Of a DNA stretch of 64,000 nucleotides, positions 1-64,000 are shown in pieces (the first letter of the stretch is position 1; each line of letters begins with the position of its first letter). The notes beneath the pieces are model-generated. The model did not search any database. It was not told the DNA's origin and was given only the letters and a program-made list of their open reading frames with translations. This stretch comes from Cocleimonas flava (lineage in GTDB: Bacteria; Pseudomonadota; Gammaproteobacteria; Thiotrichales; Thiotrichaceae). The translations under genes and the position numbers were made by a program. The stretch lies in NCBI RefSeq assembly GCF_004339015.1, contig NZ_SMFQ01000003.1, positions 248,001 through 312,000 on the forward strand, given 5' to 3'.

Positions 1-822
1 GATGAAAGTCTGCTTACATTGATTGATCAACAAGCGTTGTTAAATAATGAATTCACGCCTTATCGTTTTCACGTCTCTGAAGATATTTACACGTCGATTG
101 TTTTACATTCCGATCCGGATAGAAACTGGAAATCTGTGATGCATCCCGACGTTGAATCTAAAATGCTATCACCGCAAGATCTTTTAACCTGGACTATCCA
201 GCGATTTAAATACGCAGGTGGCACGCTGGATATTGCTAAAAATGATAACCCGGTATTTCGTAAAGGAATGTCGCTTCCTCAACGCTTAATGTATGCAACG
301 ACCATATGGTCATATATTGGTGGAATATGGAATGCTATTTTCCTTACTGCGCCTCTAGTGTATTTATTCTTTGCAGTATCACCAGTACAAAGCTATTCGA
401 TGGACTTTTATATCCACATAGTTCCGTTTTTATTATTGACTGAAATAGCCTTTATGATTGGCGGCTGGGGGTTAGCAGGATATCCATCCAAAGCTTCCTA
501 TTTAGCTTTTTTCCCGACAAATTTAAGGGCCTTATGGACAGTAATGAAAGGAGAAAAAATTAGTTTCCCTGTTACGCCAAAAGACCGTCAGGAAGGTAGC
601 TTCCTACATTTGGCGATCCCACAAACAGTCATTATTGTATTAACAACAATAGGTATTATTTACGCATGGTCTCAATATCAGTTAGAACATCCTTCTTATG
701 ATATTAACGGCGTTTTACTGAATACTTTTTGGGGATTAAATAATATTTTAGCGTTAAGTGGCATCATCTTTGCTGCTTTATGGAAGCCTGAAAAAGAACA
801 AGAAGAAATTACTGCAGTTTAA
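1..822 (+). CDS. Cellulose synthase-like family 2 glycosyltransferase, C-terminal part (5' end outside window)
   Basis: The frame is open from base 1, so only about the last 273 residues are present; the TTG at 19 is internal, not a start. The fragment begins near the end of the catalytic domain: a SEDIYTS stretch corresponds to the TED motif of processive GT2 synthases, and IQRFKYA sits where the Q-x-x-R-W motif is expected, in a degenerate form. Hydrophobic segments follow near residues 95-120, 130-155, 205-225 and 240-260 of the fragment, as in the membrane part of BcsA-type synthases. It therefore probably polymerises a beta-glucan or similar polysaccharide at the inner membrane. No PilZ domain follows, so c-di-GMP control through the C-terminus is not evident. 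The DUF3131 gene starts 16 bases downstream, which suggests a shared polysaccharide operon. The product is unknown. Confidence 0.8.
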   Translation, partial: DESLLTLIDQQALLNNEFTPYRFHVSEDIYTSIVLHSDPDRNWKSVMHPDVESKMLSPQDLLTWTIQRFKYAGGTLDIAKNDNPVFRKGMSLPQRLMYATTIWSYIGGIWNAIFLTAPLVYLFFAVSPVQSYSMDFYIHIVPFLLLTEIAFMIGGWGLAGYPSKASYLAFFPTNLRALWTVMKGEKISFPVTPKDRQEGSFLHLAIPQTVIIVLTTIGIIYAWSQYQLEHPSYDINGVLLNTFWGLNNILALSGIIFAALWKPEKEQEEITAV

Positions 823-838
823 ATAGAGTATATAAAAA

Positions 839-2164
839 ATGAATAACAATAACGTACCAGGATTCAAACAAAACTTAGTGAGAGCAAGGTCACATATTAT
901 CTTTATGCTAGCCTTAATCACTGCTTTTTCGTTGGTGATATCACTATCAAACGCTTCTTTTGAAGATCGAGTAACGGCAAAATCAACAGTGAAGAATGTA
1001 ATAGAAATGAAATTACCTCCACAAAGAAATCTAACAGAAGAAGAAAAGCAATGGGCGTTGATTGCCTGGAAATATTTCCAAAATAATACGATTGAATCTA
1101 CAGGTTTAGCGAATTCTGCAAATGCCTATAAATCAACAACACTCTGGGATAGCTCATCTTATTTACTAGCTGTTATTTCTGCGAGTCGACTTGGAATTAT
1201 TGATAAACCTGAATTTGAAAACCGAGTAAATAAATTTCTCGCAACCATGCTAAAACTACCTTTATATGAAGGCAAGTTACCTAACAAAGTGTATAACACC
1301 GAAACATTGGAGATGGTTGATTATAATAATAAAAAGACCGAAAAAGGTTTAGGTTGGTCAGCGATTGATATCGGTCGTTTAATGGTGCCTCTCAATATCC
1401 TGGTTTGGAATTACCCCGAATTTACTACACAGGTAAAAGCGATTACAAAACAATGGGACCTTAGTGCTGCAGTAGATAAAGGAGATATGTACGGTGCATT
1501 AAATGAAGATGGCAAAACGGTTTACCTTCAAGAAGGACGTTTAGGCTATGAAGAATATGCATCAAAAGCATTCCAGCTAGTTGGACTAGATGTTAGTAGT
1601 GCAATTGATTACACGTCATGGCTAAAATTCATAGATATCGAAGGGATCAATATTCCTACTGATAGTAGAAGCCCTGAAAAATTTACCGCACATAACTATG
1701 TCGTTTCAGAACCTTATATTCTGGATGGTATTGAGTATGGTTGGGATCAAATGTCGCGTGAGTTTTCTGGTCGAGTTTATACAGTACAGGAAGAAAGATA
1801 TAAGAATACTGGCAAACTTACCGCTGTTAGTGAGGACAATATCGACCAAGCACCCTATTTCGTCTATAACACCGTTTTTACAAGTGGTAAGAAATGGAAT
1901 GCCATCACTGAAGATGGAACAGATGCGAGTGAGTTTAAAACTCTTAGTACTAAAGCTGCATTTGGCTGGCACATGCTGTATGAGACTGAATACACTAAAA
2001 AACTAATGAAAGTAGCTAGCCAACTGTACGACCCTAATCTTGGATGGTACTCAGGTTTGTATGACAAAACAGGTGAGCCAAATAAAGCATTAACTGCAAA
2101 TACAAATGGCATAATCCTGGAAACATTAGCTTACAAACAAACAGGTCAATTATTGAAACCATAA
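839..2164 (+). CDS. DUF3131 domain-containing protein, membrane-anchored
   Basis: This is a 441-residue protein with an N-terminal hydrophobic segment near residues 18-38, so it is probably anchored in the inner membrane with the rest in the periplasm. The body has the DUF3131 pattern: W-A-L-I-A-W-K-Y-F-x-N-N, LWDSSSYLLA, and a GWSAIDIGRLMVPL stretch. DUF3131 proteins resemble (alpha/alpha)6-barrel carbohydrate-active proteins and are often encoded beside GT2 synthases, which fits the upstream gene 16 bases away. A role in trimming or exporting the polysaccharide is inference. The leader just before the ATG (aaatagag, then tataaaaa) is nearly repeated before pgi. There is no strong Shine-Dalgarno sequence. 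Confidence 0.8.
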   Translation: MNNNNVPGFKQNLVRARSHIIFMLALITAFSLVISLSNASFEDRVTAKSTVKNVIEMKLPPQRNLTEEEKQWALIAWKYFQNNTIESTGLANSANAYKSTTLWDSSSYLLAVISASRLGIIDKPEFENRVNKFLATMLKLPLYEGKLPNKVYNTETLEMVDYNNKKTEKGLGWSAIDIGRLMVPLNILVWNYPEFTTQVKAITKQWDLSAAVDKGDMYGALNEDGKTVYLQEGRLGYEEYASKAFQLVGLDVSSAIDYTSWLKFIDIEGINIPTDSRSPEKFTAHNYVVSEPYILDGIEYGWDQMSREFSGRVYTVQEERYKNTGKLTAVSEDNIDQAPYFVYNTVFTSGKKWNAITEDGTDASEFKTLSTKAAFGWHMLYETEYTKKLMKVASQLYDPNLGWYSGLYDKTGEPNKALTANTNGIILETLAYKQTGQLLKP

Positions 2165-2245
2165 TATTGAATTAAAAACACCTTTACATAGTTTGTAGCA
2201 TCGAACGTAAAAAAATGAATAATTATAAATAGAGCGTATAAAAAT

Positions 2246-3886
2246 ATGTGTATCACAACAAATACAGCTTGGAAAAACGTACAACAACATGCACTAGAAA
2301 TGTCAGAATTTCACGTTCGTGATGCATTCGTAGAGGATTCCGAACGCTTTAAAAAATATTCAATTCATTTAGATGGTTTACTTTTTGATTATTCCAAACA
2401 ACGTATAACAAAAGAAACCATGGAGTTACTTTTCGAGCTCGCCAAAGAAAGTGATTTAGAAAACTGGCGTGATCGATTGTTTAATGGAGAACGCATAAAC
2501 CATACTGAAGATCGTTCTGTATTACATACAGCATTAAGAGATATGTCTGATGACCCAATCTATGTTGATGGTAAAGATATTAAACCAGGCATAGATTCTG
2601 TACTTAAAAAAATGGAAGCGTTTATAGATAAAGTTCACAATGGAGACTGGTTGGGCTTTACCGGCAAACCCATAGACACCATTGTAAACATTGGTATTGG
2701 AGGTTCTGATCTAGGCCCGAAAATGCTCTATGAAGCATTAAAACCCTATCATATCCCTAAGATAAAGGTTTGTTTTGTATCTAACCTGGATGGTGCAGAT
2801 TTAGCCAATCAAATTACGCAAATAGATCCCGAAACGACTTTATTTACCATCGCATCCAAGACGTTTACAACGCTAGAAACAATGCAAAATGCAAATACTG
2901 CAAGAAACTGGTTCCTAAGACATACTGAAAATGAGAGTGATATCGCCAAACATTTTGTAGCAATTTCCACCAACGCAGAAAGTGTTGCAGAATTTGGGAT
3001 CGATACGAACAATATGTTCGAATTCTGGGACTGGGTTGGAGGACGCTATTCTCTTTGGTCTGCAATTGGATTACCGCTTGCACTCGGTATAGGAATGCAT
3101 CATTTTAATGCACTTCGTGAAGGTGCATTTGATATCGATACACACTTCAAAACCAGCCCTTTTGAAAGAAATATTCCAGTAATAATGGCCCTCATCGGAA
3201 TTTGGAATAGAAATTTTTTGGGCGCTGAAACTTTAGCTATTCTGCCTTATGACCACCTGTTAAAAGATCTCCCTGATTTCCTTCAACAACTCGGTATGGA
3301 GAGTAATGGAAAATCTGTGGACCGTGATGGTGAAGAAATTGATTATGCCACTGGCGCAGTTGTATGGGGTGCGACGGGTAACAATGGTCAACATGCGTTT
3401 TTCCAATTATTACATCAAAGTAAAACCTTAGTTCCTTTAGATTTTATAGGGAGTGTAAACAGCGGTTATTCCTTAGAAGGACACCAGCAAAAATTGTTTT
3501 CTAATATGGCTGCTCAAGCCAAAGCATTGATGTGTGGAAAAACAGAAGAAGAAGTGACTAAAGAAGCAAAGTCACAGCATGATAGAGATATCGTTCCTTA
3601 TAGGGTTTTCGACGGAAATGTTCCATCGAATATGTTTTTGTTTGATCATTTAACACCACACAGCTTAGGTATGCTCATCGCTCTGTATGAGCATAAGGTT
3701 TTTGTTCAAGGCATTATCTGGAACCTTAATTCGTTTGACCAATGGGGTGTTGAACTTGGTAAAAAACTGGCCAACGAAATTTTAGACGACCTTATTAGTG
3801 ATGAAAACACAAACAAACACGATTCTTCAACAGAAGGTTTAATGAATTATTTCAAAGCAAGTTTTATGGATAAACTTGCTTCTTAA
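2246..3886 (+). CDS. pgi: Glucose-6-phosphate isomerase
   Basis: Cytoplasmic enzyme interconverting glucose-6-phosphate and fructose-6-phosphate. The 546 residues match the usual bacterial length. Visible family motifs are GIGGSDLGPKM in the sugar-phosphate-binding region, SKTFTTLETM, GGRYSLWSAIG, and the C-terminal signature around FVQGIIWNLNSFDQWGVELGK. It lies 81 bases after the DUF3131 gene and 36 bases before the sensor kinase, all on the same strand. Its place in a polysaccharide context could reflect supply of hexose phosphate for sugar-nucleotide synthesis, but it may simply be a housekeeping gene read through from the same promoter. Confidence 0.97.
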   Translation: MCITTNTAWKNVQQHALEMSEFHVRDAFVEDSERFKKYSIHLDGLLFDYSKQRITKETMELLFELAKESDLENWRDRLFNGERINHTEDRSVLHTALRDMSDDPIYVDGKDIKPGIDSVLKKMEAFIDKVHNGDWLGFTGKPIDTIVNIGIGGSDLGPKMLYEALKPYHIPKIKVCFVSNLDGADLANQITQIDPETTLFTIASKTFTTLETMQNANTARNWFLRHTENESDIAKHFVAISTNAESVAEFGIDTNNMFEFWDWVGGRYSLWSAIGLPLALGIGMHHFNALREGAFDIDTHFKTSPFERNIPVIMALIGIWNRNFLGAETLAILPYDHLLKDLPDFLQQLGMESNGKSVDRDGEEIDYATGAVVWGATGNNGQHAFFQLLHQSKTLVPLDFIGSVNSGYSLEGHQQKLFSNMAAQAKALMCGKTEEEVTKEAKSQHDRDIVPYRVFDGNVPSNMFLFDHLTPHSLGMLIALYEHKVFVQGIIWNLNSFDQWGVELGKKLANEILDDLISDENTNKHDSSTEGLMNYFKASFMDKLAS

Positions 3887-3922
3887 TTCACCTTTAACTT
3901 AATAATAAAAAAATTCGCCATT

Positions 3923-6742
3923 ATGCTTAAAAATTTCACACGATCTGATGTTGTATACAGACACACTTTTGTCATCATTTTAGCGTTTGTATTGATCATA
4001 GGTAGTGCAGTCGTCCTGGCTTATACCTATAAGCAAACAAATGCCATGAATGAACGCATTGCAAAATTAGATGCAGAACAATTCGCAACATCAGTAGCTA
4101 AATTTAGAAATTTTTACAGTGAAAAGATCGTACCAATTGCAAAAGATCATGGATTAAACGTAACACATGATTATGAGAATGCTAATTGGTCCATCCCCTT
4201 ACCCGCAACATTCGCTAAAGATTTTGGGGAATACATTTCTAGCGATGATAAATCTTATGCGGTAAAACTATACAGTGATTTACCCTTTCCATGGAGAAAT
4301 CAGGAAAAATTAGACACCATTGAAAAAGCCACTATAGAAAAAATAAAAGAAAATCCAGACGCTCCAGTCATATCTGTAGAAAGCCACAATGGCAATAAAT
4401 ATATCAGATACGCTCGTGGTGACATTATGAAAGAGAGCTGTGTAGCTTGTCATAATAGTTATCCCGGTTCTCCAAAAACGGATTGGAAAGTAGGTGACGT
4501 CAGAGGTGTTCTAGAAGTCATTAGGCCAATAAATACAGCTCAGTTTAATTCTATTGGTTTACTTAAAGAATCTTTTCTTATGATGCTCGCCATTATCTTA
4601 TCAATGGTTAGTCTTATCTTTTTTGTGCTGAGAAAATTAACAAATTCATTAAATGCTGCATACGAAGCTTATGAAAAAGAGGAAAAAACATCTCAAAAAC
4701 TACACGCTAGCAGCGTAAAAATGACAGCTATTGTCAATTCAGTAGAAGAAGTCATCATAGTTATTGACGAAAAAGGAATAATTACAGAATGCAATAATTC
4801 CATAGTGAAAGTATTTGGCTACTCTGTAAAAGAAATAATAGGTAAAAATGTTAGTGTGTTAATGACAGGCGATCACCATATACATCATGACAATTATATA
4901 GAAGAGTATATAGGTAAAGGTGAAGGAACTGTCATGGGACAGAACAGAGAGTTTGTTGCCATCCGTAAAAACGGAGAAGTCTTCCCAATAGAACTTTTTG
5001 TAAATGATGCGCGGATTGGGGATACGGTTTTCTTCACGGGTAGTATAAGAGATATTACCGAGCGTATTGAAATTGAAAAAGACAAAGAGCTTACACACAA
5101 AGCTGCACTAGAATCCGCGGAATTAAAGAGTGAATTCCTTGCCAATATGAGTCATGAAATCAGAACGCCTATGAATGGTGTTATCGGCATGACTGAGCTA
5201 CTTCTGCTATCAGACCTTGATGAAGAACAACAAGAACTCGCACATACCGTTAAAGATAGTGCAGACTCTTTATTAACCATTATCAATGATATTCTCGATT
5301 TCTCGAAGATTGAAGCAGGCAAGCTATCGATTAAAAAGAGGCACTTTAAACTGTTAAAAATGATAGAAGGTTCTATCGATTTACTATCAAAAGAAGCCAA
5401 TAAAAAAGAAGTAGAACTTGCCTTCTTCATTGACAAAAATGTGCCCCTCGAAATTACTGGCGATGCCGGAAGATTACGCCAAATTCTAATTAATCTTCTC
5501 AATAATGCCTTGAAGTTCACAGAAGATGGACAGGTCATTTTATATGTCTCGATGAACAACGATGACACCATATGTTTTTCAATAATTGATTCTGGTATTG
5601 GTATTCCAGAAGATTCTTTAGCCACCCTATTTGATAGCTTCTCACAGGTTGATGGCTCAAGCTCCAGAGAACATGGTGGAACAGGTTTAGGACTTGCCAT
5701 TTGTAAGCAGTTAGTAAACCTCATGAAAGGTGAAATGGGAGTCGAAAGCAAATTAGGCGTTGGCTCTACTTTCTGGTTTACAATCAAACTGGATGAGAAC
5801 AATGAACACCCCATTAAACCATTAATTGATTCCAATGCTCGCGTTCTAATGTGGAGTACTTCAGAAACGTTGAATCGTTACTATAAAGAGCAACTAAGCC
5901 AATGGGGTATGAGCTCAACTATTGTCAGAAACCTGAATAGCATCAACAATGAACTAGATAATAATACTTACAATATGCTGGCACTAGATTCGGATAATAT
6001 ATTCATTGATGAAAACAACCCTGAATCCTTTTTCCCTATTTTAGAGACCCTACGTCAAAAATCTAATGCCTTGTTTGTGTTGTATGCGAGCCATCAACAA
6101 TATCAGTTCCTATCGACGCTTAAATTTGAAAAGAACATCGTTTTATTTAAAAAACCGATCAAACATACGGCGATCAAAACACTGATGGATCAGTTTGAAT
6201 CCAGAGCAAATAAAACAGCAGAAAAAGATACATCTCCAATCAAAATAGAGACACTTGAAACTACTCAAGAAGAGATGACTAACGATGAAAAAACAACAGT
6301 AATAGAGAAAGATAAATACCACATTCTTTTGGCAGAAGACAATCTGGTTAACCAGAAGGTTGCCGTCAAAATGCTGACTAATTTAGGCTGTAAGGTAACA
6401 GTCTCCAATAATGGTCAGGAAGCATTAGATAAAGCGCGTGAGCATTACTTCGACGCTATCTTTATGGATTGTCAAATGCCTGAATTGGACGGTTATGAAG
6501 CAACAAAACTCATCAGAACCTTCCCCCAAAGCCACATGAATTATGACATACCAGTCATCGCCTTTACTGCTAATGCCATGAAAGACGACCATAAGAAATG
6601 TGAACAGGCAGGAATGGATGACTATCTAAGTAAACCAGTAAGTCTTGATAAGCTGGAAAAAGTAATACACAAATGGATTGAAAAGATGGCTGCGAGACAA
6701 TCCAGATATTTAAAACAAAAATTAATGAAGGAATTATTATGA
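3923..6742 (+). CDS. Hybrid sensor histidine kinase with periplasmic DUF3365 c-haem domain and PAS domain
   Basis: This 939-residue protein reads, in order: an N-terminal membrane segment (about 14-34); a periplasmic DUF3365/Tll0287-like domain with a C-V-A-C-H haem-attachment motif at residues 173-177; a second membrane segment (about 213-237); a PAS domain (about 265-390); a HisKA domain with phospho-acceptor His411 in the [11 protein letters not shown] box; an HATPase domain with DSGIGI and GGTGLGLAI boxes; a degenerate receiver-like stretch; and a C-terminal receiver with Asp849 in FMDCQMPELDG. It probably senses redox state or a small ligand through covalent haem c and starts a phosphorelay. 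No Hpt domain is present, so the phosphotransfer partner lies elsewhere. Its stop overlaps the H-NOX start (ATGA), indicating translational coupling. Confidence 0.9.
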   Translation: MLKNFTRSDVVYRHTFVIILAFVLIIGSAVVLAYTYKQTNAMNERIAKLDAEQFATSVAKFRNFYSEKIVPIAKDHGLNVTHDYENANWSIPLPATFAKDFGEYISSDDKSYAVKLYSDLPFPWRNQEKLDTIEKATIEKIKENPDAPVISVESHNGNKYIRYARGDIMKESCVACHNSYPGSPKTDWKVGDVRGVLEVIRPINTAQFNSIGLLKESFLMMLAIILSMVSLIFFVLRKLTNSLNAAYEAYEKEEKTSQKLHASSVKMTAIVNSVEEVIIVIDEKGIITECNNSIVKVFGYSVKEIIGKNVSVLMTGDHHIHHDNYIEEYIGKGEGTVMGQNREFVAIRKNGEVFPIELFVNDARIGDTVFFTGSIRDITERIEIEKDKELTHKAALESAELKSEFLANMSHEIRTPMNGVIGMTELLLLSDLDEEQQELAHTVKDSADSLLTIINDILDFSKIEAGKLSIKKRHFKLLKMIEGSIDLLSKEANKKEVELAFFIDKNVPLEITGDAGRLRQILINLLNNALKFTEDGQVILYVSMNNDDTICFSIIDSGIGIPEDSLATLFDSFSQVDGSSSREHGGTGLGLAICKQLVNLMKGEMGVESKLGVGSTFWFTIKLDENNEHPIKPLIDSNARVLMWSTSETLNRYYKEQLSQWGMSSTIVRNLNSINNELDNNTYNMLALDSDNIFIDENNPESFFPILETLRQKSNALFVLYASHQQYQFLSTLKFEKNIVLFKKPIKHTAIKTLMDQFESRANKTAEKDTSPIKIETLETTQEEMTNDEKTTVIEKDKYHILLAEDNLVNQKVAVKMLTNLGCKVTVSNNGQEALDKAREHYFDAIFMDCQMPELDGYEATKLIRTFPQSHMNYDIPVIAFTANAMKDDHKKCEQAGMDDYLSKPVSLDKLEKVIHKWIEKMAARQSRYLKQKLMKELL

Positions 6743-7284
6743 AAGGCATAGTGTTTACAGAATTTTTAGAGATGGTGGAGGATAAATTCTCCCCAGAAAT
6801 GGCAGATAAAATTATAGACGCCTCGAAAAGCTTATCTACCGATGGTGCTTATACGGCTGTGGGTACTTATCATCACTCTGAATTAATAGAGTTGGTATCG
6901 CACCTGAGTGAAGAGACAGAGATAGATTTAGCTTTGCTGGTAAAAACATTCGGTATCTATTTATTCGGTCGATTTGTAGCGCTTTACCCGGGATTTTTTG
7001 AAGATAATAAAGGGACGTTTGGATTCCTTCAATTAATCGAAAATCATGTACACGTAGAAGTTAAAAAATTATATCCAGATGCAGAGCTACCGACCTTTGA
7101 TACAAACCTGGTGAATGATCACCACCTGGAAATGATATATCAATCAAAACGTCCGTTTGCCCCACTGGCAGAAGGATTAATCCAGGGTTGCATGGACTAT
7201 TACAATGAAAAAATAGACATCCAGACAGAAGATTTATCTGGCGGCGAAAACAAACACGTCAAATTCTCTTTAATTAAACACTAA
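6739..7284 (+). CDS. hnoX: H-NOX haem nitric oxide-binding sensor protein
   Basis: This 181-residue cytosolic protein matches H-NOX along its full length. The haem-propionate motif Y-x-S-x-R is intact as Y134-Q-S136-K-R138, and His105 in NHVHVEV is the expected proximal haem ligand. The spacing to the P-x-x-x-x-P-x-F segment is typical. In facultative bacteria H-NOX proteins bind NO and inhibit or modulate a partner histidine kinase, often affecting biofilm formation through c-di-GMP. Here the ATG overlaps the stop of the upstream hybrid kinase by 4 bases, and the second kinase starts 17 bases downstream, so both are candidate partners. No distal-pocket Tyr could be assigned by eye, so NO rather than O2 specificity is inferred from the lineage and context. 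Confidence 0.93.
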
Positions 7285-7301
7285 TTTACAAATCAAATAT
7301 C

Positions 7302-9047
7302 ATGAGTGAAGAACAAGTCAGATTACTTGAGAGACGCATAGCACGCGAGAAATCAGCGCGAAAGCAAGCAGAAAACTTACTCGAGTCTAAAAGTCTTGAG
7401 CTTTATAATGCAAATATTCAATTGAAGGAAATTGCTGACTCACAAGAAAGTGAAATTCAAAAGCGTACACAAGAATTAAAAGTTGCTAGAGATAAAGCGA
7501 TAAAAGCCAGCAGTATCAAAAGTAATTTTCTAGCAACAATGAGTCATGAAATACGAACACCTATGAACGGCGTTATTGGTATGGCACAGCTATTACTGGA
7601 TACTGACTTAAGCAATAAACAACGCCGACAAGCTAATGTTTTATTGTCCTCATCAGAATCCTTACTGCAAATAATTAATGATATTTTAGATCTATCAAAA
7701 TTAGAATCCGGAAAGTTTCAGGTGCAAAAAGAATCATTTGCTCTGGGATCATTCCTTGATGATATTTTGAACTCTTTTGCGATTACTAGCCAAAATAAAA
7801 AAATCGAACTACTCAATATTATCGATAGAAATGTACCTGAAAAAATCCAGAGTGATCCTTTACGATTAAGACAGGTGCTGATTAATTTGCTGGGCAATGC
7901 GTTTAAATTTACAGAAGATGGATTTATTGTTTTAAAGATCAATCTAGAACGGGGTAATGAAACAGATGCTAATTTACACTTCATTATTCGAGATACTGGC
8001 ATTGGAATTACACAGAAAAATTTAATAAAGCTGTTTAAACCATTCAGTCAGGTTGAAGATTACAATCAAAAGCGCGCAATCCAGCAAGGCACGGGTTTAG
8101 GCTTATCTATTAGTCAAAAATTGTCTGAATTAATGGGTGGCTCAATTCATGTAGAAAGTGAAGTCAATAAAGGCACTACGTTCACATTGAGTTTGCCCAT
8201 AAACTTAGACTTAAACTTAAACTTAAAAGACATTGAAAATAAACCAGATCGACCATTATTAGATAAAAATATCATTTTTTATCAGCCTTTAAGGTCTATT
8301 TCAGATATTGCTGAACAGCAGTTAAGCAATATCAGTGATCAAGTAGAAAATATGCAATCACTTGAAGATTTTTTAGAAAGGTCTTCTCAAAAAGGTACTA
8401 CTAAAGACGCCTATATTCTCGATGTAGAGAACCTAAAGAAAAAACAAATCAAATATTTATTAACGCATTTAACTAACAACAACATTAAGTACAACGATTG
8501 GCTATTCATACAAAGTATCAACAGCAAACACGAAGATCTGGAAATTTATTGCGATAAACATAACATTAAAACAGTGATGAAACCTACCTGCCAATTCACA
8601 TTATACGATGCGGTGAAATCATTGAGTGATGGTCACTCACAAAAGAAAGTGACAAAAAATGATAATAAATCAGACTTTACAGGGAAGAAACTACTCCTTG
8701 TTGAAGACAACAAAGTCAATCAAATGGTCGCAAAAGCATTACTTAAAAAATTAGGCCTAGATATCACTATTTCCAATGATGGGCTCGAGTCTTTAGATGC
8801 ATATCAAAAAGATTCATTTGATATAGTTCTTATGGATATCAATATGCCAAATATGAGTGGAATAGAAGCGACTCAGGAATTGCATAAAATCATGAAGGTC
8901 AATAATACGTCCACCCCTATCATTGCTTTAACCGCTAATGTTATGGAAGGCGCAGAAGAAGAGTATCGATCTTATGGTATGAATGGTTACCTATCTAAAC
9001 CTATTGAAATAGATAAGTTAAAGATTGAACTGAATAAATGGTTATAA
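7302..9047 (+). CDS. Soluble H-NOX-associated hybrid histidine kinase
   Basis: This 581-residue protein has no membrane segment or signal peptide. Residues 1-70 form a charged coiled coil rich in Glu, Lys and Arg that could bind H-NOX directly. They are followed by HisKA with His82 in the [11 protein letters not shown] box, an HATPase with DTGIGI and GTGLGLSIS boxes, a spacer, and a C-terminal receiver with Asp512 in [11 protein letters not shown]. The domain plan matches H-NOX-associated kinases (HahK/HnoK type), which lack their own sensor domain and take input from H-NOX. Phosphate probably leaves through an Hpt protein not in this window. It is the last gene of the co-directional block, with no obvious terminator hairpin after it. 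Confidence 0.87.
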
Positions 9048-9165
9048 AATAGCCTTACCATAAAGCGTAACCCTTATACCAATTTACATTGAATAGTTAC
9101 GTTTCGATAAGATAGATCGTGAAAGCATGAGCACAATATTTAAAAGAATGTTTAAATAAGCGCAC

Positions 9166-10164
9166 ATGAAAAAGACACATCACACATCGAATACTCGCGT
9201 AAAAACGCCAAAAAATTCCATCAAATCACCATTACCGATGAGGCATGGTGTTTCTGCCAGTAGAGTGTGGCTTCCCAAGCCTGGAGATTCTAAAAACACA
9301 ACAGAACAATATGGCGAATGGCAAACAATCCTAGAATTCCTCATAGAAAGGTTTCCATTTATTCCCGCGGATATTTTAGAAGAACGTATGCTCCGTGGTG
9401 ATATTGTCAATCAGGACGGTACGGTATTTAGACCCGACAGCCAATACCAGGCGGAAACGTTTTTATTTTACTACCGTGAAATACCCAATGAGGCCGAAAT
9501 TCCGTTCAAAGAGAAGATTCTCTATAAAGATGAAAATATCATTGTCGTGGATAAACCGCATTTCTTACCGGTATCTCCCTCTGGTCGGTATGTCAGAGAG
9601 AGTTTGCTTGCACGACTAAAACATCATTATCAGCTTGAAGACATCAGTCCTATCCACCGCTTAGACAGAGAAACAGCAGGAGTCATACTATACAGTTGCA
9701 ATAAAGACATACGTGGCGATTACCAAACGTTGTTTCAAAAGAAACAGGTTGAAAAAACCTACGAAGCCATCGCACAAAAACCTGACAGTAACTCAGACTT
9801 AAGCTTTCCCTTAAATTACAAAAGTCGCATGACAAATGGCGATCCATTTTTTGTAATGCGTGAAGAAGAAGGTGAAGCTAATTCTGAAACTAATATCGAA
9901 CTCATTGAGACTCAATGTAATCTGGCTAGGTATCGATTAAGCCCAGTTACCGGAAAACAACATCAATTACGCGTGCATTTAATGTCTTTGGGTATACCTA
10001 TTCTAAACGATCCTTTTTACCCTGTAGTTTTACCCGATAAAGGCGATGACTATTCTTCCCCTTTACAATTATTAGCGAAAAGTATCTCGTTTATTGATCC
10101 CATCAGTCAGGAAAAGAGATTTTTTGAAAGCGAACAAAATTTAACATTATTGTCATCAAAATAA
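9166..10164 (+). CDS. RluA-family RNA pseudouridine synthase
   Basis: This 332-residue cytoplasmic protein is predicted to convert uridine to pseudouridine in tRNA or 23S rRNA. The catalytic motif H-R-L-D-R-E-T-A-G is intact, with the nucleophile at Asp167. A basic N-terminal extension leads into an S4-like region (ILEERMLRGDIVNQDG), and the C-terminal V-T-G-K-x-H-Q-L-R-V-H stretch is also typical of the family. The exact target base cannot be told from sequence alone. It follows the kinase by 118 bases and precedes the small cysteine-cluster gene by 50 bases, so the last two may be cotranscribed. Confidence 0.9.
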   Translation: MKKTHHTSNTRVKTPKNSIKSPLPMRHGVSASRVWLPKPGDSKNTTEQYGEWQTILEFLIERFPFIPADILEERMLRGDIVNQDGTVFRPDSQYQAETFLFYYREIPNEAEIPFKEKILYKDENIIVVDKPHFLPVSPSGRYVRESLLARLKHHYQLEDISPIHRLDRETAGVILYSCNKDIRGDYQTLFQKKQVEKTYEAIAQKPDSNSDLSFPLNYKSRMTNGDPFFVMREEEGEANSETNIELIETQCNLARYRLSPVTGKQHQLRVHLMSLGIPILNDPFYPVVLPDKGDDYSSPLQLLAKSISFIDPISQEKRFFESEQNLTLLSSK

Positions 10165-10214
10165 TGCATAAAGTACTAGAAGAAAAAAATAGCAGACGCT
10201 AAAATCCGCACCCA

Positions 10215-10505
10215 ATGAATAAAAAACTTAAACGTACGCTAACTTCTTTATTTCCTGTTGAAGAAGGTAGGACTGGCTCTTGCAACAATTGTGGCGCATG
10301 TTGTCATTTGCCTTATCGTTGTGTTTTTTTAAAGACTGCCGAAGATAATAAAGAATACTGCTCTATCTACACTGTGCGCCCACCTAACTGTCGTAAATTC
10401 CCGCGTACCGCAGAAGAACATCAATTGGTTGAAGATACCTGTGGCTTTGAGTTTAAAGACAGCAAAATAGTAGTAGAAGCTAGCAGCGGCAATAATACTA
10501 AATAA
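10215..10505 (+). CDS. YkgJ-family cysteine cluster protein
   Basis: This 96-residue protein carries the C-x2-C-x2-C-C cluster (CNNCGACC) followed by further Cys residues in CVFL, YCSIYTVRPPNCRKFP and DTCGF. This is the pattern of the YkgJ/UPF0153 family, thought to bind zinc or iron-sulphur. No enzymatic role is established for the family. It has no signal peptide. A copy of the dispersed CCCCCTACTT element starts 8 bases after its stop. Confidence 0.85.
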   Translation: MNKKLKRTLTSLFPVEEGRTGSCNNCGACCHLPYRCVFLKTAEDNKEYCSIYTVRPPNCRKFPRTAEEHQLVEDTCGFEFKDSKIVVEASSGNNTK

Positions 10506-10512
10506 ACAGTAA

Positions 10513-10541
10513 GGCAGCCCCCTACTTACAGGCGTATTTTT
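10513..10541 (+). repeat. Dispersed CCCCCTACTT element, copy 1
   Basis: GGCAGCCCCCTACTTACAGG followed by CGTATTTTTA. It lies just after the cysteine-cluster gene, in sense orientation. The internal CCT-ACTTAC-AGG can form a very short hairpin before the T-run. This copy has CAGCCCCC in place of the CACCCCCC found in most others. Confidence 0.8.
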
Positions 10542-10620
10542 AGATAAGTAATAAATTACACAGTACTAGCCACTAGCATTAACCACTAGATAAAGCTCTT
10601 CAACAAAAATCTTATTCAAT

Positions 10621-10652
10621 AAAAAGGCCCTATCAAATGACAGGGCCTTTTT
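10621..10652. terminator. Bidirectional intrinsic terminator between convergent genes
   Basis: An 11-bp stem (AAAAAGGCCCT pairing with AGGGCCTTTTT) encloses a loop of about ten bases, giving a T-run on either strand. It sits between the plus-strand cysteine-cluster gene and the minus-strand barrel gene, so it can stop transcription from both sides. Confidence 0.9.
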
Positions 10653-10692
10653 TATTAATAGCGATAAAACTACCGTTGAAGGTAATCCTTAA

Positions 10693-11214
10693 CTAGAGAG
10701 TATCTACAGTTAAACCAGCGTTATAACTATCGAAATATTCATCTAACTGTTCGTGTCTCTGGTACTCAATGCGCACATCGATATTTTCTGTCACATTATA
10801 ATAGCCACCGACACCAACGAATGGATTTGTCTCTTCCACTCTTACACGTACATTATTCGATGAGACTTCGGTTCTGATTCGCTCTGCACCAACACGACCA
10901 TAGATGCCCGCACGTGGAGTGAGCGGGACATAACCCACAGCAGAGAATTGGATCGCGGTTGCTTCAAACTCGCGTTCAATGCCACCTTGTGAAATGGCAG
11001 TATCGCCAAAATCGGTATAACCAAGTTCTAAAGATACGTGCTTGCCGCTGCCAATGTATTTACCGACAGCCACGTTAAAACCCGCTTCGTCAAAATCATC
11101 ACCGTATTCTGCGTGCATACCGTTTGCTGCAAAATAAAAGTCATTGGCATGAGCCGTAGAAACGCCAGAAAGCAGAATCACGGAAAGTGTGGTACTCAAA
11201 AGTGTTTTATTCAT
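10693..11214 (-). CDS. Small outer-membrane beta-barrel protein (OmpA/Ail-like porin family)
   Basis: The product is 173 residues when started at the ATG at 11214. A TTG two codons upstream is also open but less likely, since a GGA lies about 8 bases before the ATG. A clear signal peptide (MNKTLLSTTLSVILLSG, ending in HA-N) is followed by alternating hydrophobic strands such as FYFAANGM, FNVAVGKYIG, VSLELGYTDFG, AGIYGRVGAERI and FVGVGGYYNV, the pattern of an eight-stranded barrel. The function is unknown. The protein ends in VDTL rather than the usual C-terminal aromatic residue. Confidence 0.75.
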   Translation of the reverse strand: MNKTLLSTTLSVILLSGVSTAHANDFYFAANGMHAEYGDDFDEAGFNVAVGKYIGSGKHVSLELGYTDFGDTAISQGGIEREFEATAIQFSAVGYVPLTPRAGIYGRVGAERIRTEVSSNNVRVRVEETNPFVGVGGYYNVTENIDVRIEYQRHEQLDEYFDSYNAGLTVDTL

Positions 11215-11334
11215 AATCAATCCATTGAAAATAATAAGTCTGGTAGCATAATATCAGACATTATTATGCCTTGAATGATCAAATATCTAGCAATTTCAAT
11301 GATTTGACTATTTTTTGAACAGTAGGGAGAGACT

Positions 11335-11365
11335 AAGTCACCCCCCTACTTTGGAGGACTTTTTT
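11335..11365 (+). repeat. Dispersed CCCCCCTACTT element, copy 2
   Basis: AAGTCACCCCCCTACTTTGG followed by AGGACTTTTTT. The arms AAGTC/GACTT pair around the core. An upstream AGTAGGG at about 11321 could instead pair with CCCTACT of the core, an alternative fold. Both flanking genes are on the minus strand, so this copy is antisense to them and cannot terminate either. Confidence 0.8.
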
Positions 11366-11447
11366 CTATTGAATCAAAACTAACGAAACAATTAATGGAA
11401 CAAATAGAAAATGATAATTTAGATTAAGGCATAGATTAAGTTTAAGA

Positions 11448-12959
11448 CTATGCCTTCTTTTGCAGAATGATTTCCTGCCATTCTTCAGGTCCAGTCTTGT
11501 GAACTGAAACACCTTTAGAATCAACAGCAACAGTCACTGGCATATCTTTTACATCAAACTCATAGATAGCTTCCATACCCATTTCTTCGAATGCCAGTAC
11601 TTTTGAACCGACGATCGCTTTAGAAACCAGATATGCAGCGCCGCCTACCGCCATCAAATAAACACTCTTGTGCTTCTTGATCGCTTCGATACCAGCGGGT
11701 CCACGCTCTGCTTTACCAATCATGCCGAGCAAGCCTGTTTCAGCTAGCATTTGTTCAGTGAACTTATCCATACGTGTAGATGTTGTAGGGCCAGCAGGAC
11801 CAACGACTTCATCACGAACAGGATCAACAGGTCCAACGTAATAAATGAATCTGTCTTTTAAGCTTACCGGTAGTTCTTCGCCAGCGTCCAGCATACTGGT
11901 CATGCGTTTATGTGCAGCATCACGACCCGTTAGGATCTTACCGTTAAGCAATAACACGTCGCCTGGCTTCCAGCTTTGGACTTCTTCATGCGTAATCGCA
12001 TCGATATCAACACGTTTAGCGGACTCACCCGCTTCATAACTAATATCAGGCCATACACTGCTATCAGGAGGCGTTAATACCGCAGGACCAGAACCATCAA
12101 GCGTGAAATGTATATGACGGGTTGCCGCACAGTTTGGAATCATACACACAGGCAATGACGCTGCATGTGTTGGGTAATCCAGAATTTTTACGTCTAAAAC
12201 CGTGGTTAAACCACCCAATCCTTGTGCGCCTATACCTAGATTGTTAACCGCATCCATAATTTCTAAACGCAATTCTTCAACTCTGTTTTGTGGACCACGA
12301 TCTCGTAATTCCTGGATATCGATTTCCTGCATTAATGATCGTTTTGCAAGAACTGCTGCTTTCTCTGCTGTACCGCCGACACCAATTCCTAATACACCCG
12401 GCGGACACCAACCAGAACCCATTGTTGGAACTGTTTTAACTACCCAATCGACCAGAGAATCGCTAGGGTTAAGCATCACCATTTTTGATTTGTTTTCAGA
12501 TCCGCCACCTTTAGCCGCTACCTGAACATCAATCTTGTCGCCTTTAACCATATTAAGATGAACTACGGCTGGCGTGTTGTCTTTGGTATTGGTTCTAGCG
12601 CCTAATGGATCAGCCATAATAGATGCGCGTAATTTGTTGTCTGGGTTGTTGTAAGCCTGGCGTGTTCCTTCATTCACCATTTCCTGAATATCCATCGAAG
12701 TGCTATCCCACTTCACATCCATACCCACATCAACAAAAACAGCCACAATGCCGGTATCCTGACAGATAGGTCGATGACCTTCAGCACACATACGTGAGTT
12801 CACTAAAATCTGAGTTAAAGCATCTTTAGCGGCAGGAGACTCTTCTCGCTCCCATGCGTTAGTCATGGCTCGTATAAAATCTTCACCATGGTAGTAAGAA
12901 ATAAATTGCAATGCATCTGCAATACTTGAAATAAAGTCAGCTTGTTTAATTATAGTCAT
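11448..12959 (-). CDS. fumA: Class I (iron-sulphur) fumarate hydratase
   Basis: This 503-residue single-chain class I fumarase catalyses reversible hydration of fumarate to malate in the TCA cycle. The N-terminal alpha region carries NSRMCAEGHRPICQDTG, the KGGGSENKSKM motif and a GSGWCPPGVLGIGVGG segment with the Cys expected of a [4Fe-4S] ligand. The C-terminal beta region carries GPTTSTRMDKF and the MAVGGAAYLVSKAI stretch. The length and fused alpha-beta arrangement fit the oxygen-sensitive family rather than FumC. No downstream operon partner is seen on the minus strand. Confidence 0.95.
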   Translation of the reverse strand: MTIIKQADFISSIADALQFISYYHGEDFIRAMTNAWEREESPAAKDALTQILVNSRMCAEGHRPICQDTGIVAVFVDVGMDVKWDSTSMDIQEMVNEGTRQAYNNPDNKLRASIMADPLGARTNTKDNTPAVVHLNMVKGDKIDVQVAAKGGGSENKSKMVMLNPSDSLVDWVVKTVPTMGSGWCPPGVLGIGVGGTAEKAAVLAKRSLMQEIDIQELRDRGPQNRVEELRLEIMDAVNNLGIGAQGLGGLTTVLDVKILDYPTHAASLPVCMIPNCAATRHIHFTLDGSGPAVLTPPDSSVWPDISYEAGESAKRVDIDAITHEEVQSWKPGDVLLLNGKILTGRDAAHKRMTSMLDAGEELPVSLKDRFIYYVGPVDPVRDEVVGPAGPTTSTRMDKFTEQMLAETGLLGMIGKAERGPAGIEAIKKHKSVYLMAVGGAAYLVSKAIVGSKVLAFEEMGMEAIYEFDVKDMPVTVAVDSKGVSVHKTGPEEWQEIILQKKA

Positions 12960-13340
12960 GGGATCTTATTAGTTTGATGATGTTAGAAAAAAGTAACGGT
13001 TAGTTAGTATGAATGTTATTGAAGTTAAAAGGTAATCTTTAGAATATACACTTATTAAATTACGCACAAAAACTTCTAAAATAACTATAGCATTAGAATT
13101 ATTTCCTACACTCATAAAAAATGAATAGTGACAATAAACTCAGTATCGATCTACTAAGGCTTGTCATATCGTATCCATACATTTTGATCTGCTTTATTAG
13201 TAATGAATAGCGTACTGTTTACGACAAAGATACTTAACGTATTACAAAATGATCACTCGTTAATTTCCAAAGTCACCCCCCTACTTACAGGCATTTTTTT
13301 AAATATCAATTAACAATGAAAGATACACTATGCTAAGGCA
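12960..13340. other. Divergent intergenic region, fumarase / DUF71
   Basis: This 381-base AT-rich region separates the minus-strand fumarase start from the plus-strand DUF71 gene and should hold both promoters, though I could not assign convincing -35/-10 pairs. It contains one dispersed CACCCCCCTACTT element (13269-13300), placed 5' of the DUF71 gene. Only very short open frames are present, the longest noticed being about 29 codons from about 13121 on the plus strand. Confidence 0.5.
13269..13300 (+). repeat. Dispersed CCCCCCTACTT element, copy 3
   Basis: AAAGTCACCCCCCTACTTAC followed by AGGCATTTTTTT. It lies between divergent genes, upstream of the DUF71 gene, so it cannot be the terminator of either neighbour. 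The only clear pairing is a 3-bp CCT/AGG. Confidence 0.82.
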
Positions 13341-14006
13341 ATGAAACAAAAAATACTCATGTCATGGAGCAGCGGCAAAGACAGTGCCTGGGCATTACAA
13401 CAACTGCTACAAAACCCAAACGTCGAAGTCGTCGGGTTATTCAGCACTATCAATAAAGACGCTGATCGAGTGGCAATGCATGGCGTAAGAGTCGAGTTAT
13501 TAGAAGCCCAGGCAGCAAGCATTGACTTACCACTGGAAATAATTGAAATCCCCGACCCTTGCAGTAATATCGACTACGAATCGATCATGTCAGACTTCAT
13601 CGAAACAGCCAAAAAGAAGCATATTGAATGTATTGCATTTGGTGATTTATACCTTGAAGATATCCGACGTTACCGAGAACATCAATTAGTTGGCACAGGC
13701 ATTGAAGCCATATTCCCGATATGGGGTTTAGATACCGATAATTTGTCCAGAACACTAATAGATAATGGCATCAAGGCTGTTATAAGCTGCGTCGATTCGA
13801 AACAACTCTCAGAAGACTTTGTCGGTAGAAAATACAACACTAACTTTCTACAAGATTAACCCGAAACCACTGACCCATGTGGAGAAAACGGTGAATTTCA
13901 CAGTTACGTGTATGACGCGCCAATGTTTAAACACGCTATAGAAATAACGCTTGGTAAAACATTTAAAAAAGACCAGTTTGTATACATTGATGTATTGCCC
14001 AAATAA
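13341..14006 (+). pseudogene. DUF71 / diphthine-ammonia-ligase-like ATP-binding protein interrupted by one in-frame stop
   Basis: The first 172 codons (13341-13856) encode a PP-loop ATPase of the Diphthami_syn_2 (DUF71) family: an MSWSSGKDSAWAL nucleotide-binding motif, VHGVR-like MHGVRVELL, and FGDLYLEDIRRYRE. Translation ends at TAA 13857-13859 after NTNFLQD. Reading on in the same frame gives P-E-T-T-D-P-C-G-E-N-G-E-F and 35 further residues to TAA at 14004. This is the conserved C-terminal motif (DPCGENGEFH) of the family, where a Leu is expected at the stop position. A single TTA-to-TAA change explains the break. It is either a recent pseudogene, a readthrough case or a sequencing error. 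The full length would be about 221 residues. Confidence 0.85.
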
Positions 14007-14013
14007 ATACACT

Positions 14014-14048
14014 AAAAAGTCACCCCCCTACTTTGGGGCACTTTTTTT
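14014..14048 (+). repeat. Dispersed CCCCCCTACTT element, copy 4 (strongest terminator-like copy)
   Basis: Arms AAAAAGT/ACTTTTT (7 bp) and an inner CCCC/GGGG enclose the core CACCCCCCTACTTT, followed by a T-run. It starts 8 bases after the restored DUF71 stop at 14006, in sense orientation, so it is a credible terminator for the full-length frame. Confidence 0.87.
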
Positions 14049-14319
14049 AATGCGTTTTTGACTGTTATTTAAGATCAAATAATAGAGATTAAAGTTTTAT
14101 TTATTTGTGTCTAGCTGCTTGTATCTGACCAGAGAAAATATAGGCGTTACTACAAATGTTGATATATCGACGTTTAATCAACTTGCGACTCAATTTTTAC
14201 GTGTTATTAGAATCAATTCATAAGCCATATTATTATAATCTATAGTAGGTTTTCTTGAGCTTATAACAAATGTGTTCTATATAGACGCACTATATTATTA
14301 TAAGAAGCAGGATTTTTGC
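14049..14319 (+). promoter_or_regulatory. icd upstream region with candidate -10
   Basis: This AT-rich leader holds a perfect TATAAT at 14234-14239, about 80 bases before the icd ATG. No good -35 hexamer was found at the right spacing. The icd ribosome binding site AGGA lies at about 14309-14312. Nothing else is recognisable here. Confidence 0.4.
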
Positions 14320-16554
14320 ATGACTGATAAACAATCGACCATTATTTATACGCATACTGATGAAGCACCCGCTTTAGCGACTCGTTCTTTATTACCTATT
14401 GTTCAGGCTTTTGCTGCAAAAGCAGATATCAATGTTGAAACACGCGACATCTCTTTAGCAGGACGAATTATCTCTAACTTTGCTGATTACTTAGCTGAAG
14501 ATAAACGCATTGAAGATGCGCTTCAAGAGTTAGGTGCTTTAACGCAAGACCCTAGTGCAAATATTATTAAGCTACCAAATATCAGTGCTTCAATTCCCCA
14601 GTTAAAGAAAGCGATTGCTGAGTTACAGGCAAAAGGTTATGCCATCCCTGAATTTCCTGACGATCCACAAACGGGCGAAGAGAAAGAAATTCGAGATAGA
14701 TTCAGCAAGGTTTTAGGTAGTGCGGTGAACCCTGTGCTTCGTGAAGGTAACTCAGATCGTCGTGCTCCGGCATCCGTAAAACAATATGCGCGTAACAACC
14801 CACACAAAATGGGCGAATGGAGTCAGGCATCTCAATCACACGTTGCACACATGCGCGGTGGAGATTTCTATTCAAGCGAGAAGTCTACAGTGATGGAAAA
14901 TGACTGTAATTTCAGTATCGAGTTTGAAGACAAAGCAAGCGGCGAAAAGAAACTATTAAAGTCACCGGCTCCATTGCTTAAAGGCGAAGTGATCGATGCC
15001 ATGTTCATGAGCAGCAAAGCACTTCGTGCGTTTTTTGAAGAGCAAATGAACGATGCTAAAGAAACAGGCATTCTTTTTTCGCTACACGTAAAAGCGACCA
15101 TGATGAAAGTTTCGCATCCCATCGTTTTTGGACACGCTGTAACGGTTTTCTATAAGCGTTTATTCGATAAGTGGGGCGACGTATTTGAAGAAGTAGGCGT
15201 TAATCCTAATAACGGTCTGGGCAATGTGTATGCGAAAATTCAAAACTTGCCACAGTCTAAACGTGCAGAAATAGAAGCAGATATTCGCGCCTGTTACATC
15301 AATCGTCCTGAGATTGCGATGGTTGATTCTGACCGTGGTATTTCTAACTTACACGTACCGAGCGATGTAATCGTTGATGCTTCAATGCCTGCGATGATTC
15401 GTAACTCGGGTAAAATGTGGGGTGCTGACGGTAAACTAAAAGATACCAAAGCGGTTATTCCTGAAAGCACTTATGCAACAATTTACCAGGAAGTGATTAA
15501 CTTCTGTAAAACGAATGGTGCATTTGATCCAACTACCATGGGTTCTGTCCCTAATGTGGGTTTAATGGCACAAAAAGCCGAAGAATACGGTTCTCATGAC
15601 AAAACCTTTGAATTAGAAGCCGATGGTATCGTGCGTGTTATTGGTGATGATGGTGAAGTGTTCCTTGAGCATAACGTTGAACAAGGCGATATCTGGAGAA
15701 TGTGTCAGACCAAAGATGCACCTATCAGAGACTGGGTTAAGCTTGCTGTTAAACGCGCGCGTATTACCGGTGACACTACGGTGTTCTGGTTAGATCACAA
15801 ACGTGAACACGATATGCAGTTAATCAAAAAAGTAAAACTGTATCTTAAAGATCACGATACAGAAGGCCTTGATATCAAAATCATGCCACCTGTAACCGCT
15901 ATCCGTTACACCATGGAACGTTTGATCGAAGGTAAAGACACGATCTCTGTAACAGGTAATGTGTTACGTGATTACCTGACTGACCTATTCCCTATTTTAG
16001 AATTGGGCACCAGTGCAAAGATGCTTTCTGTAGTTCCACTAATGCAAGGTGGTGGCATGTTCGAAACAGGCGCAGGCGGATCAGCACCGAAACACGTTCA
16101 GCAGTTCAACGAAGAAAACTATTTACGTTGGGATTCATTAGGTGAGTTCCTGGCATTAGCTGAATCGCTTGAACACATGTCTGAATCTACAGATAATTCT
16201 AAAGCCCATGTACTGGCTGAAGCATTAGACAAAGCTACGGGTGAATTACTCAATAACAATAAGTCTCCACAACGTAAAGTAGGCTTGTTAGATAATCGTG
16301 GCAGTCATTTCTATCTAGCATTGTATTGGGCTAAGGCACTTGCAGAACAAGATACAGATGCTGAGTTAAAAGCACAGTTTACTGAATTGGCGAACAAACT
16401 TGTTAGCGATGAAGAGAAAATCGTTACTGAACTGAACAGTGTTCAAGCTAAAGCAGTGGATATCGGTGGTTACTACTTCCCAGACGAAGAAAAAGCAGTT
16501 GCTGCGATGCGCCCTAGCGCAACCTTCAATGCATTACTTTCTTCTCTAAGCTAA
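14320..16554 (+). CDS. icd: Monomeric NADP-dependent isocitrate dehydrogenase
   Basis: Oxidative decarboxylation of isocitrate to 2-oxoglutarate in the TCA cycle. The protein has 744 residues from the ATG at 14320 ([26 protein letters not shown]), chosen over an upstream in-frame start at 14272 because AGGA sits about 8 bases before it and the length matches the roughly 740-residue monomeric family. Typical segments are [44 protein letters not shown] and [23 protein letters not shown]. This is the monomer type, unrelated in fold arrangement to the dimeric E. coli Icd. The stop codon lies inside a pentanucleotide tandem repeat. Confidence 0.96.
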
Positions 16555-16630
16555 GCCAAGTTAAGCCAAGCCAAGTTAAGCCAAGCCAAGTTAAGTTAAG
16601 TTAAGTTAAGTTAAGTTAAGTTAAGTTAAG
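16546..16630 (+). repeat. Pentanucleotide tandem repeat (YYAAG)17
   Basis: Seventeen uninterrupted 5-base units: 2 CTAAG, then a mixture of CCAAG and TTAAG, ending in 8 consecutive TTAAG. The array begins inside the last two codons and stop of icd. It is a simple-sequence repeat prone to slippage; variation here would alter only the 3' UTR. No function is evident. Confidence 0.95.
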
Positions 16631-16655
16631 AATATTCCATAAAAACTATCCCATT

Positions 16656-16683
16656 ACCTATCTGACTATTCAGTCAGATAGGT
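16656..16683. other. 12-bp perfect hairpin downstream of icd
   Basis: ACCTATCTGACT and AGTCAGATAGGT pair perfectly around a 4-base loop (ATTC). There is no T-run on the plus side, so alone it is not a classical intrinsic terminator. It may protect the icd mRNA 3' end or act with the C-rich element about 25 bases downstream. Confidence 0.85.
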
Positions 16684-16708
16684 CTAATAAATTCTAATGT
16701 ATATCTTT

Positions 16709-16739
16709 TAAGTCACCCCCCTACTTTTAAGCACTTTTT
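16709..16739 (+). repeat. Dispersed CCCCCCTACTT element, copy 5
   Basis: AAGTCACCCCCCTACTTTTA followed by AGCACTTTTT. Arms AAGT/ACTT pair. It lies in sense orientation after icd and about 70 bases before the RND adaptor gene. Confidence 0.82.
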
Positions 16740-16810
16740 ACCAAGCCTATATATTTCTCCTATAATCATGAAATATTAAAACAAAACAATTTTCTACCAA
16801 AGGATTTCTA

Positions 16811-18106
16811 ATGAATTACAGGCTTTCAAAAAAGTTACATCAACGCATAATCCTATTGATCACACTTAGTTTTAGTTTGTTTGTCAGTGCATGTAATGGC
16901 GGTGACAATAAAAAACCAGAAGCCAAAGCTGCAGTGGTTAGACCGGTAAAAACAATCACGGTTAAACCCGCCAGTAATTCAATAAAGAAAACTTATTCTG
17001 CAGTGGTTTTGGCCACTCAACAAGTCGATCTTTCTTTTAGGGTATCAGGTAAATTGCAACAGTTACCGATAAAAAATGGAATGGAAGTTAAGAAAGGTGA
17101 TGTCATTGCGCAACTTGATAAACGTGACTTTCAATCCAAAATCACTCAACTTAAAAGCCAGATAAATCAAGCCAATGCTCAGATGAAAGCAATGAAAGCA
17201 GGCGCAAGACCTGAAGATGTTGCCTCATTAAATTCAGCGGTAACAGCGGCTCAGGCAGAATTGAATCAAGCTCAAATTCAATTTAACCGTACCGCAGAGT
17301 TGGTTAAAAAGCAGGTAATTGCAAGAAATGAGCTGGACAAAGACCGGAGCGCCTTAACCGTTGCAAAAGCTAATTTAAACAGCAAAAAGCAAGAATTACG
17401 CAAAGGTAAAGCTGGCGGTAGAAAAGAAGATGTTTCTGCACAGGTTGCTGTCATTCAAGGCTTGCAATCGCAACTTAAAAATCTTGAAGATACTTTGGCT
17501 GATGCCACTTTACGCGCACCTTTTGACGGCAGAATTTCATCGCGTCAAGTTGAAAATTTTGCCAACGTTCAAGCAAAAGAGTCTATCGCAACCATCCAGA
17601 AAACCTCTTCTGAAATTGATATTGTTTTTAATATTCCTGCACCTGATATCGTGGTACTTGTGCCTATTAAAGATCAATTAAAGTCGACAGTTGTTCTAGA
17701 TAGTTACCCAGGAAAAGAGTTTCCGGCAGAGCAACGCGAATTTTCAAGTGAGGCAGATTCAGCAACACAAACCTACCAGGGTCGTGTTGCAATCAAAACA
17801 TCTGAAGGTGAGCCAATTCTTCCCGGCATGACGGGCAATTTAATTGTAACGGGTAATAGCGGCAAGAGTGATGTTTACTCCCTGCCAGTATCAGCAATTG
17901 CTTCACAACCTTCGGGACAGCCTTTCATTTGGGTTGTAGATGATGCTAACAAGGTATCAAAACGAGATGTCACAATAGGCGAAGCGTCAGGAGCTAACGT
18001 AGCTGTTTCTAAAGGTATCCAAGCGGGCGATGTGGTTGTCACAGCAGGAATATCTGCGTTACAAGACAGTATGACGGTAAAACCAATCACTGCTGTTGGA
18101 GAATAA
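16811..18106 (+). CDS. RND efflux periplasmic adaptor (HlyD/MFP family), lipoprotein
   Basis: This 431-residue membrane-fusion protein links an inner-membrane RND pump to an outer-membrane channel. The N-terminal hydrophobic stretch ends in VSAC (Cys28), a lipobox, so it should be lipid-anchored. A barrel-sandwich half motif (FRVSGKLQQLPIKNGMEVKKGDVIAQLDKRDFQ) is followed by a long coiled-coil hairpin (about residues 115-230) and the second half (DATLRAPFDGRIS), then a beta-barrel domain (GMTGNL). An AAAGGA site lies about 6 bases upstream of the ATG. The RND pump gene follows within 5 bases. No TolC-like gene is adjacent. Confidence 0.92.
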   Translation: MNYRLSKKLHQRIILLITLSFSLFVSACNGGDNKKPEAKAAVVRPVKTITVKPASNSIKKTYSAVVLATQQVDLSFRVSGKLQQLPIKNGMEVKKGDVIAQLDKRDFQSKITQLKSQINQANAQMKAMKAGARPEDVASLNSAVTAAQAELNQAQIQFNRTAELVKKQVIARNELDKDRSALTVAKANLNSKKQELRKGKAGGRKEDVSAQVAVIQGLQSQLKNLEDTLADATLRAPFDGRISSRQVENFANVQAKESIATIQKTSSEIDIVFNIPAPDIVVLVPIKDQLKSTVVLDSYPGKEFPAEQREFSSEADSATQTYQGRVAIKTSEGEPILPGMTGNLIVTGNSGKSDVYSLPVSAIASQPSGQPFIWVVDDANKVSKRDVTIGEASGANVAVSKGIQAGDVVVTAGISALQDSMTVKPITAVGE

Positions 18107-18110
18107 TCGC

Positions 18111-21100
18111 ATGAATCTTGCAAAGTTTGCGATTGAAAAACGCGTAGTCAGTGCTTTATTAACACTGCTGATATTATTCGGTGGTTATCTTGCTTATACC
18201 TTGTTGCCGCGTTTTGAAGACCCTGAGTTTATCGTTAGACAGGTCAAAATAATCACGCCATATCAAGGTGCGAGTGCAGCAGAAGTTGCTGACGAAGTGA
18301 CCGATGTTGTAGAAAATGCGGTACAACAATTACAAGGGGTAAAAGAAGTAAAGTCAGTATCTTCGATAGGTCTGTCAGAAGTCACTCTTGAATTTACCAT
18401 TGCATCAACTAAAACCCGTCCTCAGTTAAATCAGAAATTCTCACAACTACGGGCGAAAATATCTGATATCACCAATCAACTACCTCCGGGTTCTTCACCC
18501 CCAATCGTTTATGACGATTTCGGTGATGTGTATGCACTTTATTTTGCTATTACTGGTGATGGCTATTCGCTAGCTGAAATAAAGACCTATGCAAAATCTC
18601 TACAAAAGGAATTAGTATTGGTACCGGGGGTTTCTAAAGTATTGATAGCAGGTGACCCCACAGAAGTCATTTATGTTGAATATAATCCATCCAAACTTGC
18701 TCAGTTAGGTTTCTCATCTGGGCAAGTAGCGCAATTACTCGAAGGGCAAAATCTTGTCACATCTGCCGGTAGTGTCGATGCAGGTAACACCCGTTTAACA
18801 ATTCGCCCTAGTTCTGCAGTTTCATCGCTAGCAAATATCGAAGAACTCGTGATTGTAAATGCGCAAAGTGGACGCAGCTTTCGCTTAAAAGATATTGCTA
18901 CTGTTAAACGTGGGGTTAAAGAACCAGAGTCAAAACTGTTATATCGAGACGGCAAACCAGCAATTGGTATAGGCATTTCGAATACCATCGGCGGTAACGT
19001 TGTAAATATGGGTGATGCTGTTAATGCCCGTATAGCGGCACTCGAAAGCCAAAGACCTTTAGGTATGGAGTTGTCTGTCATTTCTGATCAATCCGTTTCG
19101 GTACGGACTTCTGTGAATGATTTTGTCGTCAATGTGATGTTAGCTTTAGCGATCGTTGTTGGTACTTTACTGATATTTATGGGCTTGCGTAGTGGTCTGT
19201 TAATGGGTGGCATCTTGCTCGTTACTGTTGCGGGAACGCTGATCGGCATGTACTTCTATGGATTGAATTTACAACGTATTTCCTTAGGTGCACTGATTAT
19301 TGCATTAGGTATGCTGGTGGATAATGCCATTGTGGTAGTTGATGGCACCCTGGTCAGAATTAAAAAAGGTGAATCTCCCAAAGAAGCTTCTATCGCCGTC
19401 GTTGAACAAACTAAATGGCCATTATTAGGCGGAACTGTTGTTGGCTTCCTCGCCTTTTCAGCGATCGGATTTTCACCAGATAACACCGGTGAATACGCTG
19501 GTTCGCTATTCTGGACGATTACCATATCACTGCTATTTAGTTGGTTGATCGCGATTTGGCTAACACCGTATTTTTGTACGTTATTCTTAAAAGCTGAAGT
19601 TGCTTCAACCAAAGTTAAGAAAGAGCATTTTATCCTGTCCGGTTATCGCAAAATCCTGACTGGTTTTCTACGTTTTCGCTGGGTAACACTGGGCTTGGTT
19701 CTTGCTCTTTTCGTTGCCGCAGTCGTTAGTTTTGGACAGGTAAAACAAGGCTTTTTTCCGACATCTACGCGTGCACAATTTGTTATTGATTACACGCTTC
19801 CTCAAGGTACAACCTTTAATAAAACCAATTCTGACTTGAATGAAGTAAGTGATTGGGTACGTAAATTAGAAGGAGTTACAGGCACAAATAGAGTCGTCGG
19901 TGGCGGCCATTTACGCTTTATGCTTACCTACTCTGCTGAAAGTGGTAATGCCGCTTATGGTCAACTTTTAGTTGATGTGGAAGATTATCAACAGATAACA
20001 GACTTATTGCCTAAAATCCAAACACACCTTGATTCGACCTACCCCAATGCAATCTCTAAAGTTTGGAAGTTTGTACTTGGCCCTGGTGGAGGCAGTTTAA
20101 TTCAAGCCCGTTTTACGGGTAAAGATCCGGTAGTTTTACGAGAACTCGCCGAACAAACCAAGTCCATCTATAGCAAACAGGGTGCGATAAGTGTTAAAGA
20201 TGATTGGCGTGAAATGGTTAAAGTTATCAGGCCAAAAATTAATGAGCAGAATGCACGACGTGTGGGTCTCTCACAATCGGATATATCTAAAGCTATCGAT
20301 GAGTTTTTTAATGGCACAACGGTTGGACTTTATCGTGAAGCTGATGAATTGCGCTCAATTGTATTTAGACCAAATGCCGAGAACCGCAAAGATGTGAAAA
20401 ATATTCGTGATATCGAAATATTTAGTCAATCATCAGGACGTTATATCCCTATCACGCAAGTGGTAGATGATTTTGGCGTGGTCTTTGAAAATGCCAAGTT
20501 ACAACGTTATAACCGTTCTCTAGCGATTATGGCAGAAGCTGACCCAGCGCCCGATGTTGATGTTAGTGAAGTATTTGCAAAGATTAAACCTGAAGTAGAA
20601 GCGCTGAATTTACCTGATGGATATAAACTTGAGTGGCGAGGTCAATATGGCGATGGAAATGATGCAAATGCAGGCTTAGCGTCGACGTTCCCTTATGGTT
20701 TTGGCGCGATGATAATCGTGGTCTTTTTATTATTTAATGCCATTAAACAGCCCATTATCATTTATTTAACGGTTCCATTGGCAATCATTGGTGTTGTATT
20801 TGGACTGATCGCTTTAAGGACGCCAATGGAGTTCATGGCAATCCTTGGAATGTTAAGTCTTACAGGCATGCTGATAAAAAATGCCATCGTGCTGATTGAT
20901 CAAACCGACTCAGAAATAGCCGATGGTAAAGCCCGGATGGCTGCAGTCATAGATGCGGCTGTATCTCGTGTACGCCCCGTAAGTTTAGGTGTGTTGACCA
21001 CGGTATTAGGGGTTGTTCCTTTACTATCAGATCCTTTCTTTAGAAGCCTGGCTGTGGTGATTATTTGCGGCCTAAGCTTTGCAACGATTTTAACACTGAT

Positions 21101-21155
21101 TATTGTCCCGACTTTATATGCGATTTTCTTTGGGGTTAAAAAGGATGAAGTCTAG
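18111..21155 (+). CDS. RND-family (HAE1/AcrB-like) efflux transporter permease
   Basis: This 1014-residue proton-driven inner-membrane pump has the ATG at 18111 preceded by GGAG at 18098-18101. An in-frame TTG at 18096 would overlap the adaptor gene and is less likely. The first transmembrane helix (SALLTLLILFGGYLAY), TM4 with the RND Asp motif (GMLVDNAIVVVDG) and the second half with GMLSLTGMLIKNAIVLIDQ show the duplicated 12-helix plan. Two large periplasmic loops flank these. Substrate cannot be predicted. Coupling with the adaptor 5 bases upstream indicates one operon. Confidence 0.94.
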   Translation: MNLAKFAIEKRVVSALLTLLILFGGYLAYTLLPRFEDPEFIVRQVKIITPYQGASAAEVADEVTDVVENAVQQLQGVKEVKSVSSIGLSEVTLEFTIASTKTRPQLNQKFSQLRAKISDITNQLPPGSSPPIVYDDFGDVYALYFAITGDGYSLAEIKTYAKSLQKELVLVPGVSKVLIAGDPTEVIYVEYNPSKLAQLGFSSGQVAQLLEGQNLVTSAGSVDAGNTRLTIRPSSAVSSLANIEELVIVNAQSGRSFRLKDIATVKRGVKEPESKLLYRDGKPAIGIGISNTIGGNVVNMGDAVNARIAALESQRPLGMELSVISDQSVSVRTSVNDFVVNVMLALAIVVGTLLIFMGLRSGLLMGGILLVTVAGTLIGMYFYGLNLQRISLGALIIALGMLVDNAIVVVDGTLVRIKKGESPKEASIAVVEQTKWPLLGGTVVGFLAFSAIGFSPDNTGEYAGSLFWTITISLLFSWLIAIWLTPYFCTLFLKAEVASTKVKKEHFILSGYRKILTGFLRFRWVTLGLVLALFVAAVVSFGQVKQGFFPTSTRAQFVIDYTLPQGTTFNKTNSDLNEVSDWVRKLEGVTGTNRVVGGGHLRFMLTYSAESGNAAYGQLLVDVEDYQQITDLLPKIQTHLDSTYPNAISKVWKFVLGPGGGSLIQARFTGKDPVVLRELAEQTKSIYSKQGAISVKDDWREMVKVIRPKINEQNARRVGLSQSDISKAIDEFFNGTTVGLYREADELRSIVFRPNAENRKDVKNIRDIEIFSQSSGRYIPITQVVDDFGVVFENAKLQRYNRSLAIMAEADPAPDVDVSEVFAKIKPEVEALNLPDGYKLEWRGQYGDGNDANAGLASTFPYGFGAMIIVVFLLFNAIKQPIIIYLTVPLAIIGVVFGLIALRTPMEFMAILGMLSLTGMLIKNAIVLIDQTDSEIADGKARMAAVIDAAVSRVRPVSLGVLTTVLGVVPLLSDPFFRSLAVVIICGLSFATILTLIIVPTLYAIFFGVKKDEV

Positions 21156-21174
21156 CCTGATCAAGGAATGAGTT

Positions 21175-21498
21175 ATGAATCTAACATTTGCCTTTCTTTA
21201 TAAGTTTTTTTGGGCGGTAGTCCTGACCTTTCCGACGCTAATACTATTCTCAATAGTGATTGCTGTCTTGGGCTTAGTGGTTGGAAAGAAGGAAGGCTGG
21301 ACTAACTTTGATGCAATCTACTGGGCTTTTATTACCGCCTTAACCGTTGGTTATGGCGATTTAAGACCGACTAAAAAGTCATCACGAATTTTTGCTCTGC
21401 TTATTTCAGTGATAGGAATCATGTTATTCGGTATTGTAGTTGCAATAACCGTCAATACCTTTGGAAGCTCGTTACAGGAGCATCTAGCGTCTAAATAA
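21175..21498 (+). CDS. Small two-helix potassium channel-like protein
   Basis: This 107-residue inner-membrane protein has helices at about residues 13-37 and 78-96 separated by a pore loop with the K+ selectivity filter TVGYGD (about 60-65). It resembles the Ion_trans_2 pore module without any regulatory RCK domain. It starts 19 bases after the RND pump, so it could be cotranscribed. Whether it conducts K+ on its own is unknown; a tetramer would be expected. Confidence 0.88.
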   Translation: MNLTFAFLYKFFWAVVLTFPTLILFSIVIAVLGLVVGKKEGWTNFDAIYWAFITALTVGYGDLRPTKKSSRIFALLISVIGIMLFGIVVAITVNTFGSSLQEHLASK

Positions 21499-21927
21499 GT
21501 AGTTTGTTATTTAGGTGAGGTCCCCCCCCTACTTTAACAAGCTTTTTTACTAAACTATTTCAGACAAATACCAAATTAATGTCAAAACTTTAAAATACCA
21601 ATAGCAAACCCATAGTAAACCAATATTAAGTACTCTCATCTGACAGTTAACTTGAACTAAAGTAGCCTTAAGTCAGACAAAGCATTACATAAATTAGCTA
21701 TTTTTTTCACCATCTATTAGCAGGCTTAGTAATAGCAGGTGGGACAACTATTTTAACCAGTTATGATTTTCTAAGCGATTGATACTTACGTATAAATATT
21801 CATTAAGTATCTCTATTTGTAATCTGCTATTGTTACCAGCTTTTTGTAGCTTGCCAGCTTAAACAAGCTATATTTAATCGACTGTTTTATTTAATCAGCT
21901 ATCCACTTTAATCAACTTAGAGTTTTA
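21499..21927. other. 429-base intergenic region with element copy 6
   Basis: Apart from the dispersed element at 21517-21548, this AT-rich region holds a 7-bp hairpin (TAGCTTG at 21847-21853 with CAAGCTA at 21864-21870) and several TTTAATCRRCT-like repeats near 21875-21915 just before the next ATG. No convincing gene or RNA was found. Confidence 0.5.
21517..21548 (+). repeat. Dispersed CCCCCCTACTT element, copy 6
   Basis: GAGGTCCCCCCCCTACTTTA then ACAAGCTTTTTT. The CAC before the C-run is replaced by TCC. It lies in sense orientation, about 20 bases after the channel gene. No clear pairing arms. Confidence 0.75.
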
Positions 21928-24432
21928 ATGAAATTGAGTACCATAACATTTGTTTTTATCGCCTTATTGTCGCTAACCCCTTTTGCGGCTTATCTCTATA
22001 AAAACCTTGAACCTGAAAAAGTTTCAGCGGAATCCGTTTTTACGCCTGCTGCAATCAAAAATGGAACAAGCGACGCTACAAAAAGTAAAACGGCAGAAGG
22101 TAATACTCAATCATCTGTTGAGATAACAAAAATAGCTGATGATAAAGACACAGCGTCTAAGCCAAAAAAAGTTTCTATTGACGTTAAATACCCGCCAGCG
22201 CTTAATAAGACTTCACCATTAGGCATTAACACCAATGAAATCTACGAACAGGATGCCAGTATTCCCTTTGTTGATTTATTCAGAGTATCAATGCCGTTTA
22301 ATGAAAACATTCGTTGCCGCAAGCAGGATCAGCCTTGCTTAACATCAGCAAAAGTAGAATACGATAAACAAGGTTGGCCGAAGAAGCTCAATGGTGGAAA
22401 AGCCGGTGTATTCTTCATTCGTAACGTCAGCCGCGAAGCTTATCCAGAAGGTAATTACACCGTGCTCTATGACGGTGAAGGCAAGATAGATTACCTACAG
22501 AATGTCGAAGTCGTGAAACGTGAAAAAGGCGAAGATACCATTCAACTTACCGCGCGCGCTGATGGATTCATGACGGCTGCATTACAAATTGTAGAATCAA
22601 ACCCTGAAAAACCCTTACGCAATATTCGTATACTGTTACCGGGTGGTATTTGTCAGGGCAAACCCTTTGAGCAGGTTGCAGACTCTATTTTCTGTAAAGA
22701 TTCAAAATACCTAAGCTTTAAAGATCATTACAAAACAATTCTGTTTAACCCTGATTATTTAAACTTCATGAAAGACTTTAATGTCATTCGTTTTATGCCC
22801 ATGTCTGGCGTGACGCGTAATCCTGCAGTTACCTGGGATCAACGTCCTAAAATGGATAAAGCAACCTGGGGTGGCATATATGGATCACGTGGTGCACCTT
22901 TAGAAGTTCAGGTTGAATTAGCTAATCGACTTAAAGCAAATCCATGGTTGAATGTGCCACATGCCGCTGATGATAATTATATTAAGCAGTTCGCTACCTA
23001 TGTGCATGAGAATTTAGACCCGAAGTTAACACCCTATATTGAATACACAAATGAAGCGTGGAATTCGAATTTCGTTCACAACGAATACATGCAGAAAATG
23101 GGCATCAAGGAAAAACTCGATCAAGATGCATTAATGGCTGGCTATAAATACTATTCCAAGCGCTCTGTTGAATTCTATGAAATCTGGGAGAAGATCTATG
23201 GTGGTCACGAGAAATTTGTCAGAGTCATCAGTGGTTGGGATACACGCCCTGATATTAGCGGCATTATTCTGGCCTACAAAGATACTTACAAGTCTGTTGA
23301 TGCCTTGGCAATCGCGCCTTATATCGGCGGCAATACGCGTGGTTTCAGAGAGTCTGAGACAGTTGATGATATTTTCCATCTACTTACCGATGAGAAGTCG
23401 TATCGCTCTTTAAATAAAGTCATCGATGAAATCAAAAAGCATCAAAAACTGGCAAACGATTTTGGTGTCAGTCTGGTTGCTTATGAAGGTGGGCAAGGTT
23501 TGGTAGATTGGGCCACCAGGGATTATATGCAACACCCAAATCCACTATTCTTTGGGGCAAATCGTGATCCCCGCATGGCGGATTTATACGACACTATTTA
23601 TAAAGAATGGCGTGAACTTGGGGCAGACTTATTTGTGGCATTTAGTGCGCCTAGAAGTTGTAATGCGTCTGGTTGCTGGGGATTAAAAGAACATATCCGC
23701 AAAGATCTAAAAGAGTCTCCGAAACATCAAGCCAGTCTCGACTTTATCAACACCAATGATAAGTGGTGGAAGTGGGATGAGATTAAAGCCGTGAAGAAGC
23801 CTGGCAGCAAAGAAGTAGCAAAATACCTACCGAAAACTGATCCGGATAAACCTCGAATAGTGATTCGTCCTGCTAAAGGTGATCCAAAGCATTTCTTCCG
23901 TCTGGAGAATCCACAAGCACTGAATATCTTACTGGAAGGTGATTCGTGGGATAAACGCGATATATCGGGTAAATGGCAAGTCAAATGGGATAAAGACTAT
24001 TTGTATTTCAGTGCAAAAGTTTACGACAAAGAAGCTAAGAATGATTCTAAAAATCCTGAAGATGATGACTCGGTAGAATTCTTCATAGACCCGAATAATA
24101 GTCGTAGCAAAACCCTAGACAAGTCTAACGATTTTCATTTTATATTTGCACGAAATGGCAAAAAAGCAACCTTTGGAAGCGGCACTTCAAAAAACCAGAA
24201 ATTAGATATTCCATTTGATGTAGAAGAGAAATATGATGGCTACGAAATCCACGCCAAGATCAAATGGAAAGATCTGGGTGTTACACCTGCCGTAAAAAAT
24301 AAACTCGGCATGGATGTCGTCATTAATGACGATGATGACGGTGGAAAAAGTGATGCACGATTAGGCTGGAACACTAGAAATAGTCACCCTGTACCTAGTG
24401 ATTACGGGATGATTTTAATGAGTGGCAGGTAG
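21928..24432 (+). CDS. Membrane-anchored glycosidase-like protein with C-terminal CBM9 module
   Basis: This 834-residue protein has an N-terminal anchor (TFVFIALLSLTPFAAYLY), a low-complexity Lys/Ser/Thr linker to about residue 95, a large central domain, and a C-terminal family 9 carbohydrate-binding-like module (about residues 665-834: WQVKWDKDYLYFSAKVYD, DDSVEFFIDPNN, YEIHAKIKWKDLG). The centre has features of a (beta/alpha)8 glycoside hydrolase: YIEYTNEAWN with Glu376 as a candidate acid/base and VAYEGGQGL with Glu520 as a candidate nucleophile. I cannot assign a GH family. It could act on the polysaccharide made by the GT2/DUF3131 system at the left edge, but that link is inference. Confidence 0.75.
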   Translation: MKLSTITFVFIALLSLTPFAAYLYKNLEPEKVSAESVFTPAAIKNGTSDATKSKTAEGNTQSSVEITKIADDKDTASKPKKVSIDVKYPPALNKTSPLGINTNEIYEQDASIPFVDLFRVSMPFNENIRCRKQDQPCLTSAKVEYDKQGWPKKLNGGKAGVFFIRNVSREAYPEGNYTVLYDGEGKIDYLQNVEVVKREKGEDTIQLTARADGFMTAALQIVESNPEKPLRNIRILLPGGICQGKPFEQVADSIFCKDSKYLSFKDHYKTILFNPDYLNFMKDFNVIRFMPMSGVTRNPAVTWDQRPKMDKATWGGIYGSRGAPLEVQVELANRLKANPWLNVPHAADDNYIKQFATYVHENLDPKLTPYIEYTNEAWNSNFVHNEYMQKMGIKEKLDQDALMAGYKYYSKRSVEFYEIWEKIYGGHEKFVRVISGWDTRPDISGIILAYKDTYKSVDALAIAPYIGGNTRGFRESETVDDIFHLLTDEKSYRSLNKVIDEIKKHQKLANDFGVSLVAYEGGQGLVDWATRDYMQHPNPLFFGANRDPRMADLYDTIYKEWRELGADLFVAFSAPRSCNASGCWGLKEHIRKDLKESPKHQASLDFINTNDKWWKWDEIKAVKKPGSKEVAKYLPKTDPDKPRIVIRPAKGDPKHFFRLENPQALNILLEGDSWDKRDISGKWQVKWDKDYLYFSAKVYDKEAKNDSKNPEDDDSVEFFIDPNNSRSKTLDKSNDFHFIFARNGKKATFGSGTSKNQKLDIPFDVEEKYDGYEIHAKIKWKDLGVTPAVKNKLGMDVVINDDDDGGKSDARLGWNTRNSHPVPSDYGMILMSGR

Positions 24433-24451
24433 TCTTTTATTAGTACGATTT

Positions 24452-24493
24452 AATGTAAAGGCACCCCCCACCTTTGGGGCGTTTTTTTACATT
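24452..24493 (+). repeat. Dispersed element, copy 7 (CCCCCCACCTT variant with long arms)
   Basis: Core GCACCCCCCACCTTTGGGGC with an inner CCCC/GGGG stem, T-run, and outer arms AATGTAAA/TTTACATT (8 bp). It begins 20 bases after the CBM9-protein stop. The right arm overlaps the likely TTG start of the LysE-type gene, so the element is also that gene's translation-initiation region. Confidence 0.85.
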
Positions 24494-25112
24494 GAATATA
24501 TTAACTGTCTTCGATTCTTTCGAACAATTTATACCCACCATTATCTTCTGGGCTTCGTTTACCCTAAGCGCTGGCCCTTTCTGGATAACCGTGATGAGTT
24601 CGGCAAAGCATACGCCGATATCTGAATTATTCCGTCATTTCCTGATCTATCAATTATTAGGCTGGTTCCCGATCATCATGGTGATCGGTGCAATCGTAAC
24701 AACCATTGGAAAATTAAATGAGGCCATCTATACCAGTCTCTATTTCATTGGTGCAGCGGTCATTTTCTACCTTGCGTATAAAACCTATCAAAGCACAATA
24801 AGCAGCAAAGCCAGTTTTAAATTTAACTGGAAAGCGATGATAGTGCTTTCGTGGACCAACCCAAAAGTCTGGCTGACTGTTCCTACCGGTGTATTGACCG
24901 CCAACTACACAGACAGTGATAGCCTGAATATTCTTATTATGTTTATTGTTGGTATCCCACTCTATTATATCGGCTTCTTTATGTGGGCGTATATGGGAAA
25001 ATTTGGAGCAAAAATTGCCAAAGATAAATTCAATATTTTCAATGCCCTATTATTGTTTATCTATGGCGCTTATCTTCTTTATGAAGGTGTTTTGGCTGTA
25101 AAAGCGGCTTAG
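24492..25112 (+). CDS. LysE-type small-molecule/amino-acid exporter
   Basis: This is about a 206-residue integral membrane protein with roughly six hydrophobic segments, a TLSAGPFWITVMSSA motif matching the conserved early T-P-G-P region of LysE/RhtB transporters, and WTNPKVWL matching the internal N-P-K motif. No ATG exists near the 5' end; in-frame TTG codons lie at 24474 and 24492. I prefer 24492 because it adds fewest residues before the first helix and leaves the repeat hairpin mostly untranslated. There is no recognisable Shine-Dalgarno sequence, so expression may depend on the hairpin. The substrate is unknown. Confidence 0.8.
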   Translation: MNILTVFDSFEQFIPTIIFWASFTLSAGPFWITVMSSAKHTPISELFRHFLIYQLLGWFPIIMVIGAIVTTIGKLNEAIYTSLYFIGAAVIFYLAYKTYQSTISSKASFKFNWKAMIVLSWTNPKVWLTVPTGVLTANYTDSDSLNILIMFIVGIPLYYIGFFMWAYMGKFGAKIAKDKFNIFNALLLFIYGAYLLYEGVLAVKAA

Positions 25113-25153
25113 AGATAACAATGGGGAGCAAACAATGAGGATTTATAATAAAT

Positions 25154-25188
25154 AATAGTCACCCCCCCCCCTACTTTAAGTGACTTTT
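25154..25188 (+). repeat. Dispersed element, copy 8 (longest C-run)
   Basis: Arms AGTCAC/GTGACT (6 bp) enclose an extended C-run plus TACTTTAA, followed by TTTT. It lies in sense orientation after the LysE-type gene and convergent to PPK2. The C-run is longer than in other copies, suggesting homopolymer slippage. Confidence 0.82.
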
Positions 25189-25325
25189 CATTTTGCTGTT
25201 TAAAATGACATAAGGAACTTATGCTTTGCGGAATGATATTACGTTTTTGTTTTTAGAAAACGTAAATAGAATTTATGCAGATCTAGGCACTTTTCTTATA
25301 ATCTAAAACAAACCACTTAATGAAT

Positions 25326-26216
25326 CTATTCTGATTCGAGTAAGCGTCTCATTTCATCAAATTTTTCGCTTTCTTTCTTTTCTACTTTTGGAAACTGAGG
25401 ATTCATTGCACGTAGGTTCTCAACGATTGTTCTGGCAACCTGCACTCGCATATACAGTTTATTATCGGCAGGAATCGCATACCACGGTGCATGTTCTTTG
25501 CTGGTGTGATTAATAAGCTCCTCATAGGCGTGCATATAATCATTCCACAAGGCACGTTCTTTGATATCACCGGATGAGAATTTCCAGTTTTTTTCTGGTT
25601 CGTTTAAACGGGAAAGAAAACGGTTTTTCTGCTCTTCCTTAGAGACATTCAACCAGAACTTTAGAACCAGAGTACCATTTCTGGCTAGGTGCTTTTCATA
25701 GTCATTAAAGGATTCAAAACGATTCTGCCAAAAACCTTGCAGATTCTTTTCATCCAGCGTTTCTGGTAAATCGTTCAAGCGTTGGTATTTTAGATAATCG
25801 GGATGTACTCGAACCACTAACCCTTCTTCATAATAACTGCGATTGAATATACCGATTTTACCTCTTTCTGGTGCACGAATATTACTGCGCCACATAAAGT
25901 CATGATCAAGTTCTAAAGATGAAGGTTGTTTGAAGGATGAAACCTGGCAGCCAGCTGGATTTACACGATTAAATACCGAACGTATGGTGCTGTCTTTTCC
26001 AGCGGCATCCATGGCCTGAAAAACGATCAGTAATGAGCGTTTATCTTCAGCGAATAGCTGATGTTGCAACTCAGCAAGTTCCTGCCTGAGGTCACCCAAT
26101 TCTTTTTTCAGCGTTTTTTTATCTAACTCAGATTTATCAGCAATGGTTGCTGCCTCTGAAAGCTTGAATTGGTTATCTATTCCAACCTGAAAATTACTTT
26201 TAACCGCTTTTAGCAT
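25326..26216 (-). CDS. ppk2: Polyphosphate kinase 2 family protein
   Basis: This 296-residue cytoplasmic enzyme uses polyphosphate to phosphorylate nucleotides. Visible are the Walker A-like QAMDAAGKDSTIRSVF, the FNRSYYEEGLVVRVHP region and the FESFNDYEKHLARNG/FWLNVSKEEQ segments typical of PPK2, with a heptad-like Leu/Glu-rich N-terminus (about residues 30-58). The length fits single-domain PPK2. Whether ADP, AMP or both are used cannot be told by eye. No ppk1 or ppx gene is adjacent. Confidence 0.93.
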   Translation of the reverse strand: MLKAVKSNFQVGIDNQFKLSEAATIADKSELDKKTLKKELGDLRQELAELQHQLFAEDKRSLLIVFQAMDAAGKDSTIRSVFNRVNPAGCQVSSFKQPSSLELDHDFMWRSNIRAPERGKIGIFNRSYYEEGLVVRVHPDYLKYQRLNDLPETLDEKNLQGFWQNRFESFNDYEKHLARNGTLVLKFWLNVSKEEQKNRFLSRLNEPEKNWKFSSGDIKERALWNDYMHAYEELINHTSKEHAPWYAIPADNKLYMRVQVARTIVENLRAMNPQFPKVEKKESEKFDEMRRLLESE

Positions 26217-26303
26217 GTTGACGTCCTCAAGACTTATTTTATCTTATAGCGTGATCTACTTTTATTGTGTTTTTCTTATAACGAGAAGTTTCGTATAAGT
26301 ACT

Positions 26304-27017
26304 TTAGTAGTTACTCAGCCTTCCATCAACCAGCGAGTAAATCTTATCCATCTTTTCAGCAAGTTGCATATCGTGTGTAACGATAACAAATGCGGTTTGC
26401 ATTTCCTGATTCAGGCTTTGCATCAAATCAAATATTTGCAGCGCAGTTTTATGATCAAGGTTTCCTGTCGGTTCGTCAGCCAATACCGCATTCGGATTAG
26501 TTACCAGTGCTCTGGCTATGGCTGCACGTTGACGTTCACCACCTGAAAGTTGACCCGGCTTATGAGACAACCTTTCTGACAGTCCCACCTTATTAAGAAT
26601 ATCACTGGCTTTACTACTCGCTTCAGTTGTAGATGAACCTCGAATCAGTAATGGCATTGCCACGTTTTCCAGCGCAGTGAATTCAGGTAATAAGTGATGG
26701 AATTGATAGATAAAACCTAAAGACTGGTTGCGTAAATCTCCGCGTTCTTTATCACTGAGCTTGGCTATATTTTTACCCATGACATGCACAGTGCCTTCGG
26801 TTGGAAGATCAAGCCCACCCAATATATGTAGCAAGGTACTTTTGCCACTGCCAGAACTGCCTACGATGGCTATTTTTTCTCCGGCGCTAATATCAAGTGA
26901 AATACCTTTGAGTACTTCAACGTCTAACTTTCCTTCCTTAAATCGTTTGGTAAGGTTTTCACACGCAATTACCTTGTCTATTCCATTATTATCAGTTTCA
27001 GTCATTGTTTTACTCAT
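26304..27017 (-). CDS. lolD: Lipoprotein-releasing system ATP-binding protein LolD
   Basis: This 237-residue ABC ATPase powers LolCE extraction of lipoproteins from the inner membrane to LolA. It has Walker [10 protein letters not shown], the Lol-type [10 protein letters not shown] stretch, signature [15 protein letters not shown] and Walker [13 protein letters not shown]. The ATG at 27017 is preferred over a longer frame reaching 27098, because the E. coli protein is of similar length and the start then overlaps the upstream permease stop by 8 bases, a normal coupling distance. The extra 27 codons would lie wholly inside the permease gene. Confidence 0.94.
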
Positions 27018-28302
27018 AGCGAAGCGCTTCAGCGGGTTGGACTTTAGATGCTTTCCACGCAGGAAAAATGGTTGCCAGTATAGATAACAGGAAGGCACTG
27101 ATAGAAATCAAGATCACATCTCCCCATTCAATTTTTGCATCGATATGCGTGATACCGTGAATTTCGGCATTCAATAGTTGAACATTTATCAGGTGCTCGA
27201 TTCCTTGAACAATAGCGCTGACATTACTCGCAACTAATACACCCAGCAGCACACCAATGACGGTTCCGATCAATGCCAGTAATCCACCTTGCACGATAAA
27301 AACCCGCATTACTTGTGCCGGCGACATGCCTAATGTTCTGAGGATAGCGATGTCAGATTCTTTATCAGTAACGACCATAATCAAGGTAGAGACAAGATTA
27401 AATGCAGCCACACCAATGATCAGAAGCAAGACTAGAAAAAGCATGGTTTTCTGTAATTGCAAAGCTTTAAAGAATGTTGAGTGCTGGGTTGTCCAATTGG
27501 TTATAACGTAATCACCGGTAGAATTTTCAGCTATCTCTTTTGTGACTTGATTCGCCATAAATATATCGGAAATCTGGGCGCGTATTCCTGTTACTTCTTT
27601 ATCCATTCCAAACAGTTCAGCAGCATCGTCCATATGAATGTAAGCAACCGACTTATCATAGATATTTAAATCAACTTTGAACGTGGCAGCGACTTCAAAA
27701 TCCTTCAGTATCGGAATCAAATCATCAGGGTTTTGTGACTCTCCGTCATTCGTAAAACTCTGTTGTTTAGGACTTAACAGAGTAATCGTTTCGCCGATAG
27801 AAACATCAAGGGTTTTCGCCAGTGTTTCACCCAGTATTATTTTGTATTCACCAGATTTAAGCACATTCAAACTCACCGTCTCTGTTGTCCCTTCAGGTGT
27901 TTGAATATAACGGTTGATAGTACCAATATCTTTTTCTAAATCAGGCAAAACACCTTCCAGTAAAGTTGCCTGAACAGTATCAGCTTCTTTAAGCATCACC
28001 TGTTTTTCTATGAATGGAGCAGCTCCGGTAACCTGAGTATTTTCCAGTATCTGATTACGACGGTTTTCCCATTGGGGTAATACCCAGTCCGAATCAGAAA
28101 CGGTAACGTGAGAAAGCATCCCTAAGTGACGATCTTGAATACCTTTGACGTAACCATTCATGATTGACAGAACAGTAATCAAAACAATGATACCCAACGC
28201 GATTCCTATCACTGAGGCCAATGAAATGAATGAAATAAAATGGTTGTCTTTCTTCGCCTTGGTATAGCGAAAACCGATAAAAGCGGATAGTGGCTGAAAC
28301 AT
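27010..28302 (-). CDS. lolE: Lipoprotein-releasing permease, LolC/LolE family (second copy)
   Basis: This 430-residue inner-membrane protein of the FtsX/MacB-type permease fold has one N-terminal helix ([22 protein letters not shown]), a large periplasmic domain (about residues 50-280) and three C-terminal helices, ending in [10 protein letters not shown]. It lies 41 bases after its paralogue and overlaps lolD. Which of the two paralogues corresponds to LolC and which to LolE is not certain from sequence by eye; the symbol is provisional. Confidence 0.88.
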
Positions 28303-28343
28303 ATACTTAAATTTCGCTCTTATTGGTTATTAAATTAATCAGT

Positions 28344-29594
28344 TTATTCATAACGCAAAGACTCAGCAGGTTGAACTTTAGCGGCACGACTTGCAGGATA
28401 TAATGTTGCTAAAATTGCGAGAACAAACGATGCGATTGAAATGCCTATGACTTGTTTGAAATCAACAACTGATGGAAATTTAGAACTAGCGTAGAATAAA
28501 TCCTGAGGCAATAACTCAATATTGAAGAGTGTTTCTATCCATTCAACAATTGTGCCGATATTCAGTGCCAGTAACACACCTAAAATCGCCCCGAGAATCG
28601 CACCGAACAAACCGATAATAATCCCCTGAACCATAAATATTCGTTTGACCTGTTTGGCCGACATACCTTGGGTACGTAGAATCGCGATATCAGCTTGCTT
28701 ATCATTAACTACCATCACCAGCGATGAAACCAGATTAAAAACAGCAACCAATACAATCAAAAACAGGATGAAGAACATCACTACTTTTTCAGTCTTCTGG
28801 ACTTGAAACAGGCTTTTGTTTTCTTGCCCCCAATCAGTGACCGTAAATTCATCACCTAGTTTTTTGGACAAACCATATGAAACTTCAGGCGCATCAAATA
28901 AATCGGTTAATTTTAAACGAATACCCGTTACATTATCTTTGGTTGAAAACAACTTGGAGGCGTCTTGCATATGTATAAACGCTGTCGCGCTGTCGTATTC
29001 AGCCATATTGATTTTATACACAGCAACCACGGTAAAGCGTTTACTTCTGGGAATCATGCCAGCGGGAGTGACTCTAAACCTTGGTGTTACAACCGTTAAC
29101 TTATCCCCTGGGAACACACCTAGTTGTTGCGCAAGTTCTACGCCTAAGGCAATACCATATCCACGCGGTTGAAGATCATCAAAACTGCCTTCCAGCATTC
29201 GATTATGCACACCCCCCACCTTTGGCTGCTCTTTTGGTAAAATTCCTTCGAGTAAAACGCCACGAAGTTCACCATTTGCGCTTAACATGACTTGATTTCT
29301 GATGAATGGTGCAGAGCCAATAACTTCTGGCATATCAACAAGTTCCTGCTGTTGTTTCCGCCAATCTGAGAGCAAACCGTTTGTCTCACTAATGGTGACA
29401 TGCGAAACCATGCTTAGTATTCTATCCCTAAGCTCTTTCTCGAACCCATTCATTACGGAAAGAACGGTAATAAGTACAAGAACCCCAAATAATATCCCAA
29501 GCATGGAAGCCAAGGAAATAAACGATATAAAGTTATTTTTGTGCTTTGAGCGTGTGTAACGCAAACCGACAAAGAGTTCTAATGGTTTAAACAT
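28344..29594 (-). CDS. lolC: Lipoprotein-releasing permease, LolC/LolE family (first gene of operon)
   Basis: This 416-residue permease has the same plan as its neighbour: N-terminal helix (SMLGILFGVLVLITVLSVMNGFEKEL), periplasmic domain, three C-terminal helices, ending VQPAESLRYE. The periplasmic TPAGMIPRSKRFTVV stretch is closer to LolC, but the C-terminal loop has LolE-like features, so the symbol is provisional. It is the promoter-proximal gene of a lolC-lolE-lolD unit, unlike the E. coli order lolC-lolD-lolE. It is divergent from the small secreted-protein gene at 29711. Confidence 0.88.
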   Translation of the reverse strand: MFKPLELFVGLRYTRSKHKNNFISFISLASMLGILFGVLVLITVLSVMNGFEKELRDRILSMVSHVTISETNGLLSDWRKQQQELVDMPEVIGSAPFIRNQVMLSANGELRGVLLEGILPKEQPKVGGVHNRMLEGSFDDLQPRGYGIALGVELAQQLGVFPGDKLTVVTPRFRVTPAGMIPRSKRFTVVAVYKINMAEYDSATAFIHMQDASKLFSTKDNVTGIRLKLTDLFDAPEVSYGLSKKLGDEFTVTDWGQENKSLFQVQKTEKVVMFFILFLIVLVAVFNLVSSLVMVVNDKQADIAILRTQGMSAKQVKRIFMVQGIIIGLFGAILGAILGVLLALNIGTIVEWIETLFNIELLPQDLFYASSKFPSVVDFKQVIGISIASFVLAILATLYPASRAAKVQPAESLRYE

Positions 29595-29710
29595 GGGTGC
29601 GGATTATAGCCCTGACTGTATGAATAAGTAACAAAATTGTAAAAGAAAACACATACTTAAAAATTTGACAACGAATTAATAAAAATAGTCATAAAGAAGA
29701 GAAAATAAAA

Positions 29711-30013
29711 ATGAATATTAAACCCTTACTCCTCAGCGCAGCCTTTGCTTTTAGTGCACAAATGATACCAATGAGTGCAAGTGCAGAAATATTAGCGATT
29801 GGCCCACATGCAAAAGTATTAAAGAAAGCGAATCTGCCTACACATGGTCAAAGTATGAAACAGGTACAAAAGCGTTTCGGTCCTGCTCAAAGAATCAAAG
29901 TATCAAAAGGTAAAGTAACTAAACGTAACCCAAAAATCACTCGTTGGGATTACTCAGGCTTCTCAGTTTATTTTGAAAATTCACATGTTATTCATAGTGT
30001 TGTAAAGCGATAG
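29711..30013 (+). CDS. Small secreted protein, unknown function
   Basis: This 100-residue protein has a signal peptide (NIKPLLLSAAFAFSAQMIPMSASA, cleavage likely after ASA). The mature part has a conserved-looking core: MKQVQKRFGPAQRIKVSKGKV, then ITRWDYSGFSVYFENSHVIHSVVKR. The pattern (M-x-x-V-x-x-x-F-G-x-P, then a strand-rich tail ending in a V-x-H-S-V motif) recalls the BamE/SmpA-like fold, but this is only a resemblance. It lies 57 bases before the large Ig-repeat protein, and a TTGACA at 29665-29670 may be its -35. Confidence 0.7.
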   Translation: MNIKPLLLSAAFAFSAQMIPMSASAEILAIGPHAKVLKKANLPTHGQSMKQVQKRFGPAQRIKVSKGKVTKRNPKITRWDYSGFSVYFENSHVIHSVVKR

Positions 30014-30070
30014 CAGTCAAAACTTAGCGAAAAAATATAAAAATAATATAACCACAAAAAGAAAATAATA

Positions 30071-33000
30071 ATGACTAAAAAGTTTACCACTTACACGTGG
30101 GCGTTCCTTCCGTTCGTCTTCAGTTCAGCCGCAGTTCTTACATCACCTTCATTTGCTTCACCATCAGCATCACAACAATATCAAGATGGGCACTATGAAG
30201 ACGCCAGACAAGTAAGCCGGGCAAACCATGAATATGTAGGTGGTAGAACCAGTATAGGCGGAGGCATTACAGATGATGGCGATGTTGACGTTGAGTTCAA
30301 TCAGGTTATTTCTGAAGGTCAAAATCACAGCACTGGTGTTGGTTTGTGGGCCGGTTATGATCTAGAAGGCGACGATAAAGGTTTATTAGGTCGTGGTGTA
30401 CAAATGAATCACAATTGGGTATCACGTGATAAATTTGGTAATACTTCTCATGTGAATAAAGTATTTGCTGCTTACGATAAAAATGAAGCGGGTCACGATA
30501 AAGCTACAGTGGGTTATGGTCGCGAAAATCAGAATTTATTCTGGGATGCTCATGTCAGCAAAGGTTTATCAGGCAGAAAAGATTCAAGAATCATAGACGG
30601 TAAAACTGTGAGCGATCGCGCTTATGACTATGGTGTAGGTGGCAGTATTGGTAAATTTATACCAGATGCTAATGTACGTGTTCGTGCAGGCTTAGATCAT
30701 GAGTGGAGCGATAAAGTTGGCGCTGGAGAGAAAGATGCTCACAATACTACTTTATCTGCTGGATTAGAAAAATTCTTCCAGGGCACAGGTCACAGTGTAT
30801 CGGTTGATGTTTCCGGATCTAAACGAAGTGGCGGTTATAACGACGGTGCCAGTAGCGATGCTGATGTGAGTGGGCGTGTTGGTTATCGTTACGACTTTGG
30901 TAGTGCATTCCGCGCCGAATCAACAACACGTCGAGTTCGTGTCGAAGTACCGGGGAAAGCAACACCGCCTCGTTATGAACAACGCACACAATATAAACGT
31001 GTACCAACTTACAAAACAGTCCCTGTTTATGGAAATAAAAACGTTGGCACCGGAAAAAAACGTTTAGTTAAAAGCACTATGGAACTTGAAGGACAAACGT
31101 TCTTTAAACTCAACAGTTCTAAATTAATTCCTTCTGCAAAAACCCGTTTACTGCAAGTGGCTGCAGAAATTCGTAAAACAGGTTATAAGGGTAATATCCG
31201 AATCACTGGTAATACCTGTGGTTTAGGTGATGCCGTGTATGACCAGATTTTATCTGAGAAACGTGCAAATTCTGTAAAAAAATTCTTAATTAAAAACGGT
31301 TTCAACCCTGATCATCTGGTTTCTCGTGGTTTAGGTAAAGCTCATCCCAAATATCCTAACGTACCAGGACAAGGATTCAAAAATCGACGTGTTGATATCG
31401 AATATGTTACAGAATCCCAGCGTTATGTTGAAGACAAAACAGCACAACAAAGAGTACAAACAGGCACACGTCAAGTAGTCAGTGGTTTCAAAAATGTTCC
31501 CAATGGCACTAAAAATGTCATGATTGATAGCGGACAACCAGGAACACCACGCGTTATCTGGAAAACCGAAACAATCAAAAATTCACCGGCCTGGATTACC
31601 CGTGCGCTTCACAATAATATTAAGCACGATAGAAGTGTTAATACTTATCAAACTACTGAAGGTTCTACGACTCCCCTTAGCAATCAAGGCCCAGTAGCGA
31701 CTAATGATTCAACAAAAGTAGAATGTGGTCAATCAGTAGCAATTAATGTTCTTGCTAATGATACAGATGTCAATAACGACACATTAAATGTAACAAGCTT
31801 TACCCAGCCTTCTAATGGTACGGTTAGTCGTGGAGCAAATAACGAACTGATTTATACGGCTAATGGCGGTGGTTGTGGTGTTGATGATCAATTCACTTAT
31901 ACGATTTCTGATGGAAATGGTGGAACAGATACAGCAACAGTAACAATCTCGGTTGAAGCTGATGATAAAGTAGTCGCAGCAAATGAAGTAAGTGCAACAG
32001 AAGAAGGCGAAGCAGTGACTATCGATGTGCTCAGCAACGATGATGCCGATGCGACAATTACTCGTATCGTAGCTGCAGCTGCTAATGGTGTGGTTTCAAT
32101 TGTAAATGGCAAGTTGGTATATACCCCAAACCCGGGCTTCTATGGTACTGACAAGTTTACTTATGAAGTTAAAGATCCTAGTGGCAATGTTGACACCGCT
32201 ACGGTAACAGTAACCGTTAAAAAACCTGAAAATTCAGCACCTATTGCTGTGGGCGAAACTACACCGACACAAATGGGACAAGCCGTTACACTTAACATTC
32301 TAGATAATGACTCAGACCCTGAAAATGATACATTAACCATTACCAATGTCAGTGACCCAGCACATGGTACGGCAGCTATCAGAGGTGGTCAGATTATTTA
32401 TACGCCAGATACTGGTTATGTCGGTACTGACAGCTTTACTTACACCATTTCCGACGGCAATGGCGGCACTGCAACAGCGACTGAAACGATTACGATCACA
32501 GGTTCTACAAGTCTTAGCAACTCTGCACCAGTAGCGACAGATGACAATGCAACAACGCCTGTCAATCAAGCAGTGACACTGACTACCTTATCTAATGATA
32601 CAGACCCAGACGGTGATGCTTTAACAATATCTAACGTAAGCAACCCACAGAATGGAACCGCAGTCATTCGTGGTGGAGAAATCATATACACTCCGGATAC
32701 TGATTTTGTTGGTACTGAAACATTCACATACACAATATCTGATGGCAATGGCAATACTGCAACAGCGACTGAAACAGTAATTGTTACAGGCCCTGGTAAC
32801 GCAATACCGAATGCGGTCAATGATGCTAGTAAAGTGGCTTGTAATGGTGACGTTGTGATCAATGTGTTATCGAATGATACCGACACGGATGGAAACACCC
32901 TATCTGTCAGTAGTTTCACACAGCCAGCCAATGGTTCAGTAACTCAAGGATCTAATGGCACTCTGATCTATACCTCTAACGGTGCAGCTTGTGATATTGA

Positions 33001-34798
33001 TGATAAATTCACATACACAGTTTCAGACGGTAACGGCGGCTCAGATACAGCAACAGTGACTGTCGTTGTCGACCCTGCTGCTAACTCAGCTCCAGTTGCC
33101 GTGGATGACAATAAAACAACTTTACAGAATACTCCGGTAAGTTTTAATAGCTTAACGAATGATTCCGACCCAGAGAATGATACATTAACAATAACAGCTG
33201 TTGGCTCTCCTTCTCATGGTTCTGCCGAAATCAGTGGTAATCAAATCATATATACACCTGATAATGGTTATGTCGGTCAGGATTCATTTAGCTACACTAT
33301 TTCAGATGGCAAAGGCAACACTGCAACAGCAACTGAAACAGTTACAATTACTGCAGTAGTTGAGCCGAATAAGATGCCCGTTGCCAAGGATGACTCTGTA
33401 TCAACAAATCAAGACACTCCAGTAACCTTGAATACTTTATCAAATGATTCTGATCCTGATGGAGACACTCTCACAATCACCAGCGTAGGTAATCCATCTA
33501 ATGGTAAAGCGGTGATTAATAGCGATAAAATTGTGTATACACCAGAAGCAGGTTTTGTGGGCGAGGACTCTTTCACTTACTTTATTTCGGATGGTAAAGG
33601 TGGCACCGCAACAGCAATAGAGACAATTACAGTGAAAGCAGTAGTTGCACCTAATAAAGCACCCGTTGCAGTTGATGATGCTGTTACGACTGATCAGGAT
33701 ACCCCTGTTACGTTAAATACACTATCAAATGACTCTGACCCTGATGGTGACAGCTTGAAGATTACCAGTATTGGTAATCCATCACATGGTTCAGCTTCTA
33801 TAAATGGCGGTAAAATTGTCTACACACCAGATCCTGGTTATGTAGGAACAGATTCTTTCAGTTATGAAATATCTGATGGCAAAGGTGGTACTGCGACTGC
33901 TACTGAAACAATTACCATTAAAGCTGTAGTGATTCCGAATAAAGCACCTGTTGCAAAAGACGATTCGGCAACGACTCCGGAACAAACACCGGTGACTTTA
34001 ACCACGTTGTCTAACGACTCCGATCCCGATGGTGATAATTTGACCATTACAAATGTTGAAACTCCTGCAAACGGTACAGCGACAATTAATGGTCAAACCA
34101 TTGTTTATACACCGAAAGCTGGTTTTTCAGGGACGGACAAGTTCGAATATACTATTTCTGATGGTAATGGTGGTACAGCAACAGCGACAGAAACAGTCAT
34201 CGTTACTGCTGTAAATAAAGCGCCTAATGCATCTAATGATGTAGCAACAACAGGTTGTAGTGTTATTACGATTGATGTTTTAGGCAATGATACAGATCCA
34301 GATGGGGATACACTCAAATTAGTTAGCGTCACTGGTGCCAATCTTGGAACAGCTGTTGTATCAGGTAATAATATTGTATACACCCCTTCTAATACCTGTG
34401 GTAAAGGGAATACTGGTGTAGACAATCTTAGTTATACGATTTCAGATGGTAATGGTCACACAGCATCAGCTGGAGTCACTGTAAATGTTGAAGGTGTAAC
34501 TGGTACGTCTAGCATCAATGCTGAATCGGATGACGTTACAACAACAAAAGGAACACCTATTACCATTAATGCACTTGCCAATGATGGAGGTGAAGGTTTA
34601 AAAATCATCGCTGTAGATTCTGGTAGCAATGGTAATGCAGTGGTTAGTGGCAATAAAATCGTGTATACGCCTTTCGCTGACTTTACCGGAACAGAAAGTA
34701 TCTGGTATGACATTATCGATGAAAATGGGCACAATGATTCTGCACTAATCGTCATTTTTGTTGAGGAAGGTTGTCCTACAGGTACTAAATGTAACTAA
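30071..34798 (+). CDS. Giant outer-membrane protein: beta-barrel, OmpA domain and 11 cadherin/Ig-like repeats
   Basis: The product has 1575 residues. Residues 1-35 form a signal peptide; about 45-285 is strand-rich with alternating GVGLWAGYDL, NKVFAAYDKN and VGYGRENQN-type strands, likely a barrel. About 342-443 is an OmpA-like peptidoglycan-binding domain (FFKLNSSKLIPSAKTRLL, LSEKRANSVKKFL, NRRVDIEYV). From about 538 to the end there are 11 tandem domains of roughly 85-95 residues with the Ig/cadherin-like signature (P-V-A-x-D-D, then V-L-x-N-D-x-D-x-D-x-D-x-L, then Y-T-P-x-x-G-F-x-G-x-D-x-F-x-Y-x-I-S-D-G). The D-x-D-x-D clusters suggest calcium binding. It ends in a Cys-containing tail (EEGCPTGTKCN). 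It is probably an adhesin or envelope stalk. Repeats 1, 5 and 10 carry Cys pairs not seen in the others. Confidence 0.87.
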   Translation: MTKKFTTYTWAFLPFVFSSAAVLTSPSFASPSASQQYQDGHYEDARQVSRANHEYVGGRTSIGGGITDDGDVDVEFNQVISEGQNHSTGVGLWAGYDLEGDDKGLLGRGVQMNHNWVSRDKFGNTSHVNKVFAAYDKNEAGHDKATVGYGRENQNLFWDAHVSKGLSGRKDSRIIDGKTVSDRAYDYGVGGSIGKFIPDANVRVRAGLDHEWSDKVGAGEKDAHNTTLSAGLEKFFQGTGHSVSVDVSGSKRSGGYNDGASSDADVSGRVGYRYDFGSAFRAESTTRRVRVEVPGKATPPRYEQRTQYKRVPTYKTVPVYGNKNVGTGKKRLVKSTMELEGQTFFKLNSSKLIPSAKTRLLQVAAEIRKTGYKGNIRITGNTCGLGDAVYDQILSEKRANSVKKFLIKNGFNPDHLVSRGLGKAHPKYPNVPGQGFKNRRVDIEYVTESQRYVEDKTAQQRVQTGTRQVVSGFKNVPNGTKNVMIDSGQPGTPRVIWKTETIKNSPAWITRALHNNIKHDRSVNTYQTTEGSTTPLSNQGPVATNDSTKVECGQSVAINVLANDTDVNNDTLNVTSFTQPSNGTVSRGANNELIYTANGGGCGVDDQFTYTISDGNGGTDTATVTISVEADDKVVAANEVSATEEGEAVTIDVLSNDDADATITRIVAAAANGVVSIVNGKLVYTPNPGFYGTDKFTYEVKDPSGNVDTATVTVTVKKPENSAPIAVGETTPTQMGQAVTLNILDNDSDPENDTLTITNVSDPAHGTAAIRGGQIIYTPDTGYVGTDSFTYTISDGNGGTATATETITITGSTSLSNSAPVATDDNATTPVNQAVTLTTLSNDTDPDGDALTISNVSNPQNGTAVIRGGEIIYTPDTDFVGTETFTYTISDGNGNTATATETVIVTGPGNAIPNAVNDASKVACNGDVVINVLSNDTDTDGNTLSVSSFTQPANGSVTQGSNGTLIYTSNGAACDIDDKFTYTVSDGNGGSDTATVTVVVDPAANSAPVAVDDNKTTLQNTPVSFNSLTNDSDPENDTLTITAVGSPSHGSAEISGNQIIYTPDNGYVGQDSFSYTISDGKGNTATATETVTITAVVEPNKMPVAKDDSVSTNQDTPVTLNTLSNDSDPDGDTLTITSVGNPSNGKAVINSDKIVYTPEAGFVGEDSFTYFISDGKGGTATAIETITVKAVVAPNKAPVAVDDAVTTDQDTPVTLNTLSNDSDPDGDSLKITSIGNPSHGSASINGGKIVYTPDPGYVGTDSFSYEISDGKGGTATATETITIKAVVIPNKAPVAKDDSATTPEQTPVTLTTLSNDSDPDGDNLTITNVETPANGTATINGQTIVYTPKAGFSGTDKFEYTISDGNGGTATATETVIVTAVNKAPNASNDVATTGCSVITIDVLGNDTDPDGDTLKLVSVTGANLGTAVVSGNNIVYTPSNTCGKGNTGVDNLSYTISDGNGHTASAGVTVNVEGVTGTSSINAESDDVTTTKGTPITINALANDGGEGLKIIAVDSGSNGNAVVSGNKIVYTPFADFTGTESIWYDIIDENGHNDSALIVIFVEEGCPTGTKCN

Positions 34799-34830
34799 GT
34801 TCACATCTTGTAATACAGATACAAAATTAG

Positions 34831-34860
34831 AGCCACAGTTAACGCTGTGGCTTTTTTTTT
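34831..34860 (+). terminator. Intrinsic terminator after the Ig-repeat gene
   Basis: AGCCACAG pairs with CTGTGGCT around a 6-base loop, followed directly by a run of nine to ten T. This is a textbook terminator 32 bases after the stop. A copy of the C-rich element lies about 40 bases further on, so the element is not needed for termination here. Confidence 0.95.
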
Positions 34861-35119
34861 GCAAAAAAACAGATAGATTTATCAAATCCACTTTTGACTT
34901 TGGCACCCCCCTACTTACAGGCGTTTTTTGAGCCTTACTTTTTTATCTATATGCTTGTAGAAATGTTTAATCATTGTTCTAACTATCTTCTAATCATGTT
35001 CTAAATCAATTGCAAAACATTGATTTAACGATTAATTTCACATAATAAATACACATTTACTGTTTTAATTAAATAGCTGTTCTAAACTTGGATAATATTT
35101 ACTTCGAGTTTAATGATTC
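34861..35119. other. Intergenic region before the peptide transporter
   Basis: This is an AT-rich region holding element copy at 34901-34929 and the presumed promoter of the ABC ATPase gene; no clear -35/-10 pair was assigned. Together with the preceding terminator the gap from the Ig gene stop is 321 bases. Confidence 0.45.
34901..34929 (+). repeat. Dispersed CCCCCCTACTT element, copy 9
   Basis: TGGCACCCCCCTACTTACAG followed by GCGTTTTTT. In sense orientation after the Ig gene, downstream of its own hairpin terminator. Only the short CCT/AGG pairing is available. Confidence 0.83.
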
Positions 35120-36841
35120 ATGTCACTGTTAGAAATTGAAAACCTCACTATTGAATTCCCTAATCGCCACGGCACAGAAGTAGCGGTAGATAAAGTAAGC
35201 TTAAGCGTCAATGCAGGAGAAATCCTCGGATTAGTGGGAGAATCAGGCGCAGGAAAATCAACAATTGGTAATGGCATCGTGCAATTATTGAGTAAGCCAG
35301 GACGTGTTGCAGCAGGAAAAGTAACGCTTAACGGCGAAGTCATTTCAGGTTTACAAGGTGAGTCTATTCGCAAGATTCGCGGATCTAAAATCGGTTTTAT
35401 TTTTCAGGATCCAATGACATCTCTAAACCCTTTATTCACCATCGAAAACCAGATGGTAGAAACCATCATTAATTGTCTTGGGGTGAGTTACAAAGAAGCT
35501 CTGGAAAGATCAATCGAATTACTCACCAAAGTAGGAATCCCTGAACCTGAAGTAAGGATCAAACAATACCCTCATCAATTTTCTGGCGGCATGCGACAGC
35601 GCGTTGTCATCGCTATTGCCTTATCCGGTGAACCTGATCTGATCATTGCTGATGAGCCAACAACCGCGCTTGATGTGTCAGTGCAAGATCAAATACTCAA
35701 ACTCATTCAAGACCTGTGTACCGACCTGCAGGTCGGCTGCATTTTGGTAACTCACGACATGGGCGTGATTGCCAATGTGACAAACCGTGTTGCTGTTCTT
35801 TACCGAGGTAAACTCGTAGAAATTGGCGAAACTAAAGATGTTTTAGGTAATCCACAACACCCATATACACAAAGTTTGATTAGTGCCGTGCCGTTAGCAG
35901 GAAAGAAAGTTGATAGATTCCCGCTGGTAGAAACCATTGAAAGCATAGAGTCTGGATTAAAATCAATCGATGTTACTACACACTGGTTAGGTCAAAGCTC
36001 ACAACATCACAATACAGATGACCTGCTTATCATCAAAGACCTTAATTTAAGTTTCCTCACTCAGGATGCTTTCTTTAAAAAGAATCGAAAACGTCTTCAA
36101 GCGACAGACAATGTGAGCTTCAGTGTTAAACAAGGGGAATCGTTTGGATTAGTGGGTGAGAGTGGCTCAGGTAAATCAACGATCGCGAGAATGATAGCCG
36201 GTCTGCAACAGCCTGATTCGGGTTCGATTGTTTATGATGGGGTTGAGCTAATCAACAACCCTGATAAAGAAAAAGTTAAATCTGTAAGGCAACGGCTGCA
36301 AATGATTTTCCAGAACCCCTATTCCAGCCTAAATTCTAGAATGAAAATCAAAGACATTATTGCAGAACCGATTTTGTATCATCATCTAGCCAAAACAAAT
36401 GAAGTTGAAGGCATTGTAGGTGATTTACTCGATCATGTTGGCCTGGGTCGTAAGTCAGGGGTGAAATACCCACATGAATTTTCTGGTGGTCAGCGTCAAA
36501 GAATTTCCATCGCACGGGCACTTGCAACACGCCCTCGCCTGCTTATTTGTGACGAGCCGACATCTGCATTAGATGTATCAGTACAGGCACAAATACTTAA
36601 CCTGCTAAAAGATTTACAAGATGAATTAGGACTGACAATGCTATTTATCAGCCATGATTTACCGGTAATAAGACAAATGTGCGACCGAGTTGCCATCATG
36701 AGACAGGGTAAAATATTAGAACTTCAACAGACCGAAGATCTATTCGAACACCCTAAAGATAAATACACGAGAGAGCTGCTAGACCTGATGCCTCGTTTTG
36801 ATGATTTGACCCACGATCTAAATGCTAATTCACATGTTTAA
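35120..36841 (+). CDS. Fused dipeptide/oligopeptide ABC transporter ATP-binding protein (DppD-DppF type)
   Basis: This 573-residue protein carries two complete nucleotide-binding domains. Domain 1 (about 1-265) has GESGAGKST, FSGGMRQRVV and LIIADEPTTALD; domain 2 (about 305-573) has GESGSGKST, FSGGQRQRIS and LLICDEPTSALD. Both carry the oligopeptide-family extension after Walker B (HPYTQSLI; H-P-x-x-x-Y-T-x-E-L). Fusion of the D and F subunits, as in GsiA, is common. It heads a transporter cluster with the binding protein and two permeases, but a 156-base gap follows, so the downstream genes may have their own promoter. Confidence 0.93.
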   Translation: MSLLEIENLTIEFPNRHGTEVAVDKVSLSVNAGEILGLVGESGAGKSTIGNGIVQLLSKPGRVAAGKVTLNGEVISGLQGESIRKIRGSKIGFIFQDPMTSLNPLFTIENQMVETIINCLGVSYKEALERSIELLTKVGIPEPEVRIKQYPHQFSGGMRQRVVIAIALSGEPDLIIADEPTTALDVSVQDQILKLIQDLCTDLQVGCILVTHDMGVIANVTNRVAVLYRGKLVEIGETKDVLGNPQHPYTQSLISAVPLAGKKVDRFPLVETIESIESGLKSIDVTTHWLGQSSQHHNTDDLLIIKDLNLSFLTQDAFFKKNRKRLQATDNVSFSVKQGESFGLVGESGSGKSTIARMIAGLQQPDSGSIVYDGVELINNPDKEKVKSVRQRLQMIFQNPYSSLNSRMKIKDIIAEPILYHHLAKTNEVEGIVGDLLDHVGLGRKSGVKYPHEFSGGQRQRISIARALATRPRLLICDEPTSALDVSVQAQILNLLKDLQDELGLTMLFISHDLPVIRQMCDRVAIMRQGKILELQQTEDLFEHPKDKYTRELLDLMPRFDDLTHDLNANSHV

Positions 36842-36997
36842 ATCGTCTTTTCAATAGCTTATAAAATAATTTACTTAAAAAATACTTAACTAAAAATGCA
36901 GTTTTATAAATCTGTACTAAACTCATTAAGTCTAAAATACGATTAAGTTTTTAGAATGATTAAAAACATTATTTAAAAATAAATAGGGAGTTAAAAA

Positions 36998-38563
36998 ATG
37001 AAGAAACAACTTGGTTTTATCGGAAAAGTCAGCGGACTTCTCCTGACAAGTTTACTCGTACTAAACCCAGCTACTGCTAAAACACTTAAATTAGCGTATG
37101 ACGCTGACCCTGTAAGTTTAGATATTCATGAACAGTTATCTGGCGGTATGTTACAGCTCTCACACATGACGCATGACCCACTCGTGCGTTGGGCACAGGA
37201 TTTATCGTTTGAACCACGTTTAGCAACATCATGGGAACGTACGGATGAAAATACAGTACGCTTTAAATTACGTGAAGGGGTTAAATTCCATTCAGGCAAT
37301 ACACTAACAGCTGCTGATTTTAAATGGACGTTTGATCGTCTTAAAACCAGTAAAGACTTCAAAGGTATTTTCTCGAACTTTAAAGCCTTAAACGTTATTG
37401 ATGACAATACAATCGATCTCGTTACTGATGGCCCTTACCCACTTGTTATGCACACGGCGACTTATATCTTCCCAATGGATAGTAAGTTCTACGCAGGTAA
37501 AGATGAGAACGGTAAAGACAAAGCAGAAATCGTAAAAGATGGTGCTTCTTATGCCTCAACACATACATCTGGCACGGGACCTTTCAAAGTAACTTCACGT
37601 GAGCAAGGCGTTAAAGTTGTGTTTGATCGTTTTGCTGATTACTGGGATAAAGACTCTAAAGGCAATGTAAGTCAAGTAGTAATGACACCGATTAAAGACA
37701 ACCAAACTCGTGTTGCGGCACTATTATCTGGTGACGTTGACTTTATCGCACCGGTTGCGCCAAATGAGTTTGGACAGATTGAAGCGAACGACAAAGTGCA
37801 ATTAGTAACAATGGCGGGCACTCGAGTAATTACTTTCCAGCTTAATCAGGAACGTCGTGAAGAGTTTAAAGACCAAAAAGTACGTCAGGCAATGGCTTAC
37901 GCTGTAAACAATGAAGGTATTGTGCAGAAGATCATGAAAGGTTTCGCAACAACGGCTTCTCAAATGAGCCCTAAAGGTTACCTAGGTCACAACGAAAGCC
38001 TTAAGCCTCGTTTTAATCTGGAAAAAGCAAAACAACTCATGAGCGAATCTGGCTACCCAGATGGTTTCACCGTTACTATGATGGCGCCTAATAACCGTTA
38101 TGTAAACGATGAAAAAATCGCACAAGCGGTTGCTGCGATGCTATCTAAAATCAATATCAAAGTTGACCTTAAGACTATGCCAAAAGCACAGTACTGGCCT
38201 GAGTTTGATAAACGCGCTGCTGATATGTTAATGATCGGTTGGCATTCTGATACTGAAGATAGTGCAAACTTCTATGAATTTCTCGCTATGACACCGAACA
38301 AAGAAACAGGTATGGGTGCGTATAACTCTGGAAATTACAGTAGCAAAATGGTTGATGAAACAACGATGAAAGCTAATAAAGAAACAGATGATGCCAAGCG
38401 TGCTGCAATGCTGCAGTCTATCGAAAAGCAAATTTACGATGACGCTGCGTTTATCCCGCTACATTGGCAAAATCTTGCATGGGCTTCTCGTAAAGGTGTA
38501 AATATCAAGCCTATCGTTAATGCAATGAACTTCCCTTACATTGGCGATCTTGCTATTGACTAG
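36998..38563 (+). CDS. Peptide ABC transporter periplasmic substrate-binding protein (SBP_bac_5)
   Basis: This 521-residue protein has a signal peptide (KVSGLLLTSLLVLNPATA, cleaved before KTLK). The mature protein is the large cluster C solute-binding fold: LKLAYDADPVSLDIHEQLSGG, LSFEPRLATSWERTDENTVRFKLREGVKFHSG, and a C-terminal FIPLHWQN. A good ribosome-binding site (AGGGAG) precedes the ATG. A terminator hairpin follows it, consistent with higher expression than the permeases. The substrate is probably di- or oligopeptides, though glutathione or other ligands are possible. Confidence 0.92.
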   Translation: MKKQLGFIGKVSGLLLTSLLVLNPATAKTLKLAYDADPVSLDIHEQLSGGMLQLSHMTHDPLVRWAQDLSFEPRLATSWERTDENTVRFKLREGVKFHSGNTLTAADFKWTFDRLKTSKDFKGIFSNFKALNVIDDNTIDLVTDGPYPLVMHTATYIFPMDSKFYAGKDENGKDKAEIVKDGASYASTHTSGTGPFKVTSREQGVKVVFDRFADYWDKDSKGNVSQVVMTPIKDNQTRVAALLSGDVDFIAPVAPNEFGQIEANDKVQLVTMAGTRVITFQLNQERREEFKDQKVRQAMAYAVNNEGIVQKIMKGFATTASQMSPKGYLGHNESLKPRFNLEKAKQLMSESGYPDGFTVTMMAPNNRYVNDEKIAQAVAAMLSKINIKVDLKTMPKAQYWPEFDKRAADMLMIGWHSDTEDSANFYEFLAMTPNKETGMGAYNSGNYSSKMVDETTMKANKETDDAKRAAMLQSIEKQIYDDAAFIPLHWQNLAWASRKGVNIKPIVNAMNFPYIGDLAID

Positions 38564-38607
38564 TTTTACTACTCTACTCCATTAATTTTTACAATTAATG
38601 ACTAAAT

Positions 38608-38641
38608 GCTGGGTACAGGCTTAAACCTTACCCAGCTTTTT
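38608..38641 (+). terminator. Partial terminator between binding protein and permeases
   Basis: GCTGGGTA pairs with TACCCAGC (8 bp), with an inner AGG/CCT extension across a one-base bulge, followed by five T. It lies between the binding-protein gene and the permease genes that complete the transporter, so partial readthrough is expected, giving an excess of binding protein. Confidence 0.88.
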
Positions 38642-38673
38642 ATTAACTACACTAATAATATCCGCGCCCTACT

Positions 38674-39654
38674 ATGCTGCAATTTTTGCTTAAACGTTTT
38701 TTACAAGCCATCGTTGTGATGCTAATCATTAGCCTCCTGAGTTTTTCTATTAAAGATAAATTAGGTGACCCGTTACGAGAAATGACAGGACAGTCAGTTT
38801 CGGAAGCAGAAAGAGAAGTCATGCGTGATGAAATGGGATTGAATGACCCATTCCTAGTCCAGTATGGACGCTTTATCAAAGATGCACTGCACGGTGATTT
38901 AGGGACATCCTATTTCCATAAATTACCGACCATGACAGTAATCTTAAAGAAATTACCCGCGACACTGGAACTTACCTTTGCAGCGTCGCTCATTATTATT
39001 TTTCTCTCTATTCCACTGGGTGTTTTTTCCGCCATCAAACCCAAACACTGGTTTAGTAAATTTATTATGGCGGTGAGTATCGTGGGCATATCTATACCTG
39101 TGTTCCTTACGGCACTTGCCCTAATCTACATATTCTCCGTTAAACTCGGCTGGATGCCATCTTTTGGCCGTGGCGAAACCGTTCACCTGTTTGGATATTG
39201 GGAAACGAATTTCCTCACCAAAGACGGTATTCTGCATATCATCATGCCAGCTATCGCCTTGTCATCCATCATGTTGCCGCTGTTTATTCGCTTGGTCAGA
39301 GCCGAAATGCTCGAAGTGTTAAGTTCTGAATACGTCAAATTTGCCAAGGCAAAAGGCCTGAAGGCAGGCAAAATTTATTTCAAACATGCCTTAAAAAATA
39401 CCATGTTACCTGTGATAACGGTTGGTGGTGTTCAAATCGGCATTATGGTTGCTTATACGATTCTGACAGAATCAGTGTTTCAATGGCCGGGTATGGGCTT
39501 TATGTTTTTAGAGGCGGTAAATCGTTCTGATATTCCCCTGATCGTCGCTTACATCATGTTTGTAGGCTTTCTATTTGTTGTTGTTAATACGCTGGTGGAT
39601 TTACTCTACGGCGTCATCAACCCAACGGTTAATTTATTGGGTAAAAGTAAATAA
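38674..39654 (+). CDS. Peptide ABC transporter permease, DppB type
   Basis: This 326-residue inner-membrane protein has about six helices. The N-terminus (LLKRFLQAIVVMLIISLLSFSI) and the D-x-x-x-R-E-Q-like LGDPLREMTG segment are typical of DppB/OppB, as is the EAA-type loop around EYVKFAKAKGLKAGKIYFKHALKNTMLPVIT. The stop overlaps the next ATG by one base (TAATG), so the two permeases are translationally coupled. Confidence 0.93.
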   Translation: MLQFLLKRFLQAIVVMLIISLLSFSIKDKLGDPLREMTGQSVSEAEREVMRDEMGLNDPFLVQYGRFIKDALHGDLGTSYFHKLPTMTVILKKLPATLELTFAASLIIIFLSIPLGVFSAIKPKHWFSKFIMAVSIVGISIPVFLTALALIYIFSVKLGWMPSFGRGETVHLFGYWETNFLTKDGILHIIMPAIALSSIMLPLFIRLVRAEMLEVLSSEYVKFAKAKGLKAGKIYFKHALKNTMLPVITVGGVQIGIMVAYTILTESVFQWPGMGFMFLEAVNRSDIPLIVAYIMFVGFLFVVVNTLVDLLYGVINPTVNLLGKSK

Positions 39655-40592
39655 TGAATAATACGACCAACAAAAACACAAAGTTTCAGCGCTTTCTGGC
39701 CTCTGATTTTTTCTATCATTTTAAACGCGATAAACTGGCAATCATCAGTTCTATCATTTTTCTGATACTGATTTTACTCGCGATACTTTCGCCTTTAGTA
39801 GCGCCTTATAACCCTTACGATTTACAGATTCTGGATATCATGGATTCGGAATTACCTCCCGTTTGGCAACAAGGTGGTGATCCACGATTCCTCTTAGGTA
39901 CAGACGATCAAGGCCGAGATCTATGGAGCACCATACTTTATGGAATGCGTGTTTCTTTGATGATTGGCATTCTTGCGGTGTTATTACAGGGAGTCATCGG
40001 AATTACGATTGGTCTTGTTGCCGGTTATGTCGGCGGTAGAACAGATAATTTACTAATGCGTATTGCAGATGTGCAGTTGTCTTTTTCTACTTTGATGGTT
40101 GCCATTATTATTCTGGCTATCGTTCAAAGCGCCTTTGGTAGCGATGCGTTTAATCAATGGGCTATGGTAATACTGATTTTGATCATTGGTCTCGCAGAGT
40201 GGCCACAAATCGCCAGAACGGTTCGTTCCAGTGTGCTCGCAGAAAAGGAAAAAGAATACGTAGATGCCGCTAAAGTGATGGGTTTCAGTCCAATCAGAAT
40301 CATGTTCAAACACATTCTGCCTAACTGCCTCTCGCCAATATTTGTAATCTCAACGGTGCAGATTGCCAATGCGATTATTACCGAAGCCAGCCTTTCATTC
40401 CTTGGGTTAGGAATGCCGGTAACCGAACCCAGCCTTGGATCGTTGATCAGTATTGGGAAGCAATATTTGTTTTCAGGATCATGGTGGATCACCTTGATAC
40501 CTGGCGCCTTTTTAATCCTACTGGTAATCGTAATTAATCTGCTAGGTGACTTCTTACGAGATACCTTTAACCCAAAGCTTTATAAAGATTAA
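39654..40592 (+). CDS. Peptide ABC transporter permease, DppC type
   Basis: This 312-residue inner-membrane protein begins with the DppC/OppC-type N-terminus (FKRDKLAIISSIIFLILILLAILSPLVAPYNPY). It carries LGTDDQGRDLWSTILYGMRVSL and the EAA loop (EKEYVDAAKVMGFSPIRIMFKHILPNCLSPIFV). Forms the heterodimeric channel with the DppB-type protein. It is the last gene of the cluster; a perfect 30-bp palindrome starts 8 bases after the stop. Confidence 0.93.
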   Translation: MNNTTNKNTKFQRFLASDFFYHFKRDKLAIISSIIFLILILLAILSPLVAPYNPYDLQILDIMDSELPPVWQQGGDPRFLLGTDDQGRDLWSTILYGMRVSLMIGILAVLLQGVIGITIGLVAGYVGGRTDNLLMRIADVQLSFSTLMVAIIILAIVQSAFGSDAFNQWAMVILILIIGLAEWPQIARTVRSSVLAEKEKEYVDAAKVMGFSPIRIMFKHILPNCLSPIFVISTVQIANAIITEASLSFLGLGMPVTEPSLGSLISIGKQYLFSGSWWITLIPGAFLILLVIVINLLGDFLRDTFNPKLYKD

Positions 40593-40600
40593 ACGTTAGA

Positions 40601-40630
40601 TTCTATAAGTCTCTATAGAGACTTATAGAA
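40601..40630. repeat. Perfect 30-bp palindrome
   Basis: TTCTATAAGTCTCTA is followed immediately by its exact reverse complement, with no spacer. It lies between the DppC-type permease and the convergent lipoprotein gene. In RNA a loop of about 4 bases would leave a 13-bp stem; in DNA it could bind a dimeric regulator or act as a cruciform. No T-run follows. Confidence 0.95.
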
Positions 40631-40685
40631 AGTGATTAATAGCAGAAAATAGATAAAGTCAATGTCAAAACCAAAGACTTAAACT

Positions 40686-41213
40686 CTATTTTCCACCCCC
40701 CCGGTTATGGGCGGTTTTTTTAAAGAAGTTCGATGGTCTTCTATCACCAGAAGAACTGGCTCTGTTTCGATTAGAATTTGACGCACGGTTACGATGGCTG
40801 TGATTGCGCTTTACACCACCAGTTCTCATCTTATGAGGCTGTCCACCTTTGACTCTATTTGGATGCCCGTTACGTACACGGTTCGGGTTGCCACCTCGCA
40901 CTCGATTTGGCTGTCCATTTTTCACACGATTATGATTACGCTTAACCTGGTTACGATTGCGGTGTTTATTGTAGTTCTTATTTTTGTGTCCGTGATAACG
41001 AGTCGTGTAAGAACGCGTATAACGATTCGGGTATCGGTTAAAGTAATATGGATCGTAACCGATATAATCGTAATCAGAATAATACGTATCGTAATACGGA
41101 CGATAATAAGTAGACGAACCAGAGGTAACATATCCAGCTTCTGAATACGGGGGTGCAGAGGTACAACCATTAACGAGAAATGCAAAAATAACTACTATGC
41201 CGAGCTTATACAT
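40686..41213 (-). CDS. Arg/Asn-rich lipoprotein with octapeptide repeats
   Basis: The ATG at 41213 is chosen because AAGGA (41226-41222) lies 8 bases upstream; in-frame ATGs at 41237 and 41220 lack such a site. It gives 175 residues. A hydrophobic stretch ends in LVNGC, a lipobox, so the protein is lipid-anchored. The mature part is Tyr-rich (YYRPYYDTYYSDYDYIGYDPYYFNRYP), then strongly basic with four octapeptides N-R-V-[KR]-[NG]-G-[QNH]-P followed by HKMRTGG. The last 11 residues come from the dispersed repeat element. The function is unknown; binding to an anionic polymer such as peptidoglycan, LPS or nucleic acid would fit the charge. Confidence 0.7.
   Translation of the reverse strand: MYKLGIVVIFAFLVNGCTSAPPYSEAGYVTSGSSTYYRPYYDTYYSDYDYIGYDPYYFNRYPNRYTRSYTTRYHGHKNKNYNKHRNRNQVKRNHNRVKNGQPNRVRGGNPNRVRNGHPNRVKGGQPHKMRTGGVKRNHSHRNRASNSNRNRASSSGDRRPSNFFKKTAHNRGGGK
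40690..40721 (+). repeat. Dispersed element, copy 10 (CGGTTATGGG variant) overlapping lipoprotein 3' end
   Basis: TTCCACCCCCCCGGTTATGG followed by GCGGTTTTTTT. The loop differs from the TACTT consensus. In sense orientation after the permeases, it is simultaneously the last codons (K-K-T-A-H-N-R-G-G-G-K-stop) of the convergent lipoprotein gene. Confidence 0.75.
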
Positions 41214-41356
41214 TTTATCCATCCTTGGGGGCTTCATGGAATTTTATAACTTGAATATTGATTTAAGTATCTAAAATTAAACAATATTTACCTTAGTATA
41301 GTTAAATATACGCGCGGAATACGGTTTTGGATTGTAATTTTATGTAAAGTCACTCA

Positions 41357-41424
41357 TCTGTTTACTAGCATCCTCTGTTTACTAGCATCCTCTGTTTATT
41401 AGCACCCTCTGTTTATTAGCACCC
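41357..41424 (+). repeat. 17-bp tandem repeat, four copies
   Basis: Units TCTGTTTAYTAGCAYCC at 41357, 41374, 41391 and 41408; the first two and last two are identical pairs. A degenerate fifth unit (TCGATTTATATCACCCC) runs into the dispersed element at 41433, so the array may have arisen from the left edge of that element. Confidence 0.93.
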
Positions 41425-41432
41425 TCGATTTA

Positions 41433-41462
41433 TATCACCCCCCTACTTACAGGCATTTTTTT
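41433..41462 (+). repeat. Dispersed CCCCCCTACTT element, copy 11, forming the 3' end of bioA
   Basis: TATCACCCCCCTACTTACAG followed by GCATTTTTTT. Read on the minus strand, the A-run and following bases are the final codons of bioA (K-N-A-C-K-stop). Antisense to the flanking genes, both of which are on the minus strand. Confidence 0.83.
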
Positions 41463-42759
41463 CTTTTTGCCATTCACTAAGCACGTCATATATGGCAGAA
41501 GTCAAAACTCTAAGCTCAGCCGATTCCATAATGTAAGCTGGCATCAAATACACCAATTTACCAAATGGTCTTAACCAAACGCCTTTTTCTGTAAAGCGTG
41601 GTTGTGACCATGTTGTATCTAACGGATCATGCAATTCAACGACACCAATCGCCCCTTTAACCCGGACTTCTTTTACACAGTCTAATTGAATACAAAGCGA
41701 TAGTTCGGCTTTAAGTTGTGCTGATATCGCTTTAACTCTATCTTGCCATGGTGAGCTTAATAACAGCTCAATACTGGCATTAGCGACGCTACAAGCGAGT
41801 GGGTTGCCCATAAAGGTTGGGCCGTGCATTAATAGACCTTTGCCGTCTGCTTCGATGCCATCAACTACTTTACGGGATGTTAGTGTGGCGGCTAATGTCA
41901 TCGTGCCTCCTGTAAGTGCTTTACCCACGGTTAAAATATCGGGTTGGATATTGGCTTGCTCGTAAGCAAATAGCGTTCCAGTTCGACCGAAGCCCGTAGC
42001 AATTTCATCGAGAATTAATAACACGTCGTATTGGTCGCAGAGTTGTCGAACAGCTTGTAAATATTCCACGTGATAGAAACGCATCCCACCCGCGTTTTGT
42101 ACCATGGGTTCTATGATTACTGCAGCTATCTGTTTATGATTTTGTTCGAGCTTGGTTTTGAAGTCATTGATGAATTCAGGCTTCCAGATAACTTCTTCGC
42201 CACTTTCGGTTAAAGTCTGCGGCGCTTCGGCAAAGATGTGTTGAGGTAATACGCCTGTAAACATTTCGTGCATGCCATTAACGGGATCACACACTGCCAT
42301 GCCACCAAAGGTATCGCCATAGTAACCGTTTCTTGCAGTAAGTAGCTTGGTTTTTTGCGTTTGGCCTTGGGCAAAACAATATTGAAGCGCCATTTTTATA
42401 GCGACTTCCACCGCGACTGAGCCAGAATCTGCCAGAAAAACATGTTGTAAATTGGCACAGGTGATATCGACAAGTTTTTTGCCTAATGTCACCGCAGGTT
42501 CGTGGGTCAAACCGCCAAACATAACGTGCGACATTTTTTGGCTTTGATCAATGATCGCCTGATTCAAAACAGGATGATTGTAACCATGGATGGTTGACCA
42601 CCACGACGACATGCCATCGATGAGTTTTCTTCCATCAGTCAATTCAAGGCGAACACCTTGTGCAGAAGCGACCGAAAGTACGGGGGTGGGTTTAGAAAAA
42701 CTCGAATAAGGATGCCATAGGTGTTTGGCATCGAGTGCTAAAATTTCTTCCTGATTCAT
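41443..42759 (-). CDS. bioA: Adenosylmethionine-8-amino-7-oxononanoate aminotransferase
   Basis: This 438-residue PLP enzyme of biotin synthesis uses S-adenosylmethionine as amino donor to make 7,8-diaminopelargonate. The N-terminal LWHPYSSFSKP, the DGMSSWWSTIHGYNHP segment, LLILDEIATGFGRTG and the PLP-lysine region ILTVGKALTGGTM are diagnostic. It stands alone; no bioBFCD genes are adjacent. The normal C-terminus is extended or replaced by a short tail (E-K-N-A-C-K) encoded by the dispersed repeat. Confidence 0.96.
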   Translation of the reverse strand: MNQEEILALDAKHLWHPYSSFSKPTPVLSVASAQGVRLELTDGRKLIDGMSSWWSTIHGYNHPVLNQAIIDQSQKMSHVMFGGLTHEPAVTLGKKLVDITCANLQHVFLADSGSVAVEVAIKMALQYCFAQGQTQKTKLLTARNGYYGDTFGGMAVCDPVNGMHEMFTGVLPQHIFAEAPQTLTESGEEVIWKPEFINDFKTKLEQNHKQIAAVIIEPMVQNAGGMRFYHVEYLQAVRQLCDQYDVLLILDEIATGFGRTGTLFAYEQANIQPDILTVGKALTGGTMTLAATLTSRKVVDGIEADGKGLLMHGPTFMGNPLACSVANASIELLLSSPWQDRVKAISAQLKAELSLCIQLDCVKEVRVKGAIGVVELHDPLDTTWSQPRFTEKGVWLRPFGKLVYLMPAYIMESAELRVLTSAIYDVLSEWQKEKNACK

Positions 42760-42855
42760 GCGTGAAACTCATATCATTTGATAGGAGATTATCTCACAGG
42801 GTGTTTCGTTATGTCTCTTATCTAAAGCAATTATCTAGCATCGCTTAGATACACA

Positions 42856-43296
42856 TTAAGATTTTTTCGCTGCATCTTGCATAGCTTCTGAAATAGCATA
42901 ACCATAGGCACAGTCTACTTCCATACGTACTTTCAGCAATCCATTCGGTGAATCATCCGACATAATAACGGCAAGCGGGGTGTTTTTACGAAAACGTCGG
43001 TGTGGTTTGCGTAACCACATTAAACGCATTTTATCGCTAAAGGGAAAAGTGGTGCGAAGCGCATCAGCAATGCCAATAATATGATCAATTCGGATCATCA
43101 GTTCACTGCTTTCCGGGAAAACTCTTTCTCCCATACGAAACCCCTGGATATGACGACTTTTGACAAGATCTCCCAAACCAAGAACTGCCAACATCTGCTC
43201 AGTTGAAAGCTGCCAACCATCCAGATAACTAATCACACCTTGGGTTAATTGCAACATCTCATCGTTTGAATAATCACTGTAGGTTTTTTGCGCCAT
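42856..43296 (-). CDS. ParS/MbcA/Xre-type toxin-binding domain (DUF2384-like) protein
   Basis: This 146-residue protein has an N-terminal helical region (LTQGVISYLDGWQLSTEQMLAVLGL) resembling the Xre-like part of MbcA/ParS antitoxins, and a C-terminal MRLMWLRKPHRRFRKNTPLAVIMS segment matching the DUF2384 W-L-x-x-P-x-x-x-F-x-x-x-T-P-L pattern. Such domains usually neutralise RES toxins, but the partner upstream does not look like RES. The ATG overlaps the stop of that gene, so the two are coupled. Its role may lie outside toxin-antitoxin biology. Confidence 0.7.
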   Translation of the reverse strand: MAQKTYSDYSNDEMLQLTQGVISYLDGWQLSTEQMLAVLGLGDLVKSRHIQGFRMGERVFPESSELMIRIDHIIGIADALRTTFPFSDKMRLMWLRKPHRRFRKNTPLAVIMSDDSPNGLLKVRMEVDCAYGYAISEAMQDAAKKS

Positions 43297-43703
43297 TATT
43301 CAAAACCTTCTTCACTAGGATCTATTTCATAACGGTTTATTTTTTTTCTGGTTTTTGCTGGCTTTGCTTTTGCTGACTGTTCTTTTGATGGCTGTGCACT
43401 AGAAGACTGTACTTTAGTTGTAGTAATCTTTAAAGAATCCAGAGATACAACATTAGATGTCACTGCCTCATCTGTAAAATGTGGTTTTTCATTCAATTCA
43501 ATACCCGCCTCTTTGGCAATCTCTTGCTCGCGCGCAGCAATCAATCCAAAACACATTTTTATGTCTTCAATAGTAGCTTCGGTGAGTGGCGATTTAATGG
43601 CAGAACTGGATGGTGTAACATCTTTGACAATGCTGGATAGCGTTTTACGCATAGCTACCAGTACGCGTTTCTCCTTGGTGAAGTGTTCCACTTCCTCAGA
43701 CAT
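43296..43703 (-). CDS. Small charged protein coupled to the ParS/MbcA-like gene
   Basis: This 135-residue protein has no signal peptide. The N-terminal half is helical and conserved in appearance (EKRVLVAMRKTLSSIVKDVTP, then LTEATIEDIKMCFGLIAAREQEIAKEAG); the C-terminal half is a Ser/Lys/Ala-rich disordered tail. Short proteins of this kind are sometimes annotated as segregation/condensation protein A-like in gammaproteobacteria; I treat that as unproven. It is translationally coupled to the ParS/MbcA-like gene. Confidence 0.6.
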   Translation of the reverse strand: MSEEVEHFTKEKRVLVAMRKTLSSIVKDVTPSSSAIKSPLTEATIEDIKMCFGLIAAREQEIAKEAGIELNEKPHFTDEAVTSNVVSLDSLKITTTKVQSSSAQPSKEQSAKAKPAKTRKKINRYEIDPSEEGFE

Positions 43704-43929
43704 AATATTTCCAGATTATTCAGTTATCATTATCTTACTTATTTTAAGATTGCCTGCATATATCCCTTAATTTATATCTTTGGTTTTAATGAAGGGCAAC
43801 CATAAAGCGCAATCTATGTTGCAACATAAAAAGCAACAATAGAATCTATTGCTTAAGAGAAGTGTTCAAGCACTATCTGATTGACTACACTACGATGACT
43901 AATTTACTAAAATCGAGTTACTCAAGTTT

Positions 43930-44979
43930 ATGCGCCCTGCTTTGTTAAACACTGTATTAGATAAAGAATTTATAGGAGCACAGGATGGCAGTCATACACC
44001 TGTGATGTTATGGGGTCCTCCGGGAGTAGGTAAATCTGATTTGATTGCGCAAATTGGTAAACGCCAAAACGTTTCAGTAATCGATATACGTTTGTCTCAA
44101 ATGGAACCCAGTGACCTTCGCGGCATACCTTTTCGTGATGATTTAAGTGGTAACGTCGAATGGGCAATTCCTTCGATGTTACCGAGTATAGAGAAACATG
44201 GTGAAAAAGGGATTTTGTTTCTGGATGAAATTACTTCTGCCGTACCGAGTGTTTCTGCAGCAGCTTATCAGCTGATTTTGGATAGACGATTAGGTGAATA
44301 CGAAGTACCCGAAGGCTGGGCTATTTTTGCTGCCGGCAACCGCCAAGGCGATCGCGGTGTGACGTACACCATGCCTTCACCACTAGCGAATCGCTTCTCT
44401 CACTATGAAGTGGATGTAAATCTGGATGATTGGGTTGCCTGGGCATACAAAAATGACATCAGTGAAAAAATCATCGCCTTTTTACGCTTTCGCCCAGAGT
44501 TATTATTTGATTTTGACCCGGCACATAACCCCGTTGCATTTCCATCACCACGTTCCTGGCAGTTTGCAAATAATGCGTTGATTAAGTTTTCAGACTCACC
44601 TCAAGTACTGCTCGGCACCTTACAAGCCTGTGTTGGCCCTGCTGCTGGCATCGAGTTAAAAGCATTTATCGACAGTATGGATCAGATGCCAGACCTTGAT
44701 GCTATTTTAACGGGAGAAGACGTTAAAGCACCAAAGGAAATCGATCTACAATACGCGGTCGCTAGTGCTTTAGTGGGTCGAGCAATCAAAGCAAAAGAGA
44801 GCGGTAATGCCTCTGAAGTCTTTGGCAATATATTAAATTACGCCAAAGCCTTCAGACAAAAAGAAATGGGCGTGATGCTGGTATCCGATATGTTACGCGC
44901 AGTCGGCGATGAATTATTTTCAGTTCCTGAATTTAGTCAATGGGCAAGTTCGATTGGCGATATTATGCTGTACGATTAA
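43930..44979 (+). CDS. MoxR-family AAA ATPase
   Basis: This 349-residue protein has Walker A GPPGVGKSD, Walker B GILFLDEIT and a sensor segment FAAGNRQGDRGVTYTMPSPLANRF. It belongs to the MoxR-like AAA group, chaperone ATPases that usually act with a VWA-domain partner. The following gene encodes exactly such a partner and starts 12 bases after this stop. The protein target of the pair is unknown. Confidence 0.9.
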   Translation: MRPALLNTVLDKEFIGAQDGSHTPVMLWGPPGVGKSDLIAQIGKRQNVSVIDIRLSQMEPSDLRGIPFRDDLSGNVEWAIPSMLPSIEKHGEKGILFLDEITSAVPSVSAAAYQLILDRRLGEYEVPEGWAIFAAGNRQGDRGVTYTMPSPLANRFSHYEVDVNLDDWVAWAYKNDISEKIIAFLRFRPELLFDFDPAHNPVAFPSPRSWQFANNALIKFSDSPQVLLGTLQACVGPAAGIELKAFIDSMDQMPDLDAILTGEDVKAPKEIDLQYAVASALVGRAIKAKESGNASEVFGNILNYAKAFRQKEMGVMLVSDMLRAVGDELFSVPEFSQWASSIGDIMLYD

Positions 44980-44990
44980 GCAATTTAAAC

Positions 44991-46295
44991 ATGGAAGATC
45001 ACGACCTACAGTCAATTGTAAACAAACTTAGTGCAGCTCGTACTAAATTAATTCTCGACAAGCCATTTCTTGGCGCTCTGGTGTTGCGCTTACCTCTACA
45101 GGCGGCTGATCCTGCATGGTGTGCCACCACAGGAACAGATGCACGCAAGTTCTATTACAACCCTGATTTTATTGATGCTTTAAACCCTGCTGAAACACAA
45201 TTCATTCTCGCACATGAAGCATTACACTGCGCACTGTCACATTTCGCGCGCCGTGCACATCGTATCAAACATCGCTGGGATCTCGCCTGTGATTATGCGA
45301 TCAATCCTATTCTATTAGCCGAAGGTCTCATACCTCCACCTGGTATTCTGCATCTTAAAGAATACGAAGGGATGACGGCGGAAGAAATTTATCCTTTGAT
45401 AGACGATAACGATATGAGCGATACGCTCGATCAACATCTATATGACAAAGAAGATCAGTTTAGTGAAGGTGGTCAAGACAGCAGCGATAACCCACTAGAT
45501 CACACAGAGGAAGGTACAAAGCCGCCAGAAGAGAAATCGACTCAGGATAAGTCTGGCGGCGGAAGTTCAGGTGATAAAGATAAAGACCCAGAAGGAAGCG
45601 GCCAACAGGAATTTGATGAAAATGCAGGAGGTGCTGAAGCGCCACCACCGCCATTAGATCAGCAAGAAGCTGAAGAACTCAGTATTCAATGGCAGCAACG
45701 CATGGCAGGTGCTGCGCAACAAGCGCAACAGGCAGGTAAATTAAGTGGGGTGATGAAACGTCTGGTTGAAACATTATTGCAACCAAACTTACCGTGGCGC
45801 ATGTTACTCGCGAGATACATGACAGCGATGGCGCGTGATGATTATAGCTATACACGACCTTCAACACGTCGTGGTGATCCTGCTATTTTTCCAACCTTGC
45901 GCAGTTCAGAGATCAATGTATTAGTTGCACTAGACGTGAGCGGTTCTGTCAGCGATAAAGAACTACTCGAATGCCTCTCTGAAATTAATGCCATTAAAGG
46001 TCAAATGCGCGCGAAAATAACACTGATAGCATGTGATTCAGCTATTGCAGATGGCTTTCCAAGAGTCTTTGAACCGTGGGAAGAAGTCACCTTGCCAGAC
46101 ACCATAGCTGGTGGTGGTTCTACAGATTTTAGACCAGTATTTAATTGGGCACATCAGCAAGATAACCAACCGGGTTGCGTGGTTTATTTCACCGATGCAC
46201 AGGGTAGCTTTCCTACTGAGCCTAATTACCCTGTTGTATGGTTAGTTAAAGGCAAAGGCGAAGTTCCCTGGGGGCAACGCGTTCAATTAAACTAA
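44991..46295 (+). CDS. VWA-like protein with metallopeptidase-like N-terminal domain (DUF2201)
   Basis: This 434-residue cytoplasmic protein starts at the ATG at 44991; a longer in-frame start at 44940 would overlap the ATPase gene. The N-terminal domain contains FILAHEALHCALSHFARRAHRIKHRWDLACDYAIN, an H-E-x-x-H-like zinc motif typical of DUF2201. A low-complexity acidic and Gly/Ser-rich linker (about 160-245) leads to a VWA-like domain with VLVALDVSGSVSDKEL (MIDAS D-x-S-x-S). It is the partner of the MoxR ATPase upstream. Confidence 0.87.
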   Translation: MEDHDLQSIVNKLSAARTKLILDKPFLGALVLRLPLQAADPAWCATTGTDARKFYYNPDFIDALNPAETQFILAHEALHCALSHFARRAHRIKHRWDLACDYAINPILLAEGLIPPPGILHLKEYEGMTAEEIYPLIDDNDMSDTLDQHLYDKEDQFSEGGQDSSDNPLDHTEEGTKPPEEKSTQDKSGGGSSGDKDKDPEGSGQQEFDENAGGAEAPPPPLDQQEAEELSIQWQQRMAGAAQQAQQAGKLSGVMKRLVETLLQPNLPWRMLLARYMTAMARDDYSYTRPSTRRGDPAIFPTLRSSEINVLVALDVSGSVSDKELLECLSEINAIKGQMRAKITLIACDSAIADGFPRVFEPWEEVTLPDTIAGGGSTDFRPVFNWAHQQDNQPGCVVYFTDAQGSFPTEPNYPVVWLVKGKGEVPWGQRVQLN

Positions 46296-46484
46296 TTAAT
46301 ACACCTACGTCCCTATTAGTCTCTATTAATAGGCGATTTACTTGACTTAAGTTAAATTGAAATAGTGTACTTCTGTTATATTGAATGAATTATTTTAGTG
46401 ATATTAAAAGATATTAGTTAAAACGTTGATTACAAAAAAATAACACTAATAATTCATCCAAGACCTTTCAAGAAGGAGGAGCGC

Positions 46485-47264
46485 GTGAGACAAAGCTTAA
46501 GTACCAGCGTCATTATTTCGCTTGTCATCTTGTTTTTCTCTATCAGCAACACTTCTTCAGCAAGTGCCGAATCATGTATTTTAAAAGCACGAGTCACTAA
46601 TATTCCTCCCTTATATTATAAAAACGATTCAGGAGAATGGGCTGGTTTAACAGTAGATTTAGCAAATGTTTTACTCAATGAAGCCGGTTGTAAGGGAGAT
46701 TTTGAATCGATAAGCTGGGCAAGATCATTAGACCTATTGGAAAATGGTGGCATTGATATGATGATGAATCTATCAAGAACAAATGACAGAGAACAATTCA
46801 TTCATTTTATCGGCCCACAAAACATCGAAACGGCTCAGCTATTAACGAAAAAGAATATAACCATAGATATTAATTCTTTAGAGGATTTTAAAAAGTTACC
46901 CGGAATTGTTGGATATCAGCAAGGCTCTTTTTACGGAAAAGAATTTCATGAAAAACTGAGAGATGATTCTGAATTTAACAGTAAATTTGAAGTGGTCTTC
47001 TCACAGGAATTTAATCTGAATAAATTAAAATCTGACAGAATAATAGGAATTTTGGGTCAAAACTATAGCGGTGTATCAGCACAGAAAGATCTACTTAACA
47101 GTAATGAATACAAGGTTCACCCGTATATCATTCATCATAATGAAGTCTATTTTGGCTTCTCAAAAAAATCGGTATTGCCTGAAATTCTCAGTAAATTAAA
47201 CGAAGCCTATGACAGAGCCATAAATAATAAAGAATTTCATAGAGTCATTGAAAGCTACAAATAA
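46485..47264 (+). CDS. Periplasmic solute-binding protein (SBP_bac_3 type), copy A
   Basis: This 259-residue protein starts at a GTG (46485) preceded by a strong AAGGAGGA (46473-46480), which decides the start. Signal peptide (SVIISLVILFFSISNTSSASA), then RVTNIPPLYYKNDSGEWAGLTVDLANVLL, the amino-acid-binding-protein fold. It has no permease or ATPase next to it, so it may serve an orphan or distant transporter or a signalling role. Its paralogue lies immediately downstream. Confidence 0.85.
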   Translation: MRQSLSTSVIISLVILFFSISNTSSASAESCILKARVTNIPPLYYKNDSGEWAGLTVDLANVLLNEAGCKGDFESISWARSLDLLENGGIDMMMNLSRTNDREQFIHFIGPQNIETAQLLTKKNITIDINSLEDFKKLPGIVGYQQGSFYGKEFHEKLRDDSEFNSKFEVVFSQEFNLNKLKSDRIIGILGQNYSGVSAQKDLLNSNEYKVHPYIIHHNEVYFGFSKKSVLPEILSKLNEAYDRAINNKEFHRVIESYK

Positions 47265-47708
47265 ATATCTATAACCACCCTGTTTCAGAGTTATCAGTTA
47301 TATAGTTTTAAAAAAGTGCCTATAAGTAGGGGGGTGTGTTATTAAACCGAGACACCAAATAGCTATAGTTGTGCAGCTATCATTACCAAGCTTAGATCAC
47401 ATACTTATTTCGCTTCCTCACTGATATGGAAACAACAATAAAATAACAGCTATTTTTTTCCAATGCGTTTAAACGAAACCACAATGAAACCACAATAAGG
47501 ACAGAACAAAAGCTAGAGTTAAACTATTCTGAACTATTTGTCGCCCCTACTCTCCTTAAGACGTTAAAGGGGTTTTATCTTGCCAGTTCTATTTCAAAAA
47601 CTTATATTGCACATCAACAAATACAAATATGTATCAACGTGTAATGACATACGTAAACTTTTATCTGACTCTTTCATTAAATCAGCGACGAATACAGGGG
47701 TAAATAGT
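47265..47708. other. 444-base gap between the two solute-binding genes
   Basis: It contains element copy 12 (47309-47338), a CCCCT/AGGGG hairpin with four T at about 47544-47576 that may be a degenerate copy of the element, and two AAACCACAAT direct repeats near 47480-47497. An open frame reaches back to 47580, but its first 43 codons look like non-coding DNA. Confidence 0.5.
47309..47338 (-). repeat. Dispersed CCCCCCTACTT element, copy 12
   Basis: Plus strand: AAAAAAGTGCCTATAAGTAG followed by GGGGGTG. On the minus strand the core is CACCCCCCTACTTATAGG with a 4-bp CCTA/TAGG hairpin before the T-run. It follows a plus-strand gene, so it is antisense to it. Confidence 0.85.
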
Positions 47709-48479
47709 ATGAAACAGGTTATGAGTATAGTTAATGTACTTATAGTTGTTTTTATATTTTTTAGCAGCACTGCAGTCAAAGCAGAAACATGCAATATCAA
47801 TGCACGTGTCACGCAAATCCCTCCACTATTTTATCAAGACGAATCTAAACAATGGGTTGGTTTAACCATAGATTTAACCAAAGAATTACTCAAAGAAGCA
47901 AATTGCGACGTAAATTTTGAGAATATCAATTGGGCACGGTCACTAGAATTAATGAAATCAGGCCAGGTTGATATGATGATGAATATGTCAATTACGGACG
48001 AAAGAAAAGAATACATCCACTTTATTGGTCCTCATAACAATGAAACCATTCAGCTTTTATTAAAAAAGTCAGTCAATACAGAGATTCAATCTCTGGATGA
48101 CATCAAAAACCTACCCGGTAAAATTGGCATTCAACATGGGGCATATTTTGGCAAAGCCTTTAAAGATAAAATAGAAAATGACCCCGTTTTTGCTGATAAA
48201 TTTGAGAAAACATACTCTCAGGAAAACAACGTTAAAAAGCTTAAACTAGGTAGAATCATTGGGATATTAAGACAGAACTACAGCGGTGTATCTGCCGAAA
48301 CCGAATTAATGAAAACCGGAGAATATAAAGTAGACCCATTCGTTATAAACACAAATCAGGTTTATTTTGGTTTTTCTAAAAAGTCTGTCCCCACTACATT
48401 GATCAAACGATTAGAACAGGCTTTTGAAAGCGTTTCTCTGAATAAAGGTTTTCAGCGAGTGATTGATAGTTACAAATAA
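47709..48479 (+). CDS. Periplasmic solute-binding protein (SBP_bac_3 type), copy B
   Basis: The start at ATG 47709 (MKQVMSIVNVLIVVFIFFSS) is chosen because it begins a proper signal peptide ending in TAVKA-ETC. The mature protein is 256 residues minus the signal and closely parallels copy A: both have RIIGIL-x-QNYSGVSA, then EYKV-x-P, then VYFGFSKKSV. The two copies are tandem duplicates that have diverged through most of their length. Confidence 0.85.
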   Translation: MKQVMSIVNVLIVVFIFFSSTAVKAETCNINARVTQIPPLFYQDESKQWVGLTIDLTKELLKEANCDVNFENINWARSLELMKSGQVDMMMNMSITDERKEYIHFIGPHNNETIQLLLKKSVNTEIQSLDDIKNLPGKIGIQHGAYFGKAFKDKIENDPVFADKFEKTYSQENNVKKLKLGRIIGILRQNYSGVSAETELMKTGEYKVDPFVINTNQVYFGFSKKSVPTTLIKRLEQAFESVSLNKGFQRVIDSYK

Positions 48480-48482
48480 AAA

Positions 48483-48517
48483 ACACCTGTAAAAACCGCC
48501 TATAAGTAGGGAGGTGT
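48483..48517 (-). repeat. Dispersed element, copy 13 (CTCCCTACTT variant)
   Basis: Minus-strand core CACCTCCCTACTTATAGG followed by CGGTTTTT. Outer ACACCT/AGGTGT arms (6 bp) enclose the whole element including the T-run. Follows copy B of the solute-binding gene in antisense orientation. On the plus strand GGGAGGTG resembles a strong Shine-Dalgarno sequence but only a two-codon frame follows. Confidence 0.8.
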
Positions 48518-48628
48518 ATAACAATAAATGTATTAATTTCCTAAGACACCTCTTATCTTATAGATTTCATAACACCCTGTTTTTCCTTTATTATTTAAAA
48601 TACCTCATATACAAAATAATAAAAATCC

Positions 48629-50182
48629 ATGAAAAACACGCCATTGTTTCTAACGATCAGCCTATCTTCTCTATTACTTGCTTTGCCTATTGCTTCTCAT
48701 GCAGAGAGTAAATCCCGCTCTATTGTTAAAGATTTTCTAACAATGGAATCAGACAAAAGTGAAGAGACTGCACTACTCAATAGATTCAATAAACTTCACC
48801 CATCTAATCAAAAAATTATTTTCTTTGCATTAATAAGACTCAAACGCTCTGACTTATTAGATACCATTATTAAATCCGGATTTGATATTAACTATCTTTA
48901 CACTGGAAAATCACCGCTACATGTTGCGATCGAAGATAAAAATCTGGATGCGGTTAAAGTACTGGTAAAAAACAGCGCAGACCTCGAACTTAAAGATGAA
49001 GATCAGGAAAGCGCTTTAAAAAGTGCAGTCAGAACGGATGACATTGAGATGCTCAAATACCTGATAAGTCAGGGAGCAGATGTAAACACCGTTGGTAAAA
49101 GTGGCTCTTCACCGCTCACTACAGCTGCGTATAAAGGCAATAAAGAGGCCATAGAATTACTGATTAAACACGACGCTAATCTACATATAAAACAACAGAA
49201 GAATGGTTGGACCTTGTTACATTATGCGGCTAATTACAATCATCCCCATCTTGTTGACTATCTGATTGATAATGGCATCGATGTTGATTCGCGTTCCAAT
49301 AATGGCTGGAGCCCACTTTCGTTAGCCAGCAACAAAGGCAATACTGACGTTGTTTCACAATTATTAAAGCATTCGGCTGATATAGAGCTGCCCACCGAAA
49401 AATCAAAAAACACTCCGTTAATGACTGCAGCTGCCAATGGCCACACAGACATTGTAAAGATTCTTTTAGCCTCAGGCGCAAACCTGGAACGTACTAACAA
49501 ATTCAAACATGATCCACTTTGGCTGGCAGCTCATTATAGTCATAGCAGTACTGTAAAAGAGTTATTGAGCCTTGTTAAAAACCCACAAGATATATTATTA
49601 AAAGCCAGTAGCAAAGGTGACTATGAAGTTGTCAGAATGTTGCTTAAGAATGGCGTTGATGTTCATGCGCGTGACAAAAACGGATCAACAGCATTACATT
49701 TGGCTGCAAGACATGGTCGTCTAGAGGTTATAAAACACTTACACAAACAAGGCTCAGATATTCATGCGCTTGCCACAGATAAACAAGACACGCCACTGAT
49801 GAGAGCGGCTGGCTGGGGCCATAAAAACGTCATCAGATATTTTATAGATCAGGGTGCAAACGTTGATATTCAAAATAAAACTGGCTGGACGGCAGCGCTA
49901 TCAACAGCTCGACACCATTCATTGGATACACTTAAATTGTTAATTTCAAAAGGTGCAGATATCCATAAAACCACAAACAGTGGTTGGACTATGGTGATGA
50001 TGGCTGTTAAGGGCAAAAAAAGAGATACACTGGAATACCTGCTAAAACAGGATGTAGATCTATCAATCAAAAATAAAAAAGGTCAAACAGCGTTAGATCT
50101 TGCGCTTAAGTTTAAGAATAAGGAAATCATCGACATGATTAAAAAGGCGAAAAAAGACAACGTGATTATTTCGAAAACTTAA
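48629..50182 (+). CDS. Periplasmic ankyrin-repeat protein
   Basis: This 517-residue protein has a signal peptide (LFLTISLSSLLLALPIASHAES). After a short helical N-terminal domain (to about residue 85) there are about 12 ankyrin repeats of roughly 33 residues, with the usual [NG]-x-[TS]-P-L-x-x-A-x-x-x-G-x-x-x-x-V-x-x-L-L-x-x-G-A-D pattern (for example SSPLTTAAYKGNKEAIELLIKHDANL). It is expected to mediate protein contacts in the periplasm. Its N-terminal half is paralogous to the shorter gene downstream. Confidence 0.87.
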   Translation: MKNTPLFLTISLSSLLLALPIASHAESKSRSIVKDFLTMESDKSEETALLNRFNKLHPSNQKIIFFALIRLKRSDLLDTIIKSGFDINYLYTGKSPLHVAIEDKNLDAVKVLVKNSADLELKDEDQESALKSAVRTDDIEMLKYLISQGADVNTVGKSGSSPLTTAAYKGNKEAIELLIKHDANLHIKQQKNGWTLLHYAANYNHPHLVDYLIDNGIDVDSRSNNGWSPLSLASNKGNTDVVSQLLKHSADIELPTEKSKNTPLMTAAANGHTDIVKILLASGANLERTNKFKHDPLWLAAHYSHSSTVKELLSLVKNPQDILLKASSKGDYEVVRMLLKNGVDVHARDKNGSTALHLAARHGRLEVIKHLHKQGSDIHALATDKQDTPLMRAAGWGHKNVIRYFIDQGANVDIQNKTGWTAALSTARHHSLDTLKLLISKGADIHKTTNSGWTMVMMAVKGKKRDTLEYLLKQDVDLSIKNKKGQTALDLALKFKNKEIIDMIKKAKKDNVIISKT

Positions 50183-50232
50183 TCGCTTTTCCTTTAAGTC
50201 AAAGAATTCACCCTATCTACATATATATCCGC

Positions 50233-50266
50233 AAAAATAAGCCTATAAGTAGGGGGGTGGCTTATT
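50233..50266 (-). repeat. Dispersed CCCCCCTACTT element, copy 14 (8-bp arms)
   Basis: Arms AATAAGCC/GGCTTATT (8 bp, perfect) enclose the minus-strand core ACCCCCCTACTTATA, followed by TTTTT on the minus strand. It forms a good terminator for minus-strand transcription, although the flanking genes are both on the plus strand. Confidence 0.88.
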
Positions 50267-50397
50267 AGCGAGAATATATAAATATTTACTCACTCATTAA
50301 CGATCAGTTCAGTAACGGTGTTTTACAATGAATTTCACTCTTTGTATTAACAACACAACCGTTTTAAAAGTAAAAGAAGAACAATAAACCACTGATT

Positions 50398-51006
50398 ATG
50401 AAATTCCCATCTTTAGCATCTACGCTTAAATTGCTTAAGCCATTAACTTCTCCGAAAGTACATACAGAGACTGTCGGGCATCATAATGATGATACTGAAA
50501 TCACCTTGTACGATTATATTGAAGAAATCATTTCAATATACGACACACATAACAATAGAAATGAAATACTCACTAAGTTTTATCAACTCAGTGAAATACA
50601 CCAGCAAATACTCATCGTCACCTTAATCGAAAATAATATTTTTGATACCTTAAAGGTGATCGTTGAATCTTCTTATGACGTGAATTTTCTTATTAGAGGT
50701 CAGTCACCGCTGCACTTTGCCATTATCGTGAACAATATGAATATGGTGAAATTACTGTTGAATCATGACGCCGATATTGAACTTGAGGATCATTTTAAAG
50801 AAACCGCATTAAACTGCGCGGTGCGTACGGCAAACAACAATATGATCAAGTATTTATTAGAACAAGGTGCGGATGCTAATACCCATTCTAGTGACAACAC
50901 GTCGCCGTTAACCTTTGCTATCAACCAAGGTAACAATGAAGCGGTTAATATATTATTAGAATACGGCGCCCTACTCGACCGCACCCATTTAGTACGAACG
51001 CTGTAA
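50398..51006 (+). CDS. Short ankyrin-repeat protein, cytoplasmic paralogue
   Basis: This 202-residue protein has no signal peptide. It parallels the first part of the longer ankyrin protein upstream: GQSPLHFAIIVNNMNMVKLLLNHDADIELED corresponds to GKSPLHVAIEDKNLDAVKVLVKNSADLELKD, and ETALNCAVRTANNNMIKYLLEQGADANT to ESALKSAVRTDDIEMLKYLISQGADVNT. It holds about 3-4 repeats and ends abruptly, so it looks like a truncated duplicate that has lost its export signal, or a cytoplasmic variant. Confidence 0.78.
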   Translation: MKFPSLASTLKLLKPLTSPKVHTETVGHHNDDTEITLYDYIEEIISIYDTHNNRNEILTKFYQLSEIHQQILIVTLIENNIFDTLKVIVESSYDVNFLIRGQSPLHFAIIVNNMNMVKLLLNHDADIELEDHFKETALNCAVRTANNNMIKYLLEQGADANTHSSDNTSPLTFAINQGNNEAVNILLEYGALLDRTHLVRTL

Positions 51007-51083
51007 CCCTCAATACTTCAATTGAGTTACTAAGCAAGTCATCCAGCAAGTGAATTAAAACACTTAATCTAAAAACAGATAAC

Positions 51084-51113
51084 AAAAAACTCGCTATAAG
51101 TGGGGGGGTGTCT
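51084..51113 (-). repeat. Dispersed element, copy 15 (CCCCCCCACTT variant)
   Basis: Minus-strand core CACCCCCCCACTTATAGC followed by GAGTTTTTT. It lies between the short ankyrin gene and DUF1415. A GTG inside it is in frame with DUF1415 but is not a credible start. Confidence 0.82.
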
Positions 51114-51126
51114 TTACAATACAGCG

Positions 51127-51699
51127 ATGACTACTAAACCCACATCAGTTACAAAATCCGAAGCCATTACACACACCAAAAACTGGCTAAATACGGTTAT
51201 CATAGAACATTCAATTTGTCCGTTTGCCAAACGCGAATTCGTCAATAATACAATCCATTACGAACTCATCCAGCAAACCGGTGAAGGAAAGCAAACAGAA
51301 CAACAACTGGAACAACTGATCATCAATTGTGAAAAGCTCGACAATGATGCATCTATCGAAACAGCCCTGTTAATATTTCCTGATTCACTTTCAGACTTTG
51401 ATGATTACCTCGATTTTGTGGAGATAGCAGATGCCTTAATGCACAAACAAGGTTATGAGGGCATATATCAGTTAGCCAGTTTTCACCCCCAATATCTATT
51501 TGCTGATTCTGATGAAAACGACCCAAGTAATTACACCAATCGCTCACCCTACCCGATGCTACATATTCTTCGTGAAGCAAGTTTAGAGAAAGTATTAGAG
51601 AGTTACCCTAACCCTGAAAACATCCCTGAACGTAATATCGAATTAACACGAAGTTTAGGCCTAGAGACTATGCAGAAACTATTAGCAGAGTGTATCTAA
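51127..51699 (+). CDS. DUF1415 family protein
   Basis: This 190-residue cytoplasmic protein starts at ATG 51127 (MTTKPTSVTKSEAITHTKNWL). The conserved DUF1415 features are HSICPFAKREF near the N-terminus, TALLIFPDSLSDFDDYLDFVEIADALM and YQLASFHPQYLFADSDENDPSNYTNRSPYPMLHILRE. The function is unknown. An in-frame GTG at 51100 sits inside the dispersed repeat and is rejected as a start. Confidence 0.9.
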   Translation: MTTKPTSVTKSEAITHTKNWLNTVIIEHSICPFAKREFVNNTIHYELIQQTGEGKQTEQQLEQLIINCEKLDNDASIETALLIFPDSLSDFDDYLDFVEIADALMHKQGYEGIYQLASFHPQYLFADSDENDPSNYTNRSPYPMLHILREASLEKVLESYPNPENIPERNIELTRSLGLETMQKLLAECI

Positions 51700-51812
51700 G
51701 CCACAAATAAATTTTCATGATTTATTAATAATTTAACGCTATTCTTAAGTGATAAATTAAAGTTTACCCTTACCCAAACATACAATATAAACGCTAAATA
51801 AAGGATTCATAG

Positions 51813-53189
51813 ATGGATGAAAAAATAATTGTAGGAAGTGAAGAATGGCTTGGCTTTCCTAGTTTAGGCATTCCAGCAATTAAAGCACGCGTAGATTCGG
51901 GTGCTAAAACATCATCGTTACACGCCGATAACATCAGTACCTTTAAGCGTAATGGTACGCCCTGGGTAACCTTTGAAGTTCATCCACTACAAAACAACAG
52001 ACGTACCGTTGTGCGTTGTGAAGCCGCTGTCGTCGACAGAAGAAATATCAAAAGCTCCAATGGAACGACTGAAAAACGTTATGTTATCAGCACCCAGTTA
52101 AGTGCCGGCGAACATTCCTGGGATGTAGAGTTAACCCTGACCAACCGTGATTCAATGGGTTATCGCATGCTATTGGGACGTGAAGCGATGCGTCACCGTA
52201 TGCTGGTTGATCCTGCGGAAAGTTGTAATCTGGGTCTTATCAGTAAGGACCAACTAAAAGCACATTATGGCAGCCATGAGCAACCTCAAGACGGTCTTAA
52301 AATTGGCATATTGGCAAGCAATCCTAAGTTATACAGTAATCAACGATTGATGGAAGCCGCTGCCGAGCATGGCCATCAAGTGACTTTTTTGAATATGCGT
52401 CACTGTTACATGAAAATGGATGCTGAAGAACCAGAAATTCATTATCGTGGTGGACGTTTGCTCAATGATCTGGATGCTGTAATTACCCGTATCCGACCTA
52501 GCATGACGTTTTATGGTTGTGCCTTAGCGCGTCAATTTGAAAGTATGGGGATTTACACCACCAATACATCGACCGCGATTACACAATCACGCGACAAATT
52601 ATTTTCGCTACAGTTGCTGATTAAAAAAGGTTTGAATATACCAACCACAGGCTTTGCAAATTCTCCTATTGATACCAGTGATCTGATTGATATGGTGGGT
52701 GGCGCACCGTTAATTGTTAAGTTGCTAGAAGGTACGCAAGGTAGTGGCGTGGTTTTGGCTGAAACTCGCAAAGCGGCAGAAAGTGTTATCAACGCCTTTA
52801 AAGCTCTGCATGCCAATTTACTGGTACAAGAGTTTGTTAAAGAGGCCAACGGTAAAGACCTGCGTTGCTTTGTCATCGACAACAAAGTAGTTGCCACCAT
52901 CCAGCGCGAGGCAGCACCGGGCGAGTTTAGAGCTAATTTGCACCTAGGCGGCACCGCATCGGTTGTTCGCATTAGTCAGGAAGAACGCAAGCTAGCACTT
53001 GATGCAGCTAAAACATTGGGTTTGAAAGTAGCGGGTGTTGATATTATCCGTTCCTCGAAAGGACCTTTGCTTTTAGAAGTGAATTCTTCACCGGGTCTGG
53101 AAGGTATTGAAACAGCGACTGGCAAAGATATCGCTGGTATGGTGATTACTTCTATCGAAAAGAAATTACGCTGGAAGAAACCTGCATAA
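51813..53189 (+). CDS. rimK: RimB-like protease fused to RimK-type ATP-grasp glutamate ligase
   Basis: This 458-residue protein has two parts. Residues 1-145 match the RimB-type retropepsin-like domain (PF05618; [27 protein letters not shown], with the D-S-G-A aspartic-protease motif, and [16 protein letters not shown]). Residues about 160-458 match RimK ATP-grasp ligases ([66 protein letters not shown]). RimK adds glutamates to ribosomal protein S6, and RimB in other species modulates that activity, so one chain may both make and trim or regulate the tail. An AAAGGA site lies upstream. Confidence 0.9.
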
Positions 53190-53193
53190 TTTC

Positions 53194-55611
53194 TTACTTG
53201 AGTCGTAATGCATTTAACACAACCAATAGCGAACTCATAGACATACCAATTGCTGCCATCCAGGGTGTAATAAAACCCATGGCAGCAATGGGTACTGCAA
53301 TAACATTATAGATAATCGCCCAACTAAAATTCTGATGGATAACGGTTTGCATACGCTTAGACAAGCTTATCGACGCAGGAATCTGATTCAGGTCCTCACT
53401 CAATAAAATCATATCTGCACTGGCTTGAGCCAGCTGCGAGCCTTTACCCATAGCAATAGACACATTAGCTGTGGCGAGCACTGGCGCATCATTCACGCCA
53501 TCACCAACCATCGCTATCACTTCACCTTTTACTTGCAAGGCTTGCACATGATTGAGCTTATCAGCGGGTAGTAATTTCGCCTGATAGTTTTTTATACCGA
53601 GTGTTTCTGCCACTGATTTTACCGCGGCTTCATTGTCGCCGCTTATTAGACTCACATCGATGCCAGCTTGTAGTAATGATTGTATCGCAGACTTTGATTC
53701 TTCTCGTACCTCATCTTGCAGATGGAAAGCCGCCAACCAATGACCTTGCTTGCCTAAATAGACAGTAGAAATGGGAGTATCGATAACGTGATCTAACTTA
53801 CTATCTTGCAAATCATGATTAGCTAACTGATTTACATAGTGATAAGACCCTAAGCGATACTCTTCACCTTGATGAAATCCAACCACACCCTTACCCGATA
53901 CCGCAGACAAGTTTTCGAATACCTGATGGCTACTGCTCGTTTCTGAAAGTGCTTTCGCTAAGGGGTGTTCGGATGCCACTTCGAGTCCTGCCGCTAATTG
54001 TTTGCATCGTGTTTCATTACTCTCACCCAGAACATCAATACCAATGAGTTGATGTCTCCCATGTGTCAATGTGCCTGTTTTGTCGAAAATCACGTGTGTG
54101 ACTTTACTTAGTGTTTCCAGTGCATGGCCGCGGGTGGTGAGCACGCCTTTTTGTGTCAGATTACCCGTTGTTGCCGTTAAAGCGGCTGGAGTCGCCAATG
54201 ACAGAGCGCAAGGGCAAGTAATCACCAGTACAGATAAAGCTACCCAGAAGGCACGTGATGGATCTATAAACCACCATGCGATAAAAACCACTAAAGCGAC
54301 AGCGAGTAATGCCAGCACAAACCAGGCGGCACCTTTATCGGCAAACTTTGCCAGATTAGGTTTTTCACTTTGGGCTCTATCCAATAAACGGATGATAGAA
54401 GACAGCATAGTGCTATCGCCCAACTTCATGACCTGCATGGTCAATGGGCTTTCTACATTCAGGGTACCACCGATAAGCTCATCACCGATCTGTTTTTGTA
54501 GTGGCATATTCTCGCCGGTGAGTAGCGATTCATTGACACTGCTCGACCCTTCGACGACTTTACCATCGGCTGGTATTGTCTCGCCGGGCTTAATAATCAC
54601 TCTATCATCCAGTGATAATTCATTCGCAGCGATTACATTCTGGATTTCATTACCCTTTTCATCTTTTTCTAAACGGGTGGCTGTTTGTGGCAGCAATCTT
54701 ACTAAGGCATCAGCCACCTGCCCGGCCTTGTGCCTAACTCCCATCTCAAAGAAGCGTCCCAGCAACAAAAAGAAGGTAAACATCACAACCGAATCAAAAT
54801 ACACTTCACCAGTATTAGTGACCGTAGCCCAGATACTTGCCAGATAGGCACTACCAATGGCAATGGACACAGGTACATCCATACCAAAATGACGTCTCTT
54901 TAGATCACGCCAGGCAGAGGTAAAAAACACCCGCGATGAATAAAAAACCACGGGTGTTGTAATGATCAAACTAATCCAGCGCAAGAAATGCAACATGGAT
55001 TCAGACATGTCCGTGTCTTCACCAATATAAATAGCAATTGCCGGCATCATTACCTGCATCATTCCCATACCAGCAAGCGCAATGCGTCTTAGCGCAATGG
55101 ATTTTTCTTTCTTCTGCAGAGTTTCCATGCGACCAGGATCAAAAGGATGTGCACTATAGCCAATATCAACAATCGCTTGTAAAACATCGCTGAGTTTAAT
55201 TTGATCATTATTCCATTTTAGACTAGCCCGACTTGTTGAATAATTTATGCGGAACTCAATAACACCGGGTAACGCTAATACATGCTTTTCGTTTAACCAG
55301 ACACAGGCGGCACAAACAATGCCTTCCAAAACAAGGGATGCTTCACGAATAGTGCCGTCTTCTGAATGCACAAAACTTTTTTGTAAGGACTCATTGTCGT
55401 AAACAACAAGTTCCTCTGGGATTAAATCTTCTGCTTTTTTGGAGTTAGTCGTACGGTGTTTGTAAAAATCTGTAAGACCGTTTTCTACGATGGCTTCAGC
55501 AACCGCTTTACAACCCGTGCAACACATTGGCTGTTGCTTATCGTTGATAACAACATAATAGGAAGAGCCATTTGGAACAGGGAGTCCACAGTGAAAACAA
55601 TCTTGTGACAT
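53194..55611 (-). CDS. ccoI: Copper-transporting P1B-type ATPase CcoI
   Basis: This 805-residue pump supplies copper for cbb3 oxidase assembly. An N-terminal Cys-rich metal-binding domain (DCFHCGLPVPNG, MCCTGCKAVAEA), an HMA domain with GIVCAACVW, about eight helices, TGEN phosphatase motif, the transmembrane CPC (TCPCALSLATP), DKTGTLT phosphorylation site and GDGVNDAPVLA hinge are all present. It is convergent with rimK and its stop lies only about 5 bases from the rimK stop. Its place after ccoG and ccoH supports the CcoI assignment over a general CopA. Confidence 0.94.
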   Translation of the reverse strand: MSQDCFHCGLPVPNGSSYYVVINDKQQPMCCTGCKAVAEAIVENGLTDFYKHRTTNSKKAEDLIPEELVVYDNESLQKSFVHSEDGTIREASLVLEGIVCAACVWLNEKHVLALPGVIEFRINYSTSRASLKWNNDQIKLSDVLQAIVDIGYSAHPFDPGRMETLQKKEKSIALRRIALAGMGMMQVMMPAIAIYIGEDTDMSESMLHFLRWISLIITTPVVFYSSRVFFTSAWRDLKRRHFGMDVPVSIAIGSAYLASIWATVTNTGEVYFDSVVMFTFFLLLGRFFEMGVRHKAGQVADALVRLLPQTATRLEKDEKGNEIQNVIAANELSLDDRVIIKPGETIPADGKVVEGSSSVNESLLTGENMPLQKQIGDELIGGTLNVESPLTMQVMKLGDSTMLSSIIRLLDRAQSEKPNLAKFADKGAAWFVLALLAVALVVFIAWWFIDPSRAFWVALSVLVITCPCALSLATPAALTATTGNLTQKGVLTTRGHALETLSKVTHVIFDKTGTLTHGRHQLIGIDVLGESNETRCKQLAAGLEVASEHPLAKALSETSSSHQVFENLSAVSGKGVVGFHQGEEYRLGSYHYVNQLANHDLQDSKLDHVIDTPISTVYLGKQGHWLAAFHLQDEVREESKSAIQSLLQAGIDVSLISGDNEAAVKSVAETLGIKNYQAKLLPADKLNHVQALQVKGEVIAMVGDGVNDAPVLATANVSIAMGKGSQLAQASADMILLSEDLNQIPASISLSKRMQTVIHQNFSWAIIYNVIAVPIAAMGFITPWMAAIGMSMSSLLVVLNALRLK

Positions 55612-55660
55612 ACGTGAGTGTGCTTATCCGTAATTGAGAGATTGTTGTGAGAATGAATTT

Positions 55661-55693
55661 AAAAAAGTGGCTATAAGTGGGGGAGTGGCTTTT
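55661..55693 (-). repeat. Dispersed element, copy 16
   Basis: Plus strand AAAAAAGTGGCTATAAGTGG then GGGAGTGGCTTTT. Outer AAAAG/CTTTT arms pair. Minus-strand core is CTCCCCCACTTATAGCC. It is in sense orientation after ccoH on the minus strand. Confidence 0.78.
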
Positions 55694-55790
55694 CTATTTT
55701 TTATAAGCGCCACAAAGACCGATCGTAGATTGTTACAGGCTCGTTGATTTGCAATAGTCATGCTGGGCAGTATGTCCATTCCAGAGAATA

Positions 55791-55822
55791 AACACACCCC
55801 CCTACTTTGAAGCATTTTTTTA
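55791..55822 (+). repeat. Dispersed CCCCCCTACTT element, copy 17
   Basis: AACACACCCCCCTACTTTGA followed by AGCATTTTTTT. Antisense to the flanking minus-strand genes and inverted relative to copy 16 about 100 bases away. No long arms. Confidence 0.83.
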
Positions 55823-55855
55823 ATAGTCTGCTTTTGTAACAAAGGGATCAAACTA

Positions 55856-56773
55856 TTAACGTAAACGCTTTTGTTCCACATCTGGCTCACCTTCAGCACA
55901 TTCCGGGGTGACAAGCTTACCATCATTTATATACGACACTTCAGTCTGCCCTTTGATCTCGTGAATGTCTTCCCCTTTAGTAACGAGGATTTTCATTGAC
56001 CAACACCCTTTTAATGGCAAGGAAACAGGCACAGAGTATTTGCCTGCATTATTATCTTTATCCGTTTCAACTAGCTTAAATAGCTGGTCATAACTCATAT
56101 CAGATGTGCGCCTAAATTCAGCTGTAACATCTGCATCACTTATTGCATTACCCGAACGGTCTTTAACGATCAAATTAAAATTGGTGCTGGTATTTAACAT
56201 AGGAGACCTATCCCATCCACCCGATACTCTCCAACCCCTTTCACGCTGCTTTTGTAGTTGCAGCACATAAGTGTCAAAATTCTTTTCTTTGTTTTGTAGA
56301 TCATTCGATACAGCACCCGTAAATTGAGAGCTGATGTTTGAGCCAATATCATCACTCGCTGCTTTAGGTAATAATATTTTTGCTAAACCGGTATCTAAAC
56401 CACCTGTAGCTGAAGAGATAATAAAACTATCTACTGTGGCTAATAGAATAAAAAATACAATGATGATTCCTGGCGCCCAATGCATTCCACGTTTAATTTC
56501 TTCACCTTCTATCAAACGTCGTTCTTCATGAACTCCAGTAATGATACCGAGTCCATAAGGAATCATCATAAAGAAAGCAAAGTGAATCGCAAACACGTCG
56601 ATGCCTACCCAATGCGTAACCGATAACGGCACATAGATTAATAGCATTAATGCAGCTGTTGCGAGCGCAGACATTTTTCCACCCCAGCGGATGACTTTGT
56701 AAAAAACAAAGAAAAGGAAAAATGCCAGTAGTGAACCAAAACCCAAGGTTACTACGAGATTGTAATTACTCAT
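55856..56773 (-). CDS. ccoH: FixH/CcoH family protein with extended membrane N-terminus
   Basis: This 305-residue protein has three to four hydrophobic segments in the first 150 residues, including a FixH-like one followed by VSNDLQNKEKNFDTYVLQLQKQRERGWRV. The C-terminal half (about 190-290) resembles FixH: FNLIVKDRSGNAISDADVTAEFRRTSDM, then GKYSVPVSLPLKGCWSMKILVTKGED. Usual FixH proteins are about 150-170 residues, so this one is roughly twice as long, with an added polytopic N-terminal part. It lies between ccoG and ccoI, the expected place for ccoH. Confidence 0.82.
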   Translation of the reverse strand: MSNYNLVVTLGFGSLLAFFLFFVFYKVIRWGGKMSALATAALMLLIYVPLSVTHWVGIDVFAIHFAFFMMIPYGLGIITGVHEERRLIEGEEIKRGMHWAPGIIIVFFILLATVDSFIISSATGGLDTGLAKILLPKAASDDIGSNISSQFTGAVSNDLQNKEKNFDTYVLQLQKQRERGWRVSGGWDRSPMLNTSTNFNLIVKDRSGNAISDADVTAEFRRTSDMSYDQLFKLVETDKDNNAGKYSVPVSLPLKGCWSMKILVTKGEDIHEIKGQTEVSYINDGKLVTPECAEGEPDVEQKRLR

Positions 56774-56858
56774 TAATTAGTACTCTATATTACATGCTTG
56801 CTTATTATCTAAATTGCCAGTCGAATAGCTATAAACCATACTATAAGCCGGAGTTACA

Positions 56859-58265
56859 CTAAGGCGTTATAAATTGAGATTCTATATATATCGGTTCTTT
56901 AACTTCACCTGATTTAGGCGTAAGAACAAATTTAAATTCAGTATTATTGGTCAATGATTCACCTGGTTTTCTTCTGACCTTAACCATGACTCTTTGCTTT
57001 TCATCAGGCTTTAAAAATACTTCTTTAATCTGCCCCATATCTACTTCTGCACCTTCAAGACCTTTTAAACTCAGGCTAAAGCTTGCATCGTACATTGATT
57101 TATTATCTACCTTAAGTTCGTATCTATTCATAATACGTCCATCGGATAAAACAACATATAACGGGCTTCTAATTTGTCTTGCTGTACTTTCGACAATCTT
57201 TTTACCACTCATGCTCCACATCAAGAATGCTATTGCACCAATCATGGCTAAGCCATAACCGTAGGTTCTCAGCTTGAAGAAGTGTGTTTTACCGTGCTCT
57301 AGACCATTTTCAGATTCGTAACGAATCAGACCACGGTTCCAACCACGTGCATCCATTATCGAATCACAGGCATCAACACATAACCCGCATTGAATACAGG
57401 CGTATTGCATACCATCTCGGATATCGATACCCACTGGGCAGACCTGAACGCATAGGCCGCAATCTACGCAATCGCCCACACCCGCTTCTTTTCGAGCTTC
57501 CTGTGTCTTTAATGCTTTTACGGGTTTTGCTCGTCCGGCTGTGCCTTCGCCTCTTTCAGGATCGTAAGCAGGGACCAAAGTATCTTTGTCGATCATCACA
57601 CTCTGAAAACGAGAGTATGGGCACACGTGCTGGCATACTTTCTCACGCATCAAACCAGCGGCAATATACGTTGTTGTCATTAAACCAAATGTAGTGAAAT
57701 AAGCGACCGAAGAAGCTTGTCCCGTAAAGAATTTTACAATCAGATCAGGTGCATAACCCCAATAAAGAATAAAAGATAAGCCCGTCCAGAATGCAAGAAA
57801 TAACCATAGAAAATGCGTTGTACCTTTTTTAAGGATTTTCTCTCCATTCCAAGGTAACTTGTCTAAGCGTATGCGCTTCACCCTGTCACCCTGAATCATT
57901 TTTTCTATAGAGCGGAATGCATCTGTCCATAAAGTCTGGAAACAAAAGTAACCACAGAAAGCACGTCCAACTAATGCTGTTGAAAAAAACAATAAAACAG
58001 CGGCTAAAAATAACAGGGCTGCTAACCAGAAAATATCCTGTGCATGTACAACTAAACCAAAAATATAGAATTTTCTGGCTGTCATATCAAAAAGAACAGC
58101 TTGCGGATCACCTACAGGTCTCGACCACGGTATCCATGGCAAAATGAAATACACCAGATACGCCATATAGAGCGTTACAGATTTAAACAGTCTGAAACGA
58201 CCTTTGATAGAACGTGGATGGATAGTCACAGATTCTGCAACTACCGGGATAGGAAAATCACTCAT
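56859..58265 (-). CDS. ccoG: Cytochrome c oxidase accessory protein CcoG (FixG)
   Basis: This 468-residue membrane-bound cupric reductase-like assembly factor has about five helices, the CGYFCFQTLWTDAFRSIEK and CQHVCPYSRFQSVMIDKDTL motifs, two ferredoxin-type [4Fe-4S] clusters (CVDCGLCVQVCPVGIDIRDG and CIQCGLCVDACDSIM), and a C-terminal Ig-like FixG_C domain. It is the first gene after ccoNOQP, with a strong hairpin in the 135-base gap, and precedes ccoH. Confidence 0.95.
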   Translation of the reverse strand: MSDFPIPVVAESVTIHPRSIKGRFRLFKSVTLYMAYLVYFILPWIPWSRPVGDPQAVLFDMTARKFYIFGLVVHAQDIFWLAALLFLAAVLLFFSTALVGRAFCGYFCFQTLWTDAFRSIEKMIQGDRVKRIRLDKLPWNGEKILKKGTTHFLWLFLAFWTGLSFILYWGYAPDLIVKFFTGQASSVAYFTTFGLMTTTYIAAGLMREKVCQHVCPYSRFQSVMIDKDTLVPAYDPERGEGTAGRAKPVKALKTQEARKEAGVGDCVDCGLCVQVCPVGIDIRDGMQYACIQCGLCVDACDSIMDARGWNRGLIRYESENGLEHGKTHFFKLRTYGYGLAMIGAIAFLMWSMSGKKIVESTARQIRSPLYVVLSDGRIMNRYELKVDNKSMYDASFSLSLKGLEGAEVDMGQIKEVFLKPDEKQRVMVKVRRKPGESLTNNTEFKFVLTPKSGEVKEPIYIESQFITP

Positions 58266-58330
58266 TATTATTATCCGCCATAATATTTAATAGGTTCTAA
58301 CTTTTACCTAATACGTTATTTACAATTAAA

Positions 58331-58353
58331 TACGGCCGGATAAACCGGCCGTA
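58331..58353 (-). terminator. Hairpin between ccoP and ccoG
   Basis: TACGGCCGG pairs perfectly with CCGGCCGTA around a 5-base loop. On the minus strand it is followed by TTTAATTG, a weak T-run. It may partly terminate ccoNOQP transcripts or protect their 3' end, lowering ccoG-ccoH-ccoI relative to structural genes. Confidence 0.75.
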
Positions 58354-58400
58354 AATATTTAAAAAGTATGAGTCTTACCCCAAACTCTTACTAAGCCAAA

Positions 58401-59378
58401 CTATTCAGAACTGAGTAATTTAATATAAGCAACTAACACTTTAATTTCATCATTACTTAAACGTGATTCCCAAGCAGGCATTTCACGTTGAATACCATTC
58501 GCTATAACATGCTCAACAGCAGTAATTTTAGCAGCCATATCTTTAGCACCAGGTACATCAGCTTGCGTCCAGATTTTGTCTGTCAGATTAGCTGAACCCA
58601 AAGCCTTCATACCAACACCCGTTGGCATATGACAACCTGAGCAACCTTTAGTCTCGAATATAACTTTACCTTTCGCGGCTAAGCCAGCATCTACCGGCTC
58701 ACCAGATAAACTCAATACATAGTTAGCAGCTTCTGTGATTTCTTCAGGATTTAATAGGGTATTCTGAGCAGGCATATTACCTTTTCTGCCTTTACGAATA
58801 GTAGTTTCGATATCCGCACTATCGCTACCCCATAACCATGCATCATCGATGATATTTGGATAATGTCCGATAACACCTTGACCACCCGCCTGATGACAGG
58901 CTGCACAGTAATCACCGAAAATACCTTTACCATAAGCCAAAACGAAAGCACTTTGTTGAGGGTCTTTAGCAACCGTATCTAATGGTGTTGCGGCAACTTT
59001 TTTAACCATTTCCTGACGCTTCAACTCGTTAGGATCAGTTTGCATTTGAACAGCTAACAATGCACGTGTATTCCAGTGAGTCGTTACTTCTGGTCCTGCT
59101 GCTATGGTTCTTTTACCGTCTTCTATCTTGTCAGACTTGAACGTTAAAGTACTCGTACCAGGGATATATCCATCTTTCGCAAGACCTGTAGGCCAACTTG
59201 GGTAAATAACCCAATAAACGATTGTAAATATGATTGTTCCGTAGAACGCCCATAACCACCAACGTGGAAGTGGGTTATTAAACTCTTGAAGATCGTCGTC
59301 CCATACGTGGCCAGTTGTTTCCGCCCCTGTAATTGGATCTTTTGTTATCTTATGTTGCTCAGAGTTGTTATCAGACAT
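58401..59378 (-). CDS. ccoP: cbb3-type cytochrome c oxidase subunit III, dihaem
   Basis: This 325-residue membrane-anchored dihaem cytochrome c passes electrons to CcoO/CcoN. A helix near residues 45-60 (WLWAFYGTIIFTIVYWVIY) is followed by two CxxCH sites, C-A-A-C-H in GDYCAACHQAGGQG and C-S-G-C-H in KGCSGCHMPTGVGM. The N-terminal TTGHVWDDDLQEFNNPLPRWW is typical of CcoP. It follows ccoQ by 2 bases. Confidence 0.96.
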   Translation of the reverse strand: MSDNNSEQHKITKDPITGAETTGHVWDDDLQEFNNPLPRWWLWAFYGTIIFTIVYWVIYPSWPTGLAKDGYIPGTSTLTFKSDKIEDGKRTIAAGPEVTTHWNTRALLAVQMQTDPNELKRQEMVKKVAATPLDTVAKDPQQSAFVLAYGKGIFGDYCAACHQAGGQGVIGHYPNIIDDAWLWGSDSADIETTIRKGRKGNMPAQNTLLNPEEITEAANYVLSLSGEPVDAGLAAKGKVIFETKGCSGCHMPTGVGMKALGSANLTDKIWTQADVPGAKDMAAKITAVEHVIANGIQREMPAWESRLSNDEIKVLVAYIKLLSSE

Positions 59379-59380
59379 AA

Positions 59381-59605
59381 TTATTTTTCACCTGTACTTT
59401 TTTTACTTCCAGTTACGTTTTCCTGATGAATATCGTTATCATCATCGAGAAAAGGAATATTTCGATATTCTTCTAGGCGTGCACTGCGTTTTTTACTGCC
59501 ATAGACATAAACTATGATCGCAGTGAAGGTAACAACAAATATCACAAGCGTTACACTCTTGTTATTTGCCATTACCATGAACCAATCGAAAATATCATTC
59601 ATCAT
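59381..59605 (-). CDS. ccoQ: cbb3-type oxidase subunit CcoQ
   Basis: This 74-residue protein has one transmembrane helix (VTLVIFVVTFTAIIVYVYG) followed by a charged tail (SKKRSARLEEYRNIPFLDDD), as in CcoQ/FixQ, which stabilises the cbb3 complex. It is placed between ccoO and ccoP as expected. The Lys/Ser/Glu-rich end is somewhat longer than usual. Confidence 0.9.
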   Translation of the reverse strand: MMNDIFDWFMVMANNKSVTLVIFVVTFTAIIVYVYGSKKRSARLEEYRNIPFLDDDNDIHQENVTGSKKSTGEK

Positions 59606-59642
59606 TTGATTATTACCTTATGTTACTTTGATATGTGAAGTT

Positions 59643-60395
59643 CTAGCGAAACTTCACAAACTCAGCTTCATCATGTTTGCTGAAATCAATCATCGTGCCT
59701 AGTATTTGCAAGTAAGCAACTAACGCATCCATTTCAGTCAAATTTTCAGGATCACCATCATAATTACCTAATTTAGCCTGAGCCTTTAAGTTAACTTCCG
59801 CCGCATTGATATCTAACTTCTTAGCGACTTCTTCACCGAATTTTTCTACATTTGCTTCAAATTCAATTTTAGATAATGAGTAAGGAACACCCACAGCTTT
59901 TAAAGCACGCATTTTACCCTGAACATCGGTGTAATCTAACTTATCAGTTAACCATGGGTAATTAGGCATGATTGACTCTGGAACAACCGAACGAGGTGCC
60001 ATCAAATGCTTCGTATGCCAAGCACTTGAATACTTACCGCCAACACGAGCCAGATCAGGTCCTGTTCTCTTTGATCCCCACTGGAATGGATGATCGTACT
60101 GTGATTCAGCAGCTAATGAATAATGACCATAACGTAATGCTTCATCACGGAAAGGTCTGATCATTTGTGAATGACAGGTGTAACAACCTTCACGTGTATA
60201 AATATCACGACCAAGTTGCTCTAGAGGTGTGTAAGGACGAACAGCGTCTTTACCATCTTCATTTTTTACGTCTTCAACAGTACCTTCGATATAAAACAAA
60301 GGCACGATTTCAACTAATCCACCGATACTAATTGCTGCTAGTGTTAAAACTATTAACAACGCTGCATTAGTTTCAATACTTTCGTGTTTCATCAT
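59643..60395 (-). CDS. ccoO: cbb3-type cytochrome c oxidase subunit II, monohaem
   Basis: This 250-residue membrane-anchored monohaem cytochrome c has an N-terminal helix ([25 protein letters not shown]) and the haem site C-Y-T-C-H in [18 protein letters not shown], both typical of FixO. It lies 12 bases after ccoN and 37 bases before ccoQ, in a standard ccoNOQP order. Confidence 0.96.
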
Positions 60396-60407
60396 GGCTG
60401 TATCTCC

Positions 60408-61898
60408 TTAAGCCTTAGCAGCTGATGTTGCTTCATCAGTGACAGTGTTACGTTTAGCGATTGTCATCCATATGTTGTACGTCATGAAGAACATACCTGT
60501 AACGATAAACATACCTGCTATCGCTCTTGCTACTAATGGACCATGCATGAATACAACAGTTTCAATAAAGCTATAAGCAAGGTTTCCGTATTCATCAAAC
60601 GCTCTAAGCATTAGACCCTGGCCGATACCAGATACCCATAGAGCTGTGATATATAAAAGAATACCAATAGTCGTTAAGAAGAAATGTATGTAGACAAGTT
60701 TAAGACTATAAATAGTTGTATTCCAAAGTTTCGGAATCATGTGGTAGAAAGAACCGAATGTAACCATTGCAACCCAGCCTAATGCACCCGAGTGAACGTG
60801 ACCTACAGTCCAGTCAGTGTAATGAGATAGTGCGTTTACACTCTTAAGAGACATCATCGGTCCTTCAAACGTAGACATACCGTAGAAAGATAATGAAGTA
60901 ATCAAGAACATCATAATAGGATCAGAACGTAACTTATCCCAGGCACCAGATAGAGTCATGATACCGTTGATCATACCGCCCCATGAAGGCATCAATAGCA
61001 TGATTGAGAAAGTTGCAGCTAGAGTAGAAGTCCAGTCAGGAATTGCAGTCCAATGTAAATGGTGAGTACCTACCCACATGTACATGAAGCTTAATGCCCA
61101 GAAGTGAATAATCGATAAACGATAAGAATATACCGGACGCCCAGCCTGCTTAGGAACAAAGTAATACATCATACCGAGGAAAGCAGCTGTTAAGAAGAAA
61201 CCTACCGCGTTGTGCCCATACCACCACTGTGTCATCGCATCTTGAGCACCAGAGAATAAGCTATAAGACTTAACGCCAAAGAAGCTAACAGGTACAGCAA
61301 GATTATTGAAGATATGAAGCAGTGCAACGGCAAGAATAAAACTGATAAAGAACCAGTTTGCAACATAGATGTGAGGCTGATTACGTTTTAACAGAGTCAT
61401 TGTGTAGATAACTAGGTAAACAACCCATACAACAGCGATCAATAGATCAACGTACCACTCTGGCTCAGCATATTCACGACCTTGCGTGATACCGAATAGG
61501 TAACCGACACCAGCGATTGCAATAGCCAGGTTCCAGCCCCAGAAGGTAAAATCGGCTAATTTACCGCCCCATAAAGGCGTTTGACAGGTGCGCTGTACAA
61601 TATAATACGAAGTCGCAAATAATGCGTTACCACCAAAACCAAAAATAACACCACTTGTGTGCAATGGTCTTAAACGGCCAAACGTGATTTGTGCGATATC
61701 GAAATTCAGAAAAGGCCAAGCCAATTCAGAGGCAATATAAGTTCCCGCAGACATACCAGCGATGCCCCAGAATATTGCCATCAGAGCGAATTTCTTCACT
61801 ATGTCATAATTATACTTTTCTAGATAAGTCGCCTCAACGCTTGAAGCATTTGAAATGCCTATCCCCGCGCCGTCTATAGCTGCACTTTGCGCCATCAT
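60408..61898 (-). CDS. ccoN: cbb3-type cytochrome c oxidase catalytic subunit I
   Basis: This 496-residue haem-copper oxidase subunit has about twelve helices and reduces O2 at a high-spin haem b-CuB centre. Conserved His-bearing segments include [43 protein letters not shown] and [16 protein letters not shown]. High O2 affinity of this family points to microaerobic respiration. It is the first gene of the operon, with a candidate FNR-dependent promoter about 135 bases upstream. Confidence 0.97.
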
Positions 61899-62032
61899 TC
61901 ACCCTCAATGTAAATTTAAATATTCTATAAATTAATACTAATAATTAAGTATATTAGTACCTGCTAATAGGTTGCCGCGAGAATACAACAAAACTTTCAA
62001 AAATGAAAATAATAAACCAAGATTCTTCAGCC

Positions 62033-62081
62033 TAAAAAGCATTATATAGATTTGATTTGAAACTAAATTGATATAGGTCAA
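62033..62081 (-). promoter_or_regulatory. Candidate class II FNR/Anr-dependent promoter of ccoN
   Basis: The near-palindrome TTGATATAGGTCAA (62068-62081) matches the FNR consensus TTGAT-N4-ATCAA at 9 of 10 positions. On the minus strand a perfect TATAAT lies at 62046-62041. If transcription starts at about 62033, the FNR box centre (62074.5) is at -41.5, the exact class II spacing. This would switch on the cbb3 oxidase at low oxygen. Confidence 0.8.
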
Positions 62082-62225
62082 AATCGCAGACTCTAAATAA
62101 TTCAGCAACATAAAATCTATGTACAAAACGCTCATTATAGCGATTACAAGAGGATAAAAAGCAACGAAAAACCTTTTAATTTTCAAAAGGCGACCATATC
62201 TTAGCTACATACGTCATAATGTTAC

Positions 62226-62253
62226 TTGCAATTGGTATTAAATAACGTATAAA
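62226..62253 (+). promoter_or_regulatory. Candidate metH promoter
   Basis: TTGCAA (62226-62231) and TATAAA (62248-62253) with a 16-base spacer, about 30 bases before the ATG. The spacing is plausible but the hexamers are imperfect, so this is tentative. Confidence 0.4.
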
Positions 62254-62283
62254 ACGCAATCCAATCACGACCATACAAGTCTA

Positions 62284-64000
62284 ATGAATAAAATATCACA
62301 AATACAAGAGATTCTTCAAAAACGCATCCTGATTCTTGACGGTGCAATGGGCACTATGATCCAGCGCCGCAAGCTTGAAGAGGCAGACTACCGTGGCGAA
62401 AGATTTTCTAATTACCACATGGATATTAAAGGTAATAATGATCTTTTGGCCATTACGCAGCCTCAGATTATTGGTGAAATTCACGAAGAATATCTTGAGG
62501 CTGGCGCCGATATCATTGAAACGAATACGTTCAATGCGACACGTGTCAGTATGGCCGATTATGAAATGGAAAATCTTGCTTATGAACTAAACGTTGCAGG
62601 AGCAAAAGTGGCACGCGAAGCCGCTGATAAATTTTCCACCCCTGAGAAACCAAGATTTGTTGCTGGGGTTTTAGGTCCAACCAGTAAAACCTGTAGCATG
62701 TCTCCTGATGTGAATGACCCAGGTTTCAGAGCCATCAGTTTTGATGATTTGGTAGAAGATTATATGTCGTCTACCAGAGGTCTCATTGAAGGTGGCGCCG
62801 ATATCATTTTAATTGAGACCATTTTTGATACGTTAAATGCAAAAGCAGCAATATTTGCCGTTGAAAGCGTATTTGAAGAAGACTTCGCCGAAGATCAGGC
62901 TAAACTGCCGGTGATGATTTCCGGAACGATAACAGATGCTTCGGGTAGAACATTATCAGGTCAAACCACAGAAGCTTTTTATAACTCATTGAAACACGCC
63001 AAGCCGATTTCTATAGGACTAAACTGTGCACTTGGTCCAGATGCCTTGCGTCAATATGTACAAGAACTTTCACGTATCAGTGAAACCTATGTATCTGCAC
63101 ACCCTAACGCTGGTTTACCCAATGAATTTGGTGAATATGATTTAGAACCAGAACAAATGTCTGAACACATTGAAGAATGGGCTGAAAGTGGCTTTCTTAA
63201 TATTGTCGGTGGTTGTTGTGGCTCAAGCCCTCAACACATTAAAGCTATTGCTGATGCCGTTGAAAACAAAGCTCCTCGCGTAATTCCTGATATCCCCGTT
63301 GAATGTCGACTATCTGGCTTAGAGCCTTTCAATATTGGTAGTGATAGCTTATTTGTTAATGTGGGCGAAAGAACTAACGTAACTGGCTCTGCTAGATTTA
63401 AGCGTCTCATAAAAGACGGTGATTATGATACCGCCCTTGAAGTTGCTAAAGAACAAGTAGAAAACGGTGCTCAAATTATTGATATCAACATGGATGAAGG
63501 CATGTTGGAATCAAAAGAAGCCATGGTACGTTTTCTCAATTTAATTGCAGCTGAACCGGATATTGCCCGCGTTCCTATTATGGTAGATTCATCTAAATGG
63601 GAAATTATTGAAGCTGGCCTTAAATGTATTCAAGGTAAAGCCATTGTAAATTCGATTTCACTCAAAGAAGGTGAAGAAAACTTTTTACATCAAGCCAAAT
63701 TAATTAAACGTTATGGCGCTGCAGCCGTGGTGATGGCCTTTGATGAAGACGGTCAGGCAGACACATACGAACGTAAAGTAGAAATTTGTACTCGTGCTTA
63801 TAACGTTTTGGTAGATCAAGCTGGATTCCCACCTGAAGATATTATCTTTGACCCTAATATCTTTGCTATCGCAACAGGTATCGAAGAGCATAATAACTAT
63901 GGGCTCGATTTTATTAAAGCCACGAAAGCGATCAAAGATACTCTTCCGCATGCCATGATATCGGGTGGTGTGTCTAATGTATCATTCTCATTCAGAGGGA
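62284..64000 (+). CDS. metH: Cobalamin-dependent methionine synthase, N-terminal part (runs off window)
   Basis: The frame opens at ATG 62284 ([38 protein letters not shown]) and stays open to the window end, about 572 residues of an expected ~1200. Residues 1-325 are the homocysteine-binding domain, with the zinc cysteines in SIGLNCALG and [12 protein letters not shown]. From about 350 the methyltetrahydrofolate-binding domain begins ([16 protein letters not shown], then [14 protein letters not shown] and [19 protein letters not shown]). The cobalamin and reactivation domains must lie beyond the right edge. The enzyme remethylates homocysteine to methionine. Confidence 0.96.

Follow-up and report, generated by a model that had tools for sequence, protein, structure and literature searches.

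Copies of a C-rich element in the window

The window (the whole 64,000-nt stretch of Cocleimonas DNA that was analysed) carries dispersed copies of a short element, each scored here with a position weight matrix (PWM). At the left, on the plus strand, a copy with the core variant GCCCCCTACTT lies in a convergent gap (10510..10541, PWM 36.8) and has an orthologous copy in a second species, L031. It is followed on the same strand by an antisense copy in a tandem gap (11334..11365, PWM 44.7) whose L031 ortholog has a different 3′ arm, by a copy in a divergent gap (13269..13300, PWM 47.5) that is common to L031, and by a sense copy in a tandem gap (14016..14047, PWM 48.7) that is absent from L031 along with the preceding gene. 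Four further plus-strand copies are common to L031: a sense copy 3′ of the isocitrate dehydrogenase gene (16709..16740, PWM 43.1), two sense copies in tandem gaps, one with CC replacing CA before the C-run (21517..21548, PWM 26.0) and one with the ACCTT variant (24457..24488, PWM 41.9), and a copy with a long C-run in a convergent gap (25159..25190, PWM 24.4). Downstream, the plus strand holds a sense copy in a tandem gap (34899..34930, PWM 39.8) and an antisense copy that overlaps a minus-strand gene at its 3′ end (41431..41462, PWM 41.6), and the minus strand holds four antisense copies in tandem gaps (47310..47341, PWM 45.4; 48490..48521, PWM 35.6; 50233..50264, PWM 42.3; 51084..51115, PWM 43.2). 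A sense copy on the minus strand (55661..55692, PWM 38.4) and an antisense copy on the plus strand (55790..55821, PWM 43.7) form a head-to-head pair.

The original prediction had listed 17 copies, of which these 16 are the element, with starts correct to a few bases; its tally of nine copies in sense, seven antisense and one between divergent genes agrees with our gene calls. The remaining listed copy, at 40690 in a convergent gap (40689..40720, plus strand, PWM 27.5), has the C-run, GGC and T-run as described but carries GGTTA in place of TACTT; it is doubtful and may be an ordinary terminator-like sequence. Two weak intragenic matches are absent from that list, one on the plus strand and antisense to its gene (29204..29235, PWM 18.2) and one on the minus strand, the same strand as its gene (42662..42693, PWM 20.8).

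Motif and genome-wide abundance

The consensus is a linear motif composed of an A-tract, CA, C6, (T/C)ACTT, about 8 nt and T6. The repeat is real: in the window, 24 matches to CCCCCCTACTT with at most two mismatches were found against 6.7 expected, a number reached by 0 of 100 shuffles. The 16 true window copies have PWM scores of 24–49, and a scan of Markov-simulated sequence with the same matrix returned no score of 6 or more. Genome-wide, the 13-mer CACCCCCCTACTT occurs exactly 721 times in the genome of this Cocleimonas (Thiotrichaceae) and its reversed control 0 times, far above the approximately 30 copies below which the family had been proposed to fall away. We estimate about 1,200 full elements, and the density is 0.27/kb. 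Perfect cores outnumber singly mismatched ones (257 vs 95), and 57 of the 95 are T8C, which leaves 38 copies with another mismatch.

The original prediction did not recognise the element as a described family, and this is borne out by Rfam 15, which gives 0 matches at gathering score within the window, and by a literature search with the element's letters, in which none of the papers listed dealt with a bacterial repeat. A search of viral contigs for the element gave no match.

Folding and transcription termination

The element had been described as a short hairpin followed by a T-run, with a conserved loop and 5′ arm. A test of the arm positions across copies found no covariation, and swapping 3′ arms between copies left the mean MFE unchanged (−4.48 vs −4.53, p = 0.77). 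Some copies are able to fold, but the arms do not covary and folding energy is independent of matched arms, so the hairpin is not a property of the family; the supposed conserved loop and 5′ arm are instead a linear DNA motif.

An intrinsic terminator family with a conserved C-rich loop, partly used antisense, would account for the T-run after a C/G-rich stretch, for the foldable copies and for the enrichment of elements in convergent gaps (4.4 per kb), and opposed pairs could terminate transcription, as they do for the uptake signal sequence (USS) of Pasteurellaceae and the DNA uptake sequence (DUS) of Neisseriaceae. We nevertheless rejected this candidate and regard it as highly improbable: there is no covarying hairpin, arm swapping is without effect, and tandem gaps contain 100 sense and 100 antisense copies. 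Orientation is set by the replication arm, and the variants found in sister genomes G002 and G009 keep their T-tracts without the GGC arm. The earlier view that these are not plain terminators thus holds, given the missing covariation and the 100:100 ratio.

The idea that CACCCCCCUACUU acts as an sRNA or anti-Shine-Dalgarno mimic was abandoned, since the C-rich strand shows no preference for the sense orientation relative to genes. A TGGCAC-like overlap with the element, noted by eye alone, had raised the idea of a sigma-54 promoter.

Conservation and origin of the copies

Identity between orthologous copies of two species is 98% in the core, 92% in the T-tract, 59% in the spacer and 58–67% in the flanks. 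Most of the compared copies lie at orthologous sites in the second species (20 shared), where the flanks drift around a fixed core. Four intragenic copies align without gaps to solved homologues, which indicates that, as judged from these alignments, the four copies in genes arose by substitution and not by insertion.

The original prediction had favoured a mobile or regulatory family. Transposase-driven spread of a short mobile repeat, either REP-like or a MITE, would explain many near-identical, chiefly intergenic copies, found singly and in opposed pairs, with clade-specific variants. REPs carry GTAG, and GTAG is likewise present on the G-rich strand of the element. Against mobility stand the orthologous sites that are kept, the ungapped intragenic copies, the lack of a palindrome or hairpin and the absence of the RAYT/REP transposase domain PF01797 (Y1_Tnp) from five of the six core-rich genomes (G000, G003, G006, G008 and G011). 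We therefore rejected a REP/RAYT element, and transposase-driven spread in general seems very unlikely.

Placement and orientation

Elements are concentrated outside genes: 86% are intergenic, and 57 of 417 (14%) lie in genes, a 33-fold depletion per base. The strand on which an element lies does not depend on the strand of the genes, so the regulatory reading finds no support in orientation. Orientation instead follows the replication arm (292:125, or 2.3:1), with the G-rich strand on the leading strand; the ratio is 262:97 for singletons and 38:2 in divergent gaps. Of the 58 copies that lie in close pairs most are opposed, and together they show no overall polarity (30:28). Among 205 elements, pairs were tail-to-tail in 11 cases, head-to-head in 6 and direct in 1. 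Element spacing was more regular than random in two of four stretches (p = 0.002 and 0.014), and the other two gave p = 0.06 and 0.28.

An orientation that tracks replication arms and not genes, above all in singletons and divergent gaps, is what one would expect of a polar chromosome motif for replication or segregation (KOPS- or Chi-like), read in the cell by a DNA translocase, a recombinase or a nucleoid protein. As proof of a replication function this polarity is weakened because the C/G skew raised to the ninth power, the expectation for a nine-C motif, predicts a similar ratio (2.6). GC skew may thus explain the 2.3:1 bias, but the 38:2 in divergent gaps is not accounted for. The close-pair copies are mostly opposed, the core differs among sister species, which a conserved housekeeping reader would not permit, and the 33-fold depletion in genes is unexpected for short polar motifs. 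We consider such a motif unlikely. Somewhat less likely still is a genus-specific, dialect-forming chromosomal address with a fast-evolving intracellular reader that acts with replication polarity; were the element such an address and not an uptake tag, this would account for its scarcity in genes and for a strand bias that peaks in divergent gaps.

Dialects in sister species

In most sister species, clade-specific dialects are present in hundreds of copies, among them ACCCATCCCCCC with 657 copies in G002 and 618 in G009. The layout common to the dialects is C6-8, a T-tract, about 5 nt and a second T-tract; in G000 the first T-tract is a short one, TT with an additional T or A. The distribution of dialects follows the ComEC tree. 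Matches to PilQ and ComEA were found in 12 of 12 genomes of the genus, and to ComEC and DprA in 11 of 12. These uptake genes are also present in the element-poor genomes G004 and G005, so the presence of the machinery does not discriminate. PF12019, found in 12/12 genomes, was at first taken to indicate FimT, a DNA-binding pilin, but this was withdrawn because the G000 copy (C1:567669) sits within a type II secretion G-H-I-J operon.

A candidate DNA-uptake signal

The motif, its abundance and linearity, the substitution origin of the four intragenic copies, its conservation at orthologous sites, its dialects and the genes of the uptake machine are all observed. Together with their likeness to known systems they suggest, at a probability that we put at roughly 0.6, that the element is a Cocleimonas DNA-uptake signal, a counterpart of the USS of Haemophilus and the DUS of Neisseria that probably evolved independently of both. 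That it works like a USS is better supported than that it is a USS. By analogy with USS and DUS, uptake would be biased by the motif: a receptor at the cell surface, part of the type IV pilus or competence machine, would prefer DNA with the linear motif, and each round of uptake and recombination of relatives' DNA would favour tagged alleles. Copies would then build up by base substitution where the sequence is free to change, mostly in intergenic DNA and close to the 3′ ends of genes. Uptake drive would maintain the motif, and drift of the receptor would give rise to clade-specific dialects.

If this is correct, marine Thiotrichaceae would join two other bacterial groups as the third to have self-DNA uptake tags, uptake sequences in the cited literature being known from Pasteurellaceae and Neisseriaceae alone (PMC1626085, PMC7811141). 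Natural transformation would be implied in Cocleimonas, where it is apparently unstudied, and the dialects would form a new panel for a receptor search. A core unrelated to USS in the same core-plus-two-T-tracts layout would point to the physics of DNA entry as what shapes this layout, and a strand-biased uptake sequence would permit testing the strand-specificity of uptake or integration.

Comparison with known systems

REP/BIME sequences with RAYT transposases resemble the element as abundant short intergenic repeats that occur singly and in pairs with genome-specific variants, whereas the element has no palindrome, is ungapped in genes and is stable at orthologous sites, and RAYT is missing from most element-rich genomes. 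The polar motifs KOPS and Chi share the preference of the G-rich strand for the leading strand; the element differs in its greater length, T-tracts, strong gene exclusion, species dialects and opposed pairs.

Among the traits listed for USS and DUS are a large excess of perfect over singly mismatched copies and opposed pairs, both of which the element has, and a regular spacing, which it has in two of four stretches (Redfield 2006, PMC1626085). Unlike both, the element has a density of 0.27/kb as opposed to about 1/kb, is more strongly excluded from genes (14% in genes vs 65% and 35%; PMC1939737) and is strand-biased (292:125), where USS and DUS show no orientation bias (PMC1626085). Neisseriaceae DUS form species dialects around a fixed inner part that follow phylogeny, as the element does, and share its many opposed pairs and stray copies in unrelated genomes (PMC3630211). 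However, DUS is continuous and lacks T-tracts (PMC12616744), and the dialects of the element diverge more, only the C-run and T-tracts being common to all. The Pasteurellaceae USS differs in its core, GCGG being unrelated to the C-run of the element, for which the uptake role is predicted. In other respects the USS (Hin-USS AAGTGCGGT, Apl-USS ACAAGCGGT) is like the element: 3′ of a linear core lie two T-rich tracts spaced by roughly one helical turn, copies number from hundreds to thousands, perfect copies far outnumber singly mismatched ones, and there are opposed pairs, an origin by substitution in genes and clade dialects (PMC1626085, PMC12616744).

A dispersed C-rich element in Cocleimonas flava

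The original prediction proposed a family of dispersed elements from 17 copies in the window, and the family is real: 16 of the 17 fit a position weight matrix derived from the genome, the exception being the copy at 40689, which is without the TACTT core. The exact 13-mer CACCCCCCTACTT occurs 529 + 192 times in the 4.49 Mb source genome (G000), which includes the window (C2:248001–312000), versus 0 for the reversed control. A sampled 1.54 Mb of this genome contains 417 elements (0.27 per kb), extrapolating to ~1,200 per genome, and sequence simulated with a third-order Markov model contained none. The consensus, drawn from ~380 strong copies, consists of an A-tract at −5 to −3, a G at −2, the core at positions 0–12 (C-A-C-C-C-C-C-C-(T/C)-A-C-T-T), a variable stretch with RGGC at 13–20 and T6 at 21–26, with no clear conservation beyond. 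Perfect copies number 257 and singly mismatched copies 38, the T8C variant (n = 57) being counted apart. Close pairs are arranged tail-to-tail (n = 11), head-to-head (n = 6) or directly (n = 1), and spacing is regular in two of four stretches. A literature search on the core letters matched 41 papers and found no bacterial repeat among the 10 listed; with subscription journals thinly covered, an earlier description may exist. Judged by title, the Cocleimonas papers listed are mainly ecological surveys. The AT-rich 10-mers TAACTTAACT and TTAAGTTAAG are also over-represented in the window (7 each in 64 kb).

Folding, placement and origin of copies

The matched outer arms previously described in some copies are at chance level. 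None of 280 pairs of 5′-side and 3′-side positions is clearly above independence, swapping 3′ arms between copies leaves folding energy unchanged (−4.48 vs. −4.53 kcal/mol, p = 0.77), and mean folding energy is near that of random intergenic DNA (−4.0). Together these results rule out a hairpin as the identity of the element. Convergent gaps hold the most elements (4.4 per kb; tandem 1.6, divergent 0.8), an excess that would be expected for any promoter-avoiding element. Tandem gaps contain 100 sense and 100 antisense elements, and gene direction has no bearing on element strand within a replication arm (55:24 and 59:27), which rules out terminator-like placement, makes it unlikely that the elements are terminators and agrees with the earlier view that they are not plain terminators.

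Genes, called with a simple hexamer model that makes starts and small genes approximate, contain 57 of the 417 elements, a 33-fold depletion per base, and genic elements yield recurrent peptide motifs, for example EKxPxSGGV. For the element-coded segments of LpxH, FabD, a D-lactate dehydrogenase homologue and an ABC ATPase, alignment to solved homologues is gapless, indicating that these copies arose by substitution and not insertion. Of the six genomes rich in the CACCCCCCTACTT-type core, five have no PF01797 transposases (RAYT/Y1). Both observations make a mobile repeat an unlikely explanation.

We aligned the source genome to L031, L079 and contigs sampled from G007, which apparently all belong to a single genome, isolate 4-1410. 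The window's isocitrate dehydrogenase is 96% identical to its counterpart in "Uncultured Cocleimonas sp. isolate 4-1410" (L031), followed by Cocleimonas or Thiotrichaceae MAGs. Within the aligned regions, 20 elements occupy the same site in the same orientation in both genomes. Another 4 are confined to G000 and 6 to the other genome, and one rearranged region accounts for most of these unshared copies. Over 11 diverged intergenic pairs, identity is 98% in the core and 92% in the T-tract versus 59% in the intervening spacer and 58–67% in the flanks, so two blocks are held while the rest drifts. Two same-strand elements (window 13269–14047) bracket a 172-aa ORF (13341–13859), where L031 (~9755) has one element and is without the ORF-bearing stretch; this looks like a deletion or gain between direct repeats. 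Glucose-6-phosphate isomerase has four G000 matches (C2:250246, C3:555174, C3:755687, C4:672042), one with an in-frame stop also present in G007. Window positions 30071–34798 encode 1575 aa comprising tandem-95 repeats and an OmpA-like domain, probably a large surface-located protein.

Strand bias

Elements tend to lie with their C-rich strand on the C-rich strand of the chromosome, presumably the lagging strand, with orientations of 242+:92− at negative GC skew and 33+:50− at positive skew. By replication arm, defined by skew switches (C1 ~960 kb, C2 ~130 kb) and not by oriC or dif, the ratio is 292:125 in total and 262:97 for singletons. The intergenic C/G ratio on the C-rich strand, 1.11, gives 2.6 when raised to the ninth power, so GC skew may explain most of the element ratio. 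Isolated C-runs outside elements, however, have a strand ratio of only ~1.3. In the genome-wide G000 sample, single elements in divergent gaps lie 38:2 by replication strand versus ~2.8:1 in other intergenic sites (p = 0.002). Because an orientation-specific uptake preference would produce orientation bias around the chromosome (Bakkali 2007, PMC1939737), the element's strand bias is worth testing. The main rival to DNA uptake, a polar motif that organises the chromosome, appears improbable to us.

Dialects across the genus

Six of the 12 Cocleimonas genomes are rich in the exact core (74–777 copies each), which was not found in 45 relatives outside the genus. Most Cocleimonas genomes without it bear a related, clade-specific core: ACCCATCCCCCC in G002 and G009 (657 and 618 exact copies; 0–1 elsewhere in the genus), GCCA-C6/7-T(A)CTTTTTCG..GTTTTGTA in G001 and G010, GTACA-C6-nACTTTTT in G006, and GACA-C6-TACTTTT in G003 and G011, the G001 consensus coming from 5 copies and most others besides G000 and G007 from 6–15. 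All dialects have a C-run, a T-tract ~3–4 nt later and a second T-tract ~10 nt further. A generic pattern (C6, short gap, T3, 6–10 nt, T4; overlapping matches counted) has hundreds of matches in nine of the 12 genomes, 1–17 in G001, G004 and G005, and background levels in other genera. The ComEC tree strongly supports G000+G007, G008+G011, G002+G009 and G001 with element-poor G004. G002 contigs (e.g., L232–L236) carry a second abundant repeat, CTGTCCTCTGTC, often adjoining the ACCCATCCCCCC element (its 10-mers have 17–24 copies in 41 kb). G009, which has Y1 transposases, carries CGTAGGTTGGGCTG (contigs L242–L244, 7–8 copies in 37 kb), which may be a true REP-like family.

Among 229 genomes of the class, the extended element pattern was found in one further genome only, G232, from another gammaproteobacterial family, with two G006-dialect-like copies within 1.8 kb (C7:103840–105642) and none elsewhere in that genome. 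These resemble the "peregrine" DUS of Frye et al. (PMC3630211) and would fit a transferred Cocleimonas-type fragment.

Comparison with uptake sequences

Hits to PilQ and ComEA are present in all 12 genus genomes and to ComEC and DprA in 11 each; as element-poor relatives are included, these show capacity only. The element looks and evolves like an uptake sequence. We consider a putative DNA-uptake tag its most likely function, at a probability of roughly 60%, and infer that it biases uptake.

The USS of Pasteurellaceae and DUS of Neisseriaceae occur about once per kb without orientation bias, in a somewhat regular distribution with some close opposed pairs, prefer non-coding DNA yet have many genic copies, show perfect copies far outnumbering singly mismatched ones, and are found in other family members (Redfield et al. 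2006, PMC1626085). The same study demonstrated USS origin by substitution, described two AT-rich USS segments at roughly helical spacing, and stated that other transformable bacteria are not known to have uptake sequences. Coding fractions are 65% and 35% for USS/DUS (Bakkali 2007, PMC1939737). The element differs from USS/DUS in its lower density, fewer genic copies and strand bias, but shares their strong consensus, opposed pairs, substitution origin and phylogeny-following dialects, and, with USS, two T-tracts.
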